A DNA stretch of 61,332 nt from an uncultured Clostridia bacterium (GTDB lineage: Bacteria; Bacillota; Clostridia; Christensenellales; UBA3700): the NCBI GenBank assembly GCA_944380395.1, contig CALWHM010000008.1, positions 1 to 61,332 on the forward strand. The letters are read 5' to 3'. The notes beneath the pieces are model-generated. The model ran no database searches. It saw only the letters and a program-made list of their open reading frames with translations, and had not been told where the DNA came from. Shown piece by piece: positions 1 through 61,332 of the stretch. The position numbers were made by a program, and so were the translations under genes. Each line of letters opens with the position of its first letter. The first letter of the stretch is position 1.

Positions 1-162
1 AAGGCTGCGGAAGAAGAAGCTGCCCGCAAGGCTGCCGAAGAGGAAGCCGCTCGCAAGGCTGCGGAAGAAGAAGCTGCCCGCAAGGCTGCCGAAGAGGAAG
101 CCGCTCGCAAGGCTGCGGAAGAAGAAGCTGCTCGCAAGGCCGCCGAAGAAGAGGCTGCCCGC
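1..162 (+). repeat. 27-bp coding repeat (54-bp higher-order period) encoding KAAEEEAAR
   Basis: Six 27-bp units run from the window edge. Two codon spellings alternate (GCGGAAGAAGAA and GCCGAAGAGGAA cores), giving a 54-bp super-repeat seen about three times. The array continues to the left of the window. Alternating synonymous spelling shows that the last expansions copied a two-unit block. Confidence 0.9.
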
Positions 163-948
163 GTAGAAGAATCCAAGAAAGAAGAAGAGGCAAAAGAAGC
201 CGCTGCTACGGAAACGGCTCCCGTAAAGAAGCCCACCACCAGAAAGCCCGCCAACGCTGCCAAGAAGAAGAGCGCGCCCGTTGAACAGGAAGAGAAGGCG
301 GAAGCTCCCGCAGAACAGCAGGAAGAAGTACCGGCGCAACCAGTTGCCGAAGATAAGGAGGAAGAAGAAGTGAAAGCAGCAAAGAAACCCACCACCAAAA
401 AGCCCGCCAATGCGGCAAAGAAGGCGGAAAAGCCCGCTGAAAAGAAGACTGCAAAGCCCGCCGCCAAGCCCGCGGAGAAGAAGGCTGCCAAGCCTGCAGA
501 GAAGAAAGCGGCTAAGCCTGCCGAGAAGGCAGCCGCCCCCGTAAAGACGGACGAAACCCCCAATAACTACATACTGCTTACCGATGAGCCTGCAAAGCCC
601 GCCGGCGGCAGATATGTCATCATCAAGGACGACGAGAATCCCCTCAAGCCTTACAAGTTCCAGCTGAAGGCAAACAACGGTCAGGTTCTGTTTGAGTCCG
701 AAGGCTATAAGGTCAAGCCCAAGAAGGCTTCCATAATGGCGTTCAAGAAAGCCGTGGAACAAGGAACCATTTCCATCGATAAGGAAAAGAACGGCACGTA
801 TCGTTACAAGTTGTCCAAGGCAGACGGTTCCCTGCTGGGCGTGGGCGAAAGCTACTCCGCCAAGGCAAGAGCGGAAAGTTCCGCGGATTCCGTTAAAACT
901 TTTGCGGCAAGCGCAAACTTTATCGAAGACCTTACCGTGACCGAATAA
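1..948 (+). CDS. DUF1508 (YegP-like) protein with Ala/Glu/Lys-rich N-terminal region, 5' end cut by window
   Basis: Frame 1 is open from the first base to the TAA at 946-948, so the gene begins before the window. What is visible is about 315 residues. Residues 1-54 are a nine-residue repeat, KAAEEEAAR, predicted to be a charged single helix or coiled coil. About 145 residues rich in Lys, Pro and Ala follow, with PAEKKAAKP-type repeats. The C-terminal 110 residues hold two DUF1508-like units: one starts at GRYVIIKDD, the second is the segment with [20 protein letters not shown]1508 is a small beta-rich domain that often occurs as a tandem pair; its biochemical role is not established. An internal ATG at 370 has no special support, because the frame upstream is open and clearly coding. 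A terminator follows directly. Function unknown; possibly a structural or envelope-associated protein. Confidence 0.85.
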
Positions 949-965
949 CCTTTTGCGGTACATAC

Positions 966-996
966 GACCGTCGCCTTGTGCGGCGGTCTTTTTTTA
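966..996 (+). terminator. Rho-independent terminator of the DUF1508 gene
   Basis: A 9-bp stem (966-974 with 980-988, one G-T wobble) and a 5-nt loop are followed by seven T residues starting at 989. It lies 17 bp after the stop codon. Confidence 0.85.
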
Positions 997-1069
997 TTGA
1001 AAACCACGACCGCGTTGCTTTGATAACGCGGGAAATTTCAGACTGTTTGCGGTGCTTTTTTAAAGAAGA

Positions 1070-1366
1070 AAAAAGCGCGTAAAGCTCGCCGAAACTCTGT
1101 CTTTGCAATATATAATTCACGGTAATGAACACTTGAAGGCTTTTTGTCTATTATCCGTATAAAATATGCGATATATGGCGATTATCAAAATTTGATGCGC
1201 TTTTACTCCGCTTTTTCGCATTATAGAAAAAGCACCGCAAAACTTTTTCCGACCGCAAAAATCAGGTTGAAAAAATCATACCTCCCCGCCCCTTTTGATG
1301 CCGAAATATAAGGGCTTGAAAAAGCGCGTAAAGCGCCGCAAACACTTTGCAAAAAAGCGCGTAAAA
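1070..1366 (+). repeat. Three copies of AAAAAGCGCGTAAA
   Basis: Copies lie at 1070-1085, 1319-1334 and 1351-1366. The first two are identical over 16 bp (AAAAAGCGCGTAAAGC). The third keeps the core but ends in AA. All three have the same orientation and lie in noncoding sequence. The role is unknown; a protein-binding site is possible. Confidence 0.55.
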
Positions 1367-1417
1367 TGCTTGTGTAATATAGTTTGCGCTCAATATAATA
1401 TGGATATAATTATTATA

Positions 1418-1437
1418 ATATACGCGCGCGCGTATAT
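1418..1437. repeat. Perfect 20-bp palindrome with (CG)5 core
   Basis: The sequence is ATATACGCGCGCGCGTATAT, an alternating purine-pyrimidine tract able in principle to form Z-DNA or a cruciform. It lies about 40 bp past the manA terminator. Confidence 0.7.
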
Positions 1438-1470
1438 ATAAAGACAGCGCTTTGCCGCGTAAACAAGGCA

Positions 1471-1499
1471 AACAAAAAGCGGTCTTGTGACAAGACCGC
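1471..1499 (-). terminator. Terminator of the regulator-kinase-manA operon
   Basis: On the minus strand GCGGTCTTG pairs with CAAGACCGC (1479-1499, nearly the whole length self-complementary) and is followed by TTTTTGTTT. It lies about 20 bp after the manA stop codon. Confidence 0.85.
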
Positions 1500-1519
1500 C
1501 GATTTACTTTTGATATCTG

Positions 1520-2470
1520 TTACACGCAGGCGGTTATTACCGTCATCTCTCCGCGCAAAGTAAAGTCGCCTAAGCCTGCGGGTAAAAACAGCGTGTCGCC
1601 CAAAGCAATTTTATATTCGCTGTCCTGCCAAAGCAGTACTCCGTCGCCTTGCGTACAGGTGATGGAGAGGAAGCAGTCCTGCCCTACGCTGCCTTTATAT
1701 TCGGGATCCACCTTTATCTCGCGCACGGTGAAATATTTACAGCTTGCCAAACGGCGCACTCCGCCGCCCTCTTCCACCACGTTTTCATTTGGCGCGGTAA
1801 CGGCGGATACGTTCACCACTTTCATAGCTTTTTCAATGTGCAGTTCGCGCTTTTTGCCGTCCTTACCCACCCTGTCGTAGTCGTAAAGGCGATATGTCAA
1901 AGAGGAGTTTTGCTGCACTTCGCAAATGAGAAGTCCGCCGCAAATGGCGTGAACGGTGCCCGAAGGAATATATATGCTGTCACCCTTTTTGACGGGAATA
2001 AAGTTGAGAAGGCTCAAAATCGTGCCGCCCTTCAACGCTTCTTCCAGCTCTTCCTTACTCACGGCGCGCTTAAAGCCGCAATACACGCCCGCGCCTTCTT
2101 CCGCGTCAACCACGTACCACATCTCGCTTTTGCCGTACTGCCCCTCGTTCGCCAAGGCGTACTCATCGGAAGGGTGAACCTGTATGGATAGATTGGTTTT
2201 TGCGTCTATAAGTTTAATAAGTATGGGGAAAAATTCAAACTGACCGCACTTTTCGCCCTTATATAAGGGCATATGCGCAAGCAGTTCACCAAGCGGCATA
2301 CCGGCGTATTCTCCGTTTTCTATAACGCTCATACCGTCATTATGGCAGGAAAGCTCCCAGCTTTCCGCAATTACATCTCCTGAAGACGGCTTGTTCCATT
2401 CGCGCTTTAATCTGCTTCCGCCCCAAACGTAATCCTTAGTTGTCGGTTTTAGTTTCATAGGATATATCAT
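1520..2470 (-). CDS. manA: Mannose-6-phosphate isomerase, type I short bacterial form
   Basis: Predicted to interconvert mannose 6-phosphate and fructose 6-phosphate in the cytoplasm, linking mannose use or GDP-mannose supply to glycolysis. The 316 residues match the short Bacillus ManA/Pmi form. Family landmarks are visible: KDYVWGGSRLK near the N-terminus, the zinc-ligand segment IQVHPSD (Gln and His), a Glu in GKSEMWYV, and a His in IPSGTVHAI. The ATG at 2470 is chosen because AAAGGAGG stands 9 nt upstream; the next in-frame ATG (2458) has no ribosome site. The start lies 35 bp inside the end of the upstream kinase gene, so translation is probably coupled. The gene is last in a regulator-kinase-manA operon and is followed by a strong terminator. 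Family assignment is secure; the physiological direction of the reaction is not shown by sequence. Confidence 0.93.
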   Translation of the reverse strand: MIYPMKLKPTTKDYVWGGSRLKREWNKPSSGDVIAESWELSCHNDGMSVIENGEYAGMPLGELLAHMPLYKGEKCGQFEFFPILIKLIDAKTNLSIQVHPSDEYALANEGQYGKSEMWYVVDAEEGAGVYCGFKRAVSKEELEEALKGGTILSLLNFIPVKKGDSIYIPSGTVHAICGGLLICEVQQNSSLTYRLYDYDRVGKDGKKRELHIEKAMKVVNVSAVTAPNENVVEEGGGVRRLASCKYFTVREIKVDPEYKGSVGQDCFLSITCTQGDGVLLWQDSEYKIALGDTLFLPAGLGDFTLRGEMTVITACV

Positions 2471-4211
2471 TTTCTTCCGCCTCCTTTCCCGTTGCGAGTT
2501 TTACGGTAAACTCCGAACCTTTCCCCTCCTCACTTTGCAGGGAAATCTCCCCGCCGTGCATATTCACGATAATGTGCTTGACAATGGCAAGCCCCAAACC
2601 CGTGCTGACTTCATCATTGCGCGTGTGCGCCTTGTCCGCCTTAAAGAAGCGCTCGAACACGCGCGGCTTGTCCTCATCGGCTATGCCTATGCCGTTGTCC
2701 TTTACGCTGATATAGGTATAGCCGCCGTCTTCGTGCACGCTCACCCATACGCTTCCGCCGTCGCGGTTGTATTTTACGGCGTTGCTGACCAAATTATTTA
2801 TAGCAGTGGTAATCATCTTGGGATAGCATTCTGCGTGCCCTTCCCCTTCGCAATATACGCTCACGCCCGCGTTCTGCGCCGCGCCGCCTATATCGTCGCA
2901 GACGGAACGGCAGATGGCGCCGATGTCCGTAAACGTCTTTTCTTCATTGACAATATTGGCGTCAAGGCGGCTGATAAAGAGCATATCGTTTATGAGCACG
3001 CCCATTTTGTCCGCGTTGTGCTGTATCTCATCGACGCACCGCTCCACCACCTTTTGGCTCTGCCCGGGCATGGTGAGCACGTCCGAATACCCCTTTATCA
3101 CGGTGAGCGGAGTTTTGAGTTCGTGGGAAGCGTTTGCGAAAAATTCGCTTCTGATGTCCGCAGAACGGCTTTCCTGCGTGATGTCCGTAAACGTGAGCAG
3201 CAGGGCGAACGCGTTGTATGTTTCAAACCAAGAACCGCTGGCTATCAGCGTTTCCACCCTGTACACGCCGCCCGCGCGCCTGAATTCGCAGCCGTCCTTT
3301 TCCCCGCTCTCCTGTGTGCGCGCCGCCGCGGCAAGGATATTTTCATCGCTTATCACGTCCTCAAGCCTCTGCCCCGAAATGTTGCCCTGCAAGCCGAGAA
3401 TGCGCAGCGCCGCGTTATTGTAAGTGAGAATGGCGCGCGTGTCCGAAAGCGCTATTATGCCCTGACCGATGTTGTCCAAAAGGAACGCCGCCTTGCGCTG
3501 TTCGTACTTTATGGAGCTGAGAGAAGCGGATATTTTTTCACTTATATCGCTTATTTGGCTGACTATCCCGCGGAATTCGTCATAATCCGTGCTTACGGTT
3601 ATACCGTGGAAGTTGCCGTTATTTATGTCCTGCAAACCCTTTTGGACCGCTTCGAGCGGACGCATAGAGCGCCTTAAATTCAGATTGGTTATGCCCATAG
3701 CAAGCAGAATGAGCAGCACCGCCACGGCTATACTGCTTCCGAAGAATATCCAGAAATTCTCAGAAGCCCAATCCGCGGGCATCATACTGCGCAAAAATAT
3801 CCTTCCGCTGCTGTCTATATTCGATTCAACGGTCACACTCAAAGTGTGTGCAAGCATTGTTATGCCGTCGTATTTGACGGTGCTGAACACTTCCCCGTTG
3901 GCGGCGGCGGTTTGCAGATCGCCCAAATTCGCGTTCTCGGGCGGGGGCACGTTGGACGCGATTAGGTTGCCGTCACTGCTGTAAATGAAGATGATGACTG
4001 AGCGCGCCGGGAACATATTGGCGCTCTGTTCCAGCTCAAAGACGTAGTCCATCTCTTCAAGCTGACGCGCATATTGCTCCGAAAAATTGCTCAGAGTGTT
4101 GCGCATAGTAAGATAACTCGCCAGCAGGTAACCCCCGCAGGCGAGCAGAATGACCAAAATAAGCGTGACGCTTATCGTCGTGAATATTTGACGAGTAAGC
4201 TTGCCGCGCAT
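2436..4211 (-). CDS. PhoR-like membrane sensor histidine kinase
   Basis: Autophosphorylates and passes phosphate to the response regulator encoded just upstream. Of 591 residues, 12-33 and 153-173 are predicted membrane helices enclosing an extracytoplasmic sensor region of about 120 residues. A HAMP segment (174-225) and a PAS-like domain (about 240-345) follow. The phosphoacceptor is His363 in ASHELKTPLT. The ATP-binding domain shows an N box (NNLVSNAVKYN, 472-482), DNGIGI (505-510) and TGLGLAI (537-543), so it looks catalytically complete. The start lies 4 nt after the regulator stop codon and has no strong ribosome site of its own, suggesting coupled translation. The 3' end overlaps manA. 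The HAMP-PAS layout resembles PhoR, but no phosphate genes are present, so the signal is unknown. Confidence 0.93.
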   Translation of the reverse strand: MRGKLTRQIFTTISVTLILVILLACGGYLLASYLTMRNTLSNFSEQYARQLEEMDYVFELEQSANMFPARSVIIFIYSSDGNLIASNVPPPENANLGDLQTAAANGEVFSTVKYDGITMLAHTLSVTVESNIDSSGRIFLRSMMPADWASENFWIFFGSSIAVAVLLILLAMGITNLNLRRSMRPLEAVQKGLQDINNGNFHGITVSTDYDEFRGIVSQISDISEKISASLSSIKYEQRKAAFLLDNIGQGIIALSDTRAILTYNNAALRILGLQGNISGQRLEDVISDENILAAAARTQESGEKDGCEFRRAGGVYRVETLIASGSWFETYNAFALLLTFTDITQESRSADIRSEFFANASHELKTPLTVIKGYSDVLTMPGQSQKVVERCVDEIQHNADKMGVLINDMLFISRLDANIVNEEKTFTDIGAICRSVCDDIGGAAQNAGVSVYCEGEGHAECYPKMITTAINNLVSNAVKYNRDGGSVWVSVHEDGGYTYISVKDNGIGIADEDKPRVFERFFKADKAHTRNDEVSTGLGLAIVKHIIVNMHGGEISLQSEEGKGSEFTVKLATGKEAEENDISYETKTDN

Positions 4212-4215
4212 TTTA

Positions 4216-4911
4216 TCAGTTTACCGATTTGGAGAATTTGTAGCCGACGCCCCTGACCGTGTGGATATACGGTATGTCGGTGAACTGCGCTATCTTGCTG
4301 CGCAAAGATTTGATGTGCATATCCAGCGTGCGCGTTTCACCCACGTAGTCATAGTCCCAAACGGCGTTTAATATCTTCTCCCTGGTGACGACGTTATTGC
4401 ACTTTTCCATAAGCAGTTTGAGCAGCTTGTACTCCTTTAACGTGAGCTGCACATTATGACCCGCCACGGTCACTTCATGTTCGCTGTTATTTATGGTTAT
4501 CTCACCGATGGAGATTATCTCACCTGCGCCTATCGCGGATTTGCGTATGTTCGCCTTGACGCGGGCAATGAGTTCAAGCATGCCGAAAGGCTTTGCGATG
4601 TAGTCGTCGGCGCCCAAATTGAGTCCCTCCACCTTGTCCTTTTCATCGCCTTTGGCGCTCACTATTATTACGGGAATGCTCTTGGTGTCCTCGCCCTCTT
4701 TCAAAATTTTGAGCGCGTCAAGTCCGCTCATTCCGGGCAGCATCAGATCCAAAATTATCACGTCGCACGTATCGCCCTTTTCAAACGCGTCCAGCATACC
4801 TTCCGCTTTTTCAAAGCAGACGACCTCAAACTCGTCCTTGTCGAAAGCTATTTCGTACAGTCCGCTGATGCTCCTGTCGTCTTCCACCACAAAAATCTTA
4901 TGTCTACTCAT
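4216..4911 (-). CDS. OmpR/PhoB-family response regulator
   Basis: DNA-binding partner of the kinase downstream. A receiver domain (about 1-118) carries the acidic pair ED(D) near residue 10, phosphoacceptor Asp55 (DVIILDL), a Ser near 85 and Lys107 in DYIAKPF. A winged-helix trans_reg_C domain ends with the typical RTLDMHIKSLRSKI and VRGVGYKF segments. All key residues are intact. The ATG at 4911 has AGGAGG 8 nt upstream and is preferred; a TTG one codon earlier is too close to that site. 231 residues. A consensus promoter lies 29 bp upstream. First gene of the regulator-kinase-manA operon. Confidence 0.93.
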   Translation of the reverse strand: MSRHKIFVVEDDRSISGLYEIAFDKDEFEVVCFEKAEGMLDAFEKGDTCDVIILDLMLPGMSGLDALKILKEGEDTKSIPVIIVSAKGDEKDKVEGLNLGADDYIAKPFGMLELIARVKANIRKSAIGAGEIISIGEITINNSEHEVTVAGHNVQLTLKEYKLLKLLMEKCNNVVTREKILNAVWDYDYVGETRTLDMHIKSLRSKIAQFTDIPYIHTVRGVGYKFSKSVN

Positions 4912-4939
4912 CAATTTTGCCTCCTAATAAGCTGTTTAC

Positions 4940-4968
4940 ATTATAACATCATATTTTTCAAATGTAAA
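4940..4968 (-). promoter_or_regulatory. Sigma-A promoter of the two-component/manA operon
   Basis: TTTACA (4963-4968), a 17-bp spacer and TATAAT (4940-4945) on the minus strand. An inverted repeat AAATGTAA-A-TTACATTT (4960-4976) covers the -35 box and is a candidate operator, for example for autoregulation. Confidence 0.75.
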
Positions 4969-5014
4969 TTACATTTTTATATTTCTTACATAAATTATAC
5001 GTATTATGGCGAAA

Positions 5015-5031
5015 ATGTGATTTTTTCACAT
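5015..5031. repeat. Inverted repeat ATGTGA-N5-TCACAT
   Basis: A 6-bp inverted repeat with an all-T spacer, upstream of the regulator promoter. It could be a regulator-binding site; nothing else supports that. Confidence 0.35.
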
Positions 5032-5140
5032 ATAATGGCTATATTTTAGCGGAAGATCGTTTTATGGTTTAAGATTAAATTTGTTTTTTACACACAAAAG
5101 CATTGCCAAAGAAAAATCTACCTTATAATGTCAGCGATAT

Positions 5141-5182
5141 TCCGCGCCTTTTTGAAGGGAATTTTTCTCAAAAAGGCGCGGA
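5141..5182. repeat. Perfect 15-bp inverted repeat after the glucosidase gene
   Basis: TCCGCGCCTTTTTGA (5141-5155) pairs exactly with 5168-5182 around a 12-nt loop. It begins 8 bp after the glucosidase stop codon. The A/T run is at the loop end of the stem and no T-tract follows on the minus strand, so it is not a standard terminator. It may act as a 3' stabiliser or a weak terminator. Confidence 0.6.
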
Positions 5183-5189
5183 GAATTTG

Positions 5190-6854
5190 TTATTTTTCTA
5201 TCTCGAATACCGCCGCTTCATAGGGTCTTAAAGCCAGAACGGAAGAGAATTTGCCGTCCTTATAGTTGGAAAGCACAACTTTGCCCTTGGCAAAAGCCGC
5301 GGGGAGCGCGTAATTTACGCACTTGTTTTTGAAGTTGGCTACGATAAGCAGCGTTTTGGAGCCGTAAGTCCTTGTGTAACCGAAAACGCTGTTATTCCCG
5401 GGATCGAGCTGAACATAGTCGCCGTTCTTTATCACCTCGTTACCCTTTCTGAACGCGTGCAGGCGCTTGTAGAAAGCGTATATGGACTTTTCGCCCGCCT
5501 GCATATCCGCCCGGACGTTTATGGTCTTGTATGACGGATTCAGCATCATCCACGGCTTTCCCGCGGTAAAGCCTGCGTTTTCCTCCGCGCTCCATTGCAT
5601 AGGCGTGCGCGCGTGGTCGCGCGCCCTTTTTGCAAGGCACGCCCTTGCGATAGCCTTTCCGAAAGGTATTTTGCTTGCTATGGAGAACACTTGACGCGCC
5701 ATTACGTCCTGATAGTCTTCATCGCGGAATTTGCAGTTTACCATACCTATCTCCTGCCCCTGATAGATAAACGGAGTGCCCTTTTGCATTTGCATAGCCA
5801 CGGCAAGCATTGTAGCGGCTTGGTAGCGATTGTCCCCGAAGTCGCCCGTAAACCTGCCCAGCGAGCGCGGCTGGTCGTGGTTTTCCAAAAACAGCGTGTT
5901 CCAGCACCCGTCGGGAAGGCTCTGCCACTTGGTGAGCACCTTGGTAAAGCGGCTCAATTTGAATTTGTGCGGTATGACCTCCATATACATATCCGTGCAC
6001 ATATGCTCAAAGCCGAAGATGGTGTCCAGCTCCTGCCTGTCCTCCGCGATACATTCGGGCGCCTTTTCAAAGGTGACGCCCGTGGATTCGCCCACGGTGT
6101 AAGAGTCGTACTTGGACCAGGAATTTTTGTTGAGTTCGCGGATATATTCGTGATATTTGGGACCCAGCACAAAGTGTTCGTCACCGCACATTATCGGGTT
6201 GAATTTGCCGTTCGGCAGTCCTTGCTCCTTTGAGATGTAAGTTATGACGTCACAGCGGAAGCCGTCCACGCCCTTATCCATCCAAAAGTTGCAGATGTCG
6301 GCTATCTCCTTTCTTACGGCGGGGTTTTCCCAATTCAGATCGGGCTGTTTTCTGCTGAACAGGTGCAGGTACCATTCGCCCGTTTTCTCATCGTACTGCC
6401 ACGCGCTGCCGCCGAAGCGTGACGTCCAATTGTTGGGCGGCTTTTTGCCGTTTTTGCCCCTGCCCTTTCTCCAAATATAATAGTTGCGGTAGGGGTTGTC
6501 CTTTGAAGAGCGGCTTTGCACAAACCATTCGTGCTCGTCCGAAGTGTGGTTTGCCACAAGGTCCATTATCAACTTTATGCCGCGCGCGTGCAGACCTTCC
6601 AGCAGTTCGTCAAAGTCCGCCATAGTGCCAAATTCGTCCATTATGTCGCGGTAATTGCTTATGTCGTAACCGTTGTCATCGTTGGGCGATTTATAGATGG
6701 GGGAAAGCCAAACCGCGTCCACACCCAAATCCTTTATATAATCCAATTTGGAAATTATTCCGCGAAGATCGCCTATGCCGTCCCCGTCGGAATCGCAAAA
6801 ACTGCGCGGATATATCTGATAGACCACCGCGTCTTTGTACCACCTGCTTTTCAT
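5190..6854 (-). CDS. malL: Oligo-1,6-glucosidase-type GH13 alpha-glucosidase
   Basis: Cytoplasmic enzyme expected to hydrolyse terminal alpha-glucosidic bonds of isomaltose-type oligosaccharides. No signal peptide. 555 residues, usual for GH13 subfamily 31. Conserved regions are present in order: DLVANHTS (98-105), GFRCDVI with nucleophile Asp202, VGE with acid/base Glu256, and ENHDQPR with Asp327. Val203 directly after the nucleophile is the residue associated with alpha-1,6 preference in characterised relatives. The start is the ATG at 6854: GGGAGG lies 4-5 nt upstream and the ATG shares an ATGA with the ComFC-like stop codon. The longer frame reaching 6938 is rejected because it would lie inside that gene. 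malL is used as the family symbol; trehalose-6-phosphate hydrolase is a less likely alternative. Confidence 0.92.
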   Translation of the reverse strand: MKSRWYKDAVVYQIYPRSFCDSDGDGIGDLRGIISKLDYIKDLGVDAVWLSPIYKSPNDDNGYDISNYRDIMDEFGTMADFDELLEGLHARGIKLIMDLVANHTSDEHEWFVQSRSSKDNPYRNYYIWRKGRGKNGKKPPNNWTSRFGGSAWQYDEKTGEWYLHLFSRKQPDLNWENPAVRKEIADICNFWMDKGVDGFRCDVITYISKEQGLPNGKFNPIMCGDEHFVLGPKYHEYIRELNKNSWSKYDSYTVGESTGVTFEKAPECIAEDRQELDTIFGFEHMCTDMYMEVIPHKFKLSRFTKVLTKWQSLPDGCWNTLFLENHDQPRSLGRFTGDFGDNRYQAATMLAVAMQMQKGTPFIYQGQEIGMVNCKFRDEDYQDVMARQVFSIASKIPFGKAIARACLAKRARDHARTPMQWSAEENAGFTAGKPWMMLNPSYKTINVRADMQAGEKSIYAFYKRLHAFRKGNEVIKNGDYVQLDPGNNSVFGYTRTYGSKTLLIVANFKNKCVNYALPAAFAKGKVVLSNYKDGKFSSVLALRPYEAAVFEIEK

Positions 6855-7660
6855 AATTCCTCCCTTTCTCCGCCGCTGTGTACGCCGGAATATCTTGTGG
6901 AGGCGAAAGTGAGCACTTTTACTCCCTTTGCCCCGCACTTTTTTGCAATTTCAGCTATCGCGCTTGCCGTGGCGCCCGTGGTCAGCACGTCGTCCACTAT
7001 CAGGACGTACGCGCCCCTTAACCGTTCCCAATTTTCACCTTTGGCATATACGCCCTGCACGTTTTCTTCACGCTCGCGCCCTTTCAGTCCCGCCTGCGAC
7101 TTGTTTTCCTTCTTCTTGACCACGGCGCCGTAAACGACGGGTATGCGGATATATTTGCTCAATATCTCCGAAAGCACGGCTATATGGTCGTAGCCGCGCT
7201 CTTTAATGCGCTCGAGTGAGGACGGGGACGGCACTATCACGCTGCAGGACAAGTCCGCTTCGATATATAAATTCGCCATATCCTCCGCCATTTGACGGGC
7301 AATATACGGCGCTTTGCCGTACTTGAACCGCGTGACAAGCTGCCTTGCGGCGCCTTCATACACAAAGCAGGAGTATGCCCTGTCAAAGCAGCGCTCGCGT
7401 TCGCGGCAGGTTTCGCAATACTTTTCCTCCGCTATAAGCTGCCTGCCGCACTTTTCGCACGTGCTGCCCGCGTTGGGAATGATGTTGACGCTGCACTTTT
7501 CGCACAGACCGCCCCACATCAAAGAGGCGCGCTCATCTCCGCAGATCAGGCACCTGCCGGAAGCGGGTGAAAGAATGCCGAGTGAAGATAAAAAGGCGTA
7601 CCGCTTTGCTTGCCTTATTGCGGATAAGGTTTTGTCCTTCTTCTTCAAAAGCTTCCCCAT
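6851..7660 (-). CDS. comFC: ComFC-like double-zinc-finger phosphoribosyltransferase-fold protein
   Basis: ComFC/GntX family; in transformable bacteria ComFC helps DNA uptake or recombination, though many carriers are not known to be competent. Counting from the ATG at 7660 there are 269 residues. Cys pairs at about 37/40, 53/56, 68/71 and 82/85 form two predicted zinc ribbons. The C-terminal half is a PRTase fold with VIVPSP, ERGYDH and the PRPP-loop motif VLIVDDVLTTGAT (about 219-231). The ATG at 7660 is chosen because the predicted transcription start falls exactly on it. The alternative ATG at 7666 would lie outside the mRNA, and neither has a ribosome site. The last 4 bp overlap the glucosidase start. 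Whether it serves competence cannot be told from this window. Confidence 0.88.
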   Translation of the reverse strand: MGKLLKKKDKTLSAIRQAKRYAFLSSLGILSPASGRCLICGDERASLMWGGLCEKCSVNIIPNAGSTCEKCGRQLIAEEKYCETCRERERCFDRAYSCFVYEGAARQLVTRFKYGKAPYIARQMAEDMANLYIEADLSCSVIVPSPSSLERIKERGYDHIAVLSEILSKYIRIPVVYGAVVKKKENKSQAGLKGREREENVQGVYAKGENWERLRGAYVLIVDDVLTTGATASAIAEIAKKCGAKGVKVLTFASTRYSGVHSGGEREEL

Positions 7661-7666
7661 ATGCAT

Positions 7667-7695
7667 ATTATATCACATAACTTGCGCCTTGTAAA
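7667..7695 (-). promoter_or_regulatory. Promoter for a leaderless comFC transcript
   Basis: TTTACA (7690-7695), a 17-bp spacer and TATAAT (7667-7672) on the minus strand. Counting seven bases from the -10 box puts +1 on the A of ATG at 7660. No Shine-Dalgarno sequence exists nearby. Confidence 0.7.
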
Positions 7696-7749
7696 TGACG
7701 AATTTTAATTTCTCATTGCCAAATCCGCACGCAAACGATAATTTGGAAA

Positions 7750-7774
7750 GAGCACGCCGAATCTCAGCGTGCTC
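7750..7774 (-). terminator. Probable terminator of the giant-protein operon
   Basis: An 8-bp perfect stem (7750-7757 with 7767-7774) and 9-nt loop lie about 45 bp after the small lipoprotein stop. On the minus strand only a weak CTTT tract follows, so termination may be partial. Confidence 0.5.
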
Positions 7775-7819
7775 CGTATTGGGGGAAAGAAGACGGAATT
7801 ATCCGTCTATCGTTTGTGG

Positions 7820-8347
7820 TTACTGATAGTTGTAAACGGTGTTTATAACTATGGCAAAGTTATTATCACTGCCCGAATAGGTGTAAGATATGTCCACCGA
7901 GAGCGGGCGCATATTCACGGTATCTATGCTAGCGGTGAGCGTTCCGCCGCTGTACATAAGATTCTCCGTGCCAAGGAAGGCGTTCAGGTTGGTTATCTCT
8001 CCCGTAAGGGAAGCGGTTTCCTCCTGAGCGGTCAGATCAAGTCCCGTAAAGTTAGCCGTGTTGTAATCAAAAGAGCTTGTGCCGTTCATATCGGGGACAA
8101 AGCTGGATATCACGCCCTGAATTTCAGCAGGCACGTCCGCTTTTTCGGGGTAGGAATAGACGACCTGATTGGAGCTGTCAGTTACGGTGACCGTTACGTC
8201 CGCAACGGCAACGCCCGTAGAGGACCCGGACAGGACGGCGAGCGCCTCCTGCGGGGTCATTTCCTCCGTGCACGCCGCCGCAAACACGGCGACGGTGCAC
8301 AGCACAAGTGCAACGGCTATAACTATTACTGCTTTTTTCTTAGTCAT
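7820..8347 (-). CDS. Small lipoprotein of the giant surface operon
   Basis: Exported and lipid-anchored: an N-terminal MTKKK precedes a hydrophobic helix ending in the lipobox AAAC (Cys26). The remaining 150 residues have no family I recognise. They are rich in Thr, Ser, Asn and alternating hydrophobic residues (ASIDTVNMRPLSVDISYTY), pointing to a beta-sheet fold. The ATG at 8347 is chosen because AAGGAGG stands 9 nt upstream; the in-frame ATG at 8356 directly abuts that site and cannot use it. 175 residues. The start overlaps the last 8 bp of the upstream giant gene, so translation is probably coupled. Position and coupling suggest it works with the two giant proteins, perhaps as an assembly or anchoring factor, which is inference only. 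Confidence 0.8.
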   Translation of the reverse strand: MTKKKAVIVIAVALVLCTVAVFAAACTEEMTPQEALAVLSGSSTGVAVADVTVTVTDSSNQVVYSYPEKADVPAEIQGVISSFVPDMNGTSSFDYNTANFTGLDLTAQEETASLTGEITNLNAFLGTENLMYSGGTLTASIDTVNMRPLSVDISYTYSGSDNNFAIVINTVYNYQ

Positions 8348-11300
8348 TGAGGTCATCCTCCTTACTCTTCCTTTTGCGTGCCGCGGCGAAGATAAGTCCT
8401 ATGCCGAGCACAGGCAGGGACACGCCGCCCGCCACCAAACCTGCCGTGGCGGCAGTGCTTGCGCCGCTGCCCTTACCTGCCGCTTTTTCAGCGGCACCTA
8501 CGGCGGAGTCAACTGCGGCTTGCAGATCCTGCACGTACTTGGCGCGCGCTTCTTCCACGGCGGCGAGAGCTTCATCTATCTCATCGCCCCTTGCAGCCAA
8601 GTCGCCGCTGCTGACCATAGCCACATTCTGCAACAGCTGAGCATATCTTGCAAAGCCGGTGGCATTGAAGTTTCTTGCGAGCGATTCGGCGCTTTCGATG
8701 ATGTCGTCAACGCTGGCGGTAGTGGTGCCTCTGAGCGTTACGTCGGTCAACGGATATTCGTGCACATCGTCCTTAGCGTAATTGCTGTCATTTATCCTGA
8801 GGCGGATAATGAAGTCGCTTGCCGCGCTCAAGCCGCTTATGGTGTTGGCGCCCTTGACGGCTGGCCACCAAGTGGTGCCGTCCAGCGAGTATTCGTAAAC
8901 GGAAGGCTCACCGTTGATGTTGAAGCTGACGGAGCTGCTGTTCACGGCGGTGACGGTGGCAGTTACGCCCTTGGCAGCCGCTTCGACGTCCGCTTCATTC
9001 ACGACCACTTTGCTGTTATCGCCGCTGGCTTTCTTGCTTATCTCACCTTTGGCTTTAATGGTATTGTAGTCGCAGGTGAAGACGAGATGCAAGTTGTAGT
9101 CGCCCGCATTCACGCCGCCCAGACCCGTGAAAGTCATGGTGAAGACTCCGTCTTGGATTTCCTTCTTGGTTATCTTCAGTGAGCCGGGCGTACCGAGCTG
9201 AGCCACGATATTATTGTTTGCGTCGACTATCTTGGCAACGGAATCGGCGTCAAACGTGATGACGAGTTCTCCGTCAAAATCGGTACCGCCGAGCGAGTTG
9301 ATAGCCATCTTGACGGTGAGGGAATCGTCGCCGTAAGTGATGGCGTCGGGCGCCTCAGCTATGCCGACGGAAGCGCCGATGCTGTATGTGCGCTCGATGG
9401 TGCCGGAGTAGTTGCCCTTACCGTTGATTTTGAAGGTATAGGTGCCGGTGTATTTACCCGCTCCGTTCACAAACTCGATTTCAAAGTCCTCACCCATAAC
9501 AAGGTTGACCCTGTTGTAAGCGATGACCACGCCCAAATCTTCCGCGCTCACCGCAACGGCTTGATTGTTTTCCGTGCGGTAGTCGAACACTGCCTTGTGC
9601 GGCGCAATGCGTATATTCTTATCCGTAAGGTCGCGGGCGTTTATGGTGTAGTCGGTAGCGGTTGCTTCTATCACCGTAGCGGAGAGGTTCGCGTTGTTCA
9701 CCTCCGCTTTTATCGTGTAGATGCCCGCGTCACGGAATTTGCCGCTGATCGCGTCAACGTCCGCCGTTCCGTTAGTCACATCGTAAGTGAACGCAAGCGC
9801 ACCATCTTTGTACACGTTGACTTTGAAGTTAGTCATATCGATGGTATGCGGCTTGCCGGTGAAGTCGGTCACCGTGACGGTGAAGGACAGGTTGGGCACG
9901 ATGTCCGTTCCGTTATATGTGCGTTCGATCTGACCCTTAACCGTCTTTTTCACCTCAAACTCGGCGGTAGGCTTTATTTGCAGCGTGTACGTCTTTGCAC
10001 CGTCTGCCAAGTCGTGGGTGTCCCTGGTGAAATCCACGGTCATAGTGTAAGTGCCGGCGTACATAACGCTTGTTACGGGTTTGCCGCTTTCATCTTTGAA
10101 GGACACGCTCACATAGTTTGTGATGGAGTCGCCCGCGTAGTTCCTGTCGGGGACAAGTTCTATCGAAGTGCCGGGCGCGGCTATGCTGCCCTTCAATGTG
10201 CCCGCATCGCTTGCCAGCTTGTAAGGCGTGACCACAAGGAAGTTTTTGATGAAGGAAGCGTTGATATCCGTACCGTCAAATTCGCGGGTGAATATTGCGT
10301 TATCCACATCGTAAGTGAACAACTCCCTCTTGTCCGCAATCGTTTCAAGAACGGTGATAAATTCGGACGGGCTGATGGTCACGTTGATGTCCAAGGACGT
10401 CCTGTCAACGGTTTCTCCATTCTCGTTCAGTTCGGTAGTGCTACCTGCGGAGTCTATAAAGACATAGTTGGAGGCAAGCTGGGTGAGAGCGAAGTGAACG
10501 TTGTACTCACCGGGAGCCGCAAGGTTGCCGCTTGCGCCGTCCGATTCCGTAATGCCGCCCACCTTGCTGAACACGGTAGCAGTTTCATATTTGCCGTAAG
10601 GCTTAAGTGTGCCGTCTGCACCCCTGCGGTAGCTGGTGATGTACACGCGGTTATTGTAGTCGAAGTTGGCGCCGGTGTACATAGTGGCGTATTCATACCA
10701 GCCGGTGTGATCGCCCGTGCCATTATCTACCTTGTCGGTATAGGTAAATTCGTACTCGCCGTCTTTATTCTCATCTACCACATAGGTCAGCCTATCGAAG
10801 GAGATTTTGAGGATAGCCTTTTCTATCACCATATTCACCTTTACGGTGAGGGTGTTATCCTCGCCCAAGCCGGACGTGACCTTATAGTTTTCGGTGTTGT
10901 TAAGGGCTATCTTCACCTCTGCGGAGTAGCTGCCCGCAGTGGAGACCGCATCCTGAACGAAGCCGCCGCTTGCGGATATATCGAAGATACCGTAAGTGCC
11001 GAGTCCTTGCCCGTTCACGCTTATTGCGCTGTCGGCATTTGCGGCTCCGGTGCCGGTCACGTCAAGACCCTTCTCGCCGCTATAAGTGAGCTTCAAAGGT
11101 CCGAACGCGCTGCCGTTATACACCCTTTCAAAGGTGTAGCCTTGCTCTGTGAGAGGCTGAGGAGCGACTTGGTCCGCGTCGGTTTCAAGGGATACGGACA
11201 CTTTGCTTATGTCAAATTCGACTTCCTTAGGCGTGACCTCCACATCTACAAAGATGTTATCGTTGTAGCTGAGCACGAAGTTCTTGCTTTCAAATTCGTC

Positions 11301-14300
11301 CACGACAAGCTGCAGCGCGTTTTCAACCCTTCCTACCGAATCGCCGACGGTGTACGCGTTCATATTGGCAAGTCTGTAAGAAAGCTTTTGTATCACGTCG
11401 CCGCCCTCTACCAGTACGGGGTCGTCGCCGACAATATAGGTCCAATAGATGTAGAGATATTTATCTACCTCATCCATATCACTTACATCATCGGGCAGAG
11501 CGTTGCCGTAGACGATGGTCATATCCTCATTTTCGCTCTCGTCTATGTTGAGGATAAGCTCCGCCTTGTTTACGGTCATAAGCGGATTGGGCACGTTGGT
11601 GACCAGCGTTCCCGAAGCGTTGTAGTTGGCGTCACCATTGAAGATGACCACAGGGAAGTAGAAGCCCGCGTCCGTTGCGGCGGGAGTACCGCTTACGTTG
11701 GTGAAGGCAAAGCCGGGATAGGCCTCCGCTTTATTTGCAAGCCAAGCGACAATGTCGTCTTCTTCGGAAGCCATAAAGGCGTTCACCATTTCGGCTACCT
11801 TAGCCTGCTGAGCCAAAGCCGTTTCCGCGTTTTCTGCCGTGACGGACAGATACATTATCAGGCTGTTTTCTGCCGTGATGTTGGGAGCAGTCCTGCCGTT
11901 CAGCTCAAACGAGATGTCATCGGCGGAGATGGTGTTGCCATTCATATTGTAGGTCAAGTCGTACTCGGACTGCTCAAACCTGATGGTGGGGTCAGCCTTA
12001 TTTATGGTTATCTTGACAACTTGCGAAGGCGCAACTTCATAGTTGGCGCTGCCTTCCACGGTGACTTTCACCCAATAGCTGCCCGCGTTGATAATGTTGC
12101 TTTCTTCAATGTTCACATAGGCGTCATCCCCGGCGTTTTCGGTGAACGCAACAAGAATGTTCACCGTGCCCGCCAAAGCGGCGTCGGAAACGACGTTGCC
12201 GTCCGCGATAACGGAGAAGCCGACAGAGTGCGCGGCACCGTTATAAGTGGAGCTGAACACGCCGCCTTCTTCCGCGTAGCCGTTGAGCACGACGTTAGCC
12301 TGCGCCTTTATCTTGGTGACTTCAAAGTATACGTATACTTCTTCAAGGGCGCCGACAAGGTTGGTATCCGCGGATTGCAAGGTCAGACGGTATTTGCCCA
12401 CGGCGCCGACGGATTCGGCTCCGGGCGTCCAGATAACTCCGTCAAGGGAGTAATCTATGGTGGCGACAGCCACGTTCTTAGTGGTGTAATGTTCGCCCGT
12501 GGCGGTATATCCGTTCCCCTCTGCGTTAAGAGCCATATACTCCAAGCCCAAGCCCACTTGCGCGAGAATATCGCTGTTCCAAGAGTAGTTGGGCTGATAC
12601 GCCTGGGATTCAAGGGTCAAGCCCTTCTCCTTATCGACCACTTCGCCATCCGCGTCCACCATTAAGGTAGGAGCGGCTTGAACAACTTCTATCATACTGC
12701 TTTCAGTTTCCATAACTATCTCAAGGTTGGGATCTTGAGAGATGAACACATAGTAGATGAAGTATCTGCCCACGTTCGACTTGTAGGAATCAACGTACTC
12801 CGTGGCGATGTTTCCGTCATCACCGGTAAGAGCGATGTACTTGGAAAGCTGCGTTGTGTCGCCGCCTGCGTTGCGTACATCTTCTACAAATTGGTCGTAA
12901 TTACCCGTATTGGTGGTGTAATCGCCCTCGTCTATCTCTATTTTGATTTTAAGCTGTTCGGCAACGCCTTGAAGGTTGAACTCCGTGCCGAAAGGCGTTT
13001 TAAGGTTTGCGTTCTCCTTTTGGGTGACGGTGATGTGGTATTCCGCTTTTTGCTGTTCGAACAAGCCCGTGTAGGTGAAAGGCTCGTACTTGCCGGGGAT
13101 ACCCGCGAACTTAAATTCAAAGGTATAGGTGCCGGCGTCTGTGATTCCTCCACCCGAATGCTGACCGTTTGAGTAAGTATAAACGGTGCTGCCCGCGGAA
13201 TTTTTCACGGTAATTGTTATAAGGTTTTGGTCGAACGCTTCATAGCGGTACGTTGCGCCGTTAAGCTCCTTACTGTATCCGGTAAGCGTGACGTTCGGCT
13301 TTGCGTCGCCCGCACCTATGGCAATTTGACTGTTGCCAATGCCCTTGGTGAGCAGGTTGCCGCCTTCGGGGATAGCCACGCCGCGGAGAATATAGTCCGC
13401 CAAAGACTCATCGCCGTTTACGCCCTCAAAGTTGAGTTCCTTATACTTACCGCCTAGCACGTCATTATTATCGTTAAAGAAGTCATTGGTGTAGAGCATG
13501 CTGAAATCTATCTCTGCGGGATCAACGGTGGTGGTGCCGCGCGCGGTGTGAGGCGCGGGGTCAGTCTGCGGAATGTTGTCCACGATCACGGGGTCGCCGT
13601 TTTCGTCATATCTGATCGTCTGAGCGGGAGCATACTCACTGCCCGCAACGCGGTTATCTATGGATATGTCTATCACATAGACGGCGGGAGCGTTCTCACC
13701 CGTTTCGGAATTATATCCTGCGTAGCCGAAGTCACTGACCGTGAGTCCGCCGACGGTATACGAACCTTGAATTTGCTGATTATCGTCATTTGCGGCATAC
13801 GGCAGGAAGGTCTTTACGGGCACTCCACGCGAAGAATCTGTTCCGAGCTTCCAAGTGTAAGTATAAAGCGCGGTGGTGAGCTGCGCGCCGGTGGCTTCAT
13901 CGTTGCCGTATACATAAGATACGGTGATGACGATGTCGCCCACCTTCAAATCGGTGCTGAGGTCGGTCATACCCGCGATGTCCACGCCGGTGAAAGTGAA
14001 CAGATCCATATTGAGCATCCACTTGCCGCCCGCCGTCTGATAGATGACGTCCCTGCCGTTGTAGCCCACAAGACCGTTGTATTCGGCGTTCACGCTGTTT
14101 ACCCTGACGCTCATAACGCCCGCGACTATATCCATAACTACGAGCGTGCCCGCGGAGTCGGTTATCCAGCCGCTTGACTCGCCGTAATTGCCGTCATAAC
14201 AGATGCCGTCCTCGTTCGGCTTGTTGAAGCTGACGAACACGTAATATTCGTCCTTGGATACGGCGGTGGCGGAAGGCTCCGTGCTTTCAACGAAGTATGT

Positions 14301-17300
14301 TCCGGAAGGCAGCTTTCCGTAGCCTTCAAGGGTGGAGAGGTCTGTACCGCCGACCGTGCCGACCTTAAAGAAGGCGAAGGTGAACGCCGCGCTGTCATCT
14401 ACGGTGATATCGGACACTTCGGGGTTGCCCGAAATGTTGATGGTAACGGACGCGTTGGGTATGATGGGCGCGCCGGAATAGTATACGTGGTTAGCGTCAA
14501 GACCTTCACTGGTGGGAACGGACGAGTTCAGTCTGGACACGGCGGCGGGCAATATCTCAAATTTGCCCACGTTGTCGGAACTGAAATAGACGTTGTCCGT
14601 ATCGATGAGAAGTCCCACGGTGTAGATGTCCGCGTTGACGGGTTCAACTTCACCGTCTTCCGTGAAGTAAGTCAAGGTGTGCTCCAAATTCAGACCGGAA
14701 AGCGCGCCTATGAAAGTGACGGAAGCACCCTGCGCTATCAGGTTGTAAGACACGTCCTGAGGAAACTCCACTTGAATTACGGTTGCAAATTCTTCTTCGG
14801 AGATGTTCCACCTTTCAATGACCATAGTCACATTGGTGAGAGTCGCGGAAGCGAAGTTATCGCCCGAAACGGTGACAGACACCTGATAAGTGCCCGCGTT
14901 CACGGGAGAGGCAACGCCCGCGTCGCCTTGGCTGTAAGCCACGGACACGTTCAAAGTGCCGTCCCTGTCCGAAGAGTAAGTAAGTCCTTCACCGAAGGAG
15001 AACACTATCTTATCGGTTGCTATGGACTTGGCGGAGTTGGAGTAAGTGTCGGCATAGGTGATAACGCCCTCAACGGGTGTAACTTCGTCCACTTCCGAAA
15101 CGGTGAGAGAAGCCTTTGCAACGCTGAACGACTTGGCGGCTACGGAAGCCACGGAGTAGTTGGCGTTGTCAACACCGTTGGTTACGGAAGCCACAGCCAC
15201 GCGCGCGGTGTAGCTGCCCGCGTTCTTGACCTCTTTTTTGTCGTAATTTACGGAGAAGGTGACGATATCGCCGTTGTTGGTATTTTCAAAGTTTGCAACG
15301 GTGAAGAGTTCGCCCTCTTCAAATGCCGCGCCCTTATAGGTGAGCGTGCCGAGGTCGCTCCAAGTTACGGAAGTTATTTGATAAGGCGTAACGGTGAGTT
15401 TGCCCTTCGTTATGGTGCCTATCACATAGTTGGGATTGTTAAAAGACGCTCCCGTTATGTCGAGGACATAGCCGCCTTCTTTGACCTGTACCCTGTCAAA
15501 GTCGACTACTTCCTCGCCGTCCAAAGTTGCGGATATGTAATCAAGTTCGGGGCGGGTATCGGAGCCGTACAAAGTGCCGCCGCTTATGGTATAAGTGACG
15601 TCAAAAGTTCCGTTGCTGTAAGTTATGCTGACATTGTCCAAAGTGATGTTCAGCTTGCGGGCGGTTATTTCCAAATCGCCTGCCACAACTTCGGGTTTAA
15701 AGTTATCGGTAGCGGTCACGACTGCGGTGAGCGCGTCTACATAGTTGCCCACGTTGCTGCCGACCTGCTGAGAAGAGGACAGCACCCAAGAGTATTGAGT
15801 GGACAAGTTTGCGGGAGCGTTCGCAAAAGGCGTATCGCCCTTGAACAGTTGAGCGGTGGCGGAAAGCGTAGGCGCAACGCCGTATTCGGCGGAAGCGTTA
15901 TCAACCGTTACCACCAATCTGAGGGGATCGATAACTATATTGCCCGTATCCACAGCCGGCAAGGTGTAGTTATAATAGCCATCGGCTTGGGTGTTGAGCA
16001 CCACGTCATATTGATAAGTGCCTGCATTGAAGTAGGTGGAGCCGCCGATAACGGAAGATACAACCGTCACATATTGCTCTAAGCCTTTTTCCACAGCCAC
16101 AACTCTCATAATACCTTCGGCGGTTATGTTGTCCGTATAGTAAGCGGTGTAATCGCCGGGGGTAACGGTTATGGTGTACGGGTTAACCGTCCAAGTATAG
16201 GGCACGGTTATTTCAACTGGCCTATCTTCGCCTTCAAAGTAATCTGCCATTACTTTAATATAAATGGTAACGGTGTAAGAGCCGGCATTCTTCATAGCAT
16301 CGGTAATAATTCCTTTGGAGGAGAAGATAGCGGCTATATCGTTTGATATTTCCGTAGAGGTAATGGTAGAACCGTCAAGCACGGAGCCGGAAAGGGTCAT
16401 TGTGGCAATCTGCACTTGTATGCTGCGCACATCGCTGCCCATTTCCGTACTTTCAAGACCATCTACCATGTCTCCATCCAAGGTGAGCGGTTGTTCCTTA
16501 CCGCCAGCCATAGCGTAAAGTTCGCCCTTTACGGCGTAATCATCGTAATCATCGGTGCCGTAAGTGACATCATCTCCGCCCGTGGTGAGCTTTCCGCGCA
16601 AGCCTATTCTGTAAATGTATACGGTATAGATATTCTCTTCAGTCGCATAGTTGTTAGCGGAGTAACCGCCGGGAAGCGCGGTTATGGTGAGCTTAGCCGC
16701 ATACACGCCGCCGCTATCGTTTACGGTTCCAACCGCGGACGGATCGGAAGTGCTTGCGACAAGTTCTCGGGTCACTTTGCCTTTTTTAAGTTCCGTGATA
16801 TCCGAGCCGTCGGCATCGAAAAGTTCCGTGATATCCGTGCCGTCGGCGTCTGTCACACGGAAAGACATCTGCCCTTCATAGTATTCGTCGTCATTATTTT
16901 TGCTATTGAACAACAAGGTGCTGTTCACCGCCTGAGCGGAGAGGACGTACTTTTCAATTTTGACGGACTTATATTCGTCACTGCTTGCAATGGTGTAGTT
17001 GGGGTTGCCCGCGCTGAATTGCAGCGTGTAAGCACCCGCGTTGATTATCGTATAGTTGTCGTGTAAGGTGCCGCTGATATAGACCTTATAGGTTATCTCA
17101 GCGTTATCGCCTACGATAAGTCCGCTTGTTATTTCAAAGTCGGGGGTGTAAGCCTTCTTATTATATACGGCGATTTCATTGTGCAGCGTAATATTAAGCG
17201 TTGCGGGTTTGACGGTGTATTTCACCTCAGCCGTGGCGGACTTATAGTTGCCCGTGGCGCCGTCATACTTATAAGTAACGATGTAAGTGCCCGCATCGCG

Positions 17301-20300
17301 CATACTGCTTACAGCTTCGCCGCCCTCTTTTGCGTAGGTAGTGACTATGCTAAGCCCTTTAATTTCGCCGTTGGTGCCCTGAACGGTATAAGTAAGGTCG
17401 GGGAACATCTCTCCGTCGTAGGGTTTTGAGTCCTCGGTTTTAGCAGGCTGGATAGTTATCGTCATTTGGTCGATAAACAAGCCTTCGTTTATGGTCAATG
17501 TAGCGGTGTTGTAGTTGCTTTGGTTAGCAAGCGTTACAATAACGTTATAAGTGCCCGCGTCCATAGGAGGGGCGGAAGAGCCGTTATAGGTGTACGAAAG
17601 AGCCTTTATAAGCGCTTCGCGCTCGCTTTCAAGAGTGGTTACTCCGCCGAAGTCTATTTGAATAAGGCTTGAATCGAACTTGATTGCGGAGCCGTTATAT
17701 TCCGCGGTAGTCGTGCCGGTGTTGGACAAGGTAACGGTGGCTTTTCCTATGGTGAAGGTTTCCCACACGTCGCCGTTTTCATCGGTAATGCCCGTAATGT
17801 TATAGTTGGCGCGGAGCGCATCGGAAACGGCGCCGGTATAGTAAGTATCGGCGTTCTTGGCTTCCGTCTGCGTGAGCCTGTCTACATCGCTGTACGCCTG
17901 GAAAGTTACCTTGCCGGCTATGCCGTCATTGTCATTGAATGCGGGGTTGCCGAGCGCAAGCGCGGTGAAGGAGTACGCCTCACCCTTATAGGTGTAAGAA
18001 GCGTCGGGGTCGTAATCAAATTGCACGGTAGTGTTGCGCTTGAATACTTCAAACTCCTGCTTTCCGTAAGTGATGTTATAGTTGTCTATACCCGAATTGG
18101 AACCGGGGGAGTTGATGGCGGTGATATTGCCCTGCGCATAATAATTGCCCGCTCCCAAGTTAGCTTGCTCATAAGGAGTTCCTTCGGAAGTGAACCACAA
18201 AGCGTTCCAAGTTATGGAGTTGCCCGATACAAGTCCCGTTTGAGAATAAGACGTTGCGGGTACGGACATATCGCCGTAAGTGAAGTCGGAAATGGCGTTC
18301 AGGTTGAAGTTGAGCTGCGCTTTTTCCACGGTGAACGCGCTTGACGTGCCGAGCTTTACATTATAGTTGAGCGCGCCCGTGCCCGAAATGCTTTCATAGA
18401 TAACGTCATATTTGCCCGCAGGGAAATTATGTGAGAACACGGAACCCGTGAGCGAAGAACCCGTTGCCGGGGAGAAGAGCAAGGCGTTTTCCTCGGTGGC
18501 GGCTGCGCCCGTCTTCATATTCAGATTGAGCGTGATGTTATCGCGCGCGGCAAAAGCCGTCATACGCGTGGCGTCGTCAAAGTCAAGCGTATAGTCCACA
18601 TAGGACATAAACTTTGCCCTGTCGGATACGTCCGCGCCGTATGTCATAGAGCCGCCGTTAATGTTCAAAGTGACATTGGCGGGAGATATGGTAAAGGCGT
18701 TCGCGTTGTCCGGCGGGTTGGTAAGCTGATAGTTGTTGGACGAAGAGCCTGACAGAGAGCTTGCCGTAAGCGTATAGTCGCCGGCGTTGACCGCGTTGCC
18801 GCCGCTGACGGTAACTTGCGCGCTTATTTCATCGTTGCCGATTATGGCGCTGCCCGATTGAGTTGTGCCGAAGGTGTAATTCACCGTGCCGAAGGTGCCG
18901 CCGTTGCCCCTGTATATCCTGTAAGCCTGACCGATGTAAGGCACATCTTTATCCACGGCTTGGATATAGACGGGACGGGGGTTTATCATAACCTCCGCAG
19001 TGGTAGATGAAGGCGCAAAGACGTACTTTCTGTCAGTTTTAGTCGTTGTAAAGGCGAACAAGCCCGTTGCGGTGGTGGACCAACGGTAAGTGTTGGCGTT
19101 TTTCGCGTTTGTTGCCCAATCGTCCTTGGCTACCGAATCATATGTGCCGGAAGCGTTTCTTTCCAATTGCAATATGGAACCGATAATATCGTCCATATTG
19201 TTGCTGTTTGTGGCTTGACCGTTAAAATTGTAGAAATTGTTTATGCTGAAATTCCCCACTTTAACGGGTTCGCCGCTGCTGCTTGTCTTGCCGTTATACA
19301 TGTTAAGGGTGATGGAGTTATCGGCATTGGTCTGCAATTTCAAGTAACCGTTATCGGTGAGCAAATCATTGTCGTAACCGGAAATCACCGCATAATCGTC
19401 CACTTCAAAAGTGGGATAGTTGACCTGCGTTCCGTCATAATATTTGTTGTCGGAATTATTGCCGCCCGGTCCGTTAGCCACCTCATAAGTGTAAGAAGTG
19501 GCGTAAGATATTTGCATTTTCAAATATTGGTTGGAGGGATAGGAAGTAACGCTGCCAACCTGCACGTCCTTATATGCGTTTTGCATAAACAGGTCGTAAG
19601 CGGCATATTGAGTGCTTCCGTTTTGGTCCATAAATTTTATATCCCACATAACGCCGCCCGGATAATTGGTGACGTTTTCCGTATTATTGGGGCGGGAAAT
19701 TTCCACGATAGGTTCAATTTCCCCGTCCGTGAATGTTTCATCCGGATCCACATATGCAAAGTTGATACTGCTTATAACGTCCTCATTCGCATAAATAAAC
19801 GCACGGGATGAGTCGCGGGTATAGTTATCATCATCTTTAGCGCCTATATATGAATAATACGCTGTGTAAGTTCCAAATTTACTGCTACTGACGCTTACCT
19901 CATTGTCAGTACCAATATTGTTTAGCATTGTCTGCATATTGGTAGACGCTTTATCTGTAATATAAATATTTCTATAAGACAATTTTGAATTATATATATG
20001 ACCAGCTAAAACGCCTCGCTGAATAGGAGTTGAGTCTCGATTTGCGTCGGCTTCTTTATCATACCATTCCGTGTAAATATTATCATAGTTCATATCTATG
20101 ATAATACCATCCAGGGTAAGATTACCGGATACGCTGCCGAATATTGCCCCCTGCTGGGTAAACACGTTGCTGACGCCGGAAAAAGTTAAGGTAGAACCGA
20201 TATTCCAATCGTCATTGCCGGCAAGCGCCGCCTGTGCCGTACCGGTAAGCGTAACTTTAGAGAAAGTAAACGTCATTCCGTTTTTGACAGCTTGCGCGCC

Positions 20301-21497
20301 CACAACTCCGCCGAACGACGACGTTCCCCATTCAAGGTTTATACTTCCAACCAACACATACCATTTTTGACGGGCGGCAACTTGCTGGAAAGTGGAGGAA
20401 TTGTAATTTATGCTGACAAGTTCTATATCCGCATTAAGGTTAACGCCTATCAAACCGCCGCTGATTATATCGCACTGGCTGTTGCTTGCACTTTCAAGAT
20501 TTCTTATATGCATAGCGTGAGTTATGTTATTATTAAAACTCATACCCACATTGTATACGGAGGATTTTATATCCGTGCTCTGCGTGGAACCGCTGTTAGC
20601 CGCCAAACCGACCAAGCCGCCGAAAGCAGTACCATAGGTTTCAGTGTTAATTTGGTAAGAATGCGCACCTATGCCCTCGTCGTTCCATTGGAAGTTCATA
20701 AAGGTGCCGTAACGCATAGCGCCGAACATCAGACCGGCAAAGCCAAGACCATTTGGATTTCTGCTCATTTGGTTATTATGACTTGTCAAATAACCATTTT
20801 TGATATAGCTTACACCGCTTACATAAGGACGATTTCCGCCAGATTCGTGCGGCCACTTATTATAATCGTCGGTTTTAACAAGCGCGGCACTGGGTTTAAT
20901 GGTAGCGCCTGCACCATCCAAAGTGGCGTCAAACCAACTTCTGCTAAAAGTATCGTTAGGATTATAGGAGGCGGAAGCCGTGAAAACAAGGCCGTAAACG
21001 GCGGTGTTCTGATAGAACGCCGAATCGGTCAAGAACATAGACAGCTTGCGGTAAAGGGAGGTAAGATTTCCCGAAAGTCCCGCGTTGCCGTTCTTAAAGC
21101 GGTATATTGCGCCGTTGTAGTTCATCACATAAGCGCCCGACTCTACACCTTCTACCTTCGCGGAAACAAGTCCCTCGTAGTCGTAATCGCTGAGCAGGAA
21201 GAACTTGGAATCAAGCGTGGTTTCATATTCACCGCTCGCATTCATATCCGAGGGCTGCCAACCGCCGCGCTCTCCCACTTGAGAGTGCTCCGTCAGCGTT
21301 TCAAAGATGTATTGCTGCCTGTTAGGCACGGTGCCCGTTGTAGAGTTCACCTTGATGGCAGCATTTGAGATGACGCCTTCCTGCTCCGGGGTGTAGAATA
21401 CCCCGCTGCCCGTGAGCGCCACCGTGAGCACAACAGCCGCAACAAGTACCAGCGCAAGCGCCGCCGTTACTATCGCGTATTTTCTGCTCTTAACCAT
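8340..21497 (-). CDS. Giant (4385-residue) surface protein: beta-helix-like head, about 25 MBG-like repeats, C-terminal membrane anchor
   Basis: Predicted to be exported and held at the cell surface. Residues 1-32 form a basic start and long hydrophobic helix without a lipobox. About 150-600 contains repeated GG(L/V)xG motifs (FGGLVG, SGGLIG, FGGVVG and similar) resembling GLUG/right-handed beta-helix repeats. From about 835 to 4180 runs a chain of MBG-like beta domains, marked by recurring YNG or YG openings and (N/D)AGTYxV turns; I count about 25 of the latter. A FN3-like stretch and a charged helical stalk follow. Residues 4353-4373 are a predicted membrane helix, then the cytoplasm-like tail RKRKSKEDD. 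No LPxTG motif is seen. The ATG at 21497 has GGAGG 8 nt upstream. The gene follows the 7215-residue lipoprotein by 83 bp and overlaps the small lipoprotein gene. Probably an adhesive or structural surface fibre. Confidence 0.9.
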   Translation of the reverse strand: MVKSRKYAIVTAALALVLVAAVVLTVALTGSGVFYTPEQEGVISNAAIKVNSTTGTVPNRQQYIFETLTEHSQVGERGGWQPSDMNASGEYETTLDSKFFLLSDYDYEGLVSAKVEGVESGAYVMNYNGAIYRFKNGNAGLSGNLTSLYRKLSMFLTDSAFYQNTAVYGLVFTASASYNPNDTFSRSWFDATLDGAGATIKPSAALVKTDDYNKWPHESGGNRPYVSGVSYIKNGYLTSHNNQMSRNPNGLGFAGLMFGAMRYGTFMNFQWNDEGIGAHSYQINTETYGTAFGGLVGLAANSGSTQSTDIKSSVYNVGMSFNNNITHAMHIRNLESASNSQCDIISGGLIGVNLNADIELVSINYNSSTFQQVAARQKWYVLVGSINLEWGTSSFGGVVGAQAVKNGMTFTFSKVTLTGTAQAALAGNDDWNIGSTLTFSGVSNVFTQQGAIFGSVSGNLTLDGIIIDMNYDNIYTEWYDKEADANRDSTPIQRGVLAGHIYNSKLSYRNIYITDKASTNMQTMLNNIGTDNEVSVSSSKFGTYTAYYSYIGAKDDDNYTRDSSRAFIYANEDVISSINFAYVDPDETFTDGEIEPIVEISRPNNTENVTNYPGGVMWDIKFMDQNGSTQYAAYDLFMQNAYKDVQVGSVTSYPSNQYLKMQISYATSYTYEVANGPGGNNSDNKYYDGTQVNYPTFEVDDYAVISGYDNDLLTDNGYLKLQTNADNSITLNMYNGKTSSSGEPVKVGNFSINNFYNFNGQATNSNNMDDIIGSILQLERNASGTYDSVAKDDWATNAKNANTYRWSTTATGLFAFTTTKTDRKYVFAPSSTTAEVMINPRPVYIQAVDKDVPYIGQAYRIYRGNGGTFGTVNYTFGTTQSGSAIIGNDEISAQVTVSGGNAVNAGDYTLTASSLSGSSSNNYQLTNPPDNANAFTISPANVTLNINGGSMTYGADVSDRAKFMSYVDYTLDFDDATRMTAFAARDNITLNLNMKTGAAATEENALLFSPATGSSLTGSVFSHNFPAGKYDVIYESISGTGALNYNVKLGTSSAFTVEKAQLNFNLNAISDFTYGDMSVPATSYSQTGLVSGNSITWNALWFTSEGTPYEQANLGAGNYYAQGNITAINSPGSNSGIDNYNITYGKQEFEVFKRNTTVQFDYDPDASYTYKGEAYSFTALALGNPAFNDNDGIAGKVTFQAYSDVDRLTQTEAKNADTYYTGAVSDALRANYNITGITDENGDVWETFTIGKATVTLSNTGTTTAEYNGSAIKFDSSLIQIDFGGVTTLESEREALIKALSYTYNGSSAPPMDAGTYNVIVTLANQSNYNTATLTINEGLFIDQMTITIQPAKTEDSKPYDGEMFPDLTYTVQGTNGEIKGLSIVTTYAKEGGEAVSSMRDAGTYIVTYKYDGATGNYKSATAEVKYTVKPATLNITLHNEIAVYNKKAYTPDFEITSGLIVGDNAEITYKVYISGTLHDNYTIINAGAYTLQFSAGNPNYTIASSDEYKSVKIEKYVLSAQAVNSTLLFNSKNNDDEYYEGQMSFRVTDADGTDITELFDADGSDITELKKGKVTRELVASTSDPSAVGTVNDSGGVYAAKLTITALPGGYSANNYATEENIYTVYIYRIGLRGKLTTGGDDVTYGTDDYDDYAVKGELYAMAGGKEQPLTLDGDMVDGLESTEMGSDVRSIQVQIATMTLSGSVLDGSTITSTEISNDIAAIFSSKGIITDAMKNAGSYTVTIYIKVMADYFEGEDRPVEITVPYTWTVNPYTITVTPGDYTAYYTDNITAEGIMRVVAVEKGLEQYVTVVSSVIGGSTYFNAGTYQYDVVLNTQADGYYNYTLPAVDTGNIVIDPLRLVVTVDNASAEYGVAPTLSATAQLFKGDTPFANAPANLSTQYSWVLSSSQQVGSNVGNYVDALTAVVTATDNFKPEVVAGDLEITARKLNITLDNVSITYSNGTFDVTYTISGGTLYGSDTRPELDYISATLDGEEVVDFDRVQVKEGGYVLDITGASFNNPNYVIGTITKGKLTVTPYQITSVTWSDLGTLTYKGAAFEEGELFTVANFENTNNGDIVTFSVNYDKKEVKNAGSYTARVAVASVTNGVDNANYSVASVAAKSFSVAKASLTVSEVDEVTPVEGVITYADTYSNSAKSIATDKIVFSFGEGLTYSSDRDGTLNVSVAYSQGDAGVASPVNAGTYQVSVTVSGDNFASATLTNVTMVIERWNISEEEFATVIQVEFPQDVSYNLIAQGASVTFIGALSGLNLEHTLTYFTEDGEVEPVNADIYTVGLLIDTDNVYFSSDNVGKFEILPAAVSRLNSSVPTSEGLDANHVYYSGAPIIPNASVTINISGNPEVSDITVDDSAAFTFAFFKVGTVGGTDLSTLEGYGKLPSGTYFVESTEPSATAVSKDEYYVFVSFNKPNEDGICYDGNYGESSGWITDSAGTLVVMDIVAGVMSVRVNSVNAEYNGLVGYNGRDVIYQTAGGKWMLNMDLFTFTGVDIAGMTDLSTDLKVGDIVITVSYVYGNDEATGAQLTTALYTYTWKLGTDSSRGVPVKTFLPYAANDDNQQIQGSYTVGGLTVSDFGYAGYNSETGENAPAVYVIDISIDNRVAGSEYAPAQTIRYDENGDPVIVDNIPQTDPAPHTARGTTTVDPAEIDFSMLYTNDFFNDNNDVLGGKYKELNFEGVNGDESLADYILRGVAIPEGGNLLTKGIGNSQIAIGAGDAKPNVTLTGYSKELNGATYRYEAFDQNLITITVKNSAGSTVYTYSNGQHSGGGITDAGTYTFEFKFAGIPGKYEPFTYTGLFEQQKAEYHITVTQKENANLKTPFGTEFNLQGVAEQLKIKIEIDEGDYTTNTGNYDQFVEDVRNAGGDTTQLSKYIALTGDDGNIATEYVDSYKSNVGRYFIYYVFISQDPNLEIVMETESSMIEVVQAAPTLMVDADGEVVDKEKGLTLESQAYQPNYSWNSDILAQVGLGLEYMALNAEGNGYTATGEHYTTKNVAVATIDYSLDGVIWTPGAESVGAVGKYRLTLQSADTNLVGALEEVYVYFEVTKIKAQANVVLNGYAEEGGVFSSTYNGAAHSVGFSVIADGNVVSDAALAGTVNILVAFTENAGDDAYVNIEESNIINAGSYWVKVTVEGSANYEVAPSQVVKITINKADPTIRFEQSEYDLTYNMNGNTISADDISFELNGRTAPNITAENSLIMYLSVTAENAETALAQQAKVAEMVNAFMASEEDDIVAWLANKAEAYPGFAFTNVSGTPAATDAGFYFPVVIFNGDANYNASGTLVTNVPNPLMTVNKAELILNIDESENEDMTIVYGNALPDDVSDMDEVDKYLYIYWTYIVGDDPVLVEGGDVIQKLSYRLANMNAYTVGDSVGRVENALQLVVDEFESKNFVLSYNDNIFVDVEVTPKEVEFDISKVSVSLETDADQVAPQPLTEQGYTFERVYNGSAFGPLKLTYSGEKGLDVTGTGAANADSAISVNGQGLGTYGIFDISASGGFVQDAVSTAGSYSAEVKIALNNTENYKVTSGLGEDNTLTVKVNMVIEKAILKISFDRLTYVVDENKDGEYEFTYTDKVDNGTGDHTGWYEYATMYTGANFDYNNRVYITSYRRGADGTLKPYGKYETATVFSKVGGITESDGASGNLAAPGEYNVHFALTQLASNYVFIDSAGSTTELNENGETVDRTSLDINVTISPSEFITVLETIADKRELFTYDVDNAIFTREFDGTDINASFIKNFLVVTPYKLASDAGTLKGSIAAPGTSIELVPDRNYAGDSITNYVSVSFKDESGKPVTSVMYAGTYTMTVDFTRDTHDLADGAKTYTLQIKPTAEFEVKKTVKGQIERTYNGTDIVPNLSFTVTVTDFTGKPHTIDMTNFKVNVYKDGALAFTYDVTNGTADVDAISGKFRDAGIYTIKAEVNNANLSATVIEATATDYTINARDLTDKNIRIAPHKAVFDYRTENNQAVAVSAEDLGVVIAYNRVNLVMGEDFEIEFVNGAGKYTGTYTFKINGKGNYSGTIERTYSIGASVGIAEAPDAITYGDDSLTVKMAINSLGGTDFDGELVITFDADSVAKIVDANNNIVAQLGTPGSLKITKKEIQDGVFTMTFTGLGGVNAGDYNLHLVFTCDYNTIKAKGEISKKASGDNSKVVVNEADVEAAAKGVTATVTAVNSSSVSFNINGEPSVYEYSLDGTTWWPAVKGANTISGLSAASDFIIRLRINDSNYAKDDVHEYPLTDVTLRGTTTASVDDIIESAESLARNFNATGFARYAQLLQNVAMVSSGDLAARGDEIDEALAAVEEARAKYVQDLQAAVDSAVGAAEKAAGKGSGASTAATAGLVAGGVSLPVLGIGLIFAAARKRKSKEDDLND

Positions 21498-21533
21498 AAT
21501 TTATTCCTCCAAATACCTTTCCTTTATCCTTAC

Positions 21534-21560
21534 GCATACGGCGCGGCGTGCGCCGTATGC
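21534..21560 (-). other. Intercistronic 11-bp hairpin between the two giant genes
   Basis: GCATACGGCGC (21534-21544) pairs perfectly with 21550-21560 around a 5-nt loop. It lies in the 83-bp gap between the giant genes. The minus strand after it reads GTAAGGATAAAGG, with no T-tract, so it is more likely an RNA processing or stability element than a terminator. Confidence 0.65.
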
Positions 21561-21580
21561 GATTTGCCTGTTATTTTTGC

Positions 21581-24500
21581 TTAAACGCCCGCACTTGAAT
21601 CTATACGAATGCGCTTTGCCTGTTTCAAGTGGCAGCCTTCGTATTCCACAAGTGCGCCCGTCAAGTTGTACATCTCCACATTGTAGCCGATGTACGCGTA
21701 GCCGTAGCCGTTCGTGCTTTCCCTGATAACGGTGGGCAGTTCGAGCACATAGCCGCTTGTGAAGGTCACGCGTGCGGTGGTCTCCTTCATTCCCGCAGGT
21801 ACGCCGTCACGCCACTGCCCGTCCACAAGGAACTGCATTGTGCTTATTGCGCCCGAATTTATCTGCGCCGTCATCTTGTAGTCCTCCCAACGGAAGGAGT
21901 AACGCGTTTCGTCGTTCTCCAAGGTGAACGTTGCCACGGTGGGAACGGTGTACCACTCTGTCACGAAGTCACGCGAAGCAATGATGTTTTCTCCGCTCTC
22001 ATCCGTCCAGATCACGCTGACAGATTCGGTAACGCCGTTTTCGTACGTCACATCCACCGCCGAAGGCAGAGGGTTGTTTTCATCGCTGCCCGTCACCAAG
22101 TACAGATAGTAGTCGTACGGGTTGAGCACCACCGTATCCGCCGCGGAGCCGTGAACGCTTATGCTTTCCGGCTTCTTGGTGGGAATGTTCACCGCAACGG
22201 TAAGGCTCTGCTTGAAGTCTGCCGGAGCGGGTCCGCTCAGCAAGTCGGCGTCTATGGACACTTCTATGTTGATGTAGAAGGTGTCGCCTTCAAGGTTGTT
22301 CCTGCCGCCGTCACTGCTGCTGAACCTTTCAAGCCATGTTGCCAAGGTGATAGATTTTTGTCCCTCGGAGTTTGCAGGGTCTCTATCATTGATGTAGCGG
22401 CTGCCGGTTATCATAGTGCTGTCCGAAAGTTCTTCCGCACCGCCCCAGCGTATGTTCGTGCTGTTTGTGAGCACGGAGCCGTCCGCATAGTGGACGATAA
22501 GGCTTTCTATTGCGGTCTTAATCTTATCGGCAGCCATTATCATCTCTCCGCCGTCTGCGGGATACTCATCCTGCAAGGTGTTCATATCCACCGTGACGGT
22601 AGGGTCAACAAGCGTGCTGTCCAGATAGTTGATGGTGAGCGGTACTTCCTTCTGATTCTTGAACGTCAGCGTTGCAGTCACTACGTCAGATTGTGCAAAG
22701 CCCGCGGAATCCGTCTGATAGTTGGAGATTATCGCATCGTAGTTGCCCGAACGTGCGTCCGCCGTGCCTGCCCTTGTCACCTTGTAGCGCTTGCGCTCAT
22801 TGTTCTTAGTGGTCATAATGATGTACTCGGGCAGCTCGTCATAGTAGTAGAGCGTCCAATCATCGATATCCGCATACTCGTCATTGCCGTTGTGGTTGTT
22901 ATCACCATCATTCTTTATATCCAGCTTTTCGATGGTGATATCGATAAACTTGGAACCGATGGATCCGCCGAAGTTCGCGGTAGCTCTTATAGTGAACGAG
23001 TCGTAGTTGCCCAACTTCTTTGCCAAGTTGCCGTTAGGTCCGCCCTGCAATGCCGCGCCGTCAAGCGTGAAGGACACGTTGGCGCGTGCGAAGGAGGTGC
23101 CTTTCTGCCACCTTGCGGTATAGCTGTTGCCAAAGTAGTTGTCTATCAGATAGTCGGCTGCCGTATCGTTCCAACCCATCTTGTATTGGTCGAACACTAT
23201 GCGGTTGGGCAAATTACCCCAGCTGATTATGCCATCTGATGACGAACCTATGCCGGCGGTACCGGCGTTCACCTCTTTGCTCGTGTTGTAGATTTCCAAA
23301 CGAGTGTAGCTGTTAAGGGTGAAGCTCTGCGAGTTGCGGTTATTTACCGTGGTATAGGCATTATTGTGCTTGAGAACGCCGTTCACGTCGTAACCGCCGC
23401 GGCGATACAAGACGTTGTTCGAATCTGCCGCGGGATTTCTGCCGCCGTAACCTGTAGCGCCACTGCTTGCATCACTTCCCGTGCCGCCAAGTACGGGCAC
23501 CTCCTGGAAGTAATACTCGCTGTCGCTGTCAACGCTGCCGTAAGGAATAGCGTATGTGTAGACGGGGTAAGCAACATCGGTTCTGGCAGACGCGTCCGAA
23601 TTAGTCCACTTGTAAGGGATATTCAGCGTTGCGGGAGCCAGACTGTCATCATATCGCGACATATCCACATTCTCGCCTATCTGATAGCCGAAGTAGTTAT
23701 ACGTCCAGTTACTCTGCATACCGTAACCGTTATCACCGTAGCGGTTGGAGCCGCCCGTCTTGGGACCGTACAGCGTTTGCGCATAGTAGACGTAAACCTC
23801 ATTCTTTTCTCCGTTAAATCTGAGTACCGCGTCACCGGTATCCTGTCCGCGGAAGGAGATGTTGGTCAGTACGCCGTTTGTCATATTCACATTGAGTTCC
23901 GCGCTCGTCCAAATGGAGATGGGCACGAACTTCATAAAGATGCTCATCAGGATAGGCGTTGCGCCCCATTGCTGGTCATCCCAACGCGCCCACACGAGCG
24001 AGTCGCTTCTGTTACGCAGCGCGCCGCCGGAGACGGACACGCCCGCCGTGTTGACGGAGATGTTCATCTGATCGAGCAGGTCGGCAAGCAAGCCCCTGAG
24101 CTGCGATTCAAGCGAGTCGAGCGTAGAGGTCGGGTCTGTAGCCGCCTTAGTATCGTGAGCGTCTTCATAGCTGCCGCCGGAACCGCTTACGTCACCGGGA
24201 CCGTTTTTACCGCCCTGAGGTTCGCCGGACAATCTGCGATAAGACAAGCCCGCTCTATCCCACCACATAAATTGCAGGTAGTTTATACCGAAGGTACTTG
24301 AACCGCCCAAGGATACGGTGGTGAGGTCAAGCGCGCTGTTCGCGCCGAAGATGGAGCCGAAGATGGCGTCCACAGCCTTATTCATCTCATAAGGGTCGAA
24401 CTTAACGGTAAGGTTCATTTCGCCCGTGGAGTTGAGGTTGAGGTAAATACCGCCCGTGGTGGTGACGATAAGGTCATTACCTATATCGGTGGCGACAAAT

Positions 24501-27500
24501 TCGCCGTTTTCGTATCTGCCTTGCACCTCTCCGCCGCCAAGCAGCTTCCAGATGTCTATGCCTTCAAGCGCCTTGGCAAAGCCCGTAGCGTCATTTTCGC
24601 CCGTAACGGTGATGTTATACGACTCATAATAATTCTTTTCCATCTGCTTAGTGTAACGAGCGCTGCCGTTTGCTTGAACAGTCTGCCTGTCGACTATGGA
24701 GCCGTCCGCACGAGATACGGTGACGATATACCTATCGTAAGCTTCCGCCCCGGTGGTTTCATCCATAATGGCGTTGAAGTGCACCTCATAAGGATTCCTT
24801 TGGACAATGCCGTCATTTTCACCGCCGCCCACGGAGGAGTACTTCAAGTTATAAGGATCGACCGTTTCGCCCGTGCCGGAAGAGGTGTTGCCGCCCGTAC
24901 TGCCGGTGCTCGACGAGCTGCCCAAGCCGTTTATGGTGCTGAACAGGCTGTCAAACACATCGCCCAGCGTGCTTGCAAGGTCAAGCGCTATATTTATGCT
25001 CAACGGTATGGCGTCTATATTGATAGAGATACCTCCGAGAACGGATACGCCGCCGCCAAGGTCGATTTCCGCAACTATGCCCAGCGCAGCCCATGCCTGC
25101 AAGACTATTGCCCTTTCGCACAGCTTGACGGCTATCTGACCCGCGCTTGTATCGATATGCACGACTATCAAGTATTGCAGATGACCCGTGCCGGTGGAGT
25201 TCTGCTCCGCCTCATTGGTGGTGGCTATGGTGACGACAATGTCGCCCGCGTCAGCCGTAAAGGAGTTGAGCAGATCATAGGTATTTCCGTTGAATGTTTT
25301 GGTTCCCTGCACAACTTCTATACCTATACGGGTACCTGCGGGATAAGTGGCATGACCCAGCCAATCGGAGTTAGTGGTGACGCCGCTGTATGCCGCGCTG
25401 TCCATAGTCGCGTTGGCAAGCTCCACGGTAAGGTTGAGAGGCAGGTTGGAGAGCAGAGCCATAACGGCTTCCGCACCCGAACCTTCCGTATCAAGCGTTG
25501 CAAAGGTCTTGCCGTCCACGCCGGGCTCGGCGGGCTGTTCCATAGCCTTTATGCTGAGCACGGCTTCAAACGTGATGTTATCAAGTCTGAGGTCGGCGGT
25601 TATGTCGCCCTTGAGCAGAGGCACTTGCAGTTCAAAGTCAACGTCAATGCCCAGCTTTATACCCAGCAGACTTGAAGTTACGGCATCCAAGATAGCGGTG
25701 GTAGCGGACACGAACACGTTGGTGCTGTTCAGCTGAATTGCGTTGAGCAGACCGGTTATTATGGTGGTCATATCCATTCCGCCAGCAGCCGCGGTTTCCG
25801 CCTTAGCTTCGCCGTCATCGGCGGCTGCCGTTTCGTCAGCCAAAGCCATTGCGGATACGGTAGAAGCGCCCGTTGCCGCAGTGCCCGCAGAGATGGTCTT
25901 CAAGTTGATGACGGGATATTCGCCGAGCAGCATCTGTATAGCCGTGGAGAAGTCAAGACCTTCACCCATATCCAAACCGTCGAACAAGCCGTCCACGGCG
26001 TCCGTGATGGCGTTCGTGATGAAGGAGTACAGGGACTGGGAAGATATCTTTATACCTATCAAGCCCACGCCCGTGAGATCTGCGCACACGATGTTGTTCT
26101 GCAAGTACACGCCGAGCATTACGTTGCTCACACTGTCACCGTTCGTGTAAACAAGTTCAATGGAGGCATAGCTGTTCATCGGGCTGTTCCAATCAATGTG
26201 CCAGCTAACGTTGAGCTGCACGCCCATACCGTCCAAGTTATCCGTGTTGATGTAGATAGGAGCGCCTATCTGAGTATCCACGCCCACAGCCGCAAGCACG
26301 CTGTTGATTATCGTCTGCAAGTTGATCTCCGTTGTGAAGGAGTCGATGCCCAGGCTGAGGGTGACTTGGAAGTCGCTAAGATAGTGCTGCACCAAATCAC
26401 GCACGGTTTTGAAGTTGTTGCCGCTGTCAATGCGGTTTATCTTGTCTTCTATTTTGCTTATAAGCGCGTCTCTGCCGTCCTCCTGATCATCGTCCGCCGC
26501 GCCTATGGCAAGACCGTCATAAGGCACGCTTATGGAGATGTTCAAGCCGGAGTCGCCCGTTACGGTGACTATCGACTGCTGAGGATTGCCCACCTGCTCG
26601 CCAGCCGCGTTAAATGCGGTGACGGTTACGGTATACTTGCCCGCGGAGGTGAAGTCCACCTTCTGCACGAAGGAGGTAAGACCTTCAAACGTTTCTTCCG
26701 CGGCAACCGCGCCGTTTTGTTCGAGCACGACGTTCACGGTGTAAGTTGCAGCGCCCGCGACAGGCTGCCAGAACAGCGTTCTGCCGTCCTCAGTCACGCC
26801 TACGGTGTAAGCGGTATCGTCTTCACCGCCCGCCCCGTGAATGGTCATTGAGAAGTTGTCCTCTCCGCCGCTGACGGGCACCATCACGTTGCCGGTGATA
26901 CCCATATTTATCGTGCGGGACACGGTGAACAGAGCTTTGGCGGTGACAGGTCCCGCCAGCTGTATGTCATAAGTGCCGTTGCGGCGCATACCGTAATTGA
27001 CATAGCCGTTTGCGTCAATCGTGTAGTTTCCGGAAGTGACCGTGTAGTTGCCGCCGTCCAGCGTGAACGCCATATTGCTGACGGTCTGCACGCCGCCGCT
27101 GTTAGTATAGGTCATCGTCAAGGTGTAAGAACCGTCGGAAAGACCCGTGAGCTTGAAGCCGTCCACATCGTCGGATTCAAGGACGATGTTGGAAGAGCCT
27201 ACGCTTGCTTCTATCGTGGTATCCAAGCCCAGCGCCGCTTCCACGTCGAAACCGCGCAGGTCAATGGGCAGTTCCACGCCCACGCCTTCCAGAATGGCGA
27301 CTATCGCGTTGAGCTGAACTTCAAGACCGAAGCGTTCGGAGTCGAGCACCAAAGCTATGGTGGACACGGGCAGAAGCGTTTTATCCGTATCGTAAAGCTT
27401 GCCCAAGCCCGCGGTCATCTGACCTTGCGCTATCATATTGCCGTACTCGTCATAAGCCACCAATTCCACATAATACTCACGCGTGTAAGTATCGTTATAG

Positions 27501-30500
27501 TAGGTGAAGCTCAAGTTGGATTTGCCCAACATAAGGTTGGTATTGTTAAGCGAATTTCCGCCCTGTGCGGTGAGTCCGACGGTTTCGTACGTGGTGCCGT
27601 CTATAACGCTGCTTATCACCCTGTAAGGCATTACGGAGTAATTAGCCGCACCTTCAACCGCGCTCCAGCCCACGTGGAAGGTGGACGTTGCGCCGCCGTA
27701 CTCATTGGCTACGGGAGCGAACCATATGTTCATCGCGCTGAAGCTGTTAGCCGCGCCGACAGCAGCGGGAGCATATTTCTTCTGCAAGGTATCCACGGTC
27801 ACCTGTTCGAGTTCCTCAAGCGCTTCATCGGTGTAAGCGTAAACTTCCACGATGTAACCGTAATCGTAGCCGCTCGCGCCTACCATAGGATGCACCTTAT
27901 TTTTTCCGAACATTGCTTCAAACTCACCCTTGGCTCCGAAGAACAGAGGAGTTTCGGAAGAAGTGGTGTAAGAGTTTTTTCCGCCTTCTACCACAAAGTC
28001 GCAGGTTTGAGTGAGCGTCGCGCCGTCGGAAGCCCTTCTGAAGGACACGAGGTAATACAGCGCGCCCTCATAAGGCTGCCAATTCACGGTTGCAACACCC
28101 TCATCCATCCAGGTCCAGGTTACGCCTTCCACCCTTGCAAGTTCGGTATTTTCGGCGTACACGTCGTCCGGAGTGATGTAAGAAGCCGTTTCAAGCTCAT
28201 TGGAGCTTGTCATATCTATGACGGTGGTGTTTTCCGCAAGCACGCGGCGTGCGCCGTTGCTCGTAAAGTAGGACACCACGGTCACGCTGAACTGCTCAAA
28301 CATCTCAATGTCGCCGTAGTTGAAGGATACGCTCTCTTCCTGTATGGTGTTGCTGTATATGGTGGAAGACAAGCCGCCCGACGTGGTGCCCACAACGGTG
28401 ACGTCATAGAACACTTCGGGGGACGCGGAGCTGTTGCCCAGCGTGACTTCCGTCCAATTGAAGGTGAGCTTGCTGGGAACGTCGCCTTCAAACGTTACGG
28501 CATAGTCCGCTTCAAGGTAGGAGTTCAAATCCATTATGGAGCAGATTATGTCAAAGAATTCGTTGGTCAGCATATCGGTGAACTTGTAGTTTGCCGAAAT
28601 GACGGGCAAGTTAAGTCCGAGAATGTTCAGGCGCGACAGATCTATATAGATAGTGCCGACGCTGTTTGCGTCCTTTTCCTTGCCGAATATGCTGAGTATG
28701 GTTTCACCCGCGTTTATAGTGTACGGACCGTCCGAGGCGGCGCCGTTGATGACTTCGCCAAGCTTTATGTTCGTTGCCGCTATTATATCGAGGTAGAACC
28801 AAGTGCCGTAAGAGCCTATACCGCTCAAGCCCGCCGTATCCACATACATACCGAGTTCAATGGTAAGACCGATGTTCTGATCTTCATTGAACGTCCACAG
28901 CAGGGACACGCCGTCAAGCGCTTCTATGCCCATACCGGACAGCATTGCGCCGAGATCGTAAGTGCCCTTATCAAAGGATACGTTCATCGTGGCGCTTATC
29001 GTGGTGGTATTGAGCGCGTCAAGTATTGCGTACGCGATACGCGCCGCGTCAACGCCCGCGTCGTCGGTCACGTTGGTGCCGAAGTTGATGACGTCAACAT
29101 CGGTGCCGAGTTCGTCCAAAGCGTCCTTAATGCTGCCGACGTAGCCTAAGCCGTCGGGATTTTCGTACAGCGCTTCCGCCGTCTTAATGCTCAAGTTGGC
29201 GCCGAGTCTGAACATTACGTCGCCGACGGGCTGCTCATACTTGAGATTGATGTCCACATCCGCGCTGGCATCGCCGTTGAAGATGTCAAGCGACGCGCTC
29301 ACGTTGATGGGTTCTGCGTTGATGCTTATGCTAGGCGCAACTACCGCAAGCAGGTTGTTTATTATCTGCGGAGTTACGTTAAGCTTGATTACGGTGTTCT
29401 GCATGCTCACGGCGCTGAGAACGGAAGCTATCGCGCCGTTCATCTGCCTGCTGCCCGTTGCCACAGGGGTGTGGTCGGACATATGAGCTTCCACCTTCAC
29501 ATTGTATACGCCGGGTACCATATTATACGTTACGGACGTATCCGCAATGTTGGAGGTTTCAAGCTCATTATCGTCTTCTCCGGCGGTGACCTTAAACTCT
29601 TCGCCGTTTATATCGGTAAACACTATCGCGTAGTGATCCGCGCCTTCCACGGCGCCCCAGCTCAAAGTGGTGGTGCCGTTATCGGCGTTGTTCTTAGCCG
29701 TTACGGTGAAGGCGGGAAGGGTTTCCGTCTGCTCGCCGTCGGGCAGTTCCTCATTTGCGGGAGCGTCCACAACGGGAGGAGCGGGATCCTCTTCGGGATT
29801 GAGCAGTCCGTCTATCATCTCACTTATGTTGATGTCGTACTGACCGAGCAAGCCCTCATCGCCCGTGGCATCCGAGCCGAAGAGCATATCTTTGAGCATT
29901 TTCTGCAAGTTGACGATGTAGTCGAAGTTCTCCAGCGTGTACGCCCTGAGTCCGAGCGCGCGCAGGTCTATGGTGAGCAGGTTGTTATATACATACAAGC
30001 CCAGCAGCACGTCCTGTACGCCGTTGATGTCGGATTTGAGCTGTACCATAAGGTCGGTTTCCTCAGGGTTTTCAAGGTCGATGTTCATACCGATGTCCAG
30101 AATTATCGTGGTCACATCCATATCGAACACGACGTCCACGGAGCCCAAGATGTCGTCAAGCGTGATGCCCGCGGATACGGCTATGTCGCCCGCTATCGCC
30201 AGCACAATGTCGGAAAGGCTGATTGTACCGCCTACGGCGAGTTCTGCTTCTTCCAGTTGCTTTTCTATCAGCGAGAGGTCTATGGACAGCGATATGCGGG
30301 TGTTGAGCAAGGTGTCCACAAGTCCGGTAATGAGCAGTGAGCCGTATTGTTCCACCCTTTCGGCAAAGTTCACGCTGCCGCCTTCGCCGAGCATACCTTC
30401 AAGTTCACCCTTGATCTCGTCCTTGTCCGCGCCCAGCAACTGAGCCGTGCCCAAGGAGAGCTGCATATTCACGGGCGATTCGATGTTGCCCGTAACGGTT

Positions 30501-33500
30501 ACGATGTAACTTCCGGAGCTTCCGCCGTCGAAGTTGATTTGATCGCTTGTGAAGTAAGCAAGTCCGTCACTTCTCACTTCGCCTTCCACATATATACTGT
30601 CGTCGGCATTGGTGAGCACTGCGGTATAGGAAGTTGCGCCCGCAACGGGTGCGAAGGAGTATGCCAGCGTGTTCTGCTTAGTTTCGGCGTTGTCGGCAGA
30701 TTTGCTCTTCTCAAACTTCACGGAAGTGGAGGCAGCCGTTTGAGCGGTAAATTCGCCGTCGCCTTTCAAAGGCGCCCAATTGAGCATACCGGTAAGGGAG
30801 AGCGTAAGGTCTTGATCCCTCTTCATAGCTGCGTTGAGGGCGAGATCCAAGCCGTTGAGCACGCCCGCCACGGTGGATACGGTGGCGTTGCCGGAGAGCA
30901 CGCTGCTGAGCAAGGTAGCCACGGCGCTGAATGCCGCGCTCACGGTTATCTGCTCACTGCTCACGCCCAGCACGACCGCGTCAAGTGCGGTGAAGTCGTC
31001 CGAATCGGGAGCAAGGTTGACCTGCGCCACGCTTCCGCCCTGCGCCGTCTGCGCTTCGGCAGGCTTGTAGGAAACGGTCTTGGTCACCGCAAGGGCGTTG
31101 TCCGCGTAAGCACGCACGGTCACATCGTATGCATTGCCCGCAAACGCCGCAGGTACGGCAACTTCAATGGTGCCCTTTCCTCCGGAAACTTGCACGGTTT
31201 CACTGCTCTCACCCGCGCTGAATACGACTTCGTACTTTTCGTACATAGCGGTGGAGCCTTTCACGGTGACGGTCTTAGCCTCCGCGGAAACGCTGAGCGC
31301 ACCGCTGAGTGCGGAGATGTCTATGCCGTTTATCATCTCGTCCAGCATACCGTCCACCAAGTCAAACAACTTAATGTCCACGGTGTACGCGGGGAGCGTG
31401 ATGCCGGCTATCTTAAAGTTGGTGAGGTCGAGCAGCGCCTTGCCGTTATTGTAGTACAAGCCGAGCAGCGTGCCCGCATTTATCACGTTGTTTTCGTCAA
31501 TGCGCAAGCCGTCCGTGTCAAGGGTGAGGGCTACGCGCATATCCTCATCGGAAGTGCCGTATTCAATGAGCAGCTGCAGCCTTACGTTGAGCATAAACGG
31601 CTCGGTAATTTCCCAATCCAGGGAAGTCACTTCATCCAAGCCTTCCAAGCCGACGCCCGCCGTGGTGAGAATTTCAGCCACGAGCGCGCCCATATCGTAT
31701 CTGCCTTCCGCAATGTATATCGCAAGTTCGGCTTCCAGCCTGAAGCCGTCCAGAATCTGCTTGACGGAGGAAAGCATACCCGTGTTGTCAAGCAGGTCTA
31801 TCACCTGAATGTTTTGAGCAAGCGTGTAAACGCCGTCTTCCACCGTGTATACGTCCTTGAGAGCCTGCTCCACGCCCGCGGCGCCGTTGCTGCTCAATTG
31901 CAGTCCGCCGGTAAGGCTGACGGTGTTCACATCATATTCCGCGGTGACCCTGAGCGGCAGTTCGCCTTTCAAAGCCTTTTCAAGGTTGGTGGTTTTGGCG
32001 CCTTCCTCATTGCCGCGGTATTCTTCGTTAAGCCAGCCAAATTTCGCAATGGTAATGGCAAGGCTCAGCTTATAACCGTTTTCTTCGGAAGGAAGCGTCC
32101 ATACGGCGCGCTTTTCTTCCTTATCGGAGCTGTTAAGCTCTATCACGCTGTCCGTTGCGATGTCGCCCGCCTTTTCGCGCAGTATGAAGTGGTAATTTTC
32201 CACATTCTCCGCCTGCTCCGCGGTGAGCTGCCATTCGTAATTCAACGTTGTGCCGTCATCGCTTACCTTAGGCTTTGCGGTGGATTCCGTAGCCACATAC
32301 TGCTCGGGATCGCCGTCGGAGAGGTTTATCTCTATGCCGGCGGAACCGTCGACTATATCAAGGCTGAGGTTGGCTTCCGCCCAGTCGAAGGACACGCCCA
32401 GCACGCCGCGCAGCAGCTTATCCACCATTACCGCGCGGGCGTCGACTTCTATCGCGCCGTTGCGGATCTTGACCATACCCAAAATGGTTTTGAGCAAGGA
32501 GTTGTTGGACGCGCTTGCGTACACGTCGTATCCGCCCAAAGTGCGAGGAGTGAACGTGTCGTTTGCACTGTTGTAGTTGCCTGCCCTTACCACGAACACA
32601 TAGTAGGACGGGAATTCCGCGCCGTTATACTTGGACGTGGCGTCCGCAAGCCAGCCGAGGTTGTTCAAAACTTCCGTTTTGACGGTTATGGAGGTGACGT
32701 TAGAAGGAATTATCAACACTCCTTCCTCATTCGACACATTTCCGTAGTCGCCCACCAAAGCGTCCGTAATGCGGTTGGTCTTGCTGTTATCGTAGCCGTT
32801 ATACAGCTGGATCAGATAATGGGAAGCGGCAGTGTAACGCGCCCAGGACAGCGTTGTGGTGTCTCCGTTATCTTTCACGGTCACGTATTGTCCGTCCGCC
32901 ACCGTGTTAAAGCCGTTTCCTGTCAGACCCGCTCCCGGCTTCGTATTCAGCTCGGGCGCGGCAAGGTTCTGCTTATCGGTGTCGCCGCTCTCGTCCTTAT
33001 CGAACGCTTCGTTCACAAGGTCGTAGAGCTTATCGACGATGGTGTCCAGATCAATGTCTATACCCCTTATCTGATCGATAAGGTTGTAGACTATATCATA
33101 GATAGTATCGGGCAATGCAGACTGCGTGATCGCGAATCTGCCCAAAGATATGCCGCCGAGGTCGATCACCACATCATAACCTTTCAGATATATTCCGATG
33201 AGTTTGAGGTCGTTGCCTGCGTCCTTGATCTCTATCGCCGCGGCGGAATCCGCACGGCTGTCGGGATCCACATTCAGATCAATGGAGAGTTCCACGTCAA
33301 GACCCGTCAAATCGAGGATTATCTCACTCAAATCGACGTCTATGCCCGTCTGGTCGAAGATGTAGCCGAGCACGCTTGCAAGGCTTATAACAGACTGCGA
33401 ATTTTCATCCAAAGCAAGGTTGAGGGACGCGCTGAGGTTGAGCACCTGATCGATTATGCCCTCTATCAGCATGCTGCCCGCGTCTGCGGCGCCCTTGGCT

Positions 33501-36500
33501 ATATCCTCGGCTTCGGTGCGCACCTCCGCCGCCCAAGCGGGAGTGCCGCCCAGCGCCACGTCGGAAATGCTCACCCAGCCTTCGGTTTTGGCGCCTTCGT
33601 AATACATATCGGGATCCAGCTCGCCCACAAAGTGCAGCTTCATCCAATCCTTGTTCTCATCGCGGCTGATGGTCAAATCTATGTTGGCGTCATAGTTGCC
33701 CAAGTCTGCTTTCATACCGAACAGGTTGAGGAACGCTTCCACGGCGGTGAAGGACACGATGGCAACGATGTCGTTTTGCGTGACGCCGATGAACATTGCC
33801 TCATTTTCACTGAGTATCCAATTGCCGTGTTCGTCCTTTTCAGCCAAATTCGCGGTGGACACATCGCCTTCCGTACCTTCGGAGCCTTCCGTGCCTTCGG
33901 AGCCTTCCGTGCCTTCGCCGGAGCCTTCGTCCTCAGTCGCCTTATGGTCGCCGAAAATTACGGAATCCGTGTTGTCAAGCGCCTTTGAGAGCACCTCGTC
34001 CACAAATGTAGCTATATCAAAGTTGCTTGAATGATACTTGGGCATTGTCATACCCAGCAGGGTTATATCGGACATGTCAACGTAAAGGTTGCTGCCGTCT
34101 ATTATCACGGTGAGGAAGTCGGTATCCTTTTCAAACAGAACTTTGTTTTGTATGGTTCCGTCCGCATTCTGCTCCGTGCCCATTATCATATCCTGATTGA
34201 AGGATACCTTTATCATACCCAGCGAATTTTCGGGTTTTTCAGCGTCCAGGGACAGGCGGAGCGAAAGCTTAAGTCCGAGTTGCATACCGCCCTGCGGCGC
34301 GTCAACGCTGTCGTCTTTATAAAGCGGTTCGAATATGAGGTCGAGACCGTTGGCGTCGGTAAGACCGCCATCGACAATACCGAAGTTGTTGAGCAGGTCG
34401 CCTATACCGAACACACCGCCGGGCAGGGATATGTTCACGTTCAGATCGAGCGAGATGTTGCCGAGCAAGCCCATCAGGCTGTCCGCAAGCGTAGCGCCGT
34501 TGCTCAAATCTATTTCCGTATACTTGTCTTTCTTTGTGATTTCCTCTATCTTGTCGGCTATCTGCGCGTCGCGGCTGATATCCAGCGTGGCATTCAAGGT
34601 GTACACATTCTCGGGCTTGGTGCCGGACTCACCTTCCGCAAACGCGCCCGTGCCCACTTTTACGTCAAGGTCGAGCGTGCCGTCCACAAGCAGCAGGCTG
34701 CCTTCCGCTTCCACAAAGTCTATTGCGTATCCGAACAGCGCTTTCGTCAGCTCTTTGAGCATTCCGGTATGCGCGTTGAGCGCCACGCTCAGGTTTTTGA
34801 GTCCGACCATCTTAATGAGGTGGCTCACCAAGGCGCCGGTAGTCAGTTCGTTCACGGTGAGAGAAGGAGCGGTGCTGACTTCTTCCACGCTCTTCTGAAT
34901 GGGCGAATATTTTATATCTATAAGTTCGCCCAAATCCGCATTGATGCCGGAGAGCAGCTTGTTCAGCTCCGTATCTATCAGATCGGCTATTGCGGAATTG
35001 GTGACTTTTATCACTTCGCCGCCCAGCGCGCCGTTCCTTATGGAGGTCAGATCCACATAGATCTCGCCCGCAACAAGGTAGACGCCCGCAACGGTTTCCC
35101 AATCTACGCCGCCCGAAGACATTTCTATGCCGATGTATACGCTGACTTGGGACAGATTCGAGCTTTCGCCGTTCAGCATAAGGTTGAGCCTGTACTCCAT
35201 ACCCTCTGAAGTATCAAGGTTGAACGCCAATTCGGGATCTATTCCTTCCTCCATACCCAACATTTTGAGCAGTCCGTTGAGCGCATAGTTGAGGTTGAAG
35301 GACTTGCCTTCACTGTTCGCGCCCAATTCAAAGGAATCGCCTTTGCTGCTGTTCGCGCCCAATTCAAGCGTGAGCTGGCTGGTCAGCACGTTGTCCATAA
35401 CTTCGGCAATAAGGTCGCCGGTGCTGTCCTTAAACCTATCGGCAACGCTGCCTTCGCCTTCCGCGCCCCTTGCGTAGGTTATCAGCTTGTTGTGCATATC
35501 GTTGGTATCTTCACCGTTATCGTCGGTATCTTCACCGTTGCGCTCTTTGAATGCCGCAGACAAGGTGAGCTCCGCTTCCAGACCCACTCCGGAAGGAGGT
35601 TTCTTCGTGTTGTTCAATTGCAGCTGCAGCTGACCACCTGCGTCGCCCGTTGCGGTGGTGAGAACTATCTCCCAAGGCAGCTTCGTATTGAGCTCGGTGA
35701 GGTCGATTATCGAAGTATCCTTCAATATCTTTGTGATGGCGGAAAGAGCCACGCTCAAAGTGATGTCTTTGCCCATTTCAAGCTGCGCGTTCTGCAGCTG
35801 CTCGCCGTTTGCCAAAGCCATTGCCGCGGCAAGACTCTTAGTTTCGGGCTTGGTCAAATCGTCCACTTTTTGCAGCAGATCCGATATACCTTTCTGCGCG
35901 ATACCCGCAACTTCTTCGATATACTTCATCACCTCGAAGGTGCCCACCTTGAGTACGGGCATCTTTATATCGAGCAGATTGAGTGCGCTCAAATCGATGT
36001 AAAGGCTTCCGCCGTAGATGGCGATGTAAATGCCGTCATCTTTGGCAAGCAGCGGCGTATTATTTTCAGCGCCGCCGAGCACGAGCGGCGTGTTTGCCAT
36101 AAGCCCCAGCACTATGGTGCTCTTTTCCACGTCTATAGCACTGCCGTCTTCGGTCAGCACAATATCGGAAGCAAGAGAGAGTTCAAGCTCTATATCAGTA
36201 GCGTCTATCTCCCAATTCACGCCGTTATTCTGGATGGCTTCCAGCGCGTCTATCACCTGCTGGTTATCCAAAACGAGCACGCTGTCCAGAATGGGTCCGA
36301 GCAGATCCCAAAGATTGGTATTGCCGCCGACCGCCGTCACGTTCAGTTTAAGGCTTACGTCAAGGGCGTTGAGCAGATTTGCCACGCTTTCGTTCATATT
36401 GTCAAGATTTATCTGAACGCTTTTAAGTTTTTGCAAATGTTCGGCAAGCTCTTCTGCGGCTATCGCGTCCGTCTTGGTGATGCCCAAGCCGAGAGTAAGT

Positions 36501-39500
36501 TTGAGCATGCCGTCGGTCGAGCCTTCCCCGCCCTGTTCGGAATCGTAAATGGTAGCCTTTATTTCAGCCTTGCCCGCAAAGATGTCAAGATATCCGCTTG
36601 CCTCTGCGTTCAGGCTCATAGATACCGCGTCCACAAGGGAGAGCAGTTCGTTTATTATGTTCTTGGTAACTTCCAGCTTGATTCTGGCGTTCTCCACGCT
36701 GACCATGGTGATTATAGCCCTGACTATTTCAGCCGTTTCGGGTGCGGCGTCATCTGCGGTGCATTCATCGGCAAGGGATTGCCCTGCCACAGCCTTACCG
36801 TAAGGATAAGTACCGCCTTCGGCTATCTTATTCAAAATTCCCGCAAGGTCGATGTCTATGCCGCCGACAAGCGAGCCGAGATATCCGGTGAGCTTATCCA
36901 GCACATCGGAAGCTTCCACTTGAACGGCGCCCATACCTATGCCGGAAAGATCCAGCCACAATTTGCCGCCGTACACATATATGCCTATCAGCGTGGTAGT
37001 CTTGTCGGTAGGCTTCTCGGGAGTAGTCTTGTCGACAGTCACATAATTCAGCTTGAGGCTGACCATATTCAAGGCGACATTGTCGTCCTTCATAGCGCCG
37101 TCAAGGGCGAGCTTAAGTTCGATTCTGACGGGTTCGCCGTTTTGCTGGGCAACGAGTTCAAGCGCGGTATCGCCCAGGTTGATGATGCTGCCGACCATCT
37201 GCTTGGCAACGCCCAGCAGGTCAAAGCCCTGTTTCTCAGCCGCGTCTGCGGTGAGGCTGAGCGTTACGGTGGAAGTGAGCACTTCATCGAGTATGCCGGC
37301 TATCAGCTTGGTGGGATAAGTGTTGCCCTCGGCAATCTGCACCTTGCCGTACTGTGCGGCGATATAGTCGGATATGCTCATTTCACCCGAATCGCCGGTT
37401 ACGGTGCCGCCGATACCTATACCCGCATTGAGCGCAAGGCTTATATCCATGCCGCCGAATGCGCCCGCCGCTTTCACCCACAGCACTTTGTCGGCTACGG
37501 GGGTTACGGTTCCGTCTTCGGGAGTGCCTACGCCCACGGTTACCTTAAAGTCCATAGAAGAAACGTTTGCGGGGATATCCGCATCCGCGACAAGCGAAAG
37601 CAGGCTGAATATGGTCTGCGAGGTGATGACGAGCTGCAGCTTGGAAGAATCTATCGTCAGATAGTTGTCGTAAGTAAGCCCGGTCGTTGCCAAAGACTGC
37701 GCCGCCACCTCGGGCACGGTGAACACTATGCTCTCGCCCGACTTGGTCGCGGTGAGTTTGAGGCAGTCGTATCTGTTGCCCTTGGTGTCCTTTGCGTAGA
37801 CTGCTATATAATCGCCCTCTGCCGCCGCTACGGAATAAGTGCCCTTCGCGGTATGAGTGGTGGTGGGTTCATCATAGGTCACGGTTGCGCCGGGTATTGG
37901 GGTTTCACCGTCCTTCGTGCCGTAGACAACGTCGAATTTCATATCGTTGCCGATATAGTCGAACGCTATTTCAAAGTCTACTTTATCCGCACCCACGGTC
38001 ACTTTGCTCTTTTCGGGCAGATAAAGCATACCGTTGCCGTCGTTATACATATTCGCAACGGTGCGTTCAAGCTGCACAAGGTAGCCTTCCACAAACTCGC
38101 CCATATTGAATTTGTCAACTTTATATACGGGGAGCGTTATTCCCAGAATGGTTATGGCGCTCAAATCCACGACCAGCGTGTTATTGCTGACCGCTATGGT
38201 TATCGCAGCGCCCTTCTTGATTATAAAGCCGTCGCCCGCTACCACATTGCCGTCGCCTTCGCCGCTGAGGGATACGCCATCGGGGAAGGATATCTGAACC
38301 ATAAAGCCGCTGTCGTTGATGTTCTCTTTGTTCAAAGCGGCGTATACGCCCAGATTCATCTTTATTTTCGTGGTGCCGGTGCTTGTGGTGCCGGTGTTGC
38401 CGATCGTCCAAATAAGCTCATCGCCCAAATATTCCAAAATGTTTTCGGGCAGGAAGGGTCCGATTATCTCAACCACGTTGTAGTCGCCGCGTTCAAGGCT
38501 TATCTCCAAAGCCGCCTCCACGGAAAGCCCGTCGGAGAGAATGGACGTAACGCTTTCCACAAGGTTGGCGCCGTAAAGCAGGCTTATCTCCTTGTATTCG
38601 CTCGTTTCTCCCGTCGTTTCTCCCGTGACTGTGGGCTTCTTCGACGTGTTGGACAGCGTGAGAGAGCCTTCAATATTGTATCCCGCGCCGTCGTCCATAG
38701 AAGCGTCCTCATATATGCCGATGGTGAGGTCTGCGCTGCCCTTGAAGAGGTCGAGATCGGTTATGCTCGCGTCCACAAGCGTGATGGTGCCGCCGCCCGT
38801 GAGGGAAGCGATGAGATCGGACAATATGTCGCGCGTCACGTTCAGGGAGATGAGGTTGCCCTTTATGGAGAGCGCGGAGAGCAGCATAGTTACGGTATCC
38901 ATTATATCTCCGGAAGCGGAAGAGGATACGGAACCGGTTGCTATCACCTCGCCGTCCTTATCGTAAGTTTGGATGGCTATGGTGTAATTGGTGTAACCGT
39001 TGCCCCACATAATGTTGGAGTACACTTTGTCATTTGCGGACACGGTGGACTGCCACAACAGGCCGTTGGAATCGGACATAGTGACCACGTATCTTACCGC
39101 GCCGGGCACGGACTGCCAAGTAGCGGTGTTGGTGGCTTCACTCAAAGATATTTCCATGCCCGCAATGCTCACCTGACCCTGAACGGGAGAGATATTCGTG
39201 TAAGCGTCCGTACCGTTCACGCGAATGGTGAAAGGTCCCGTCTTGCCCGTAAGGTCTACGGTAGCGGTATAAGTGAATGTGGAGGCGTTATAAGCCGCGC
39301 CCGCAAGGTCGGATACCGCAGTACCCGCCGCGTCCACGAGCGTATAAGTTTCCGCCGCACCGAAAGGATCTTTTGCCTGCCACGTGAAGGTGACCGCGTT
39401 TATCGTCTGATAGTTGGCGGTTGCTTGCATAGGCGCATATGCGTCGGGTTCAGCCAAAGCGTCGAACATCGTCTGTTCGGTAGTGCTGACCTGACCGCTG

Positions 39501-42500
39501 ACGGCGTTCAGTTTGGTATATACCTGTATGAAGTAGGAGTCTGCGGCGGTCACGTCTGCGGTGTATACGCCGGTAGCTTCGTCGAAGGTGAAACCGGAAG
39601 CGTCCGCCGCGCCCGTATCGAACAGCAAGGTACGCTCTTCTTCATTTATACTATATACCTTATAATATACGCTGCTTGCCGCGCCGTACTTGTTCCATAT
39701 CAGTTTGACTTTGTCTTGGACCGTGTAAGCCCTGAAATTCAGATTGCCGGAGAAGTCAACCAATCCGCCCAGCAGGTTGCCCAAAGACAAGTCTTCAGAA
39801 AGACCGGCAAGCAGATCCATAAGCATAGTGTACAGACCGGAATCGGTAACGACATACTTTCCGAGTCCGAAGTAGCTAAGGTTGATATAGAGGTCGTCTT
39901 GTTCGTTAAGCAATATCTCCGCAATAACTTGGTCTGCGTAAGTTATGCCCAGCTTTATTATTTGAGTTGCCGTGCCGTTATCCTTCCACAGCTCTATTTT
40001 AAGGGCTATGGTTGCCTCGTCGGTGCCTATGCCCAAATCTATGGAACTAAGCAGCGCCTTTATGTCCGCGCTCACATTGGGGATAAGACCGATGACTTCG
40101 CCGATAAGCCCGGCTATGCCCGTATTCGCGTCGGGCAGAGTTACGGAAAGTTCCAGCGTGCTGTTGAACAGCTGATCGAGCAATCCGTCAAGAAGCGCGT
40201 CGTCGGCGTCCTCCCAACCGGAAGTTTCAAGATTTTTTTCTATCTTCGTCTTGATATCGACCTTAACGTCTCCGCCTATCTGCCAATCGTTTGCAAGGTC
40301 AAGACCCAGCGTGATTGCCAAGCCGGAGCTTCCGCCCGCTTCGGGAGTGAGGATGTCGCCCGTAACGCTTGCGCTGAGCGCGCCGTTGTTTTCAAGCTTG
40401 ACATCTATAACGGCTTCGCCTTGCAGAAACTGACTTGCGTCAAAGTCCACGTTTAATCCGAGCGCGGAGAGCAAACCGAGCACGCCCGAAAGCGTAGCCG
40501 TGGCTTGCAGCAAGTTGTTCTTTGCCGTTATCTGTATTAGATCATTATTGGACGCGCGCGTGGAGGAGGTCACAATACCGTCTTCATCCGCAAGATTTGC
40601 CAACGCAGCCTGCTCCTGAGGCGCAAGGCTGTTTATAACGCCGCTGAGGTCTATGGCAAGATCGTTATCGGGGATCGCCGCAAGCAGCGAAGCGATGAGT
40701 TCCGCCATATTAAAGTCGTCCGGAGTTATCTTGTATACGGGCAGTTTGATTCCCAATACCGTGAGATTGGATACGTCGAGTATCACATTGTTCTCATACA
40801 GATATACGCCGAGCACCACGCCAGCCTTGATTATGGGATCGCCTTCGCTGCTGAGCGTAAAGTCGTTATCCGCCTCAAGTTCAAGGTACATAGCCGACTT
40901 TTCATAATCCGTTTCGTCAATGTAAAGACCTGCGTTAAGCGAAAGGTTGAGATCCACGTTTTTCTCCACCTCTATCTTCAAATCGCCCAAATCGAGTCCG
41001 AATACGGACAGCAGGTCGCCCAGATTGTAAGTGCCGTTGTTGAACTTGACCCCCAAACCTATGCTGCCCTTCAAGCCCGCCGAAAGCGTGCCCGCGACAA
41101 GTTCGTTCAGATTGGAAGTGTATTGCGACTTATCGCCCAACACGTCGTCCACATATTTGCTGAACGTTTTATCATCCTTTTTTATGGGCATGAGCAAATC
41201 GAGAGTATCGAACGTGATACCCAGTTCCAAGCCTTTGAGCGCAAGACCCACGGATATATCCCTCAATCCGTCGCTGCCGGAGGCGAAGGATATGGTGCCC
41301 GTGCCGAAATCGGGGATCTGTATTGCGGAAGTATCCACGCCGAATCCGCCTATCGCGGTGAGCACGTTGTCTATAAGCGCCTTATCTATTATAATGTTCA
41401 GACTGTCGTAATCTTCCCCTTCCGTGATGTTCACCCAATTGGAAGCGTTCTCTATTTTCAGAACTTGGAAGATGGTGATAAACAGGTTTGCCAGATCCTG
41501 GCTGATGTACACGTTGCCGTCCTGCGCCATCGCAAGTCCCACAACCGCGCCGTCCGCCTTGGACAAGTCTGTTTCGCCCGTTATCATTCCGTGGTCCGTG
41601 CCGAAAAATTCGTCAAGGAAATCCACAGCCACATTCTTGATCTTGCCGATGAGAGAAGGCAGGTCAAACGGTATGGCAAAGCCCTTTCCGTTCCACACGG
41701 AAGAAGAGCCTGTCAGTCCTTCAACTATCTGACCTATATTCACATATAAATAACCTTCTTTATAATATACGCCCGCAATTACCTTATCGTTGTTCTTGGT
41801 GTCCTTTATCTCGATCGCAATGACGTTTTCGTCCTTGATCTCGCCCGAACCCTTTTCATCCTTGGAATAAGGCTTTTGAGCGATATCCAAATCTATCGCA
41901 ACATCCAGCCTGTATGCCAGATCCGCTTTCAGCATAAGTACGCCTTCGGGCAGCGTGCCGGGCACAAACGTGTTGATAAGTGAAGCTATGTCCACCTGAC
42001 CGTTCACGCCGCTCAAAGTGTCAAGCGTGACGCCCGCGGAAAGCTGAATATGTCCGAAGCTGAGAATATTCGAATAATTCTGCACCTTGGAAGGAATAAG
42101 GGACAGCGCTTCTTCATTCCTGTCGGTGCGCACTATCGTGCCGCCTTTCAGGTCATAGGAAACTTCACCCGTTTCGTTGTTCACAAAAGAGGAGTTGATG
42201 GATATAAGGTTGCCTGAACTGTCCATTGTACCCGAGAAGGTAAAGGTGCTGTCCGGGATAACATCGCCCAAATATGAGAACAGAGGGTTCAAATCTACAT
42301 TTTTAAGCGCATCGCCTATCATACCCACAAGCTCTCCTAAATCCACAAGCGCGATGGGATTAAAACTCATAGAGTAAATGGTGTTACCGTTGCCGTCGGG
42401 GGTAATACTGCCGGTAGCTTTCAGCGCCATGTTGAATATCACATTGAATATGTCAAGGCCGCCTACCAAGCCGTTTATGGTATCGGGAAGCACGGAGGGG

Positions 42501-43228
42501 ACTTTTTCTATCAGGGCAAGAAGATAGTCTGCGTTAAAGTCCTCCAACAGATAGACGGAGCCTGTTTCACCTGTAAGGTCGTCCGGATTCGTGTCCACGT
42601 AAAGTCCACCGGGCACGCCGTATTCGTCGGTTATGTACAGACCCAAAATACCTTTGTCTTCCGTTTCGTTACGAATGACAAGACCAAGGTCGTAGTCATA
42701 CTCGCCTTGGTTTATGATGCCCCTCTTAACATTGGAAGCGAACTGTATCGAATAGTCTATACTGCCGCCGGAGCCGTCCGGTACGGTCAGTGTTGTGGTG
42801 TATTCGCTATGTAGGTTATCGCCTTTGGTCAACCCGCTGAAAATAGCGTTCAGTATGTCAACCGCTCCGGTGCCGCCGCTCGTATTGCTCTCCCACTGCG
42901 CGGTCAGCGTTATCGTTGAACCGGGACGCGCCGTAAGCGGGACAGAATACTTTTGAGTCAGCGGGATAACCGCGTTGTTGGATCCCGTCCACTGCGTGAG
43001 CGTATACCCTTCGCGAGTGGGCGCGTATGAAGAAAGATCCAACGGATCGCCGGGCTGCATATTGCCTATTTCAAGCGTAGTGCCGCCGCCGGTAAAGGTA
43101 CCGCCGTTAGCGTCAAGTACGACCTTGACGGGTTCATCGGCGCAGGCGGAAAGAAGCATTCCGCATGCCGTGACCGCGAGTACCGCTATCATCAGAATAA
43201 TCAGAAGTTTGTTTTTAGACTTGCCCAT
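21581..43228 (-). CDS. Giant (7215-residue) modular lipoprotein with InlB-type domain and at least 13 internal modules
   Basis: A lipobox (LSAC, Cys29; an earlier VTAC is possible) follows a basic hydrophobic leader, so it should be a lipid-anchored exported protein. Residues 33-110 form an InlB B-repeat/Listeria-Bacteroides domain (LDANGGT, REGYTLTQW, LTAQW). From about 300 to 5800 a large unrecognised module recurs. Its hallmark is a strand-turn like LYIDLSxLxLLGIKLPVYKV, seen near residues 488, 812, 1117, 1695, 2090, 2407, 2720, 3048, 3352, 3931, 4418, 4862 and 5715. Companion motifs are of the type LNVTxxIIxxLL and GxYDxxxLL. FN3-like W-(x)-V-x-GAxxYxV segments lie between modules, for example near 1373, 4526, 5189 and 5490. 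The last 1,200 residues follow a Ser/Gly/Thr linker and include Ig-like beta segments. No C-terminal anchor. The ATG at 43228 has GAGGGG about 7 nt upstream. No stop or frameshift interrupts 21.6 kb. Role unknown. Confidence 0.9.
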   Translation of the reverse strand: MGKSKNKLLIILMIAVLAVTACGMLLSACADEPVKVVLDANGGTFTGGGTTLEIGNMQPGDPLDLSSYAPTREGYTLTQWTGSNNAVIPLTQKYSVPLTARPGSTITLTAQWESNTSGGTGAVDILNAIFSGLTKGDNLHSEYTTTLTVPDGSGGSIDYSIQFASNVKRGIINQGEYDYDLGLVIRNETEDKGILGLYITDEYGVPGGLYVDTNPDDLTGETGSVYLLEDFNADYLLALIEKVPSVLPDTINGLVGGLDIFNVIFNMALKATGSITPDGNGNTIYSMSFNPIALVDLGELVGMIGDALKNVDLNPLFSYLGDVIPDSTFTFSGTMDSSGNLISINSSFVNNETGEVSYDLKGGTIVRTDRNEEALSLIPSKVQNYSNILSFGHIQLSAGVTLDTLSGVNGQVDIASLINTFVPGTLPEGVLMLKADLAYRLDVAIDLDIAQKPYSKDEKGSGEIKDENVIAIEIKDTKNNDKVIAGVYYKEGYLYVNIGQIVEGLTGSSSVWNGKGFAIPFDLPSLIGKIKNVAVDFLDEFFGTDHGMITGETDLSKADGAVVGLAMAQDGNVYISQDLANLFITIFQVLKIENASNWVNITEGEDYDSLNIIIDKALIDNVLTAIGGFGVDTSAIQIPDFGTGTISFASGSDGLRDISVGLALKGLELGITFDTLDLLMPIKKDDKTFSKYVDDVLGDKSQYTSNLNELVAGTLSAGLKGSIGLGVKFNNGTYNLGDLLSVFGLDLGDLKIEVEKNVDLNLSLNAGLYIDETDYEKSAMYLELEADNDFTLSSEGDPIIKAGVVLGVYLYENNVILDVSNLTVLGIKLPVYKITPDDFNMAELIASLLAAIPDNDLAIDLSGVINSLAPQEQAALANLADEDGIVTSSTRASNNDLIQITAKNNLLQATATLSGVLGLLSALGLNVDFDASQFLQGEAVIDVKLENNGALSASVTGDILTPEAGGSSGLAITLGLDLANDWQIGGDVKVDIKTKIEKNLETSGWEDADDALLDGLLDQLFNSTLELSVTLPDANTGIAGLIGEVIGLIPNVSADIKALLSSIDLGIGTDEATIALKIELWKDNGTATQIIKLGITYADQVIAEILLNEQDDLYINLSYFGLGKYVVTDSGLYTMLMDLLAGLSEDLSLGNLLGGLVDFSGNLNFRAYTVQDKVKLIWNKYGAASSVYYKVYSINEEERTLLFDTGAADASGFTFDEATGVYTADVTAADSYFIQVYTKLNAVSGQVSTTEQTMFDALAEPDAYAPMQATANYQTINAVTFTWQAKDPFGAAETYTLVDAAGTAVSDLAGAAYNASTFTYTATVDLTGKTGPFTIRVNGTDAYTNISPVQGQVSIAGMEISLSEATNTATWQSVPGAVRYVVTMSDSNGLLWQSTVSANDKVYSNIMWGNGYTNYTIAIQTYDKDGEVIATGSVSSSASGDIMDTVTMLLSALSIKGNLISLNVTRDILSDLIASLTGGGTITLVDASITDLDLFKGSADLTIGIYEDASMDDGAGYNIEGSLTLSNTSKKPTVTGETTGETSEYKEISLLYGANLVESVTSILSDGLSVEAALEISLERGDYNVVEIIGPFLPENILEYLGDELIWTIGNTGTTSTGTTKIKMNLGVYAALNKENINDSGFMVQISFPDGVSLSGEGDGNVVAGDGFIIKKGAAITIAVSNNTLVVDLSAITILGITLPVYKVDKFNMGEFVEGYLVQLERTVANMYNDGNGMLYLPEKSKVTVGADKVDFEIAFDYIGNDMKFDVVYGTKDGETPIPGATVTYDEPTTTHTAKGTYSVAAAEGDYIAVYAKDTKGNRYDCLKLTATKSGESIVFTVPEVAAQSLATTGLTYDNYLTIDSSKLQLVITSQTIFSLLSLVADADIPANVSSMDFKVTVGVGTPEDGTVTPVADKVLWVKAAGAFGGMDISLALNAGIGIGGTVTGDSGEMSISDYIAAQYGKVQIAEGNTYPTKLIAGILDEVLTSTVTLSLTADAAEKQGFDLLGVAKQMVGSIINLGDTALELVAQQNGEPVRIELKLALDGAMKDDNVALNMVSLKLNYVTVDKTTPEKPTDKTTTLIGIYVYGGKLWLDLSGIGMGAVQVEASDVLDKLTGYLGSLVGGIDIDLAGILNKIAEGGTYPYGKAVAGQSLADECTADDAAPETAEIVRAIITMVSVENARIKLEVTKNIINELLSLVDAVSMSLNAEASGYLDIFAGKAEIKATIYDSEQGGEGSTDGMLKLTLGLGITKTDAIAAEELAEHLQKLKSVQINLDNMNESVANLLNALDVSLKLNVTAVGGNTNLWDLLGPILDSVLVLDNQQVIDALEAIQNNGVNWEIDATDIELELSLASDIVLTEDGSAIDVEKSTIVLGLMANTPLVLGGAENNTPLLAKDDGIYIAIYGGSLYIDLSALNLLDIKMPVLKVGTFEVMKYIEEVAGIAQKGISDLLQKVDDLTKPETKSLAAAMALANGEQLQNAQLEMGKDITLSVALSAITKILKDTSIIDLTELNTKLPWEIVLTTATGDAGGQLQLQLNNTKKPPSGVGLEAELTLSAAFKERNGEDTDDNGEDTNDMHNKLITYARGAEGEGSVADRFKDSTGDLIAEVMDNVLTSQLTLELGANSSKGDSFELGANSEGKSFNLNYALNGLLKMLGMEEGIDPELAFNLDTSEGMEYRLNLMLNGESSNLSQVSVYIGIEMSSGGVDWETVAGVYLVAGEIYVDLTSIRNGALGGEVIKVTNSAIADLIDTELNKLLSGINADLGELIDIKYSPIQKSVEEVSTAPSLTVNELTTGALVSHLIKMVGLKNLSVALNAHTGMLKELTKALFGYAIDFVEAEGSLLLVDGTLDLDVKVGTGAFAEGESGTKPENVYTLNATLDISRDAQIADKIEEITKKDKYTEIDLSNGATLADSLMGLLGNISLDLNVNISLPGGVFGIGDLLNNFGIVDGGLTDANGLDLIFEPLYKDDSVDAPQGGMQLGLKLSLRLSLDAEKPENSLGMIKVSFNQDMIMGTEQNADGTIQNKVLFEKDTDFLTVIIDGSNLYVDMSDITLLGMTMPKYHSSNFDIATFVDEVLSKALDNTDSVIFGDHKATEDEGSGEGTEGSEGTEGSEGTEGDVSTANLAEKDEHGNWILSENEAMFIGVTQNDIVAIVSFTAVEAFLNLFGMKADLGNYDANIDLTISRDENKDWMKLHFVGELDPDMYYEGAKTEGWVSISDVALGGTPAWAAEVRTEAEDIAKGAADAGSMLIEGIIDQVLNLSASLNLALDENSQSVISLASVLGYIFDQTGIDVDLSEIILDLTGLDVELSIDLNVDPDSRADSAAAIEIKDAGNDLKLIGIYLKGYDVVIDLGGISLGRFAITQSALPDTIYDIVYNLIDQIRGIDIDLDTIVDKLYDLVNEAFDKDESGDTDKQNLAAPELNTKPGAGLTGNGFNTVADGQYVTVKDNGDTTTLSWARYTAASHYLIQLYNGYDNSKTNRITDALVGDYGNVSNEEGVLIIPSNVTSITVKTEVLNNLGWLADATSKYNGAEFPSYYVFVVRAGNYNSANDTFTPRTLGGYDVYASASNNSLLKTILGMVKIRNGAIEVDARAVMVDKLLRGVLGVSFDWAEANLSLDIVDGSAGIEINLSDGDPEQYVATESTAKPKVSDDGTTLNYEWQLTAEQAENVENYHFILREKAGDIATDSVIELNSSDKEEKRAVWTLPSEENGYKLSLAITIAKFGWLNEEYRGNEEGAKTTNLEKALKGELPLRVTAEYDVNTVSLTGGLQLSSNGAAGVEQALKDVYTVEDGVYTLAQNIQVIDLLDNTGMLSSVKQILDGFRLEAELAIYIAEGRYDMGALVAEILTTAGVGLEGLDEVTSLDWEITEPFMLNVRLQLLIEYGTSDEDMRVALTLDTDGLRIDENNVINAGTLLGLYYNNGKALLDLTNFKIAGITLPAYTVDIKLFDLVDGMLDEMINGIDISALSGALSVSAEAKTVTVKGSTAMYEKYEVVFSAGESSETVQVSGGKGTIEVAVPAAFAGNAYDVTVRAYADNALAVTKTVSYKPAEAQTAQGGSVAQVNLAPDSDDFTALDAVVLGVSSEQITVSAAFSAVATLLSSVLSGNATVSTVAGVLNGLDLALNAAMKRDQDLTLSLTGMLNWAPLKGDGEFTAQTAASTSVKFEKSKSADNAETKQNTLAYSFAPVAGATSYTAVLTNADDSIYVEGEVRSDGLAYFTSDQINFDGGSSGSYIVTVTGNIESPVNMQLSLGTAQLLGADKDEIKGELEGMLGEGGSVNFAERVEQYGSLLITGLVDTLLNTRISLSIDLSLIEKQLEEAELAVGGTISLSDIVLAIAGDIAVSAGITLDDILGSVDVVFDMDVTTIILDIGMNIDLENPEETDLMVQLKSDINGVQDVLLGLYVYNNLLTIDLRALGLRAYTLENFDYIVNLQKMLKDMLFGSDATGDEGLLGQYDINISEMIDGLLNPEEDPAPPVVDAPANEELPDGEQTETLPAFTVTAKNNADNGTTTLSWGAVEGADHYAIVFTDINGEEFKVTAGEDDNELETSNIADTSVTYNMVPGVYNVKVEAHMSDHTPVATGSRQMNGAIASVLSAVSMQNTVIKLNVTPQIINNLLAVVAPSISINAEPINVSASLDIFNGDASADVDINLKYEQPVGDVMFRLGANLSIKTAEALYENPDGLGYVGSIKDALDELGTDVDVINFGTNVTDDAGVDAARIAYAILDALNTTTISATMNVSFDKGTYDLGAMLSGMGIEALDGVSLLWTFNEDQNIGLTIELGMYVDTAGLSGIGSYGTWFYLDIIAATNIKLGEVINGAASDGPYTINAGETILSIFGKEKDANSVGTIYIDLSRLNILGLNLPVISANYKFTDMLTNEFFDIICSIMDLNSYLEADYAVTFEGDVPSKLTFNWTEVTLGNSSASPEVFYDVTVVGTTSGGLSSTIYSNTIQEESVSFNYGDIEMFEQFSVTVVSYFTSNGARRVLAENTTVIDMTSSNELETASYITPDDVYAENTELARVEGVTWTWMDEGVATVNWQPYEGALYYLVSFRRASDGATLTQTCDFVVEGGKNSYTTSSETPLFFGAKGEFEAMFGKNKVHPMVGASGYDYGYIVEVYAYTDEALEELEQVTVDTLQKKYAPAAVGAANSFSAMNIWFAPVANEYGGATSTFHVGWSAVEGAANYSVMPYRVISSVIDGTTYETVGLTAQGGNSLNNTNLMLGKSNLSFTYYNDTYTREYYVELVAYDEYGNMIAQGQMTAGLGKLYDTDKTLLPVSTIALVLDSERFGLEVQLNAIVAILEGVGVELPIDLRGFDVEAALGLDTTIEASVGSSNIVLESDDVDGFKLTGLSDGSYTLTMTYTNSGGVQTVSNMAFTLDGGNYTVTSGNYTIDANGYVNYGMRRNGTYDIQLAGPVTAKALFTVSRTINMGITGNVMVPVSGGEDNFSMTIHGAGGEDDTAYTVGVTEDGRTLFWQPVAGAATYTVNVVLEQNGAVAAEETFEGLTSFVQKVDFTSAGKYTVTVTAFNAAGEQVGNPQQSIVTVTGDSGLNISISVPYDGLAIGAADDDQEDGRDALISKIEDKINRIDSGNNFKTVRDLVQHYLSDFQVTLSLGIDSFTTEINLQTIINSVLAAVGVDTQIGAPIYINTDNLDGMGVQLNVSWHIDWNSPMNSYASIELVYTNGDSVSNVMLGVYLQNNIVCADLTGVGLIGIKISSQSLYSFITNAITDAVDGLFDGLDMGEGLDFSTAIQMLLGEYPVINLKTISAGTAATGASTVSAMALADETAAADDGEAKAETAAAGGMDMTTIITGLLNAIQLNSTNVFVSATTAILDAVTSSLLGIKLGIDVDFELQVPLLKGDITADLRLDNITFEAVLSIKAMEQPAEPGVDGKTFATLDTEGSGAEAVMALLSNLPLNLTVELANATMDSAAYSGVTTNSDWLGHATYPAGTRIGIEVVQGTKTFNGNTYDLLNSFTADAGDIVVTIATTNEAEQNSTGTGHLQYLIVVHIDTSAGQIAVKLCERAIVLQAWAALGIVAEIDLGGGVSVLGGISINIDAIPLSINIALDLASTLGDVFDSLFSTINGLGSSSSTGSTGGNTSSGTGETVDPYNLKYSSVGGGENDGIVQRNPYEVHFNAIMDETTGAEAYDRYIVTVSRADGSIVDRQTVQANGSARYTKQMEKNYYESYNITVTGENDATGFAKALEGIDIWKLLGGGEVQGRYENGEFVATDIGNDLIVTTTGGIYLNLNSTGEMNLTVKFDPYEMNKAVDAIFGSIFGANSALDLTTVSLGGSSTFGINYLQFMWWDRAGLSYRRLSGEPQGGKNGPGDVSGSGGSYEDAHDTKAATDPTSTLDSLESQLRGLLADLLDQMNISVNTAGVSVSGGALRNRSDSLVWARWDDQQWGATPILMSIFMKFVPISIWTSAELNVNMTNGVLTNISFRGQDTGDAVLRFNGEKNEVYVYYAQTLYGPKTGGSNRYGDNGYGMQSNWTYNYFGYQIGENVDMSRYDDSLAPATLNIPYKWTNSDASARTDVAYPVYTYAIPYGSVDSDSEYYFQEVPVLGGTGSDASSGATGYGGRNPAADSNNVLYRRGGYDVNGVLKHNNAYTTVNNRNSQSFTLNSYTRLEIYNTSKEVNAGTAGIGSSSDGIISWGNLPNRIVFDQYKMGWNDTAADYLIDNYFGNSYTARWQKGTSFARANVSFTLDGAALQGGPNGNLAKKLGNYDSFTIRATANFGGSIGSKFIDITIEKLDIKNDGDNNHNGNDEYADIDDWTLYYYDELPEYIIMTTKNNERKRYKVTRAGTADARSGNYDAIISNYQTDSAGFAQSDVVTATLTFKNQKEVPLTINYLDSTLVDPTVTVDMNTLQDEYPADGGEMIMAADKIKTAIESLIVHYADGSVLTNSTNIRWGGAEELSDSTMITGSRYINDRDPANSEGQKSITLATWLERFSSSDGGRNNLEGDTFYINIEVSIDADLLSGPAPADFKQSLTVAVNIPTKKPESISVHGSAADTVVLNPYDYYLYLVTGSDENNPLPSAVDVTYENGVTESVSVIWTDESGENIIASRDFVTEWYTVPTVATFTLENDETRYSFRWEDYKMTAQINSGAISTMQFLVDGQWRDGVPAGMKETTARVTFTSGYVLELPTVIRESTNGYGYAYIGYNVEMYNLTGALVEYEGCHLKQAKRIRIDSSAGV
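33866..33919 (-). repeat. 18-bp tandem repeat encoding SEGTEG
   Basis: Three tandem 18-bp units (33866-33883, 33884-33901, 33902-33919) inside the giant lipoprotein gene encode a Ser-Glu-Gly-Thr-Glu-Gly linker. Units one and two differ at one base. It is a likely site of length variation between strains. Confidence 0.85.
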
Positions 43229-43272
43229 AATTTACCCCTCTGAAATGTTGCCTATAATTTAAGCACATACTT

Positions 43273-43301
43273 ATTATATAGGTAAAGGCTTAAAAAATCA
43301 T
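43273..43301 (-). promoter_or_regulatory. Candidate promoter of the giant surface operon
   Basis: A perfect TATAAT (43273-43278, minus strand) lies 45 bp before the start codon. With a 17-bp spacer the -35 would be ATGATT, a poor match, so activation by a regulator or another start site is possible. Confidence 0.45.
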
Positions 43302-43346
43302 AAATACCTGCGAAAGTAATGTAAAGTTGCAGCCGAAAAAATACTT

Positions 43347-43366
43347 ACCTTAAAATGTTTTAAGGT
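43347..43366. promoter_or_regulatory. 20-bp inverted repeat upstream of the giant operon
   Basis: ACCTTAAAATGTTTTAAGGT has 9-bp perfect arms around TG. It sits about 70 bp upstream of the candidate -10 box, a position typical for an activator or repressor site. Confidence 0.5.
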
Positions 43367-43527
43367 GAAAAATTCTTAAATTCGACTTTAATGCGGACAT
43401 TTGGCGAAATAAAAACGGATATTTTAAAAAAATTTGCAAACAAAATGTTCTTGTAAAATAAAAGTAAAATCGGCGGGAAAATTTTTAAGGAAAATAAATG
43501 GCGAAAAAATCGAAAGAAAACGGGTAA

Positions 43528-43590
43528 AATATAACCGTTGGGAAAATTTTCTTAAAGCCGAATATAACCTTTGAGAATTTTTTCTTAAAG
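43528..43590 (+). repeat. Imperfect 30-bp tandem repeat
   Basis: 43528-43557 and 43561-43590 match at about 26 of 30 positions (AATATAACC ... TTCTTAAAG), with 3 bp between. A partial third copy of the GGGAAAATTTT core lies near 43475-43490. Confidence 0.6.
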
Positions 43591-44351
43591 CAATTACCGC
43601 AAATACGAATACGACGGTAAAGCGCGGCGCCTGCCGAAAGCGTACGCTATGCGGCGGATAATCAACGGCGGAGCTTTGTTATGCGGATTATCATCACATA
43701 ATTGTCTTCTCTGAAACTCGGGTGAATTTAAGATTTTTCGCCGCCGGCAAGAGCGCAAATTTAAGGCATAAAAACAAGGTAAAATATCCCCCTCGTAAGG
43801 ATATTAAACGGATAAAAATTCAGCAACCGAAAGGAACGGCAACGGCGGAAAATCGCACGCCGGTATAACCTTTTGAGTCAGTGAAGAACGCAGCCGCACC
43901 CGATAAAACGAACTGACGAAAATTATTGTACAAAATCGCCGTTCGGAAGATAAATGCCGCAGTGCAAAACGCCGCGCCGAAAGCTTAAAAAGCAGCGCCA
44001 TAGCGCCACAGCAGCCGATAACGCAAGCATACATAACCGAAGATAAGCTGAACAAGGCGGAGAACCCGCTAAGACAGTCCGCGGTATGCGCAGCGGACGA
44101 TATAACCGATAAGCATACAGAACACAAAACAACAATATACCGCCCCGAAAACATGCGCTTAAATCCACCCAACTAAGCGGAACACCACGAAGAGCCTTCT
44201 GTAAATTGCGCGAGTCTGCCCTGCCCGTTACGATGACATTGCGTTAGCGTGCAAAACGGTTCGGCATATGCGCGGCTATGCCGACGGATCGGCAAAGCAG
44301 TCACGGCGGAATATACGCTGCACCGCCGAAGAAACGACTTAAATGATATTG

Positions 44352-44660
44352 AAGTGCACATAATATACATATATGATACACCTTGCCGCTACTAAACATT
44401 TCGTCCGAGTCAAACTTATTTACAAGCGAATTACAAAACTTTTTAACCGATATATGATTATAGTGCAAATAAAAGACATATTACCGCGGCATAGTAGATT
44501 TTATGCGGATCACAAAAGGGCTGCACTTGCCGCACAATAGATGCGGCGCAATATTTTACGCACATCCACCCGGAACGGCGCGAACGGCTTACATAAAATC
44601 AGGTCGAGTAAATTATTTTAAGTGCATATAAAATACATATTATATTTGCTCTTTACTTAC
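44352..44660 (+). repeat. Three diverged copies of a noncoding repeat (core AGTGCAnATAA...ACATAT)
   Basis: Cores start at 44352, 44461 and 44620 (AAGTGCACATAATATACAT, TAGTGCAAATAAAAGACAT, AAGTGCATATAAAATACAT). Each is followed at a similar distance by a TT(A/G)CCGC block. Spacing is 109 and 159 bp, all in the same orientation. Confidence 0.5.
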
Positions 44661-44721
44661 CGCCATAGCCAGCCGACCGCGCCATATTTGAATATACTTG
44701 CGTAATGCCGCCTGCTATCAT

Positions 44722-44757
44722 ATCGCAGCAAGATTCACGATCGCAGCAAGATTATCG
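44722..44757 (+). repeat. Short direct repeat TCGCAGCAAGATT
   Basis: Two copies of TCGCAGCAAGATT lie about 20 bp apart inside the gene-free zone. Role unknown. Confidence 0.45.
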
Positions 44758-44960
44758 TTCGCAGTCTGCAAATACAATTCCGGCGCGTATAGACATATAT
44801 CATATATGCTTTAAGACCATAAAACGGCGCAAAAGCGGCGCTATTGCCGTACACAGCTTAATACCAAAAACGATTATGCCGCACTGTTTGCGAAGTTTCA
44901 ATGCCGAAAAAGCGCTGTTTATATTGCGGTATACACAGCGTTTTACCGAAAGCGGCGCGT

Positions 44961-44987
44961 AAAAAGGGCGGAAATATTCTTCCGCCC
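44961..44987 (-). terminator. Terminator of the orphan response regulator gene
   Basis: On the minus strand GGGCGGAA pairs with TTCCGCCC (44966-44987, 6-nt loop) and is followed by TTTTTACG. It lies about 40 bp after the stop codon and insulates this gene from the giant operon. Confidence 0.85.
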
Positions 44988-45025
44988 TCAAAAACATCTT
45001 TTTTTTCAATCTGTTTAATCGACTT

Positions 45026-45697
45026 TTACGCGTTCTCGTTCCAGATGTATCCTACGTTTTTGATGGTTTGCAGATACTTATCGGCATGATAGTTCTTCAA
45101 TATCTTTCTCAAATTGGATACGTATACTTCCGTTACGGAGAGCACGGTGTTGCAGTCTTCGCCCCAAACATAGTTGTAAAGCTGTTCTTTGTTTACCACG
45201 ATGTTGCGGTTGCGGATAAAGTATTCCATTATGTCGTACATCTTGCCGGAGAGCTTCACATATTTGCCGTCTACGGTGAACATCTTGGTCTTTATATCCA
45301 GCTTCATATTCTTCAATTCGTAAACGCTGTTCTTGAACAGATTGTTGGCTCTGCGCAGCACGGCTTCCACTCTGGCTTTCATCTCTCTTGCGTTGATGGG
45401 AGCGTGCAGATATTCGTCCGCGCCGAGTTCCAATATGTCGGCAGCCAGCTCCGAGTTGTCCATATCACTCATTATGACAAGCGGCACGTTGCTGCGCTTC
45501 CTGAGCTGAGTGATAAATTCTATGCAATTTACTTTATTCAGCTTTATATCTGTCACGACCAAATCGTACACATTGGACGACGCCCTGAAAAGCGCATCTT
45601 CTCCGTCCTCACTTATAAAGCATTCGCCTACGTCTTTCATTACGGATATCATCTTATCGCATGATTCCGAGCCACCTTTGCAAATTAAAATTTTCAT
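45026..45697 (-). CDS. Orphan OmpR-family regulator with degenerate receiver domain
   Basis: 223 residues with a receiver-like domain (1-115) and a C-terminal winged helix with the usual VSNLRKIL and IKNVGYIW segments. The expected phosphoacceptor Asp50 (DLVVTD) is kept and Ser77 is in place. However, the acidic pair expected near residues 8-10 is absent (ICKGGSES), and the conserved Lys before Pro is Ala99 (YLHAPIN). Such atypical receivers often work without phosphorylation. No kinase gene is adjacent. The start ATG at 45697 has AGGGTGA upstream. Own promoter and terminator. It is the nearest regulator upstream of the giant operon, so a control role there is possible but not shown. Confidence 0.88.
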   Translation of the reverse strand: MKILICKGGSESCDKMISVMKDVGECFISEDGEDALFRASSNVYDLVVTDIKLNKVNCIEFITQLRKRSNVPLVIMSDMDNSELAADILELGADEYLHAPINAREMKARVEAVLRRANNLFKNSVYELKNMKLDIKTKMFTVDGKYVKLSGKMYDIMEYFIRNRNIVVNKEQLYNYVWGEDCNTVLSVTEVYVSNLRKILKNYHADKYLQTIKNVGYIWNENA

Positions 45698-45752
45698 TTC
45701 TCATCACCCTAATTTTTTATTTGCCTGCATTGCTGCAAACACTCTTAAAAAT

Positions 45753-45780
45753 ATTATAGCATAAAATTCCGTAAAATCAA
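45753..45780 (-). promoter_or_regulatory. Promoter of the orphan response regulator
   Basis: TTGATT (45775-45780), a 16-bp spacer and TATAAT (45753-45758) on the minus strand. The leader is about 50 nt. Confidence 0.6.
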
Positions 45781-46214
45781 GTGCTCTGGGTAAAATTCTT
45801 GCATATTTTTTATATTTTTTTCTTTTTGCGTTATTTTAGACACATATCAAGAATATGTTGAGCAGTGCGGTATTTTATTAAAAATACCGTCCTAGCGTTT
45901 ATATTTTTTCTTTTCGGGCAAGCCGCCCGCACGCGCCGCGGCAGTTAAAAAATCCTTTACTCAAACTCAAACGGTTTAAGAGATTTTTTTCAAAATTTTA
46001 CATTCAAACAAGAAAAGTAAAATAACCGTCGATTATGCAAAACGCGGGAAAACCGCCTCCGTAAACCTGCGCGTTTGTAAGCCGTCAACGCGTTGTTTTC
46101 TCATTTCACCCGTCCTGAACTCGGCAGAGAAAAATCGCGCCGCACTCCTTTGTAACGGCGGGTATTTTTTTACAATTTCTTTATATTTCTCCGCCCCTCA
46201 GGCGCGCAAATTCG
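45781..46214. other. Gene-free divergent intergenic region
   Basis: Lies between the orphan regulator promoter and the marR promoter. It contains a 9-bp hairpin (45868-45876 with 45881-45889, loop ATTA) and T-rich tracts, but no credible gene. The hairpin could end a short transcript; that is unsupported. Confidence 0.5.
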
Positions 46215-46243
46215 TTGACATATAAATTTTACGCTGATATAAT
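46215..46243 (+). promoter_or_regulatory. Consensus promoter of the marR-ABC exporter operon
   Basis: TTGACA (46215-46220), exactly 17 bp, then TATAAT (46238-46243). This is a perfect sigma-A consensus and should be strong when not repressed. Confidence 0.9.
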
Positions 46244-46257
46244 GTTAGTACGCTAAC
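46244..46257 (+). promoter_or_regulatory. MarR-type operator on the transcription start
   Basis: GTTAG-TACG-CTAAC directly follows the -10 box and covers the expected +1. The TTAG...CTAA half-sites are typical of MarR regulators next to ABC exporters, so the product of the first gene probably represses its own operon here. Confidence 0.75.
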
Positions 46258-46307
46258 AAATATTATTTATGTTATCGCGCCGCATTCGGAAAAAGCAAGG
46301 AGAAGCA

Positions 46308-46751
46308 ATGGGGAGCAACAGGGAGATAGGATACGAAATACGCGTTTTGAACAACACCATACGCAACCGCATAAACCATTTGAAGCCGACCGCGGAAGAA
46401 CCTCACGTCACTCGCCTTCAGGCATGGGTGATAGGATACATTTTCCACGCGCCCGGACCCGTATATCAGAAAGATATCGAAACGGAGTTTGAGATAAAGC
46501 GTTCCACCGCCTCCACCCTGCTGGTTTCAATGGAAAAGAATGGGCTGATAACGCGCCGCTCCGTGGATCACGACGCGCGGCTAAAACAGGTGGTGCTGAC
46601 GGAAAAAGCCAGAAAGATGCACGAAACCTTCCTTATTGTTGCTAGCAAGGTGGAAAAAAGTCTGGCGCGCGGACTTAGCGAGAAGGAATTGCACGATTTC
46701 TTTAATATATTGGATAAAATAAGTGACAACGCGCGTAATATGACTATATAA
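46308..46751 (+). CDS. MarR-family repressor of the downstream ABC exporter
   Basis: A 147-residue winged-helix regulator. The helix-turn-helix covers about 51-75 (YQKDIETEFEIKRSTASTLL) and the wing 80-97 with DHDARLK, a common MarR signature. Terminal helices should form the dimer interface. The ATG at 46308 is chosen because AAGGAG lies just upstream; an in-frame ATG at 46269 lacks a ribosome site. The operator at the promoter fits autorepression relieved by a ligand, probably an exporter substrate. Co-transcribed with the two ABC genes 70 bp downstream. Confidence 0.9.
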   Translation: MGSNREIGYEIRVLNNTIRNRINHLKPTAEEPHVTRLQAWVIGYIFHAPGPVYQKDIETEFEIKRSTASTLLVSMEKNGLITRRSVDHDARLKQVVLTEKARKMHETFLIVASKVEKSLARGLSEKELHDFFNILDKISDNARNMTI

Positions 46752-46821
46752 TAGACAAGTCCGCGCAAAACAAAAAACGAATCAAACTTTTCTTTGCGGC
46801 ACAAGCCGCACAGGAGGCAAA

Positions 46822-48639
46822 ATGATAAAGACATTGGCAAAAAGTATCAGAGAATACAAAAAAGCCAGCATTCTGACCCCCACGATGGTTTCGCTTGAAG
46901 TCATTTTGGAAGTGCTCATACCGTTTATAACGGCGGATCTGATCACTTATATGCAGACAAACGGCGAAAATATGGAGCTTTCACGCATAGCTGTATACGG
47001 CGTGATATTGGTGGTCATGGCTATGGCTTCACTGCTTACGGGTATGCTTTCGGGCAAATTCTGCGCAACCGCTTCCACGGGTTTTGCAAAGAATCTGCGC
47101 CACGATATGTATTACCGCATACAGCAGTTTTCCTTTGAGAACATAGACAAATTCTCCACGTCTTCACTCATCACGCGTATGACTACGGACGTCACTAACG
47201 TTCAGATGGCGTATATGATGATAATAAGGATTGCCATACGCACTCCGCTGATGCTCGTATGCTGCCTTGTAATGACGTTCGTGGTAAACGTGTATATAGC
47301 CGTGATATACCTTGTTATGGCGCCGCTTATGGGTCTTGCGCTGATGCTGATAGCCTTTAAGGTGAAGCCCATATTCACCAAGGTATTCAAAAAGTACGAC
47401 GCAATGAACGAAAGCGTGCAGGAAAACGTGCGCGCCGCGCGCGTGGTCAAGGCTTACGTACGTGAAGACTATGAGAAGGAAAAGTTCGGCAAGAAGGCTG
47501 ACGACATCAAAAAGGACTTTATGCGTGCGGAGAAAATCCTTGCGCTGAACTCCCCCATAATGCAGTTTGCCATATATGCGTTTATGCTGGTGATAGCCAT
47601 TTTGGGCGCCCTTTTGGTGGTGAACAGCCATAACGGTACGGTAAACACCACTTTCGGCACGCTGGAAGTGGGCGACATCTCCTCCCTTATCTCCTACGCG
47701 TTTATGATGCTGCAAAGCCTGATGATGATAGCTATGATAGCCGTTATGGTGTCAATGGCGGTCACGAGCGCTCAGCGTATCACGGAGGTGCTGAACGAAG
47801 AAAGCACCCTGCACGACCCTGAAAATCCCGTGCACGAGGTAAAGGACGGCTCCGTTCGCTTTGACAACGTGTCTTTCAGCTATGTGAACGACCCCGAAAA
47901 GCTCAGCCTGTTCGATATAGATCTCACTATCCCTTCCGGCTCCACGGTGGGCATTTTGGGCAGTACGGGTTCGTCTAAATCCACGCTTGTGCAGCTTATT
48001 CCCAGGCTGTACGACGCGACTTTGGGCAATGTGTACGTGGGCGGCAGAAACGTGAAGGAGTACGATTTGGACAGCCTGCGCAACAGCGTTGCAATGGTGC
48101 TTCAAAAGAATACGCTGTTCTCCGGCACGATAAAGGAGAATATGCGCTGGGGCGATTTGAACGCCACGGATGAGGAGATAGAAGCCGCGTGCAAACAGGC
48201 TCAGGCGGATTCCTTTATCCGGACCTTCCCCAAAAAATACGATACTTACATCGAACAAGGCGGCACGAACGTGTCAGGCGGACAGAGGCAGAGATTGTGC
48301 ATTGCGCGCGCCCTGCTCAAAAAGCCCAAGATAATCATATTCGACGACTCCACTTCCGCAGTGGATACCAAGACGGACGCGCTTATCCGCAAGGAATTGA
48401 AGGAGAATATCCCCGGCACGACCAAGATATTCATAGCCCAGCGCATTTCCTCCGTGCAGGACGCGGATATGATAATAGTAATGAACGGCGGTAAGATAGC
48501 CGCCATAGGCAAGCACGATGAGCTTATGCGGCAAAGTTCGCTCTACCGCGAGATATACGAAGCGCAGGTGGGCGGCAAAGAAGAGGAGGAAACTCCCCTG
48601 ACCAAGACAAACGGCAAGGAGGGACGCGACGATGAATAA
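46822..48639 (+). CDS. ABC exporter half-transporter with degenerate ATP site (first subunit)
   Basis: A 605-residue membrane-ATPase fusion with six predicted membrane helices in residues 15-315 and an ATPase domain from about 345. Walker A reads GSTGSSKS (380-387; second Gly of the motif replaced by Ser). The signature VSGGQ (484-488) is intact. The Walker B catalytic Glu is Asp509 (IIIFDDS) and the switch His is Gln540 (FIAQR). This pattern matches the degenerate-site subunit of heterodimeric drug exporters such as BmrCD, LmrCD and TM287/288. AGGAGG precedes the ATG. The last 8 bp overlap the partner gene. Substrate unknown; amphiphilic drugs or peptides are typical for the family. Confidence 0.92.
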   Translation: MIKTLAKSIREYKKASILTPTMVSLEVILEVLIPFITADLITYMQTNGENMELSRIAVYGVILVVMAMASLLTGMLSGKFCATASTGFAKNLRHDMYYRIQQFSFENIDKFSTSSLITRMTTDVTNVQMAYMMIIRIAIRTPLMLVCCLVMTFVVNVYIAVIYLVMAPLMGLALMLIAFKVKPIFTKVFKKYDAMNESVQENVRAARVVKAYVREDYEKEKFGKKADDIKKDFMRAEKILALNSPIMQFAIYAFMLVIAILGALLVVNSHNGTVNTTFGTLEVGDISSLISYAFMMLQSLMMIAMIAVMVSMAVTSAQRITEVLNEESTLHDPENPVHEVKDGSVRFDNVSFSYVNDPEKLSLFDIDLTIPSGSTVGILGSTGSSKSTLVQLIPRLYDATLGNVYVGGRNVKEYDLDSLRNSVAMVLQKNTLFSGTIKENMRWGDLNATDEEIEAACKQAQADSFIRTFPKKYDTYIEQGGTNVSGGQRQRLCIARALLKKPKIIIFDDSTSAVDTKTDALIRKELKENIPGTTKIFIAQRISSVQDADMIIVMNGGKIAAIGKHDELMRQSSLYREIYEAQVGGKEEEETPLTKTNGKEGRDDE

Positions 48640-50542
48640 GGTAACTCACAGCAGATCTTCCGCAGTCGGCATGCTGTTCAAAACGCTGTTCAAAAACTAT
48701 AAGGTGCATATGATATTCGTTATGCTGGGCATTGTGCTGAGCGTGGCGGGTTCCGCGGGCAACATTCTGATGACCAATAACGTGGTAAGTCAGGTGGACG
48801 ATATAATTCAGACCGTGAACGCAGGCGGAGAGGCGGACTTTACCGAACTGTTCGGATTTATCACTATAATAGGCGTTATCTTCGCCGTATCCGTGTTCGG
48901 CGCGTTCCTGTACACCCGTCTGATGGCGATAGTCACGCAGTCGTTTTTGGCGGATACGCGTAAGGCGATGTTCAACAAGATGCAGACGCTGCCCATACGC
49001 TTTTTCGACTCCAACAAGACGGGCGATATAATGTCCGTATATACCAACGACGTGGACGCGCTGCGCCAAATGCTCTCCCAGAGCTTCCCGCAGCTGGTGC
49101 TGTCCGGTATGATGCTGCTTGCAGCCATAATAATAATGCTGCTGTACAGTCTGTGGCTGTCCCTGGTGATAGCGCTGTGCGCGGTGATAATGATACTTTT
49201 GTCCCGTCACATTGCAGGCAGATCCGTCAAGTACTTCATACGCCAGCAGGACTCTTTGGGCAAGGTGAACGGCTATATAGAAGAGTCCTTGCAGGGACAG
49301 AAAGTTATAAAGGTGTTCGTACACGAGCGCGAGTCCGAGAAGGCGTTCGACGAAGTGAACGGAGAGCTGTTCCACTCCGCGGAAAAAGCGAACAAATACA
49401 GTAATATCCTTATGCCTATTCTGGCGAACGTGGGCAATATGACATACGTCATCATCGCCATAATAGGCGCCGTGTTCATTCTCACGGACGTGACCAACAT
49501 AAGCCTGCGCGGCAATATGGGCGCGTTCGATATAGCGGTGGTGGTAATGTTCCTGCAGCTGAGCATGATGTTCTCCCGCCAAGTGGGAATGGTTTCACAG
49601 CAGGTGAACTCCATAGCCATGGGTATAGCGGGCGCACAACGCATTTTCACGCTGATAGACGAAGAGCCGGAGAAAGACAACGGCTACGTTATGCTGGTGA
49701 GCGCAAAGTACGACGAGAACGGAGAGCTGACCGAGAGCGATACGCGCACGGGGCTTTGGGCGTGGAAGCACTACCATAAAGCCACGAATACCACCACGTT
49801 CCAAAAGCTGGAGGGCGACATCTATATAGAGCATATGGACTTTGGATACACGCCCGAAAAGCTGGTGCTCAAAGATATATCCCTATATGCCAAACCCGGT
49901 CAGAAAGTGGCGTTCGTGGGCGCGACGGGCGCAGGCAAGACGACGATAACCAACCTTATAAACCGCTTCTACGACATAGACGACGGCAAGATACGCTACG
50001 ACGGGATAAATATCAACAAGATCAAAAAGCCCGATTTACGCAGATCTTTGGGTATGGTTTTGCAGGATACCAACCTGTTCACGGGCACGATTATGGAAAA
50101 TATCCGCTACGGCAAGCTGGACGCCACGGACGAAGACTGCATAAAGGCGGCTAAGATAGCCAACGCATACGACTTTATCACCCGCCTGCCCGACGGCTTT
50201 AACACTATGCTGGAATCGGACGGCGCCAACCTGTCGCAAGGTCAGAGGCAGCTGCTTTCCATAGCCCGCGCCGCGGTTGCGGACGCGCCCGTAATGATAA
50301 TGGACGAAGCCACTTCTTCCATCGATACGCACACGGAAAAATTGGTGCAGGACGGAATGGATAAGCTGATGGAAGGCAGAACGGTATTCGTAATAGCGCA
50401 CCGCCTTTCCACCGTGCGCAACTCCGACGTTATAATGGTGCTCGACCACGGCAGCATAATAGAGCGCGGCACGCACGAACAGCTGCTTGAAAAGAAAGGC
50501 ACTTACTATCAGCTTTACACCGGCGCGTTCGAGCTGGAATAA
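48632..50542 (+). CDS. ABC exporter half-transporter with canonical ATP site (second subunit)
   Basis: A 636-residue partner of the preceding subunit. Six predicted membrane helices lie in residues 20-335. A linker of about 50 residues (345-395), unusually long for the family, precedes the ATPase domain. Walker A GATGAGKT (430-437), signature LSQGQ (534-538), Walker B MIMDEA with catalytic Glu559, and switch His590 are all canonical. Together with the first subunit this gives one active and one degenerate ATP site. GGAGGG lies about 8 nt before the ATG, inside the upstream gene. A strong terminator ends the operon. Confidence 0.93.
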   Translation: MNKVTHSRSSAVGMLFKTLFKNYKVHMIFVMLGIVLSVAGSAGNILMTNNVVSQVDDIIQTVNAGGEADFTELFGFITIIGVIFAVSVFGAFLYTRLMAIVTQSFLADTRKAMFNKMQTLPIRFFDSNKTGDIMSVYTNDVDALRQMLSQSFPQLVLSGMMLLAAIIIMLLYSLWLSLVIALCAVIMILLSRHIAGRSVKYFIRQQDSLGKVNGYIEESLQGQKVIKVFVHERESEKAFDEVNGELFHSAEKANKYSNILMPILANVGNMTYVIIAIIGAVFILTDVTNISLRGNMGAFDIAVVVMFLQLSMMFSRQVGMVSQQVNSIAMGIAGAQRIFTLIDEEPEKDNGYVMLVSAKYDENGELTESDTRTGLWAWKHYHKATNTTTFQKLEGDIYIEHMDFGYTPEKLVLKDISLYAKPGQKVAFVGATGAGKTTITNLINRFYDIDDGKIRYDGININKIKKPDLRRSLGMVLQDTNLFTGTIMENIRYGKLDATDEDCIKAAKIANAYDFITRLPDGFNTMLESDGANLSQGQRQLLSIARAAVADAPVMIMDEATSSIDTHTEKLVQDGMDKLMEGRTVFVIAHRLSTVRNSDVIMVLDHGSIIERGTHEQLLEKKGTYYQLYTGAFELE

Positions 50543-50558
50543 GCGGAACAAAACAAAC

Positions 50559-50586
50559 GGGACGGCTTGCGCCGTCCCCTTTTTTA
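50559..50586 (+). terminator. Terminator of the marR-ABC operon, possibly bidirectional
   Basis: GGGACGGC (50559-50566), loop TTGC, GCCGTCCC (50571-50578), then a T-rich tract. On the minus strand GTTTGTTTT follows, so it may also end the convergent lipoprotein transcript. Confidence 0.9.
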
Positions 50587-50619
50587 TTGCGTATTTTCCT
50601 GACGATTGTTTTTATCCGC

Positions 50620-51651
50620 TTACTCTGCGGAAAAAGCCGTGAACAGATATTCCAAAGTGTACTCCGTTTCCCCTATCTTTATCCTGTAATGGGAAGCGTC
50701 CGTCACCTCATAGGGTATGCCTTCCAAAGAAGTCGCGGGCGCGTTTTCCGCGGAAAGTCCGTGCACGTGCGGTTGGGTCATAGTGCAGGTATCGGGATGT
50801 ATAAGCCCGGAGAGCGCTTCCAGCTGCTCCCCGTCGCTCAGCTTTATCCAATGGTTAAGCACTTCCACGCTGTCCGCGGATACGTAAAAGCGCATATCTT
50901 TATCCACTTCGAACGCGCCTTCTTCCACGAATATCTCCGCAGAAGCTTCCACCAAAGATACGTTGAGTACCCTTACCCCCGCAAACGCGCCCTTGCATAT
51001 CCTGGACACGCTGTTTCCCACGTTAACGGTGCTTATGCTCTTATTGTTTGAAAAAGCCCCCGGCGCGACTATATCCGCCGTTATGGTGTAAGTATCCGCA
51101 GAACGTCTTGCCGCGGGCACGAGATAGAGCGTGATCTTGCCGTCCTTTCCCACGCCGTACAAGCCGTTATCATATTCGCCTATATAATAACAGCCCGCTT
51201 CACGGCTGTCACCGCGCACGCTCAGTTCCTTCAAGTTGCCCATTCCCGCCAAGGCGTTGTCCATCAATGTGACGCCCGTATAGGGGAAGTCCTCCAAGTT
51301 GCTTATACTGCTCCCCGCAAACGCGTTGGGGTAAATGGTCAGGTTCTTAAATCCCGTATCAAATTCCACCTGATCTATCTTTGCTCCGGCAAACGCGCCT
51401 TCTTCTATCATAGTAACTTCCGCGTCCAAGCCCAGCTCTTCGTTTTCAAGCCGCGGCAGTATCTTGCAATACCTGGCGCCCTCCACGGCGCCGATAACGG
51501 TGGCAAACTGCCCGTTATACCTGTAAAGCACCCCCTGATTCGAATACACTCCGTCGCCTTCGTCATGAATATCCACGCATGCGGCAAGTCCGAACACGCA
51601 GACCCCGACGAGAATAAGCGTTGCGACAAGCGCGATCACTGCCTTTCTCAT
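50620..51651 (-). CDS. BspA-like leucine-rich-repeat lipoprotein
   Basis: 343 residues. The leader ends in the lipobox LAAC (Cys25), so the protein should be lipid-anchored outside the membrane. The middle holds LRR_5/BspA-type repeats, recognisable as EEGAFAGAKIDQVEF, NAFAGSSI, GAFSNNKSISTVNVG and CKGAFAGVRVLNV. Such repeats commonly mediate adhesion or protein binding. The last 110 residues lack repeats and carry a short His-containing stretch (QPHVHG). The ATG at 51651 has AGGAGG 7 nt upstream. Transcribed alone from a good promoter. Confidence 0.88.
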   Translation of the reverse strand: MRKAVIALVATLILVGVCVFGLAACVDIHDEGDGVYSNQGVLYRYNGQFATVIGAVEGARYCKILPRLENEELGLDAEVTMIEEGAFAGAKIDQVEFDTGFKNLTIYPNAFAGSSISNLEDFPYTGVTLMDNALAGMGNLKELSVRGDSREAGCYYIGEYDNGLYGVGKDGKITLYLVPAARRSADTYTITADIVAPGAFSNNKSISTVNVGNSVSRICKGAFAGVRVLNVSLVEASAEIFVEEGAFEVDKDMRFYVSADSVEVLNHWIKLSDGEQLEALSGLIHPDTCTMTQPHVHGLSAENAPATSLEGIPYEVTDASHYRIKIGETEYTLEYLFTAFSAE

Positions 51652-51674
51652 ATATCATCCTCCTGCTTATAACC

Positions 51675-51703
51675 ATTATACATAAATTTGCGCTCCGCGT
51701 CAA
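51675..51703 (-). promoter_or_regulatory. Promoter of the leucine-rich-repeat lipoprotein
   Basis: TTGACG (51698-51703), a 17-bp spacer and TATAAT (51675-51680) on the minus strand. The -35 box directly follows the T-tract of the upstream MFS terminator. Confidence 0.85.
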
Positions 51704-51708
51704 TACGC

Positions 51709-51742
51709 AAAAAATCACGGCGGAGCTTTTTAAGCCCCGCCG
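51709..51742 (-). terminator. Terminator of the MFS transporter gene
   Basis: On the minus strand CGGCGG pairs with CCGCCG, with an inner GCTT/AAGC stem (51718-51742), followed by six T residues. Confidence 0.85.
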
Positions 51743-51763
51743 CTGCATATTTATGCAAGATTA

Positions 51764-53194
51764 TCAATTATTATCCAAATTGTCGGAAGCGGATATTTCC
51801 TCATTGTTTTCCTGTTCCGTCTGCTCAATATGTTCCGTCTTCTCCGCCTGTTCAGCCTGTTCCGCAAGCGCCTGTTCGATCACTTGGCGGCGCAGTCTGT
51901 CCGCGTCCTTTCTGACAAAGAAGATGGGGATAAGCGCAAGCGCCGCCACTATCGCCGCCGCAAGGAATATCTCAAACGGCGGAGAAGCTATGCCCGTGTC
52001 GTGCGCGTCAAAGGAATTTATGCCTATGGCAAGAGAGATGATGGGACCCACCACCATGGGGATAAGCACGGTAAACAGCATTCTCACACCCTGGAACCTG
52101 CCCTCGTATCCCGCGGGGATATAGTCCTGGAAGGCGGACATCAGACCGCCGGATGTGCACAGCATAGAGCCTAACATTATCGTGCCGCCCACATAGAGCA
52201 TGGGAAGGTATGCGCTCTGTCCCATAAATTTGGTGAGGTATACGAGCAGCGTGCCTACCACAACTACGCATACGAGCGGGATATAAAAGTGCTTTCTGCC
52301 GAACTTATCGAACAAAAAGCCCGTCACGCCCGTTATTATCGCGGAGAGCACTATCACCACCGCAAGCGGCAGCATATAATCGGTTATGCCCAGCGTTTTG
52401 GTGATGAAGTTGATGAGGTATGACATAAAGGTCTGCTGCGCTATGCCCACAAGTCCGAGCGCGGCAAGAGCGATATACATATACTTGTTCTGCTTGGCGA
52501 CCGAAGGACGGAATCCGTAGAAAATATCGGAAAATTTGCGCATATCCGAGCGCACTATATTCGGCGCGTCCTTGACCAAAAATACGGAAATTATGCCGCA
52601 GACAATGGGTATTACGCCTATTATTATGAAGAAGAGCGAATAGTTGTCCTTGTCATAGGTGAACATTGCCACCAGGATAGCCACCACCGTTGCAAGCACG
52701 GGCATTATCTGCAATATGGTATTCACAAGCCCGCGGTTGGTGCCGTCCGTGACGTCCGTCACCCAAGCGTTAAAGGACGCGTCATTGGCGGTGGAACCCG
52801 CGAACGTCATAACGCAGTCGAAAATGACCAAAAGCGCTATGATAAGTCCGCTCTTTCCCGAATCGAAGTCAACGGGAATGACCGCAAACAGCATTATGGT
52901 CACGCCCCACACCAGATAGCCCGCCGTGATGAGCACTTTGCGCTTGCCCAGCTTATCGCTGAACGCGCCGGCGAATATGGTGGTCACCGTGGCGGTGACG
53001 GCGGACAATATCACCATAAGCGTGGTGGCTATGTAATAATTGTTGCCGAATTTGCTGACGTCTTCAAACAGGTCTTGCGCAAACGTGGCGAAATACATAT
53101 TCTCTATCACCCACGCAATTTGACCGATAAGCCCGCAGATGATGACGCTTGCCCATATCTTTGCGCCCAAGCGGGTGGATTTGCTTTTTGTCAT
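51764..53194 (-). CDS. Major facilitator superfamily transporter with acidic Gln/Glu tail
   Basis: 476 residues with about 12 predicted membrane helices. The loop between helices 2 and 3 reads GAFSDKLGKRKVLI, the conserved MFS motif A, and a related copy (FLFDKFGRKHFYI) opens the second half. The segment after the last helix is charged and repetitive (EQAEQAEKTEHIEQ), cytoplasmic and probably disordered. Gene context gives no substrate; the sequence could belong to a sugar:cation or a general MFS_1 group. GGAGGG precedes the ATG, and a promoter and terminator frame the gene as a single unit. Confidence 0.85.
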   Translation of the reverse strand: MTKSKSTRLGAKIWASVIICGLIGQIAWVIENMYFATFAQDLFEDVSKFGNNYYIATTLMVILSAVTATVTTIFAGAFSDKLGKRKVLITAGYLVWGVTIMLFAVIPVDFDSGKSGLIIALLVIFDCVMTFAGSTANDASFNAWVTDVTDGTNRGLVNTILQIMPVLATVVAILVAMFTYDKDNYSLFFIIIGVIPIVCGIISVFLVKDAPNIVRSDMRKFSDIFYGFRPSVAKQNKYMYIALAALGLVGIAQQTFMSYLINFITKTLGITDYMLPLAVVIVLSAIITGVTGFLFDKFGRKHFYIPLVCVVVVGTLLVYLTKFMGQSAYLPMLYVGGTIMLGSMLCTSGGLMSAFQDYIPAGYEGRFQGVRMLFTVLIPMVVGPIISLAIGINSFDAHDTGIASPPFEIFLAAAIVAALALIPIFFVRKDADRLRRQVIEQALAEQAEQAEKTEHIEQTEQENNEEISASDNLDNN

Positions 53195-53221
53195 AGTTTT
53201 CCCTCCGAATTGTCTACTTTA

Positions 53222-53250
53222 ATAATATACCCATTCTTTACTTTTTTCAA
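53222..53250 (-). promoter_or_regulatory. Promoter of the MFS transporter gene
   Basis: TTGAAA (53245-53250), a 17-bp spacer and TATTAT (53222-53227) on the minus strand. Confidence 0.7.
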
Positions 53251-53340
53251 GAGGGAATTTTATTTTCCAAGGTAAATTGAAGAAGATCGCTCCAATATTT
53301 TTATATTTTCAAGCTCTATACCCACCACGCCGCAGCGCTC

Positions 53341-53640
53341 CTACTCCGCCTTGGAATAATATTCTTCCATATCTTCCGCCCTTGCCGCGGCGATTTCTTG
53401 CGGCGCGTAGCCGCATTTGCGCAAGTCCAAAGCGGCGTAAAGCTGCTTGAAGTCGGCAAAGACGTGCAGAGCTTTCACGCGCTTTTCCAACCTCTCTCCG
53501 CTCTCGCGGCAAGTGAAAACTATTATATCTCCCACGGATATGCCCCGCCTTTTTTCATCGTAAAGGCGCAACTCCACCGTCTTTTCCCCGTCTTTTATCT
53601 TCTTGAACGGCTTCGCGTTCAAGCGCATTTCGTGCCTCAT
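53341..53640 (-). CDS. Small ASCH-domain protein
   Basis: 99 residues covering a compact ASCH/PUA-like beta-barrel: MRLNAKPFKKIKDGEKTVELRLYD (the conserved start with KxGxKxxExR), then ISVGDIIVFTC. ASCH domains bind RNA or modified nucleotides, and a few hydrolyse N4-acetylcytidine. The Lys/Glu/Arg pattern of the first strand is present. The start overlaps the methyltransferase stop codon (ATGA), so the two are translationally coupled. A role in RNA metabolism is plausible, not proven. Confidence 0.8.
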   Translation of the reverse strand: MRHEMRLNAKPFKKIKDGEKTVELRLYDEKRRGISVGDIIVFTCRESGERLEKRVKALHVFADFKQLYAALDLRKCGYAPQEIAAARAEDMEEYYSKAE

Positions 53641-54392
53641 ATCTCCCCCAAATACAGTACGGTTTTGATGTTTTCCGAATACTTGCCGAAAAGCGCATAC
53701 TTTTCAAAATGCGCTTTGAGCGCCGCCAGATATTCGGCGTATCCCTTATCGCCCTCTTTCAATGCGTATGAAGAAGAGAGTCTGCGCCCCAAAAACTGCT
53801 CCGAAGTGTAGGAAAACACGCCGTTTTCAAAGTGCAGTTCCTTATATCCGTGCGGGAAAAACTCGCGGATGTCGGACAGATCCCCGTTGAATATGCCACC
53901 CGAACGCCCCTTGAAGTTGTGCGGACAATATTTCATATCAAGCTTATACAATTCCTGCTCCGCCTCATTCCTTTCGCGCATATTCCAAATAAGAGCCACA
54001 ACGCCGCCCGACTTCAATATCCGCTTGCAGCAGGTATAAAACGCCTTTTTGTCAAACCAATGGAACGCCTGCGCCGCCGTGACAAGATCCACGCTTGCGT
54101 TCGGCAAGGCTATGTCCTCCGCCGCGGAAGAGATGTGCTCAAAGCAGGACGCGCCCGCAAAATTTTCCTTCAAAATGCGCGCCATATCCTCATTGGGTTC
54201 CACGCAGTAAGTGCGTATTCCCCTTTTGATAAGTCCTTCCGCAAACTTGCCCGTGCCCGCGCCCACATCCGCCGCAGCGCCGCCGTAAGGCAGACAATTT
54301 TTGCATAAATATTCATAAAGTTCCTCGGGATAACCGGGGCGGAATTTTTGATAAACATCCGCCTTGCCCGTAAATTTTCGCGTGTTGTCCAT
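53637..54392 (-). CDS. Class I SAM-dependent methyltransferase (Methyltransf_11 type)
   Basis: 251 residues, cytoplasmic. Motif I is DVGAGTGKF (42-50), followed by CVEPNEDM with the acidic residue that binds the SAM ribose. Further motifs SVDLVTAAQAFHWFD and LKSGGVVALIW fit the family. Closest in style to small methyltransferases annotated as UbiE/type 11; the substrate cannot be read from sequence. AAGGGGAAA precedes the ATG. Coupled downstream to an ASCH gene by a 4-bp overlap, and divergent from a permease gene with separate consensus promoters. Confidence 0.85.
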   Translation of the reverse strand: MDNTRKFTGKADVYQKFRPGYPEELYEYLCKNCLPYGGAAADVGAGTGKFAEGLIKRGIRTYCVEPNEDMARILKENFAGASCFEHISSAAEDIALPNASVDLVTAAQAFHWFDKKAFYTCCKRILKSGGVVALIWNMRERNEAEQELYKLDMKYCPHNFKGRSGGIFNGDLSDIREFFPHGYKELHFENGVFSYTSEQFLGRRLSSSYALKEGDKGYAEYLAALKAHFEKYALFGKYSENIKTVLYLGEI

Positions 54393-54418
54393 ATTCTTTC
54401 CCCTTGAAAGTTTTCTAT

Positions 54419-54447
54419 ATTATATCACACGCGCGTTTTTATATCAA
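54419..54447 (-). promoter_or_regulatory. Promoter of the methyltransferase-ASCH unit
   Basis: TTGATA (54442-54447), a 17-bp spacer and TATAAT (54419-54424) on the minus strand. Confidence 0.75.
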
Positions 54448-54474
54448 GATTTTCAAATATCGGCGCTTATTTTG

Positions 54475-54503
54475 TTTACACAAAGCCTCCGATTTGCTAT
54501 AAT
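54475..54503 (+). promoter_or_regulatory. Promoter for a leaderless permease transcript
   Basis: TTTACA (54475-54480), a 17-bp spacer and TATAAT (54498-54503). Six bases separate the -10 box from the ATG at 54510, so +1 falls on its A. No ribosome site precedes the ATG. Confidence 0.7.
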
Positions 54504-54509
54504 TGCGGC

Positions 54510-55538
54510 ATGGGCGAATTATACTTGAAAACTTTGATAATAATGCTGGTGCTCTCCGCGTTTATAGTGCCCGGATTTATCCTGCGCAAAATCAAGATGC
54601 TTTCCGCAAATTCCACGGAATCATTGAGCGCCATTTTGCTTTACGTATGTCAGCCAATGCTCATCATCAACTCCCTGTGCGTGTTCGACGAAGCGGAGTG
54701 GGCGGTGATAAGCTCTATGTCCAAAGTAAGTCTGCTTTGCGACTTCGCCATTGTAATGGCGGTGTCCACGGTGGCGTTTTTACTGCTTTTCGGAATTTGC
54801 AAACTCATATTCATCAAGTATCAAAACAAGACCGCCGCGGGCATATACTCCTTTATCACGCTGTTTTCCAACTGCGGATTTATAGGCGTGCCCTTTATAG
54901 AGATGTTCTCCGACCACGACCCGCTGGCTTCCGTATACGTGATGGTGTTCAACATTGTGTTCTGCGTGTTCAGCTGGACGGTGGGCGTTTATTTCATAAC
55001 GGGAAACAGGCAGGATATCTCCTTCAAAAAAGTCATTCTCAACCCCACGATAGTGGCGAGCATTATAGCGCTTTTGCTCTTCTTTGTGCCGGAGATAAAC
55101 TTTTTTATGTTCGAAGAGGTGGAGGAGATACAAGTGTTCCCGCAATATCTTGCCTACACCACCACGCCTGTTTCAATGCTGATAGTGGGCATACGCATTG
55201 CCGATATGACGGCGCGCGACATCTTTACCAAGCCCGCGGCATACTTTGCCGGAGCGCTCAGGCTGCTGCTTGCGCCCGCCGTGACCTTATGCGCCGCGCT
55301 CGTCTTCTTTGCCGTGATAAAGGCGATAGACCCCTCAGCCGTGCAGCGCGATTACGCATTTTTGGCGCCCGTGATATCCATGGCTATGTCCCCCGCGGCT
55401 TCCGTTGTGGCTATGAGTACGCGCTTTAAGGGTGATACCGCGCTTGCCGCGACCACGTTCGTGACTTCAACGCTTATAAGCATAATCATAATTCCGCTTA
55501 TCGCCTCCGCGGCGATGAGCATTTGGGGACTGCTTTAA
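54510..55538 (+). CDS. AEC (auxin efflux carrier)-type permease
   Basis: 342 residues with about ten predicted membrane helices arranged as two five-helix halves. Family marks include VPGFILRK after helix 1, CQPMLIINSL, FSNCGFIGVPF in the crossover region of the first half and SMAMSPAASVVAMSTRFKG in the second. AEC proteins in bacteria export or take up small carboxylates (malate, lactate and similar); the substrate here is unknown. No Shine-Dalgarno sequence precedes the ATG, which coincides with the predicted transcription start. A hairpin terminator follows. Confidence 0.88.
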   Translation: MGELYLKTLIIMLVLSAFIVPGFILRKIKMLSANSTESLSAILLYVCQPMLIINSLCVFDEAEWAVISSMSKVSLLCDFAIVMAVSTVAFLLLFGICKLIFIKYQNKTAAGIYSFITLFSNCGFIGVPFIEMFSDHDPLASVYVMVFNIVFCVFSWTVGVYFITGNRQDISFKKVILNPTIVASIIALLLFFVPEINFFMFEEVEEIQVFPQYLAYTTTPVSMLIVGIRIADMTARDIFTKPAAYFAGALRLLLAPAVTLCAALVFFAVIKAIDPSAVQRDYAFLAPVISMAMSPAASVVAMSTRFKGDTALAATTFVTSTLISIIIIPLIASAAMSIWGLL

Positions 55539-55592
55539 CCGGCATAACCTCTCGCGCTTTTCGGGTATTTTCGAATGATATTTATAAGTATA

Positions 55593-55627
55593 AGCGGCAA
55601 CACAGTTGCCGCTCATTCGTTTTATCT
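55593..55627 (+). terminator. Terminator of the permease gene
   Basis: AGCGGCAAC (55593-55601), loop ACA, GTTGCCGCT (55605-55613), then an interrupted T-rich tract. It also faces the end of the convergent acidic-protein genes. Confidence 0.75.
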
Positions 55628-55629
55628 TT

Positions 55630-55848
55630 TTATTCTCCGTTATACGACTTGCTCGGCAGTTCATCGGGAGCGGAGTCTTCTTCCGCCGTCTTGCTCATAG
55701 TGCCACTTTCGTAATATTCAGGCGTGACGTGCCCGCTATGCTCGTCTATATCGCCGCGCATCATAATGTCCTTTATGTCAATGTCATCCTGACCGCTCAT
55801 ATCCGGCACGCGGAATACTTCTTCCCACTCGTTCAAGTCTTTTGTCAT
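55630..55848 (-). CDS. Small acidic protein, paralogue of the next gene upstream
   Basis: 72 residues from the ATG at 55848, which has AAGGAGC upstream; an upstream in-frame TTG at 55908 lacks a site. The N-terminal half (NEWEEVFRVPDMSGQDDIDIKDIMMRGDIDEH) aligns with the neighbouring acidic protein (WDDIFGAPDIDRDGDVDMMDAMLRDDMDED), but the calcium-loop pattern is eroded. Very rich in Asp and Glu. No known family recognised beyond that. Confidence 0.65.
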   Translation of the reverse strand: MTKDLNEWEEVFRVPDMSGQDDIDIKDIMMRGDIDEHSGHVTPEYYESGTMSKTAEEDSAPDELPSKSYNGE

Positions 55849-55911
55849 ATCTGCTCCTTCATAATCGTCGTACTCATCGGTCAAGCCGTCATCGTACTCG
55901 TCGCACAAGTC
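55849..55911 (-). repeat. Duplicated acidic tail sequence between the two small genes
   Basis: Read in the same frame directly after the stop of the upstream gene, this stretch encodes DLCDEYDDGLTDEYDDYEGAD. It resembles the end of that gene (VLYDDDDDGLDDEDD) at both DNA and protein level. It looks like the leftover tail of an extra gene copy. Confidence 0.6.
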
Positions 55912-56163
55912 TTAATCGTCCTCGTCGTCTAAGCCGTCGTCGTCATCGTCGTACAAGACGCCACCGAAATCGTCCTCTTCCTCGTCTTCAAAAAGTGCGT
56001 CTTCGTCCGTATACAACGGATCGGAGTCGAAAAAAATTCTTTTAACATCTTCGTCCATATCGTCGCGCAGCATGGCGTCCATCATATCCACATCGCCGTC
56101 ACGGTCGATATCGGGTGCGCCGAATATATCGTCCCATATGTTAAAATCATCGTCACCGAGCAT
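55912..56163 (-). CDS. Small acidic protein with an EF-hand/dockerin-like calcium loop
   Basis: 83 residues. DIDRDGDVDMMD fits the 12-residue EF-hand loop with Asp at positions 1, 3, 5, 9 and 12 and Gly at 6, as in dockerin-type calcium sites. The preceding WDDIFGAP and following MLRDDMDED repeat in the downstream paralogue. The C-terminal half is almost only Asp, Glu and Leu. No signal peptide, so it should be cytoplasmic. GGGAGA precedes the ATG. Calcium binding is inferred from the motif only. Confidence 0.72.
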   Translation of the reverse strand: MLGDDDFNIWDDIFGAPDIDRDGDVDMMDAMLRDDMDEDVKRIFFDSDPLYTDEDALFEDEEEDDFGGVLYDDDDDGLDDEDD

Positions 56164-56188
56164 AATTTTTTCTCCCTGTCTTGATTTT

Positions 56189-56216
56189 ACTATATCATAG
56201 ACGTTATTACTTGCAA
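56189..56216 (-). promoter_or_regulatory. Candidate promoter of the small acidic-protein genes
   Basis: TTGCAA (56211-56216), a 16-bp spacer and TATAGT (56189-56194) on the minus strand. Confidence 0.5.
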
Positions 56217-56254
56217 ATATATGGCATATACGAAAAATTTATCGCGCTTATTCA

Positions 56255-56782
56255 TCATATTTCCGCCAACGCCGCGATTACCAGCCTTTGACCGTTTTCA
56301 TCATAAAGCGTACGCCAATACTCTTTTCCCGTACCGTTTACGGCAAGTTCCGTCCATACGCCGTTGACCGCCGCCTGAGGCGACGCCACATAATGCGCGC
56401 CGCCCTTTTCCGGATTATCTATCAGTATGCCTTTTGCTTTGAGCAATTCCGCCATCTGCCGGAAAGTAGGGACTTTGCAGTCCGTGAACACATCCTTTAT
56501 ATTCCGTATTATCTCGCTTAACGCAATGGGGCGCGCGTCTATTTTTACCGTACTCGCTTTTATTGCGTCGTAGACAAACGCCTTGCTTTTATTTTTCTTT
56601 GTCAGACCGCCCTTTGCGATAATTTCTTTGAGAATCCCGCTTACGTAAAACAGACATCTGCTTACGCGCACGTTATTGAGCACGGAATCATCTTCTATAA
56701 CGCTCCCGTCCAGCGGATTTATGCCGTTAGCCATCTTCTCCACATAATTCTGCGCCCATGCAAGCAATTCCAAATCTTCCAT
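56255..56782 (-). CDS. Conserved-looking hypothetical protein, 175 residues
   Basis: I do not recognise the family with confidence. The first 60 residues (LAWAQNYVEKMANGINPLDGSVI, then NNVRVSRCLFYVSGILKEII) look like a conserved helical unit. The middle (FTDCKVPTFRQMAELLKAKGILI) resembles a winged-helix or small DNA-binding element. The end is beta-rich. No signal peptide or membrane helix. AAGGAG precedes the ATG, which lies 13 bp after the peptidase stop codon, so the two form an operon. A link to nucleic acid is a guess. Confidence 0.75.
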   Translation of the reverse strand: MEDLELLAWAQNYVEKMANGINPLDGSVIEDDSVLNNVRVSRCLFYVSGILKEIIAKGGLTKKNKSKAFVYDAIKASTVKIDARPIALSEIIRNIKDVFTDCKVPTFRQMAELLKAKGILIDNPEKGGAHYVASPQAAVNGVWTELAVNGTGKEYWRTLYDENGQRLVIAALAEI

Positions 56783-56795
56783 AATCTTCTCCTTT

Positions 56796-58223
56796 TTACT
56801 TTAATCTGCCTATTCCCAAAGAGTACGGCTGGGATCTGCCTATCTCCTTTTTGCTCTTGCCGTCCAAAAGCGTTATGCATCCGGCAAAGGTGTGCAGCTG
56901 TTCGTACATAAGCTCCAAATTGAATTTATCCATATGCGCGTTGCCCGTGGGGTCTACGGAACAGAGGTAGTCGGGAGCGGTGACCAGCGCTATCTCGGGT
57001 ATTCCCTTTTTGGACAGCGGCTGACCTTCTCCGAAATGCATAGTGTTGTGTCCGCGCAAAGTGACGGTGCGCAAAAGCGTGCGCCCTTCTACCGCCCGGT
57101 AATACAATTTATCCAACTTCTTATTGCCCGTATACACAAGTTCCGCGTCCACGTCATTTGTTTTCGTATAAACGCCGTCCCTGTCCTTCCACTCCGTGCA
57201 CCCCAAATGCTCCACCGAACAGCCGGCAACCGCCCTGTACTTGCCGTTCCAAAGCTGCTTGTTGTCCTTTAGCCATTTACCCGTGGCTTGATTTGAAGGG
57301 AGCTTTCCCACGCGGAATACGGGCAGGCGGAAATGACCCGTGACAAACGCGAATATCAGCGTGCGCTTGCAGGGGTGGGCTTTGAAATAGCGCACCAATT
57401 CCAACATACCCACGCCGCCGTTTTCTTCACAGAAATTGCAGCCGTCCGTATGAGTGTTTACGATAACGGCTTCATTGTTCGTCTTGTCCGTGCCCTCTAT
57501 CACCGTATAGAACGAGCGCGTTTTCGCCCTTTCAAGCGTGCCCGTCAATGTGAGAGTGGCGCTCTTTTTTGCCTTGGCGGCGGCAATCACCTTTCTGCCC
57601 TGCGTTTCGTTCACCCATATCACGGGCACTTTTAGATACTTCAAGATAAAGTTGAGGCATTGCCCTTCCACCATTTTGTCCGACATTCCTTCCCATATGC
57701 ATATAACGCCCTTGACGCCCGAAGTTTTCAAAAACGGGAACGTAAGCAGCGTTTTTACAAACGAAGTGCTCACGGGACCGCGGTAACTTTTTTCTATCTC
57801 CATACCTTCGGGAAGAGAAGCGCGCTTATTGAAAGCTATCCTGCTGCTGATGTGTTTTAAGTTTTTTATTCTGACGACGGCTATCTTTCCGCGCGCCGCG
57901 GCAAACGAAAGCGGAAAATTCGCCGTGAGTTTTAATTGAGCGGTAACGCCCTCCTCTCCCGTAATTCCGCTGTAATGAAAAGCCGACGATACGGGTATAT
58001 CCTCCCCGTCTATATTCAAAGCGCAGCGCCCTGCCTCCCATTTTTCAAATTCGTACTCGTCGGAAAAAGTCTGCTGCCCCATATCGTGCAGCTGCTCTTC
58101 CAGCCATAAGCAAAAGGCGTTGTGTCCTGCGGTGCCGGTCAGCCTGTTCCCGAAAGAGTTCATCTTTTCCATATTTTCAAGCACTCTTTCTTTTGAGGTG
58201 ACTTCATTCAAAAAATATTCCAT
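56796..58223 (-). CDS. M28-like metallopeptidase with atypical metal site
   Basis: 475 residues, no signal peptide. An N-terminal segment and a PA-like insert (about 90-240) are followed by the peptidase core: VNTHTDGCNFCEENGGVG gives His258, Asp260 and Glu266/Glu267. In typical M28 enzymes this segment is HxD...GAxDN, and an EE pair follows near the next strand. Here that place reads FAFVTGHFRLP with His297 and no EE. CSVEHLG and a late His (NAHMDKF) may complete the site. The protein may therefore use different ligands, have another substrate, or be inactive. AAGGAGG precedes the ATG; a consensus-like promoter lies upstream. Confidence 0.78.
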   Translation of the reverse strand: MEYFLNEVTSKERVLENMEKMNSFGNRLTGTAGHNAFCLWLEEQLHDMGQQTFSDEYEFEKWEAGRCALNIDGEDIPVSSAFHYSGITGEEGVTAQLKLTANFPLSFAAARGKIAVVRIKNLKHISSRIAFNKRASLPEGMEIEKSYRGPVSTSFVKTLLTFPFLKTSGVKGVICIWEGMSDKMVEGQCLNFILKYLKVPVIWVNETQGRKVIAAAKAKKSATLTLTGTLERAKTRSFYTVIEGTDKTNNEAVIVNTHTDGCNFCEENGGVGMLELVRYFKAHPCKRTLIFAFVTGHFRLPVFRVGKLPSNQATGKWLKDNKQLWNGKYRAVAGCSVEHLGCTEWKDRDGVYTKTNDVDAELVYTGNKKLDKLYYRAVEGRTLLRTVTLRGHNTMHFGEGQPLSKKGIPEIALVTAPDYLCSVDPTGNAHMDKFNLELMYEQLHTFAGCITLLDGKSKKEIGRSQPYSLGIGRLK

Positions 58224-58249
58224 TTTTCCTCCTTGTTATCACATCTTTA

Positions 58250-58278
58250 ATTTTACGCTTATATCGGCGTTTTGTCAA
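58250..58278 (-). promoter_or_regulatory. Promoter of the peptidase operon
   Basis: TTGACA (58273-58278), a 17-bp spacer and TAAAAT (58250-58255) on the minus strand. Confidence 0.75.
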
Positions 58279-58340
58279 TACGGCAAATTCTGCAACTCAT
58301 TATATTTTCCATAAATAAGCCGCGACATATTGCGCGCACA

Positions 58341-58369
58341 TTGACTTTTATTTACTTAAATGTTACAAT
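58341..58369 (+). promoter_or_regulatory. Promoter of the basic-protein gene
   Basis: TTGACT (58341-58346), a 17-bp spacer and TACAAT (58364-58369). A small hairpin (CCGATG/CATCGG, 58383-58398) lies in the leader before the ribosome site. Confidence 0.75.
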
Positions 58370-58413
58370 GTTATCAATATATCCGATGTCATCATCGGGC
58401 GCAGGGGAATTTT

Positions 58414-58836
58414 GTGAAAGAAAAATTACAAAACGCTTTACTTGTCGTGCGCCGTTATTGGCAAAAGCCGCCCAAGGGGCAGGAAGTGGCATATAAAGAA
58501 ATAGCCGCGAAAGTCATTGCGGACGGCGGAAGCGAAGCCGACGCACGCCGCGCCGTAAAAGCGGAAAAGAAGGCGCGCCGTGATAAAAAACGCGCCGCAA
58601 CCAAAGCCATGTTCGACAAACTGCGCGCGGATTCAAAAGCGCTGAACGAACGCAAAAAGCAATTCTGCAAAGAGTGGATCGCCGCAGCCAAAGCCGAAGG
58701 CAAGAAAAAATGGCTGCACGTTTTGGCAAGAGAAGCTTTCTCCCGCCAGCTTGCTAAGGAGGCGAACGAACAGTCCTCCGACGACGCGCCCATGGAAGCT
58801 CCTACGGACGCTCCCACAAAATCCGTAGCCGGTTAA
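58414..58836 (+). CDS. Small basic Lys/Ala-rich protein of unknown function
   Basis: 140 residues from the GTG at 58414, with AGGGGAA just upstream; no better start with a ribosome site exists in frame. The N-terminal part (NALLVVRRYWQKPPKGQEVAYKEIAAKVI) looks ordered. The middle is a long charged helix (ADARRAVKAEKKARRDKKRAATKAMF), followed by RKKQFCKEWIAAAKAEGKKKWLHVLAREAF and an acidic Pro/Thr tail. No signal peptide. It could bind nucleic acid, but no recognised domain supports this. Confidence 0.65.
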   Translation: MKEKLQNALLVVRRYWQKPPKGQEVAYKEIAAKVIADGGSEADARRAVKAEKKARRDKKRAATKAMFDKLRADSKALNERKKQFCKEWIAAAKAEGKKKWLHVLAREAFSRQLAKEANEQSSDDAPMEAPTDAPTKSVAG

Positions 58837-58841
58837 ACGCT

Positions 58842-58869
58842 ATTCTCCCCGGACACTTACGGGGAGAAT
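58842..58869 (+). other. 9-bp hairpin after the basic-protein gene
   Basis: ATTCTCCCC (58842-58850) pairs with GGGGAGAAT (58861-58869). No T-tract follows on the plus strand, so termination would be inefficient. The gene 24 bp further down may be read through from here. Confidence 0.6.
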
Positions 58870-58892
58870 AAAAAGAATATGTGGTAATAAGT

Positions 58893-59474
58893 ATGATTTT
58901 TTATCCTACAAAACAAACCATAGAGCGCTTTAATATACCCATGTTCGAAGATCTGGATGACTTGGGTAAAGCTATTTCCGCGCAGGTGATCTCAAAAGAG
59001 CAAAACGACCCACTGATTCAGTGGGGCTGTAAGCTATTTTATTTTGACAGAAGAAAATGTCTGCAAGTTGTCAATTTTGCTTGCAAATTCACAATATTTT
59101 TAGTGGATGTGAAAGTCAAAAATTTTAAATATATTCCCGATAGCATGTTCGAATATTTATTCGACTATTATTCGGATAATAAGAAAATGACGAGGTGTTT
59201 GGAACTGTTGGCGGAAGACCACCCGTTTGTCGCATTTGCTCCCCTGACCGATAAGAAAATAATTGCCACACTCAACCATACCCAATCAAACTTTGCCTTG
59301 GACGGATATCGCTTTTACGATTATATCAAAAACGGCATTCTGCACTCTAAGCAAATATGCCGCGACGTTAACAATTACTGTATTTTCAGTGAACGAATAA
59401 ACGGAAAGCGAGTGCTCTTTTCTCCGGGAAAACGATTTGAAGAACTGCTTCGGGCAAGGTATCTGCAAGTATAA
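58893..59474 (+). CDS. DUF6933-like protein, AT-rich gene
   Basis: 193 residues from the ATG at 58893 (a GTG four codons earlier is possible; neither has a clear ribosome site). The start MIFYPTKQTIERF and the segment WGCKLFYFDRRKCLQVVNFACKFTIFLVDVKVKNF recall the DUF6933 family of uncharacterised proteins. That assignment is from memory and uncertain. No signal peptide. Base composition is clearly more AT-rich than neighbouring genes, with many AAA, TTT and ATA codons, which suggests recent acquisition. A bidirectional terminator follows. Confidence 0.7.
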   Translation: MIFYPTKQTIERFNIPMFEDLDDLGKAISAQVISKEQNDPLIQWGCKLFYFDRRKCLQVVNFACKFTIFLVDVKVKNFKYIPDSMFEYLFDYYSDNKKMTRCLELLAEDHPFVAFAPLTDKKIIATLNHTQSNFALDGYRFYDYIKNGILHSKQICRDVNNYCIFSERINGKRVLFSPGKRFEELLRARYLQV

Positions 59475-59536
59475 AATGCGATATATATGCGTTAAAAGCG
59501 TTTACGCAATATTATCTCCGCCGCGCAATACAAAAC

Positions 59537-59576
59537 AAAAAAGACAGTCACGAAGCCGTGGCTGTCTTTTGTTTTT
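59537..59576. terminator. Bidirectional terminator between convergent genes
   Basis: GACAGTCACG (59543-59552), loop AAGC, CGTGGCTGTC (59557-59566), with one wobble pair. T-rich runs flank it on both strands (TTTTGTTTTT on plus; TTTTTTGTTTT on minus). Confidence 0.9.
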
Positions 59577-59614
59577 GTGTTTTCCCCGTACGGAACTGGG
59601 TATTGCTTTCTCTC

Positions 59615-60979
59615 TTACGCCTTAGGCAGAGAGTCGAATCCGACTTGCAGGTCTTTGTCCGTGGGGATATAGTCGGTCATGGTGCCGTCATTATATGCCT
59701 TGTATGCAGCCATATCGAAATAACCCGTGCCGGTCAAGCCGAACAGAATATCCTTGCTCTCTCCGCTCTCCTTGCATTTGAGCGCCTCGTCGATAGCCGC
59801 GGCTATGGCGTGTGAGGACTCGGGTGCGGGGAAAGTGCCCTCCGTGCGTGCAAACAGCTCCGCCGCCTTAAAGACGTCCGTCTGCGTAACGCTGCGTGCG
59901 GTGATGTATCCGTCGTGATACAGCTTGGATACGATGGGGCTCATACCGTGATAGCGCAAGCCGCCGGCATGGTTGGGCGAAGGCATAAAGCCGCTGCCCA
60001 AAGTGTACATCTTGGCAAGCGGAGTCATTCTGCCCGTGTCACAGAAATCGTAAGCGTACTTGCCGCGCGTGAGCGAGGGGCAGGAAGCAGGCTCTACGCC
60101 CACGAAAGTGATGTTATTCTTGCCTTCCAGCCTGTCCGCCATAAAGGGCGCGATAAGTCCGCCGAAGTTGGAGCCGCCTCCGCAGCAGCCGATGATTATA
60201 TCGGGCGTGACGCCGTACATATCGAGCGCCGTCTTGCTCTCCAAACCGATAACGGATTGATGTAAAAGCACGTGATCCAGCACGCTTCCCAACACATAGC
60301 GGCAATTCGGAGTTTTAACGGCCGTTTCCACCGCCTCGGATATGGCGCAGCCCAAACTGCCGCCCGTATCCGGATGTTCAGCCAATATCTTTCTGCCAAC
60401 TTCCGTTGTATCCGAAGGGGAAGCAATAACTTCCGCGCCGTAAGTGCGCATTACTTCCCTGCGGTAAGGCTTTTGCTGAGCGGATACTTTCACCATATAC
60501 ACTTTCAGATCCACTCCGTAAAACGCGCACGCCATAGAAAGCGCCGTGCCCCACTGCCCTGCGCCCGTTTCCGTGGTCAGAGAGGTTATGCCCTGCTCCT
60601 TGGCGTAAAACACCTGCGCGATGGCGGAATTGAGTTTGTGCGAACCGGACGTGTTGTTACCCTCGAACTTATAATAGATGTGCGCGGGCGTGTCCAATGC
60701 TTTTTCCAAAAAATATGCTCGGCACAGAGGCGACGGACGATACATATGATAGAACTCGCGTATGCCTTCCGGAATTTCGATATACTTATCCGTGGTATTC
60801 AGCTCCTGCTCAATGACCGCATCGCAAAATACCGGACGAAGGTCGTCAGCGGTGCAGGGTTTGAGCGTAGCCGGGTTCAAAAACGGCGCGTGCTGCTCTT
60901 TCATAAACGCTTTCACGTTCAGCCATGCTTTGGGCATATCCTTTTCATTAATATAGATCTTGTAGGGAATTTTGCTCAT
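59615..60979 (-). CDS. trpB2: TrpB2-type tryptophan synthase beta-chain-like enzyme
   Basis: A PLP enzyme expected to join indole and serine to tryptophan. 454 residues, the longer TrpB2 form. The PLP lysine is Lys115 in GSHKLNSA, Glu137 lies in ETGAGQWG, the phosphate-binding loop is CCGGGSNFGG and a late GLTGTGYFD matches the family. TrpB2 enzymes often act without TrpA. No trpA or other trp gene lies in the window, so salvage of free indole is the simplest role; use of other beta-substituted serines is possible. AAGGAGG stands 12 nt before the ATG, a long spacing. A bidirectional terminator follows; two 117-bp repeats lie upstream. Confidence 0.92.
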   Translation of the reverse strand: MSKIPYKIYINEKDMPKAWLNVKAFMKEQHAPFLNPATLKPCTADDLRPVFCDAVIEQELNTTDKYIEIPEGIREFYHMYRPSPLCRAYFLEKALDTPAHIYYKFEGNNTSGSHKLNSAIAQVFYAKEQGITSLTTETGAGQWGTALSMACAFYGVDLKVYMVKVSAQQKPYRREVMRTYGAEVIASPSDTTEVGRKILAEHPDTGGSLGCAISEAVETAVKTPNCRYVLGSVLDHVLLHQSVIGLESKTALDMYGVTPDIIIGCCGGGSNFGGLIAPFMADRLEGKNNITFVGVEPASCPSLTRGKYAYDFCDTGRMTPLAKMYTLGSGFMPSPNHAGGLRYHGMSPIVSKLYHDGYITARSVTQTDVFKAAELFARTEGTFPAPESSHAIAAAIDEALKCKESGESKDILFGLTGTGYFDMAAYKAYNDGTMTDYIPTDKDLQVGFDSLPKA

Positions 60980-61060
60980 ACTTTGCTACAACCTCCTTGT
61001 TTTTTTATTTTCGCCCGTCGGGAGCAATCCGCATACGCACCTCGCCGCATCTCTTGTCCG

Positions 61061-61177
61061 CTTTTGCACAAATGCGTCTTGATAATACCATACAGGTATT
61101 ACCTGCGCCGCCTTCGCACAAAATCAATCCAAGATCTGCTGCCGATGAGCATATTCGTCTTGCTCCCTCCGGGCTGA
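61061..61177 (-). repeat. 117-bp direct repeat, copy 1
   Basis: Matches copy 2 at 114 of 117 positions; the unit period is 155 bp. On the minus strand it can form a 9-bp hairpin (GGTAATACC / GGTATTATC, loop TGTAT) and shorter stems GAGCA/TGCTC and TGCG/CGCA. This is consistent with a structured RNA upstream of trpB2 or a small repetitive element. Confidence 0.85.
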
Positions 61178-61215
61178 CTTTTTCTTGTTTTGTCTGTACG
61201 TCGGCGTTCCGCCCG

Positions 61216-61332
61216 CTTTTGCACAAATGCGTCTTGATAATACCATTCGGGTATCACCTGCGCCGCCTTCGCACAAAATCAATCCAAGATCTGCTGCCGA
61301 TGAGCATATTCGTCTTGCTCCCTCCGGGCTGA
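61216..61332 (-). repeat. 117-bp direct repeat, copy 2 (at window edge)
   Basis: The last base of the window is the last base matched, so the array may continue. Three substitutions relative to copy 1 lie in one hairpin: two in the loop (CGAAT instead of TGTAT) and one in the stem (an A-U pair becomes G-U on the minus strand), which keeps the stem. Confidence 0.85.

Follow-up and report, generated by a model that had tools for sequence, protein, structure and literature searches.

The locus lies within a stretch of 61,332 nucleotides, hereafter the window, from the forward strand of contig CALWHM010000008.1 of an uncultured Clostridia bacterium (GenBank assembly GCA_944380395.1). The nearest named relative of the source genome is Candidatus Alloclostridium intestinigallinarum, a chicken MAG placed in Clostridia incertae sedis. 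Three consecutive genes, designated A, B, and C, form a putative operon that takes up about 2% of the source assembly. The genes and the elements belonging to them are the following.

21581..43228, minus strand: gene A, a giant lipoprotein of 7215 amino acids (open reading frame, LSAC lipobox, orthologs)
8340..21497, minus strand: gene B, a giant of 4385 amino acids (open reading frame, hydrophobic N-terminus, C-terminal transmembrane segment)
8382..8438, minus strand: transmembrane segment at the C-terminus of B (residues 4354-4372), with a basic tail behind it (sequence reading)
8357..8363, minus strand: Shine-Dalgarno sequence AAGGAGG of C, located within the end of B
7820..8347, minus strand: gene C, a lipoprotein of 175 amino acids (the frame is open from 8356, corresponding to 178 amino acids)

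The first-pass annotation, made from the sequence alone, had described three same-strand frames of 7215, 4385, and 175 residues, a gap of 83 bp between A and B, an overlap of 8 bp between B and C, and an export signal on each gene, all of which are recovered here. The length of 175 amino acids for C follows from the best-placed start, the ATG at 8347, with AAGGAGG nine bases upstream. This motif is kept in all six genomes of the genus that were compared, the window included and G006, where B and C are fused, set aside; the upstream ATG at 8356 is missing in three of the six. As read by eye and without a predictor, the lipobox of A is LSAC (Cys29) and that of C is AAAC (Cys26), while B begins with a hydrophobic segment at residues 8-26. 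The LSAC lipobox is found in all five complete A proteins of the genus, at residue 29 or 30 (the orthologs of A comprise 7108, 7113, 7367, and 7246 amino acids), and Cys26 of C is present in at least 90% of 13 homolog rows. A and C thus combine the features of bacterial lipoproteins, namely a lipobox cysteine after a signal peptide and an LspA gene in the genome, the latter detected by a search of the source assembly. Sortase PF04203 was not found in that assembly, which is 88% complete; 3 of 14 control genomes gave a match.

At the edge of the window, positions 1-162 contain tandem repeats of 27 bp (15 protein letters not shown) within a Lys/Ala/Glu-rich ORF. Near the operon, a BspA-type leucine-rich-repeat protein with a lipobox-like signal is encoded at 50620-51651 on the minus strand, and G002 and G005 have ORFs in the corresponding location that resemble it by eye.

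Two further elements concern the expression of the giant genes.

45026..45697, minus strand: OmpR-type response regulator upstream of A, with a degenerate receiver (sequence reading)
21533..21561, minus strand: G+C-rich stem-loop without a T run in the A-B gap (stem kept in congeners)

The earlier statement that only one candidate promoter is present does not hold, since a pattern scan returned several promoter-like sites. On the minus strand, five of these are located between the regulator and A and 13 inside B, with none in the A-B gap; the scan covered these three regions. Counted on both strands, the totals of 13 and 26 sites stand against 7.6 ± 3.2 and 14.3 ± 4.2 in shuffled sequences, a modest excess. 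The A-B gap measures 70-84 bp in four genomes of the genus, and its stem is common to the window and three congeners with one pair changed on both sides; the gap of G006 differs and is 223 bp long. This stem-loop may tune mRNA stability between the giants. Stems are also seen between B1 and B2 in some other genera. Rfam gave no match in the window.

The OmpR-type regulator is found upstream of A in the source genome (G000), G002, and G005 and, in most other genomes read, at the main copy; it is absent from the stretches of G003, G006, G010, and the type with an A of 3.4 kaa. The receiver in G000 and G005 has lost the acidic pair and the lysine of the KP motif. In the window the changes are IEDN to CKGG and KP to AP, and the regulator encoded here is possibly phosphorylation-independent. 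The start of the G002 regulator reads like those of G000 and G005, and the G007 regulator also deviates. In many other genomes an ORF of 414-445 amino acids lies between the regulator and A; the window has no such ORF. The 1.8 kb at 43229-45025 are devoid of a convincing gene and include short repeats, among them a 33-bp tandem repeat (43528-43591).

The order of the three genes is conserved in related genomes. A-B-C is complete and surrounded by the same flanking genes in G002, G003, G005, and G006, B and C being one frame in the last of these. G004 retains the 3' end of A together with B and C, and G001 a truncated B and C, after which the contigs end. An A region is present in 45 of 47 genomes of the family (E ≤ 1e-10) and C in 38 of 47 (E ≤ 1e-5); the two genomes without an A match are G001, whose contig ends inside B, and G023. 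After 21 second matches within the same proteins had been removed by hand from 94 rows, 73 A places remained, 38 of which, in 33 genomes, are followed by a same-strand C at a distance of up to 60 kb, compared with about two links expected from random placement by rough arithmetic. The 35 A places without C downstream include contig ends, the 3.4-kaa type, and others.

Smaller versions of the arrangement, in which a shorter A' is followed by B1, B2, and C, occur in genera g2, g3, g4 (with B2 and C fused), and g6, while g5 has A-B without C. In those read, A' comprises 1.8-3.4 kaa and is followed by one or two B proteins of about 1.3-3.1 kaa. C is absent from both g5 stretches read and from the 3.4-kaa type, which has A-B only (G024, G017). 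One g5 locus (G015:C7:1273-3474) has two small lipoprotein-like ORFs of 345 and 343 amino acids in the place of C after A-B; the C model gave no match to either. Altogether, the A-B order recurs in six genera, in five of them with C, and in paralogous copies. Eight genomes of other genera have A-B gaps of 11-21 bp, and A and B overlap in G017:C2. Since BLAST (E ≤ 1e-6) finds similarity between the window B and only one of 17 other B-type ORFs outside the genus (that of G017), B is there a counterpart mainly by position.

The first-pass annotation had proposed a search of related genomes for conserved order and had named scattered, unlinked genes as the outcome that would speak against its idea of a dedicated surface assembly; such scattering was not encountered. 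The part of this idea that sees one conserved unit stands, while the argument from a single promoter finds no support. Conserved order, the downstream linkage of C, the occurrence of C in a single frame with the preceding giant, and short A-B gaps argue for a unit and against unrelated neighbours. As judged from gene order and sequence, A, B, and C form a single surface system that is inherited together and keeps its order, and the proteins may also assemble physically. In none of the stretches read are A and B fused, so contact between these two would be deduced from gene order alone.

For B and C, the link is closer. An open frame of more than 1,900 amino acids encloses the match to C at 14 of the 38 linked places (13 in genus g4, plus G006). 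The mature-C HMM matches the C-terminal end of five fused proteins with E values of 2.9e-46 or better; the tails were read in G006 and G009, and for the other nine places the assignment is based on open-frame length only. Both tails run from the transmembrane segment of the giant through a short basic stretch and another hydrophobic segment, which ends in cysteine, to the C domain, an arrangement which would fit a two-helix hairpin leaving both domains outside. In G267, a linked g4 genome, C occupies a separate short frame. These open-frame fusions are the strongest evidence, on the level of sequence, that B and C would act together.

Distant A-like giants are not confined to the family. The family profile matches 49 of 397 genomes of the order (E ≤ 1e-5), 32 within the family and 17 outside, the latter matches being weak (E 3.9e-11 to 8.5e-6). 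In 11 of the 17 outside genomes, the match lies inside open frames of 7,290-10,300 amino acids, and seven of these 11 were inspected. G030 (C2:116228-161693) encodes a lipoprotein of 9117 amino acids followed after 136 bp by a protein of 5991 amino acids with a C-terminal transmembrane segment; G087 (C4:1728-51853) encodes a lipoprotein of 10277 amino acids followed after 107 bp by one of 6394 amino acids with a transmembrane segment near its end. By position, the second giants are putative counterparts of B. Each pair spans 45-50 kb and takes up more than 3% of a genome of about 1.4 Mb. In family f3, the stretches inspected show A-like giants of 8-9 kaa without a giant neighbour (G026:C3:168841-196365 and G532:C5:17056-40980), and in G162, G192, and G202 the contig ends on the downstream side of the A-like giant. 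C was not found in the stretches read from other families, which suggests that it is not essential to A-B. A TI-type profile, derived from the repeat modules of A, had no match in 397 other genomes drawn from the phylum.

A contains an array of modules, which is accompanied by two recognizable domain pieces.

25949..42091, minus strand: module array of A, T0 followed by six TI-TII pairs (13 modules), residues about 380-5760 (HMMs)
42881..43021, minus strand: Listeria-Bacteroides repeat TIGR02543 in A, residues 70-116 (21.7 bits, cut-off 20.95)
21998..22072, minus strand: Big_4-like Ig piece close to the C-terminal end of A (under the cut-off here, above it in the homolog of G012)

BLASTP self-searches of whole A and B were uninformative and fragments were used instead, with an internal similarity of about 21-38% identity in A. 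By iterated HMM searches, all five complete A proteins of the genus (7108-7367 amino acids) have 13 module cores, the 3.4-kaa type of G013 has seven, and shorter A proteins have three to four. A second model, seeded elsewhere, returns 13 modules in four of the five complete A proteins and 11 in that of G006. In a midpoint-rooted tree of 103 modules, the first module appears to stand apart, and the remaining ones appear to fall into two types that alternate along the protein. Among the 462 possible six-six splits of the 12 repeat modules of the window A, the alternating one is the best (2 of 924 labelings, with each split counted twice; identity 21.3% within and 18.0% between types). TI and TII are homologous by profile comparison (hhalign 98.7%).

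The order T0-(TI-TII)n was assessed in 25 A-type proteins, using type models trained on the order-assigned modules of 15 of them, the remaining 10 being unused in training. Five proteins have n = 6, three n = 3, and 13 n = 1; three more have n = 1 with a weak additional N-terminal match, and one, in G010, deviates as T0-TI-TI-TI-TI-TII. Within the genus, clades comprising exactly the five species are obtained for 10 of the 13 module positions. At positions 1 and 5 the pattern is broken by the divergent copy of G006, which groups elsewhere, and at position 7 by one outside module that clusters with the five. Such positional clades across the genus imply that module amplification predates its diversification, and no later gain or loss of modules is seen in the five complete A proteins. 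The ends of A align to the ends of A', the extra length of A being internal. Module order and phylogeny show in sequence terms that A has grown by multiplication of the TI-TII unit before the genus diversified, with the first module and the last pair staying fixed on either side. The pairwise pN/pS values against three congeners are 0.32-0.46 for A and 0.49-0.58 for B and stay below 1 in each of 12 segments; they are rough, given nearly saturated synonymous sites. Of the two giants, B is the faster-evolving one.

A second, smaller copy is also found in the source genome. Its A-type protein of 1820 amino acids has n = 1 (G000:C62:1834-7296), and another contig (G000:C29:1-3661) carries a B tail of at least 1058 amino acids and a C of 176 amino acids; the counterparts of the three genes are contiguous in G002:C12. 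The possibility that C is a single copy of an A module was considered and rejected (best E value of the mature-C HMM on A-type proteins 0.045; hhalign 0.1%), as was a relationship of C to designed armadillo repeats, where the PDB profile matches cover 27 residues in most rows and are regarded as spurious.

Known domains are scarce in the three proteins. No ligand-binding family reaches the cut-off in A, B, or C, and no S-layer or cell-wall-binding domain does so in A or B. The A modules have neither a convincing Pfam match nor a PDB sequence match, and by eye their array is interrupted by Fn3/Ig-like stretches. In the N-terminal part of B, GG[LV][VI]G motifs occur at residues 293, 347, and 396; they were not seen in G006, and no Pfam match supports a beta-solenoid in that region. 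The MBG match of the window B amounts to 17.6 bits, under the cut-off of 25; two positional counterparts of B have MBG domains above the cut-off (MBG_2, 1.8e-12; MBG_3, 9.1e-10).

AlphaFold models of A 120-1175 and A 1930-3090, calculated with five rows each, reached pLDDT values of 39.5 and 40.6. In these low-confidence models strands and helices alternate, and Foldseek matches obtained with them (TM to query below 0.1) are not usable. DUF6612 is grouped with the LolA/LppX-like lipid-binding lipoproteins, and a likeness of the A modules to it was not supported, at hhalign probabilities of 1.3% and 2.0%, in a weak test with eight rows that leaves room for a shared fold. The family models of LppX and LolA, likewise weak tests, had no match in the source genome at E ≤ 0.001; LppX matched one relative and LolA four, one of them above the cut-off, which is too few to align.

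A description of this giant-gene system was not found in the literature by searches that also named Christensenellales, with most subscription journals outside their scope. The closest parallel is given by Giant1-5 of Apilactobacillus kunkeei, which are consecutive extracellular proteins of 3,000-8,000 amino acids with repeats, encoded in a 1.5-Mb genome and hypothesised to be adhesins (PMC12863079). According to that source, Giant1-4 have a beta-solenoid N-terminus, Giant1-3 form alpha-helical rods, and the giants end in C-terminal DUF5776/SH3b-like domains and have no transmembrane domains (PMC12863079). A and B are likewise consecutive extracellular giants of more than 3,000 amino acids each. 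As to the beta-solenoid, B offers a weak GG[LV][VI]G motif pattern. In contrast, neither has a DUF5776/SH3b-like Pfam match, and B ends in a transmembrane segment. The repeat-domain family of A also differs from the repeats of the A. kunkeei giants, as far as the source describes them, and the present system comprises a lipid anchor on A, a transmembrane anchor on B, and a small lipoprotein that is fused to a giant in some relatives. A-B-C resembles the A. kunkeei cluster in outline and is not a member of it.

Two further comparisons concern B. With the LPXTG adhesins it shares the layout of a secreted stalk with a C-terminal hydrophobic segment and a basic tail, but the tail contains no LPXTG and PF04203 is missing from the assembly as searched. 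To stalk proteins of the MBG/Ig-like kind it has a possible link through the two positional counterparts with MBG_2 or MBG_3, the window B itself being below the cut-off; unlike these proteins, it has no sortase motif, is accompanied by no sortase gene that could be found, and is linked to two lipoproteins.

With somewhat better than even confidence, A-B-C is regarded as one envelope-tethered giant system that probably serves as a long-reach adhesive or tethering apparatus. Adhesion or tethering is the most likely function in view of the MBG domains in B counterparts, Big_4 in an A homolog, and the Listeria-Bacteroides repeat in A. According to this proposal, A would be secreted, lipidated at Cys29, and anchored to the outer face of the cell membrane, from where it would stand out as a rod of 13 modules with Ig-like domains toward the far end; its length would be set by the number of modules. 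B would be held by its C-terminal transmembrane segment and would carry its N-terminal domain far out on an MBG/Ig-like stalk, with C at its base. In the fusions, the transmembrane segment of B, the short basic loop, and the signal helix of C would make up a hairpin returning C to the outside, so that the topology would equal that of the separate genes. Together, the three proteins would reach toward mucus, neighbours, or particles.

Other explanations have been weighed against such an apparatus. A and B could coat the cell in the form of a sheath or a surface layer instead of acting as a specific adhesin; the share of the assembly invested in one operon, the near-universal occurrence in the family, and the fixed module number in the genus would agree with a structural coat, which is nevertheless unlikely given several differing copies in many genomes, the fast evolution of B, and the lack of S-layer or cell-wall-binding domains at cut-off. 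The idea of unrelated adhesins that merely share an operon, with their order due to chance or shared regulation, is disfavoured as very improbable: C is fused to the preceding giant in 14 places, frames overlap or nearly touch, the A-B order persists through six genera, five of which also have C, and recurs in paralogous copies, and pairs of an A-like protein and a second giant occur in two other families. These observations outweigh that A and B showed no family in common, that C is absent from the 3.4-kaa type and g5, and that B evolves faster than A.

A further alternative is an envelope transport machine, in which the A modules would bind or conduct hydrophobic molecules in the manner of a lipid bridge or of LolA-like cups in series, B being the scaffold and C the loading lipoprotein. 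The lipid anchor on A and the alternation of strands and helices in the low-confidence models are compatible with it, as is the conservation of A over its full length with a fixed module number in the genus, which many repeat adhesins lack. Against it are the DUF6612 profile comparison at 1-2% (within the limits of eight rows), the missing PDB sequence match, Foldseek matches of no use on poor models, and the Fn3/Ig-like stretches that break the array; moreover, a second membrane is not expected in Clostridia. Transport is thus judged very unlikely. An unlikely but wider-reaching variant of the proposed unit is an undescribed envelope machine of two rods that would occur across a whole order of gut Clostridia and consist of a giant lipoprotein of 2-10 kaa, built from a new family of repeat domains, and of an anchored second giant. 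Its reach would be set by counted TI-TII multiplication (n = 1, 3, 6), and its task would be other than simple adhesion, for instance the moving of hydrophobic cargo or the spacing of cells at a fixed distance.

For the biology of the family, the distribution shows that giant genes of this kind are no oddity of a single genome; in these uncultured, small-genome Clostridia they are near-universal and often present in several copies. With the T0-(TI-TII)n rule and the fusions found in nature, the vague notion of a "giant adhesin" resolves into testable parts, which are the single TI-TII pair, the B-C hairpin, and the relatives with n = 1, 3, and 6 for relating length to function.
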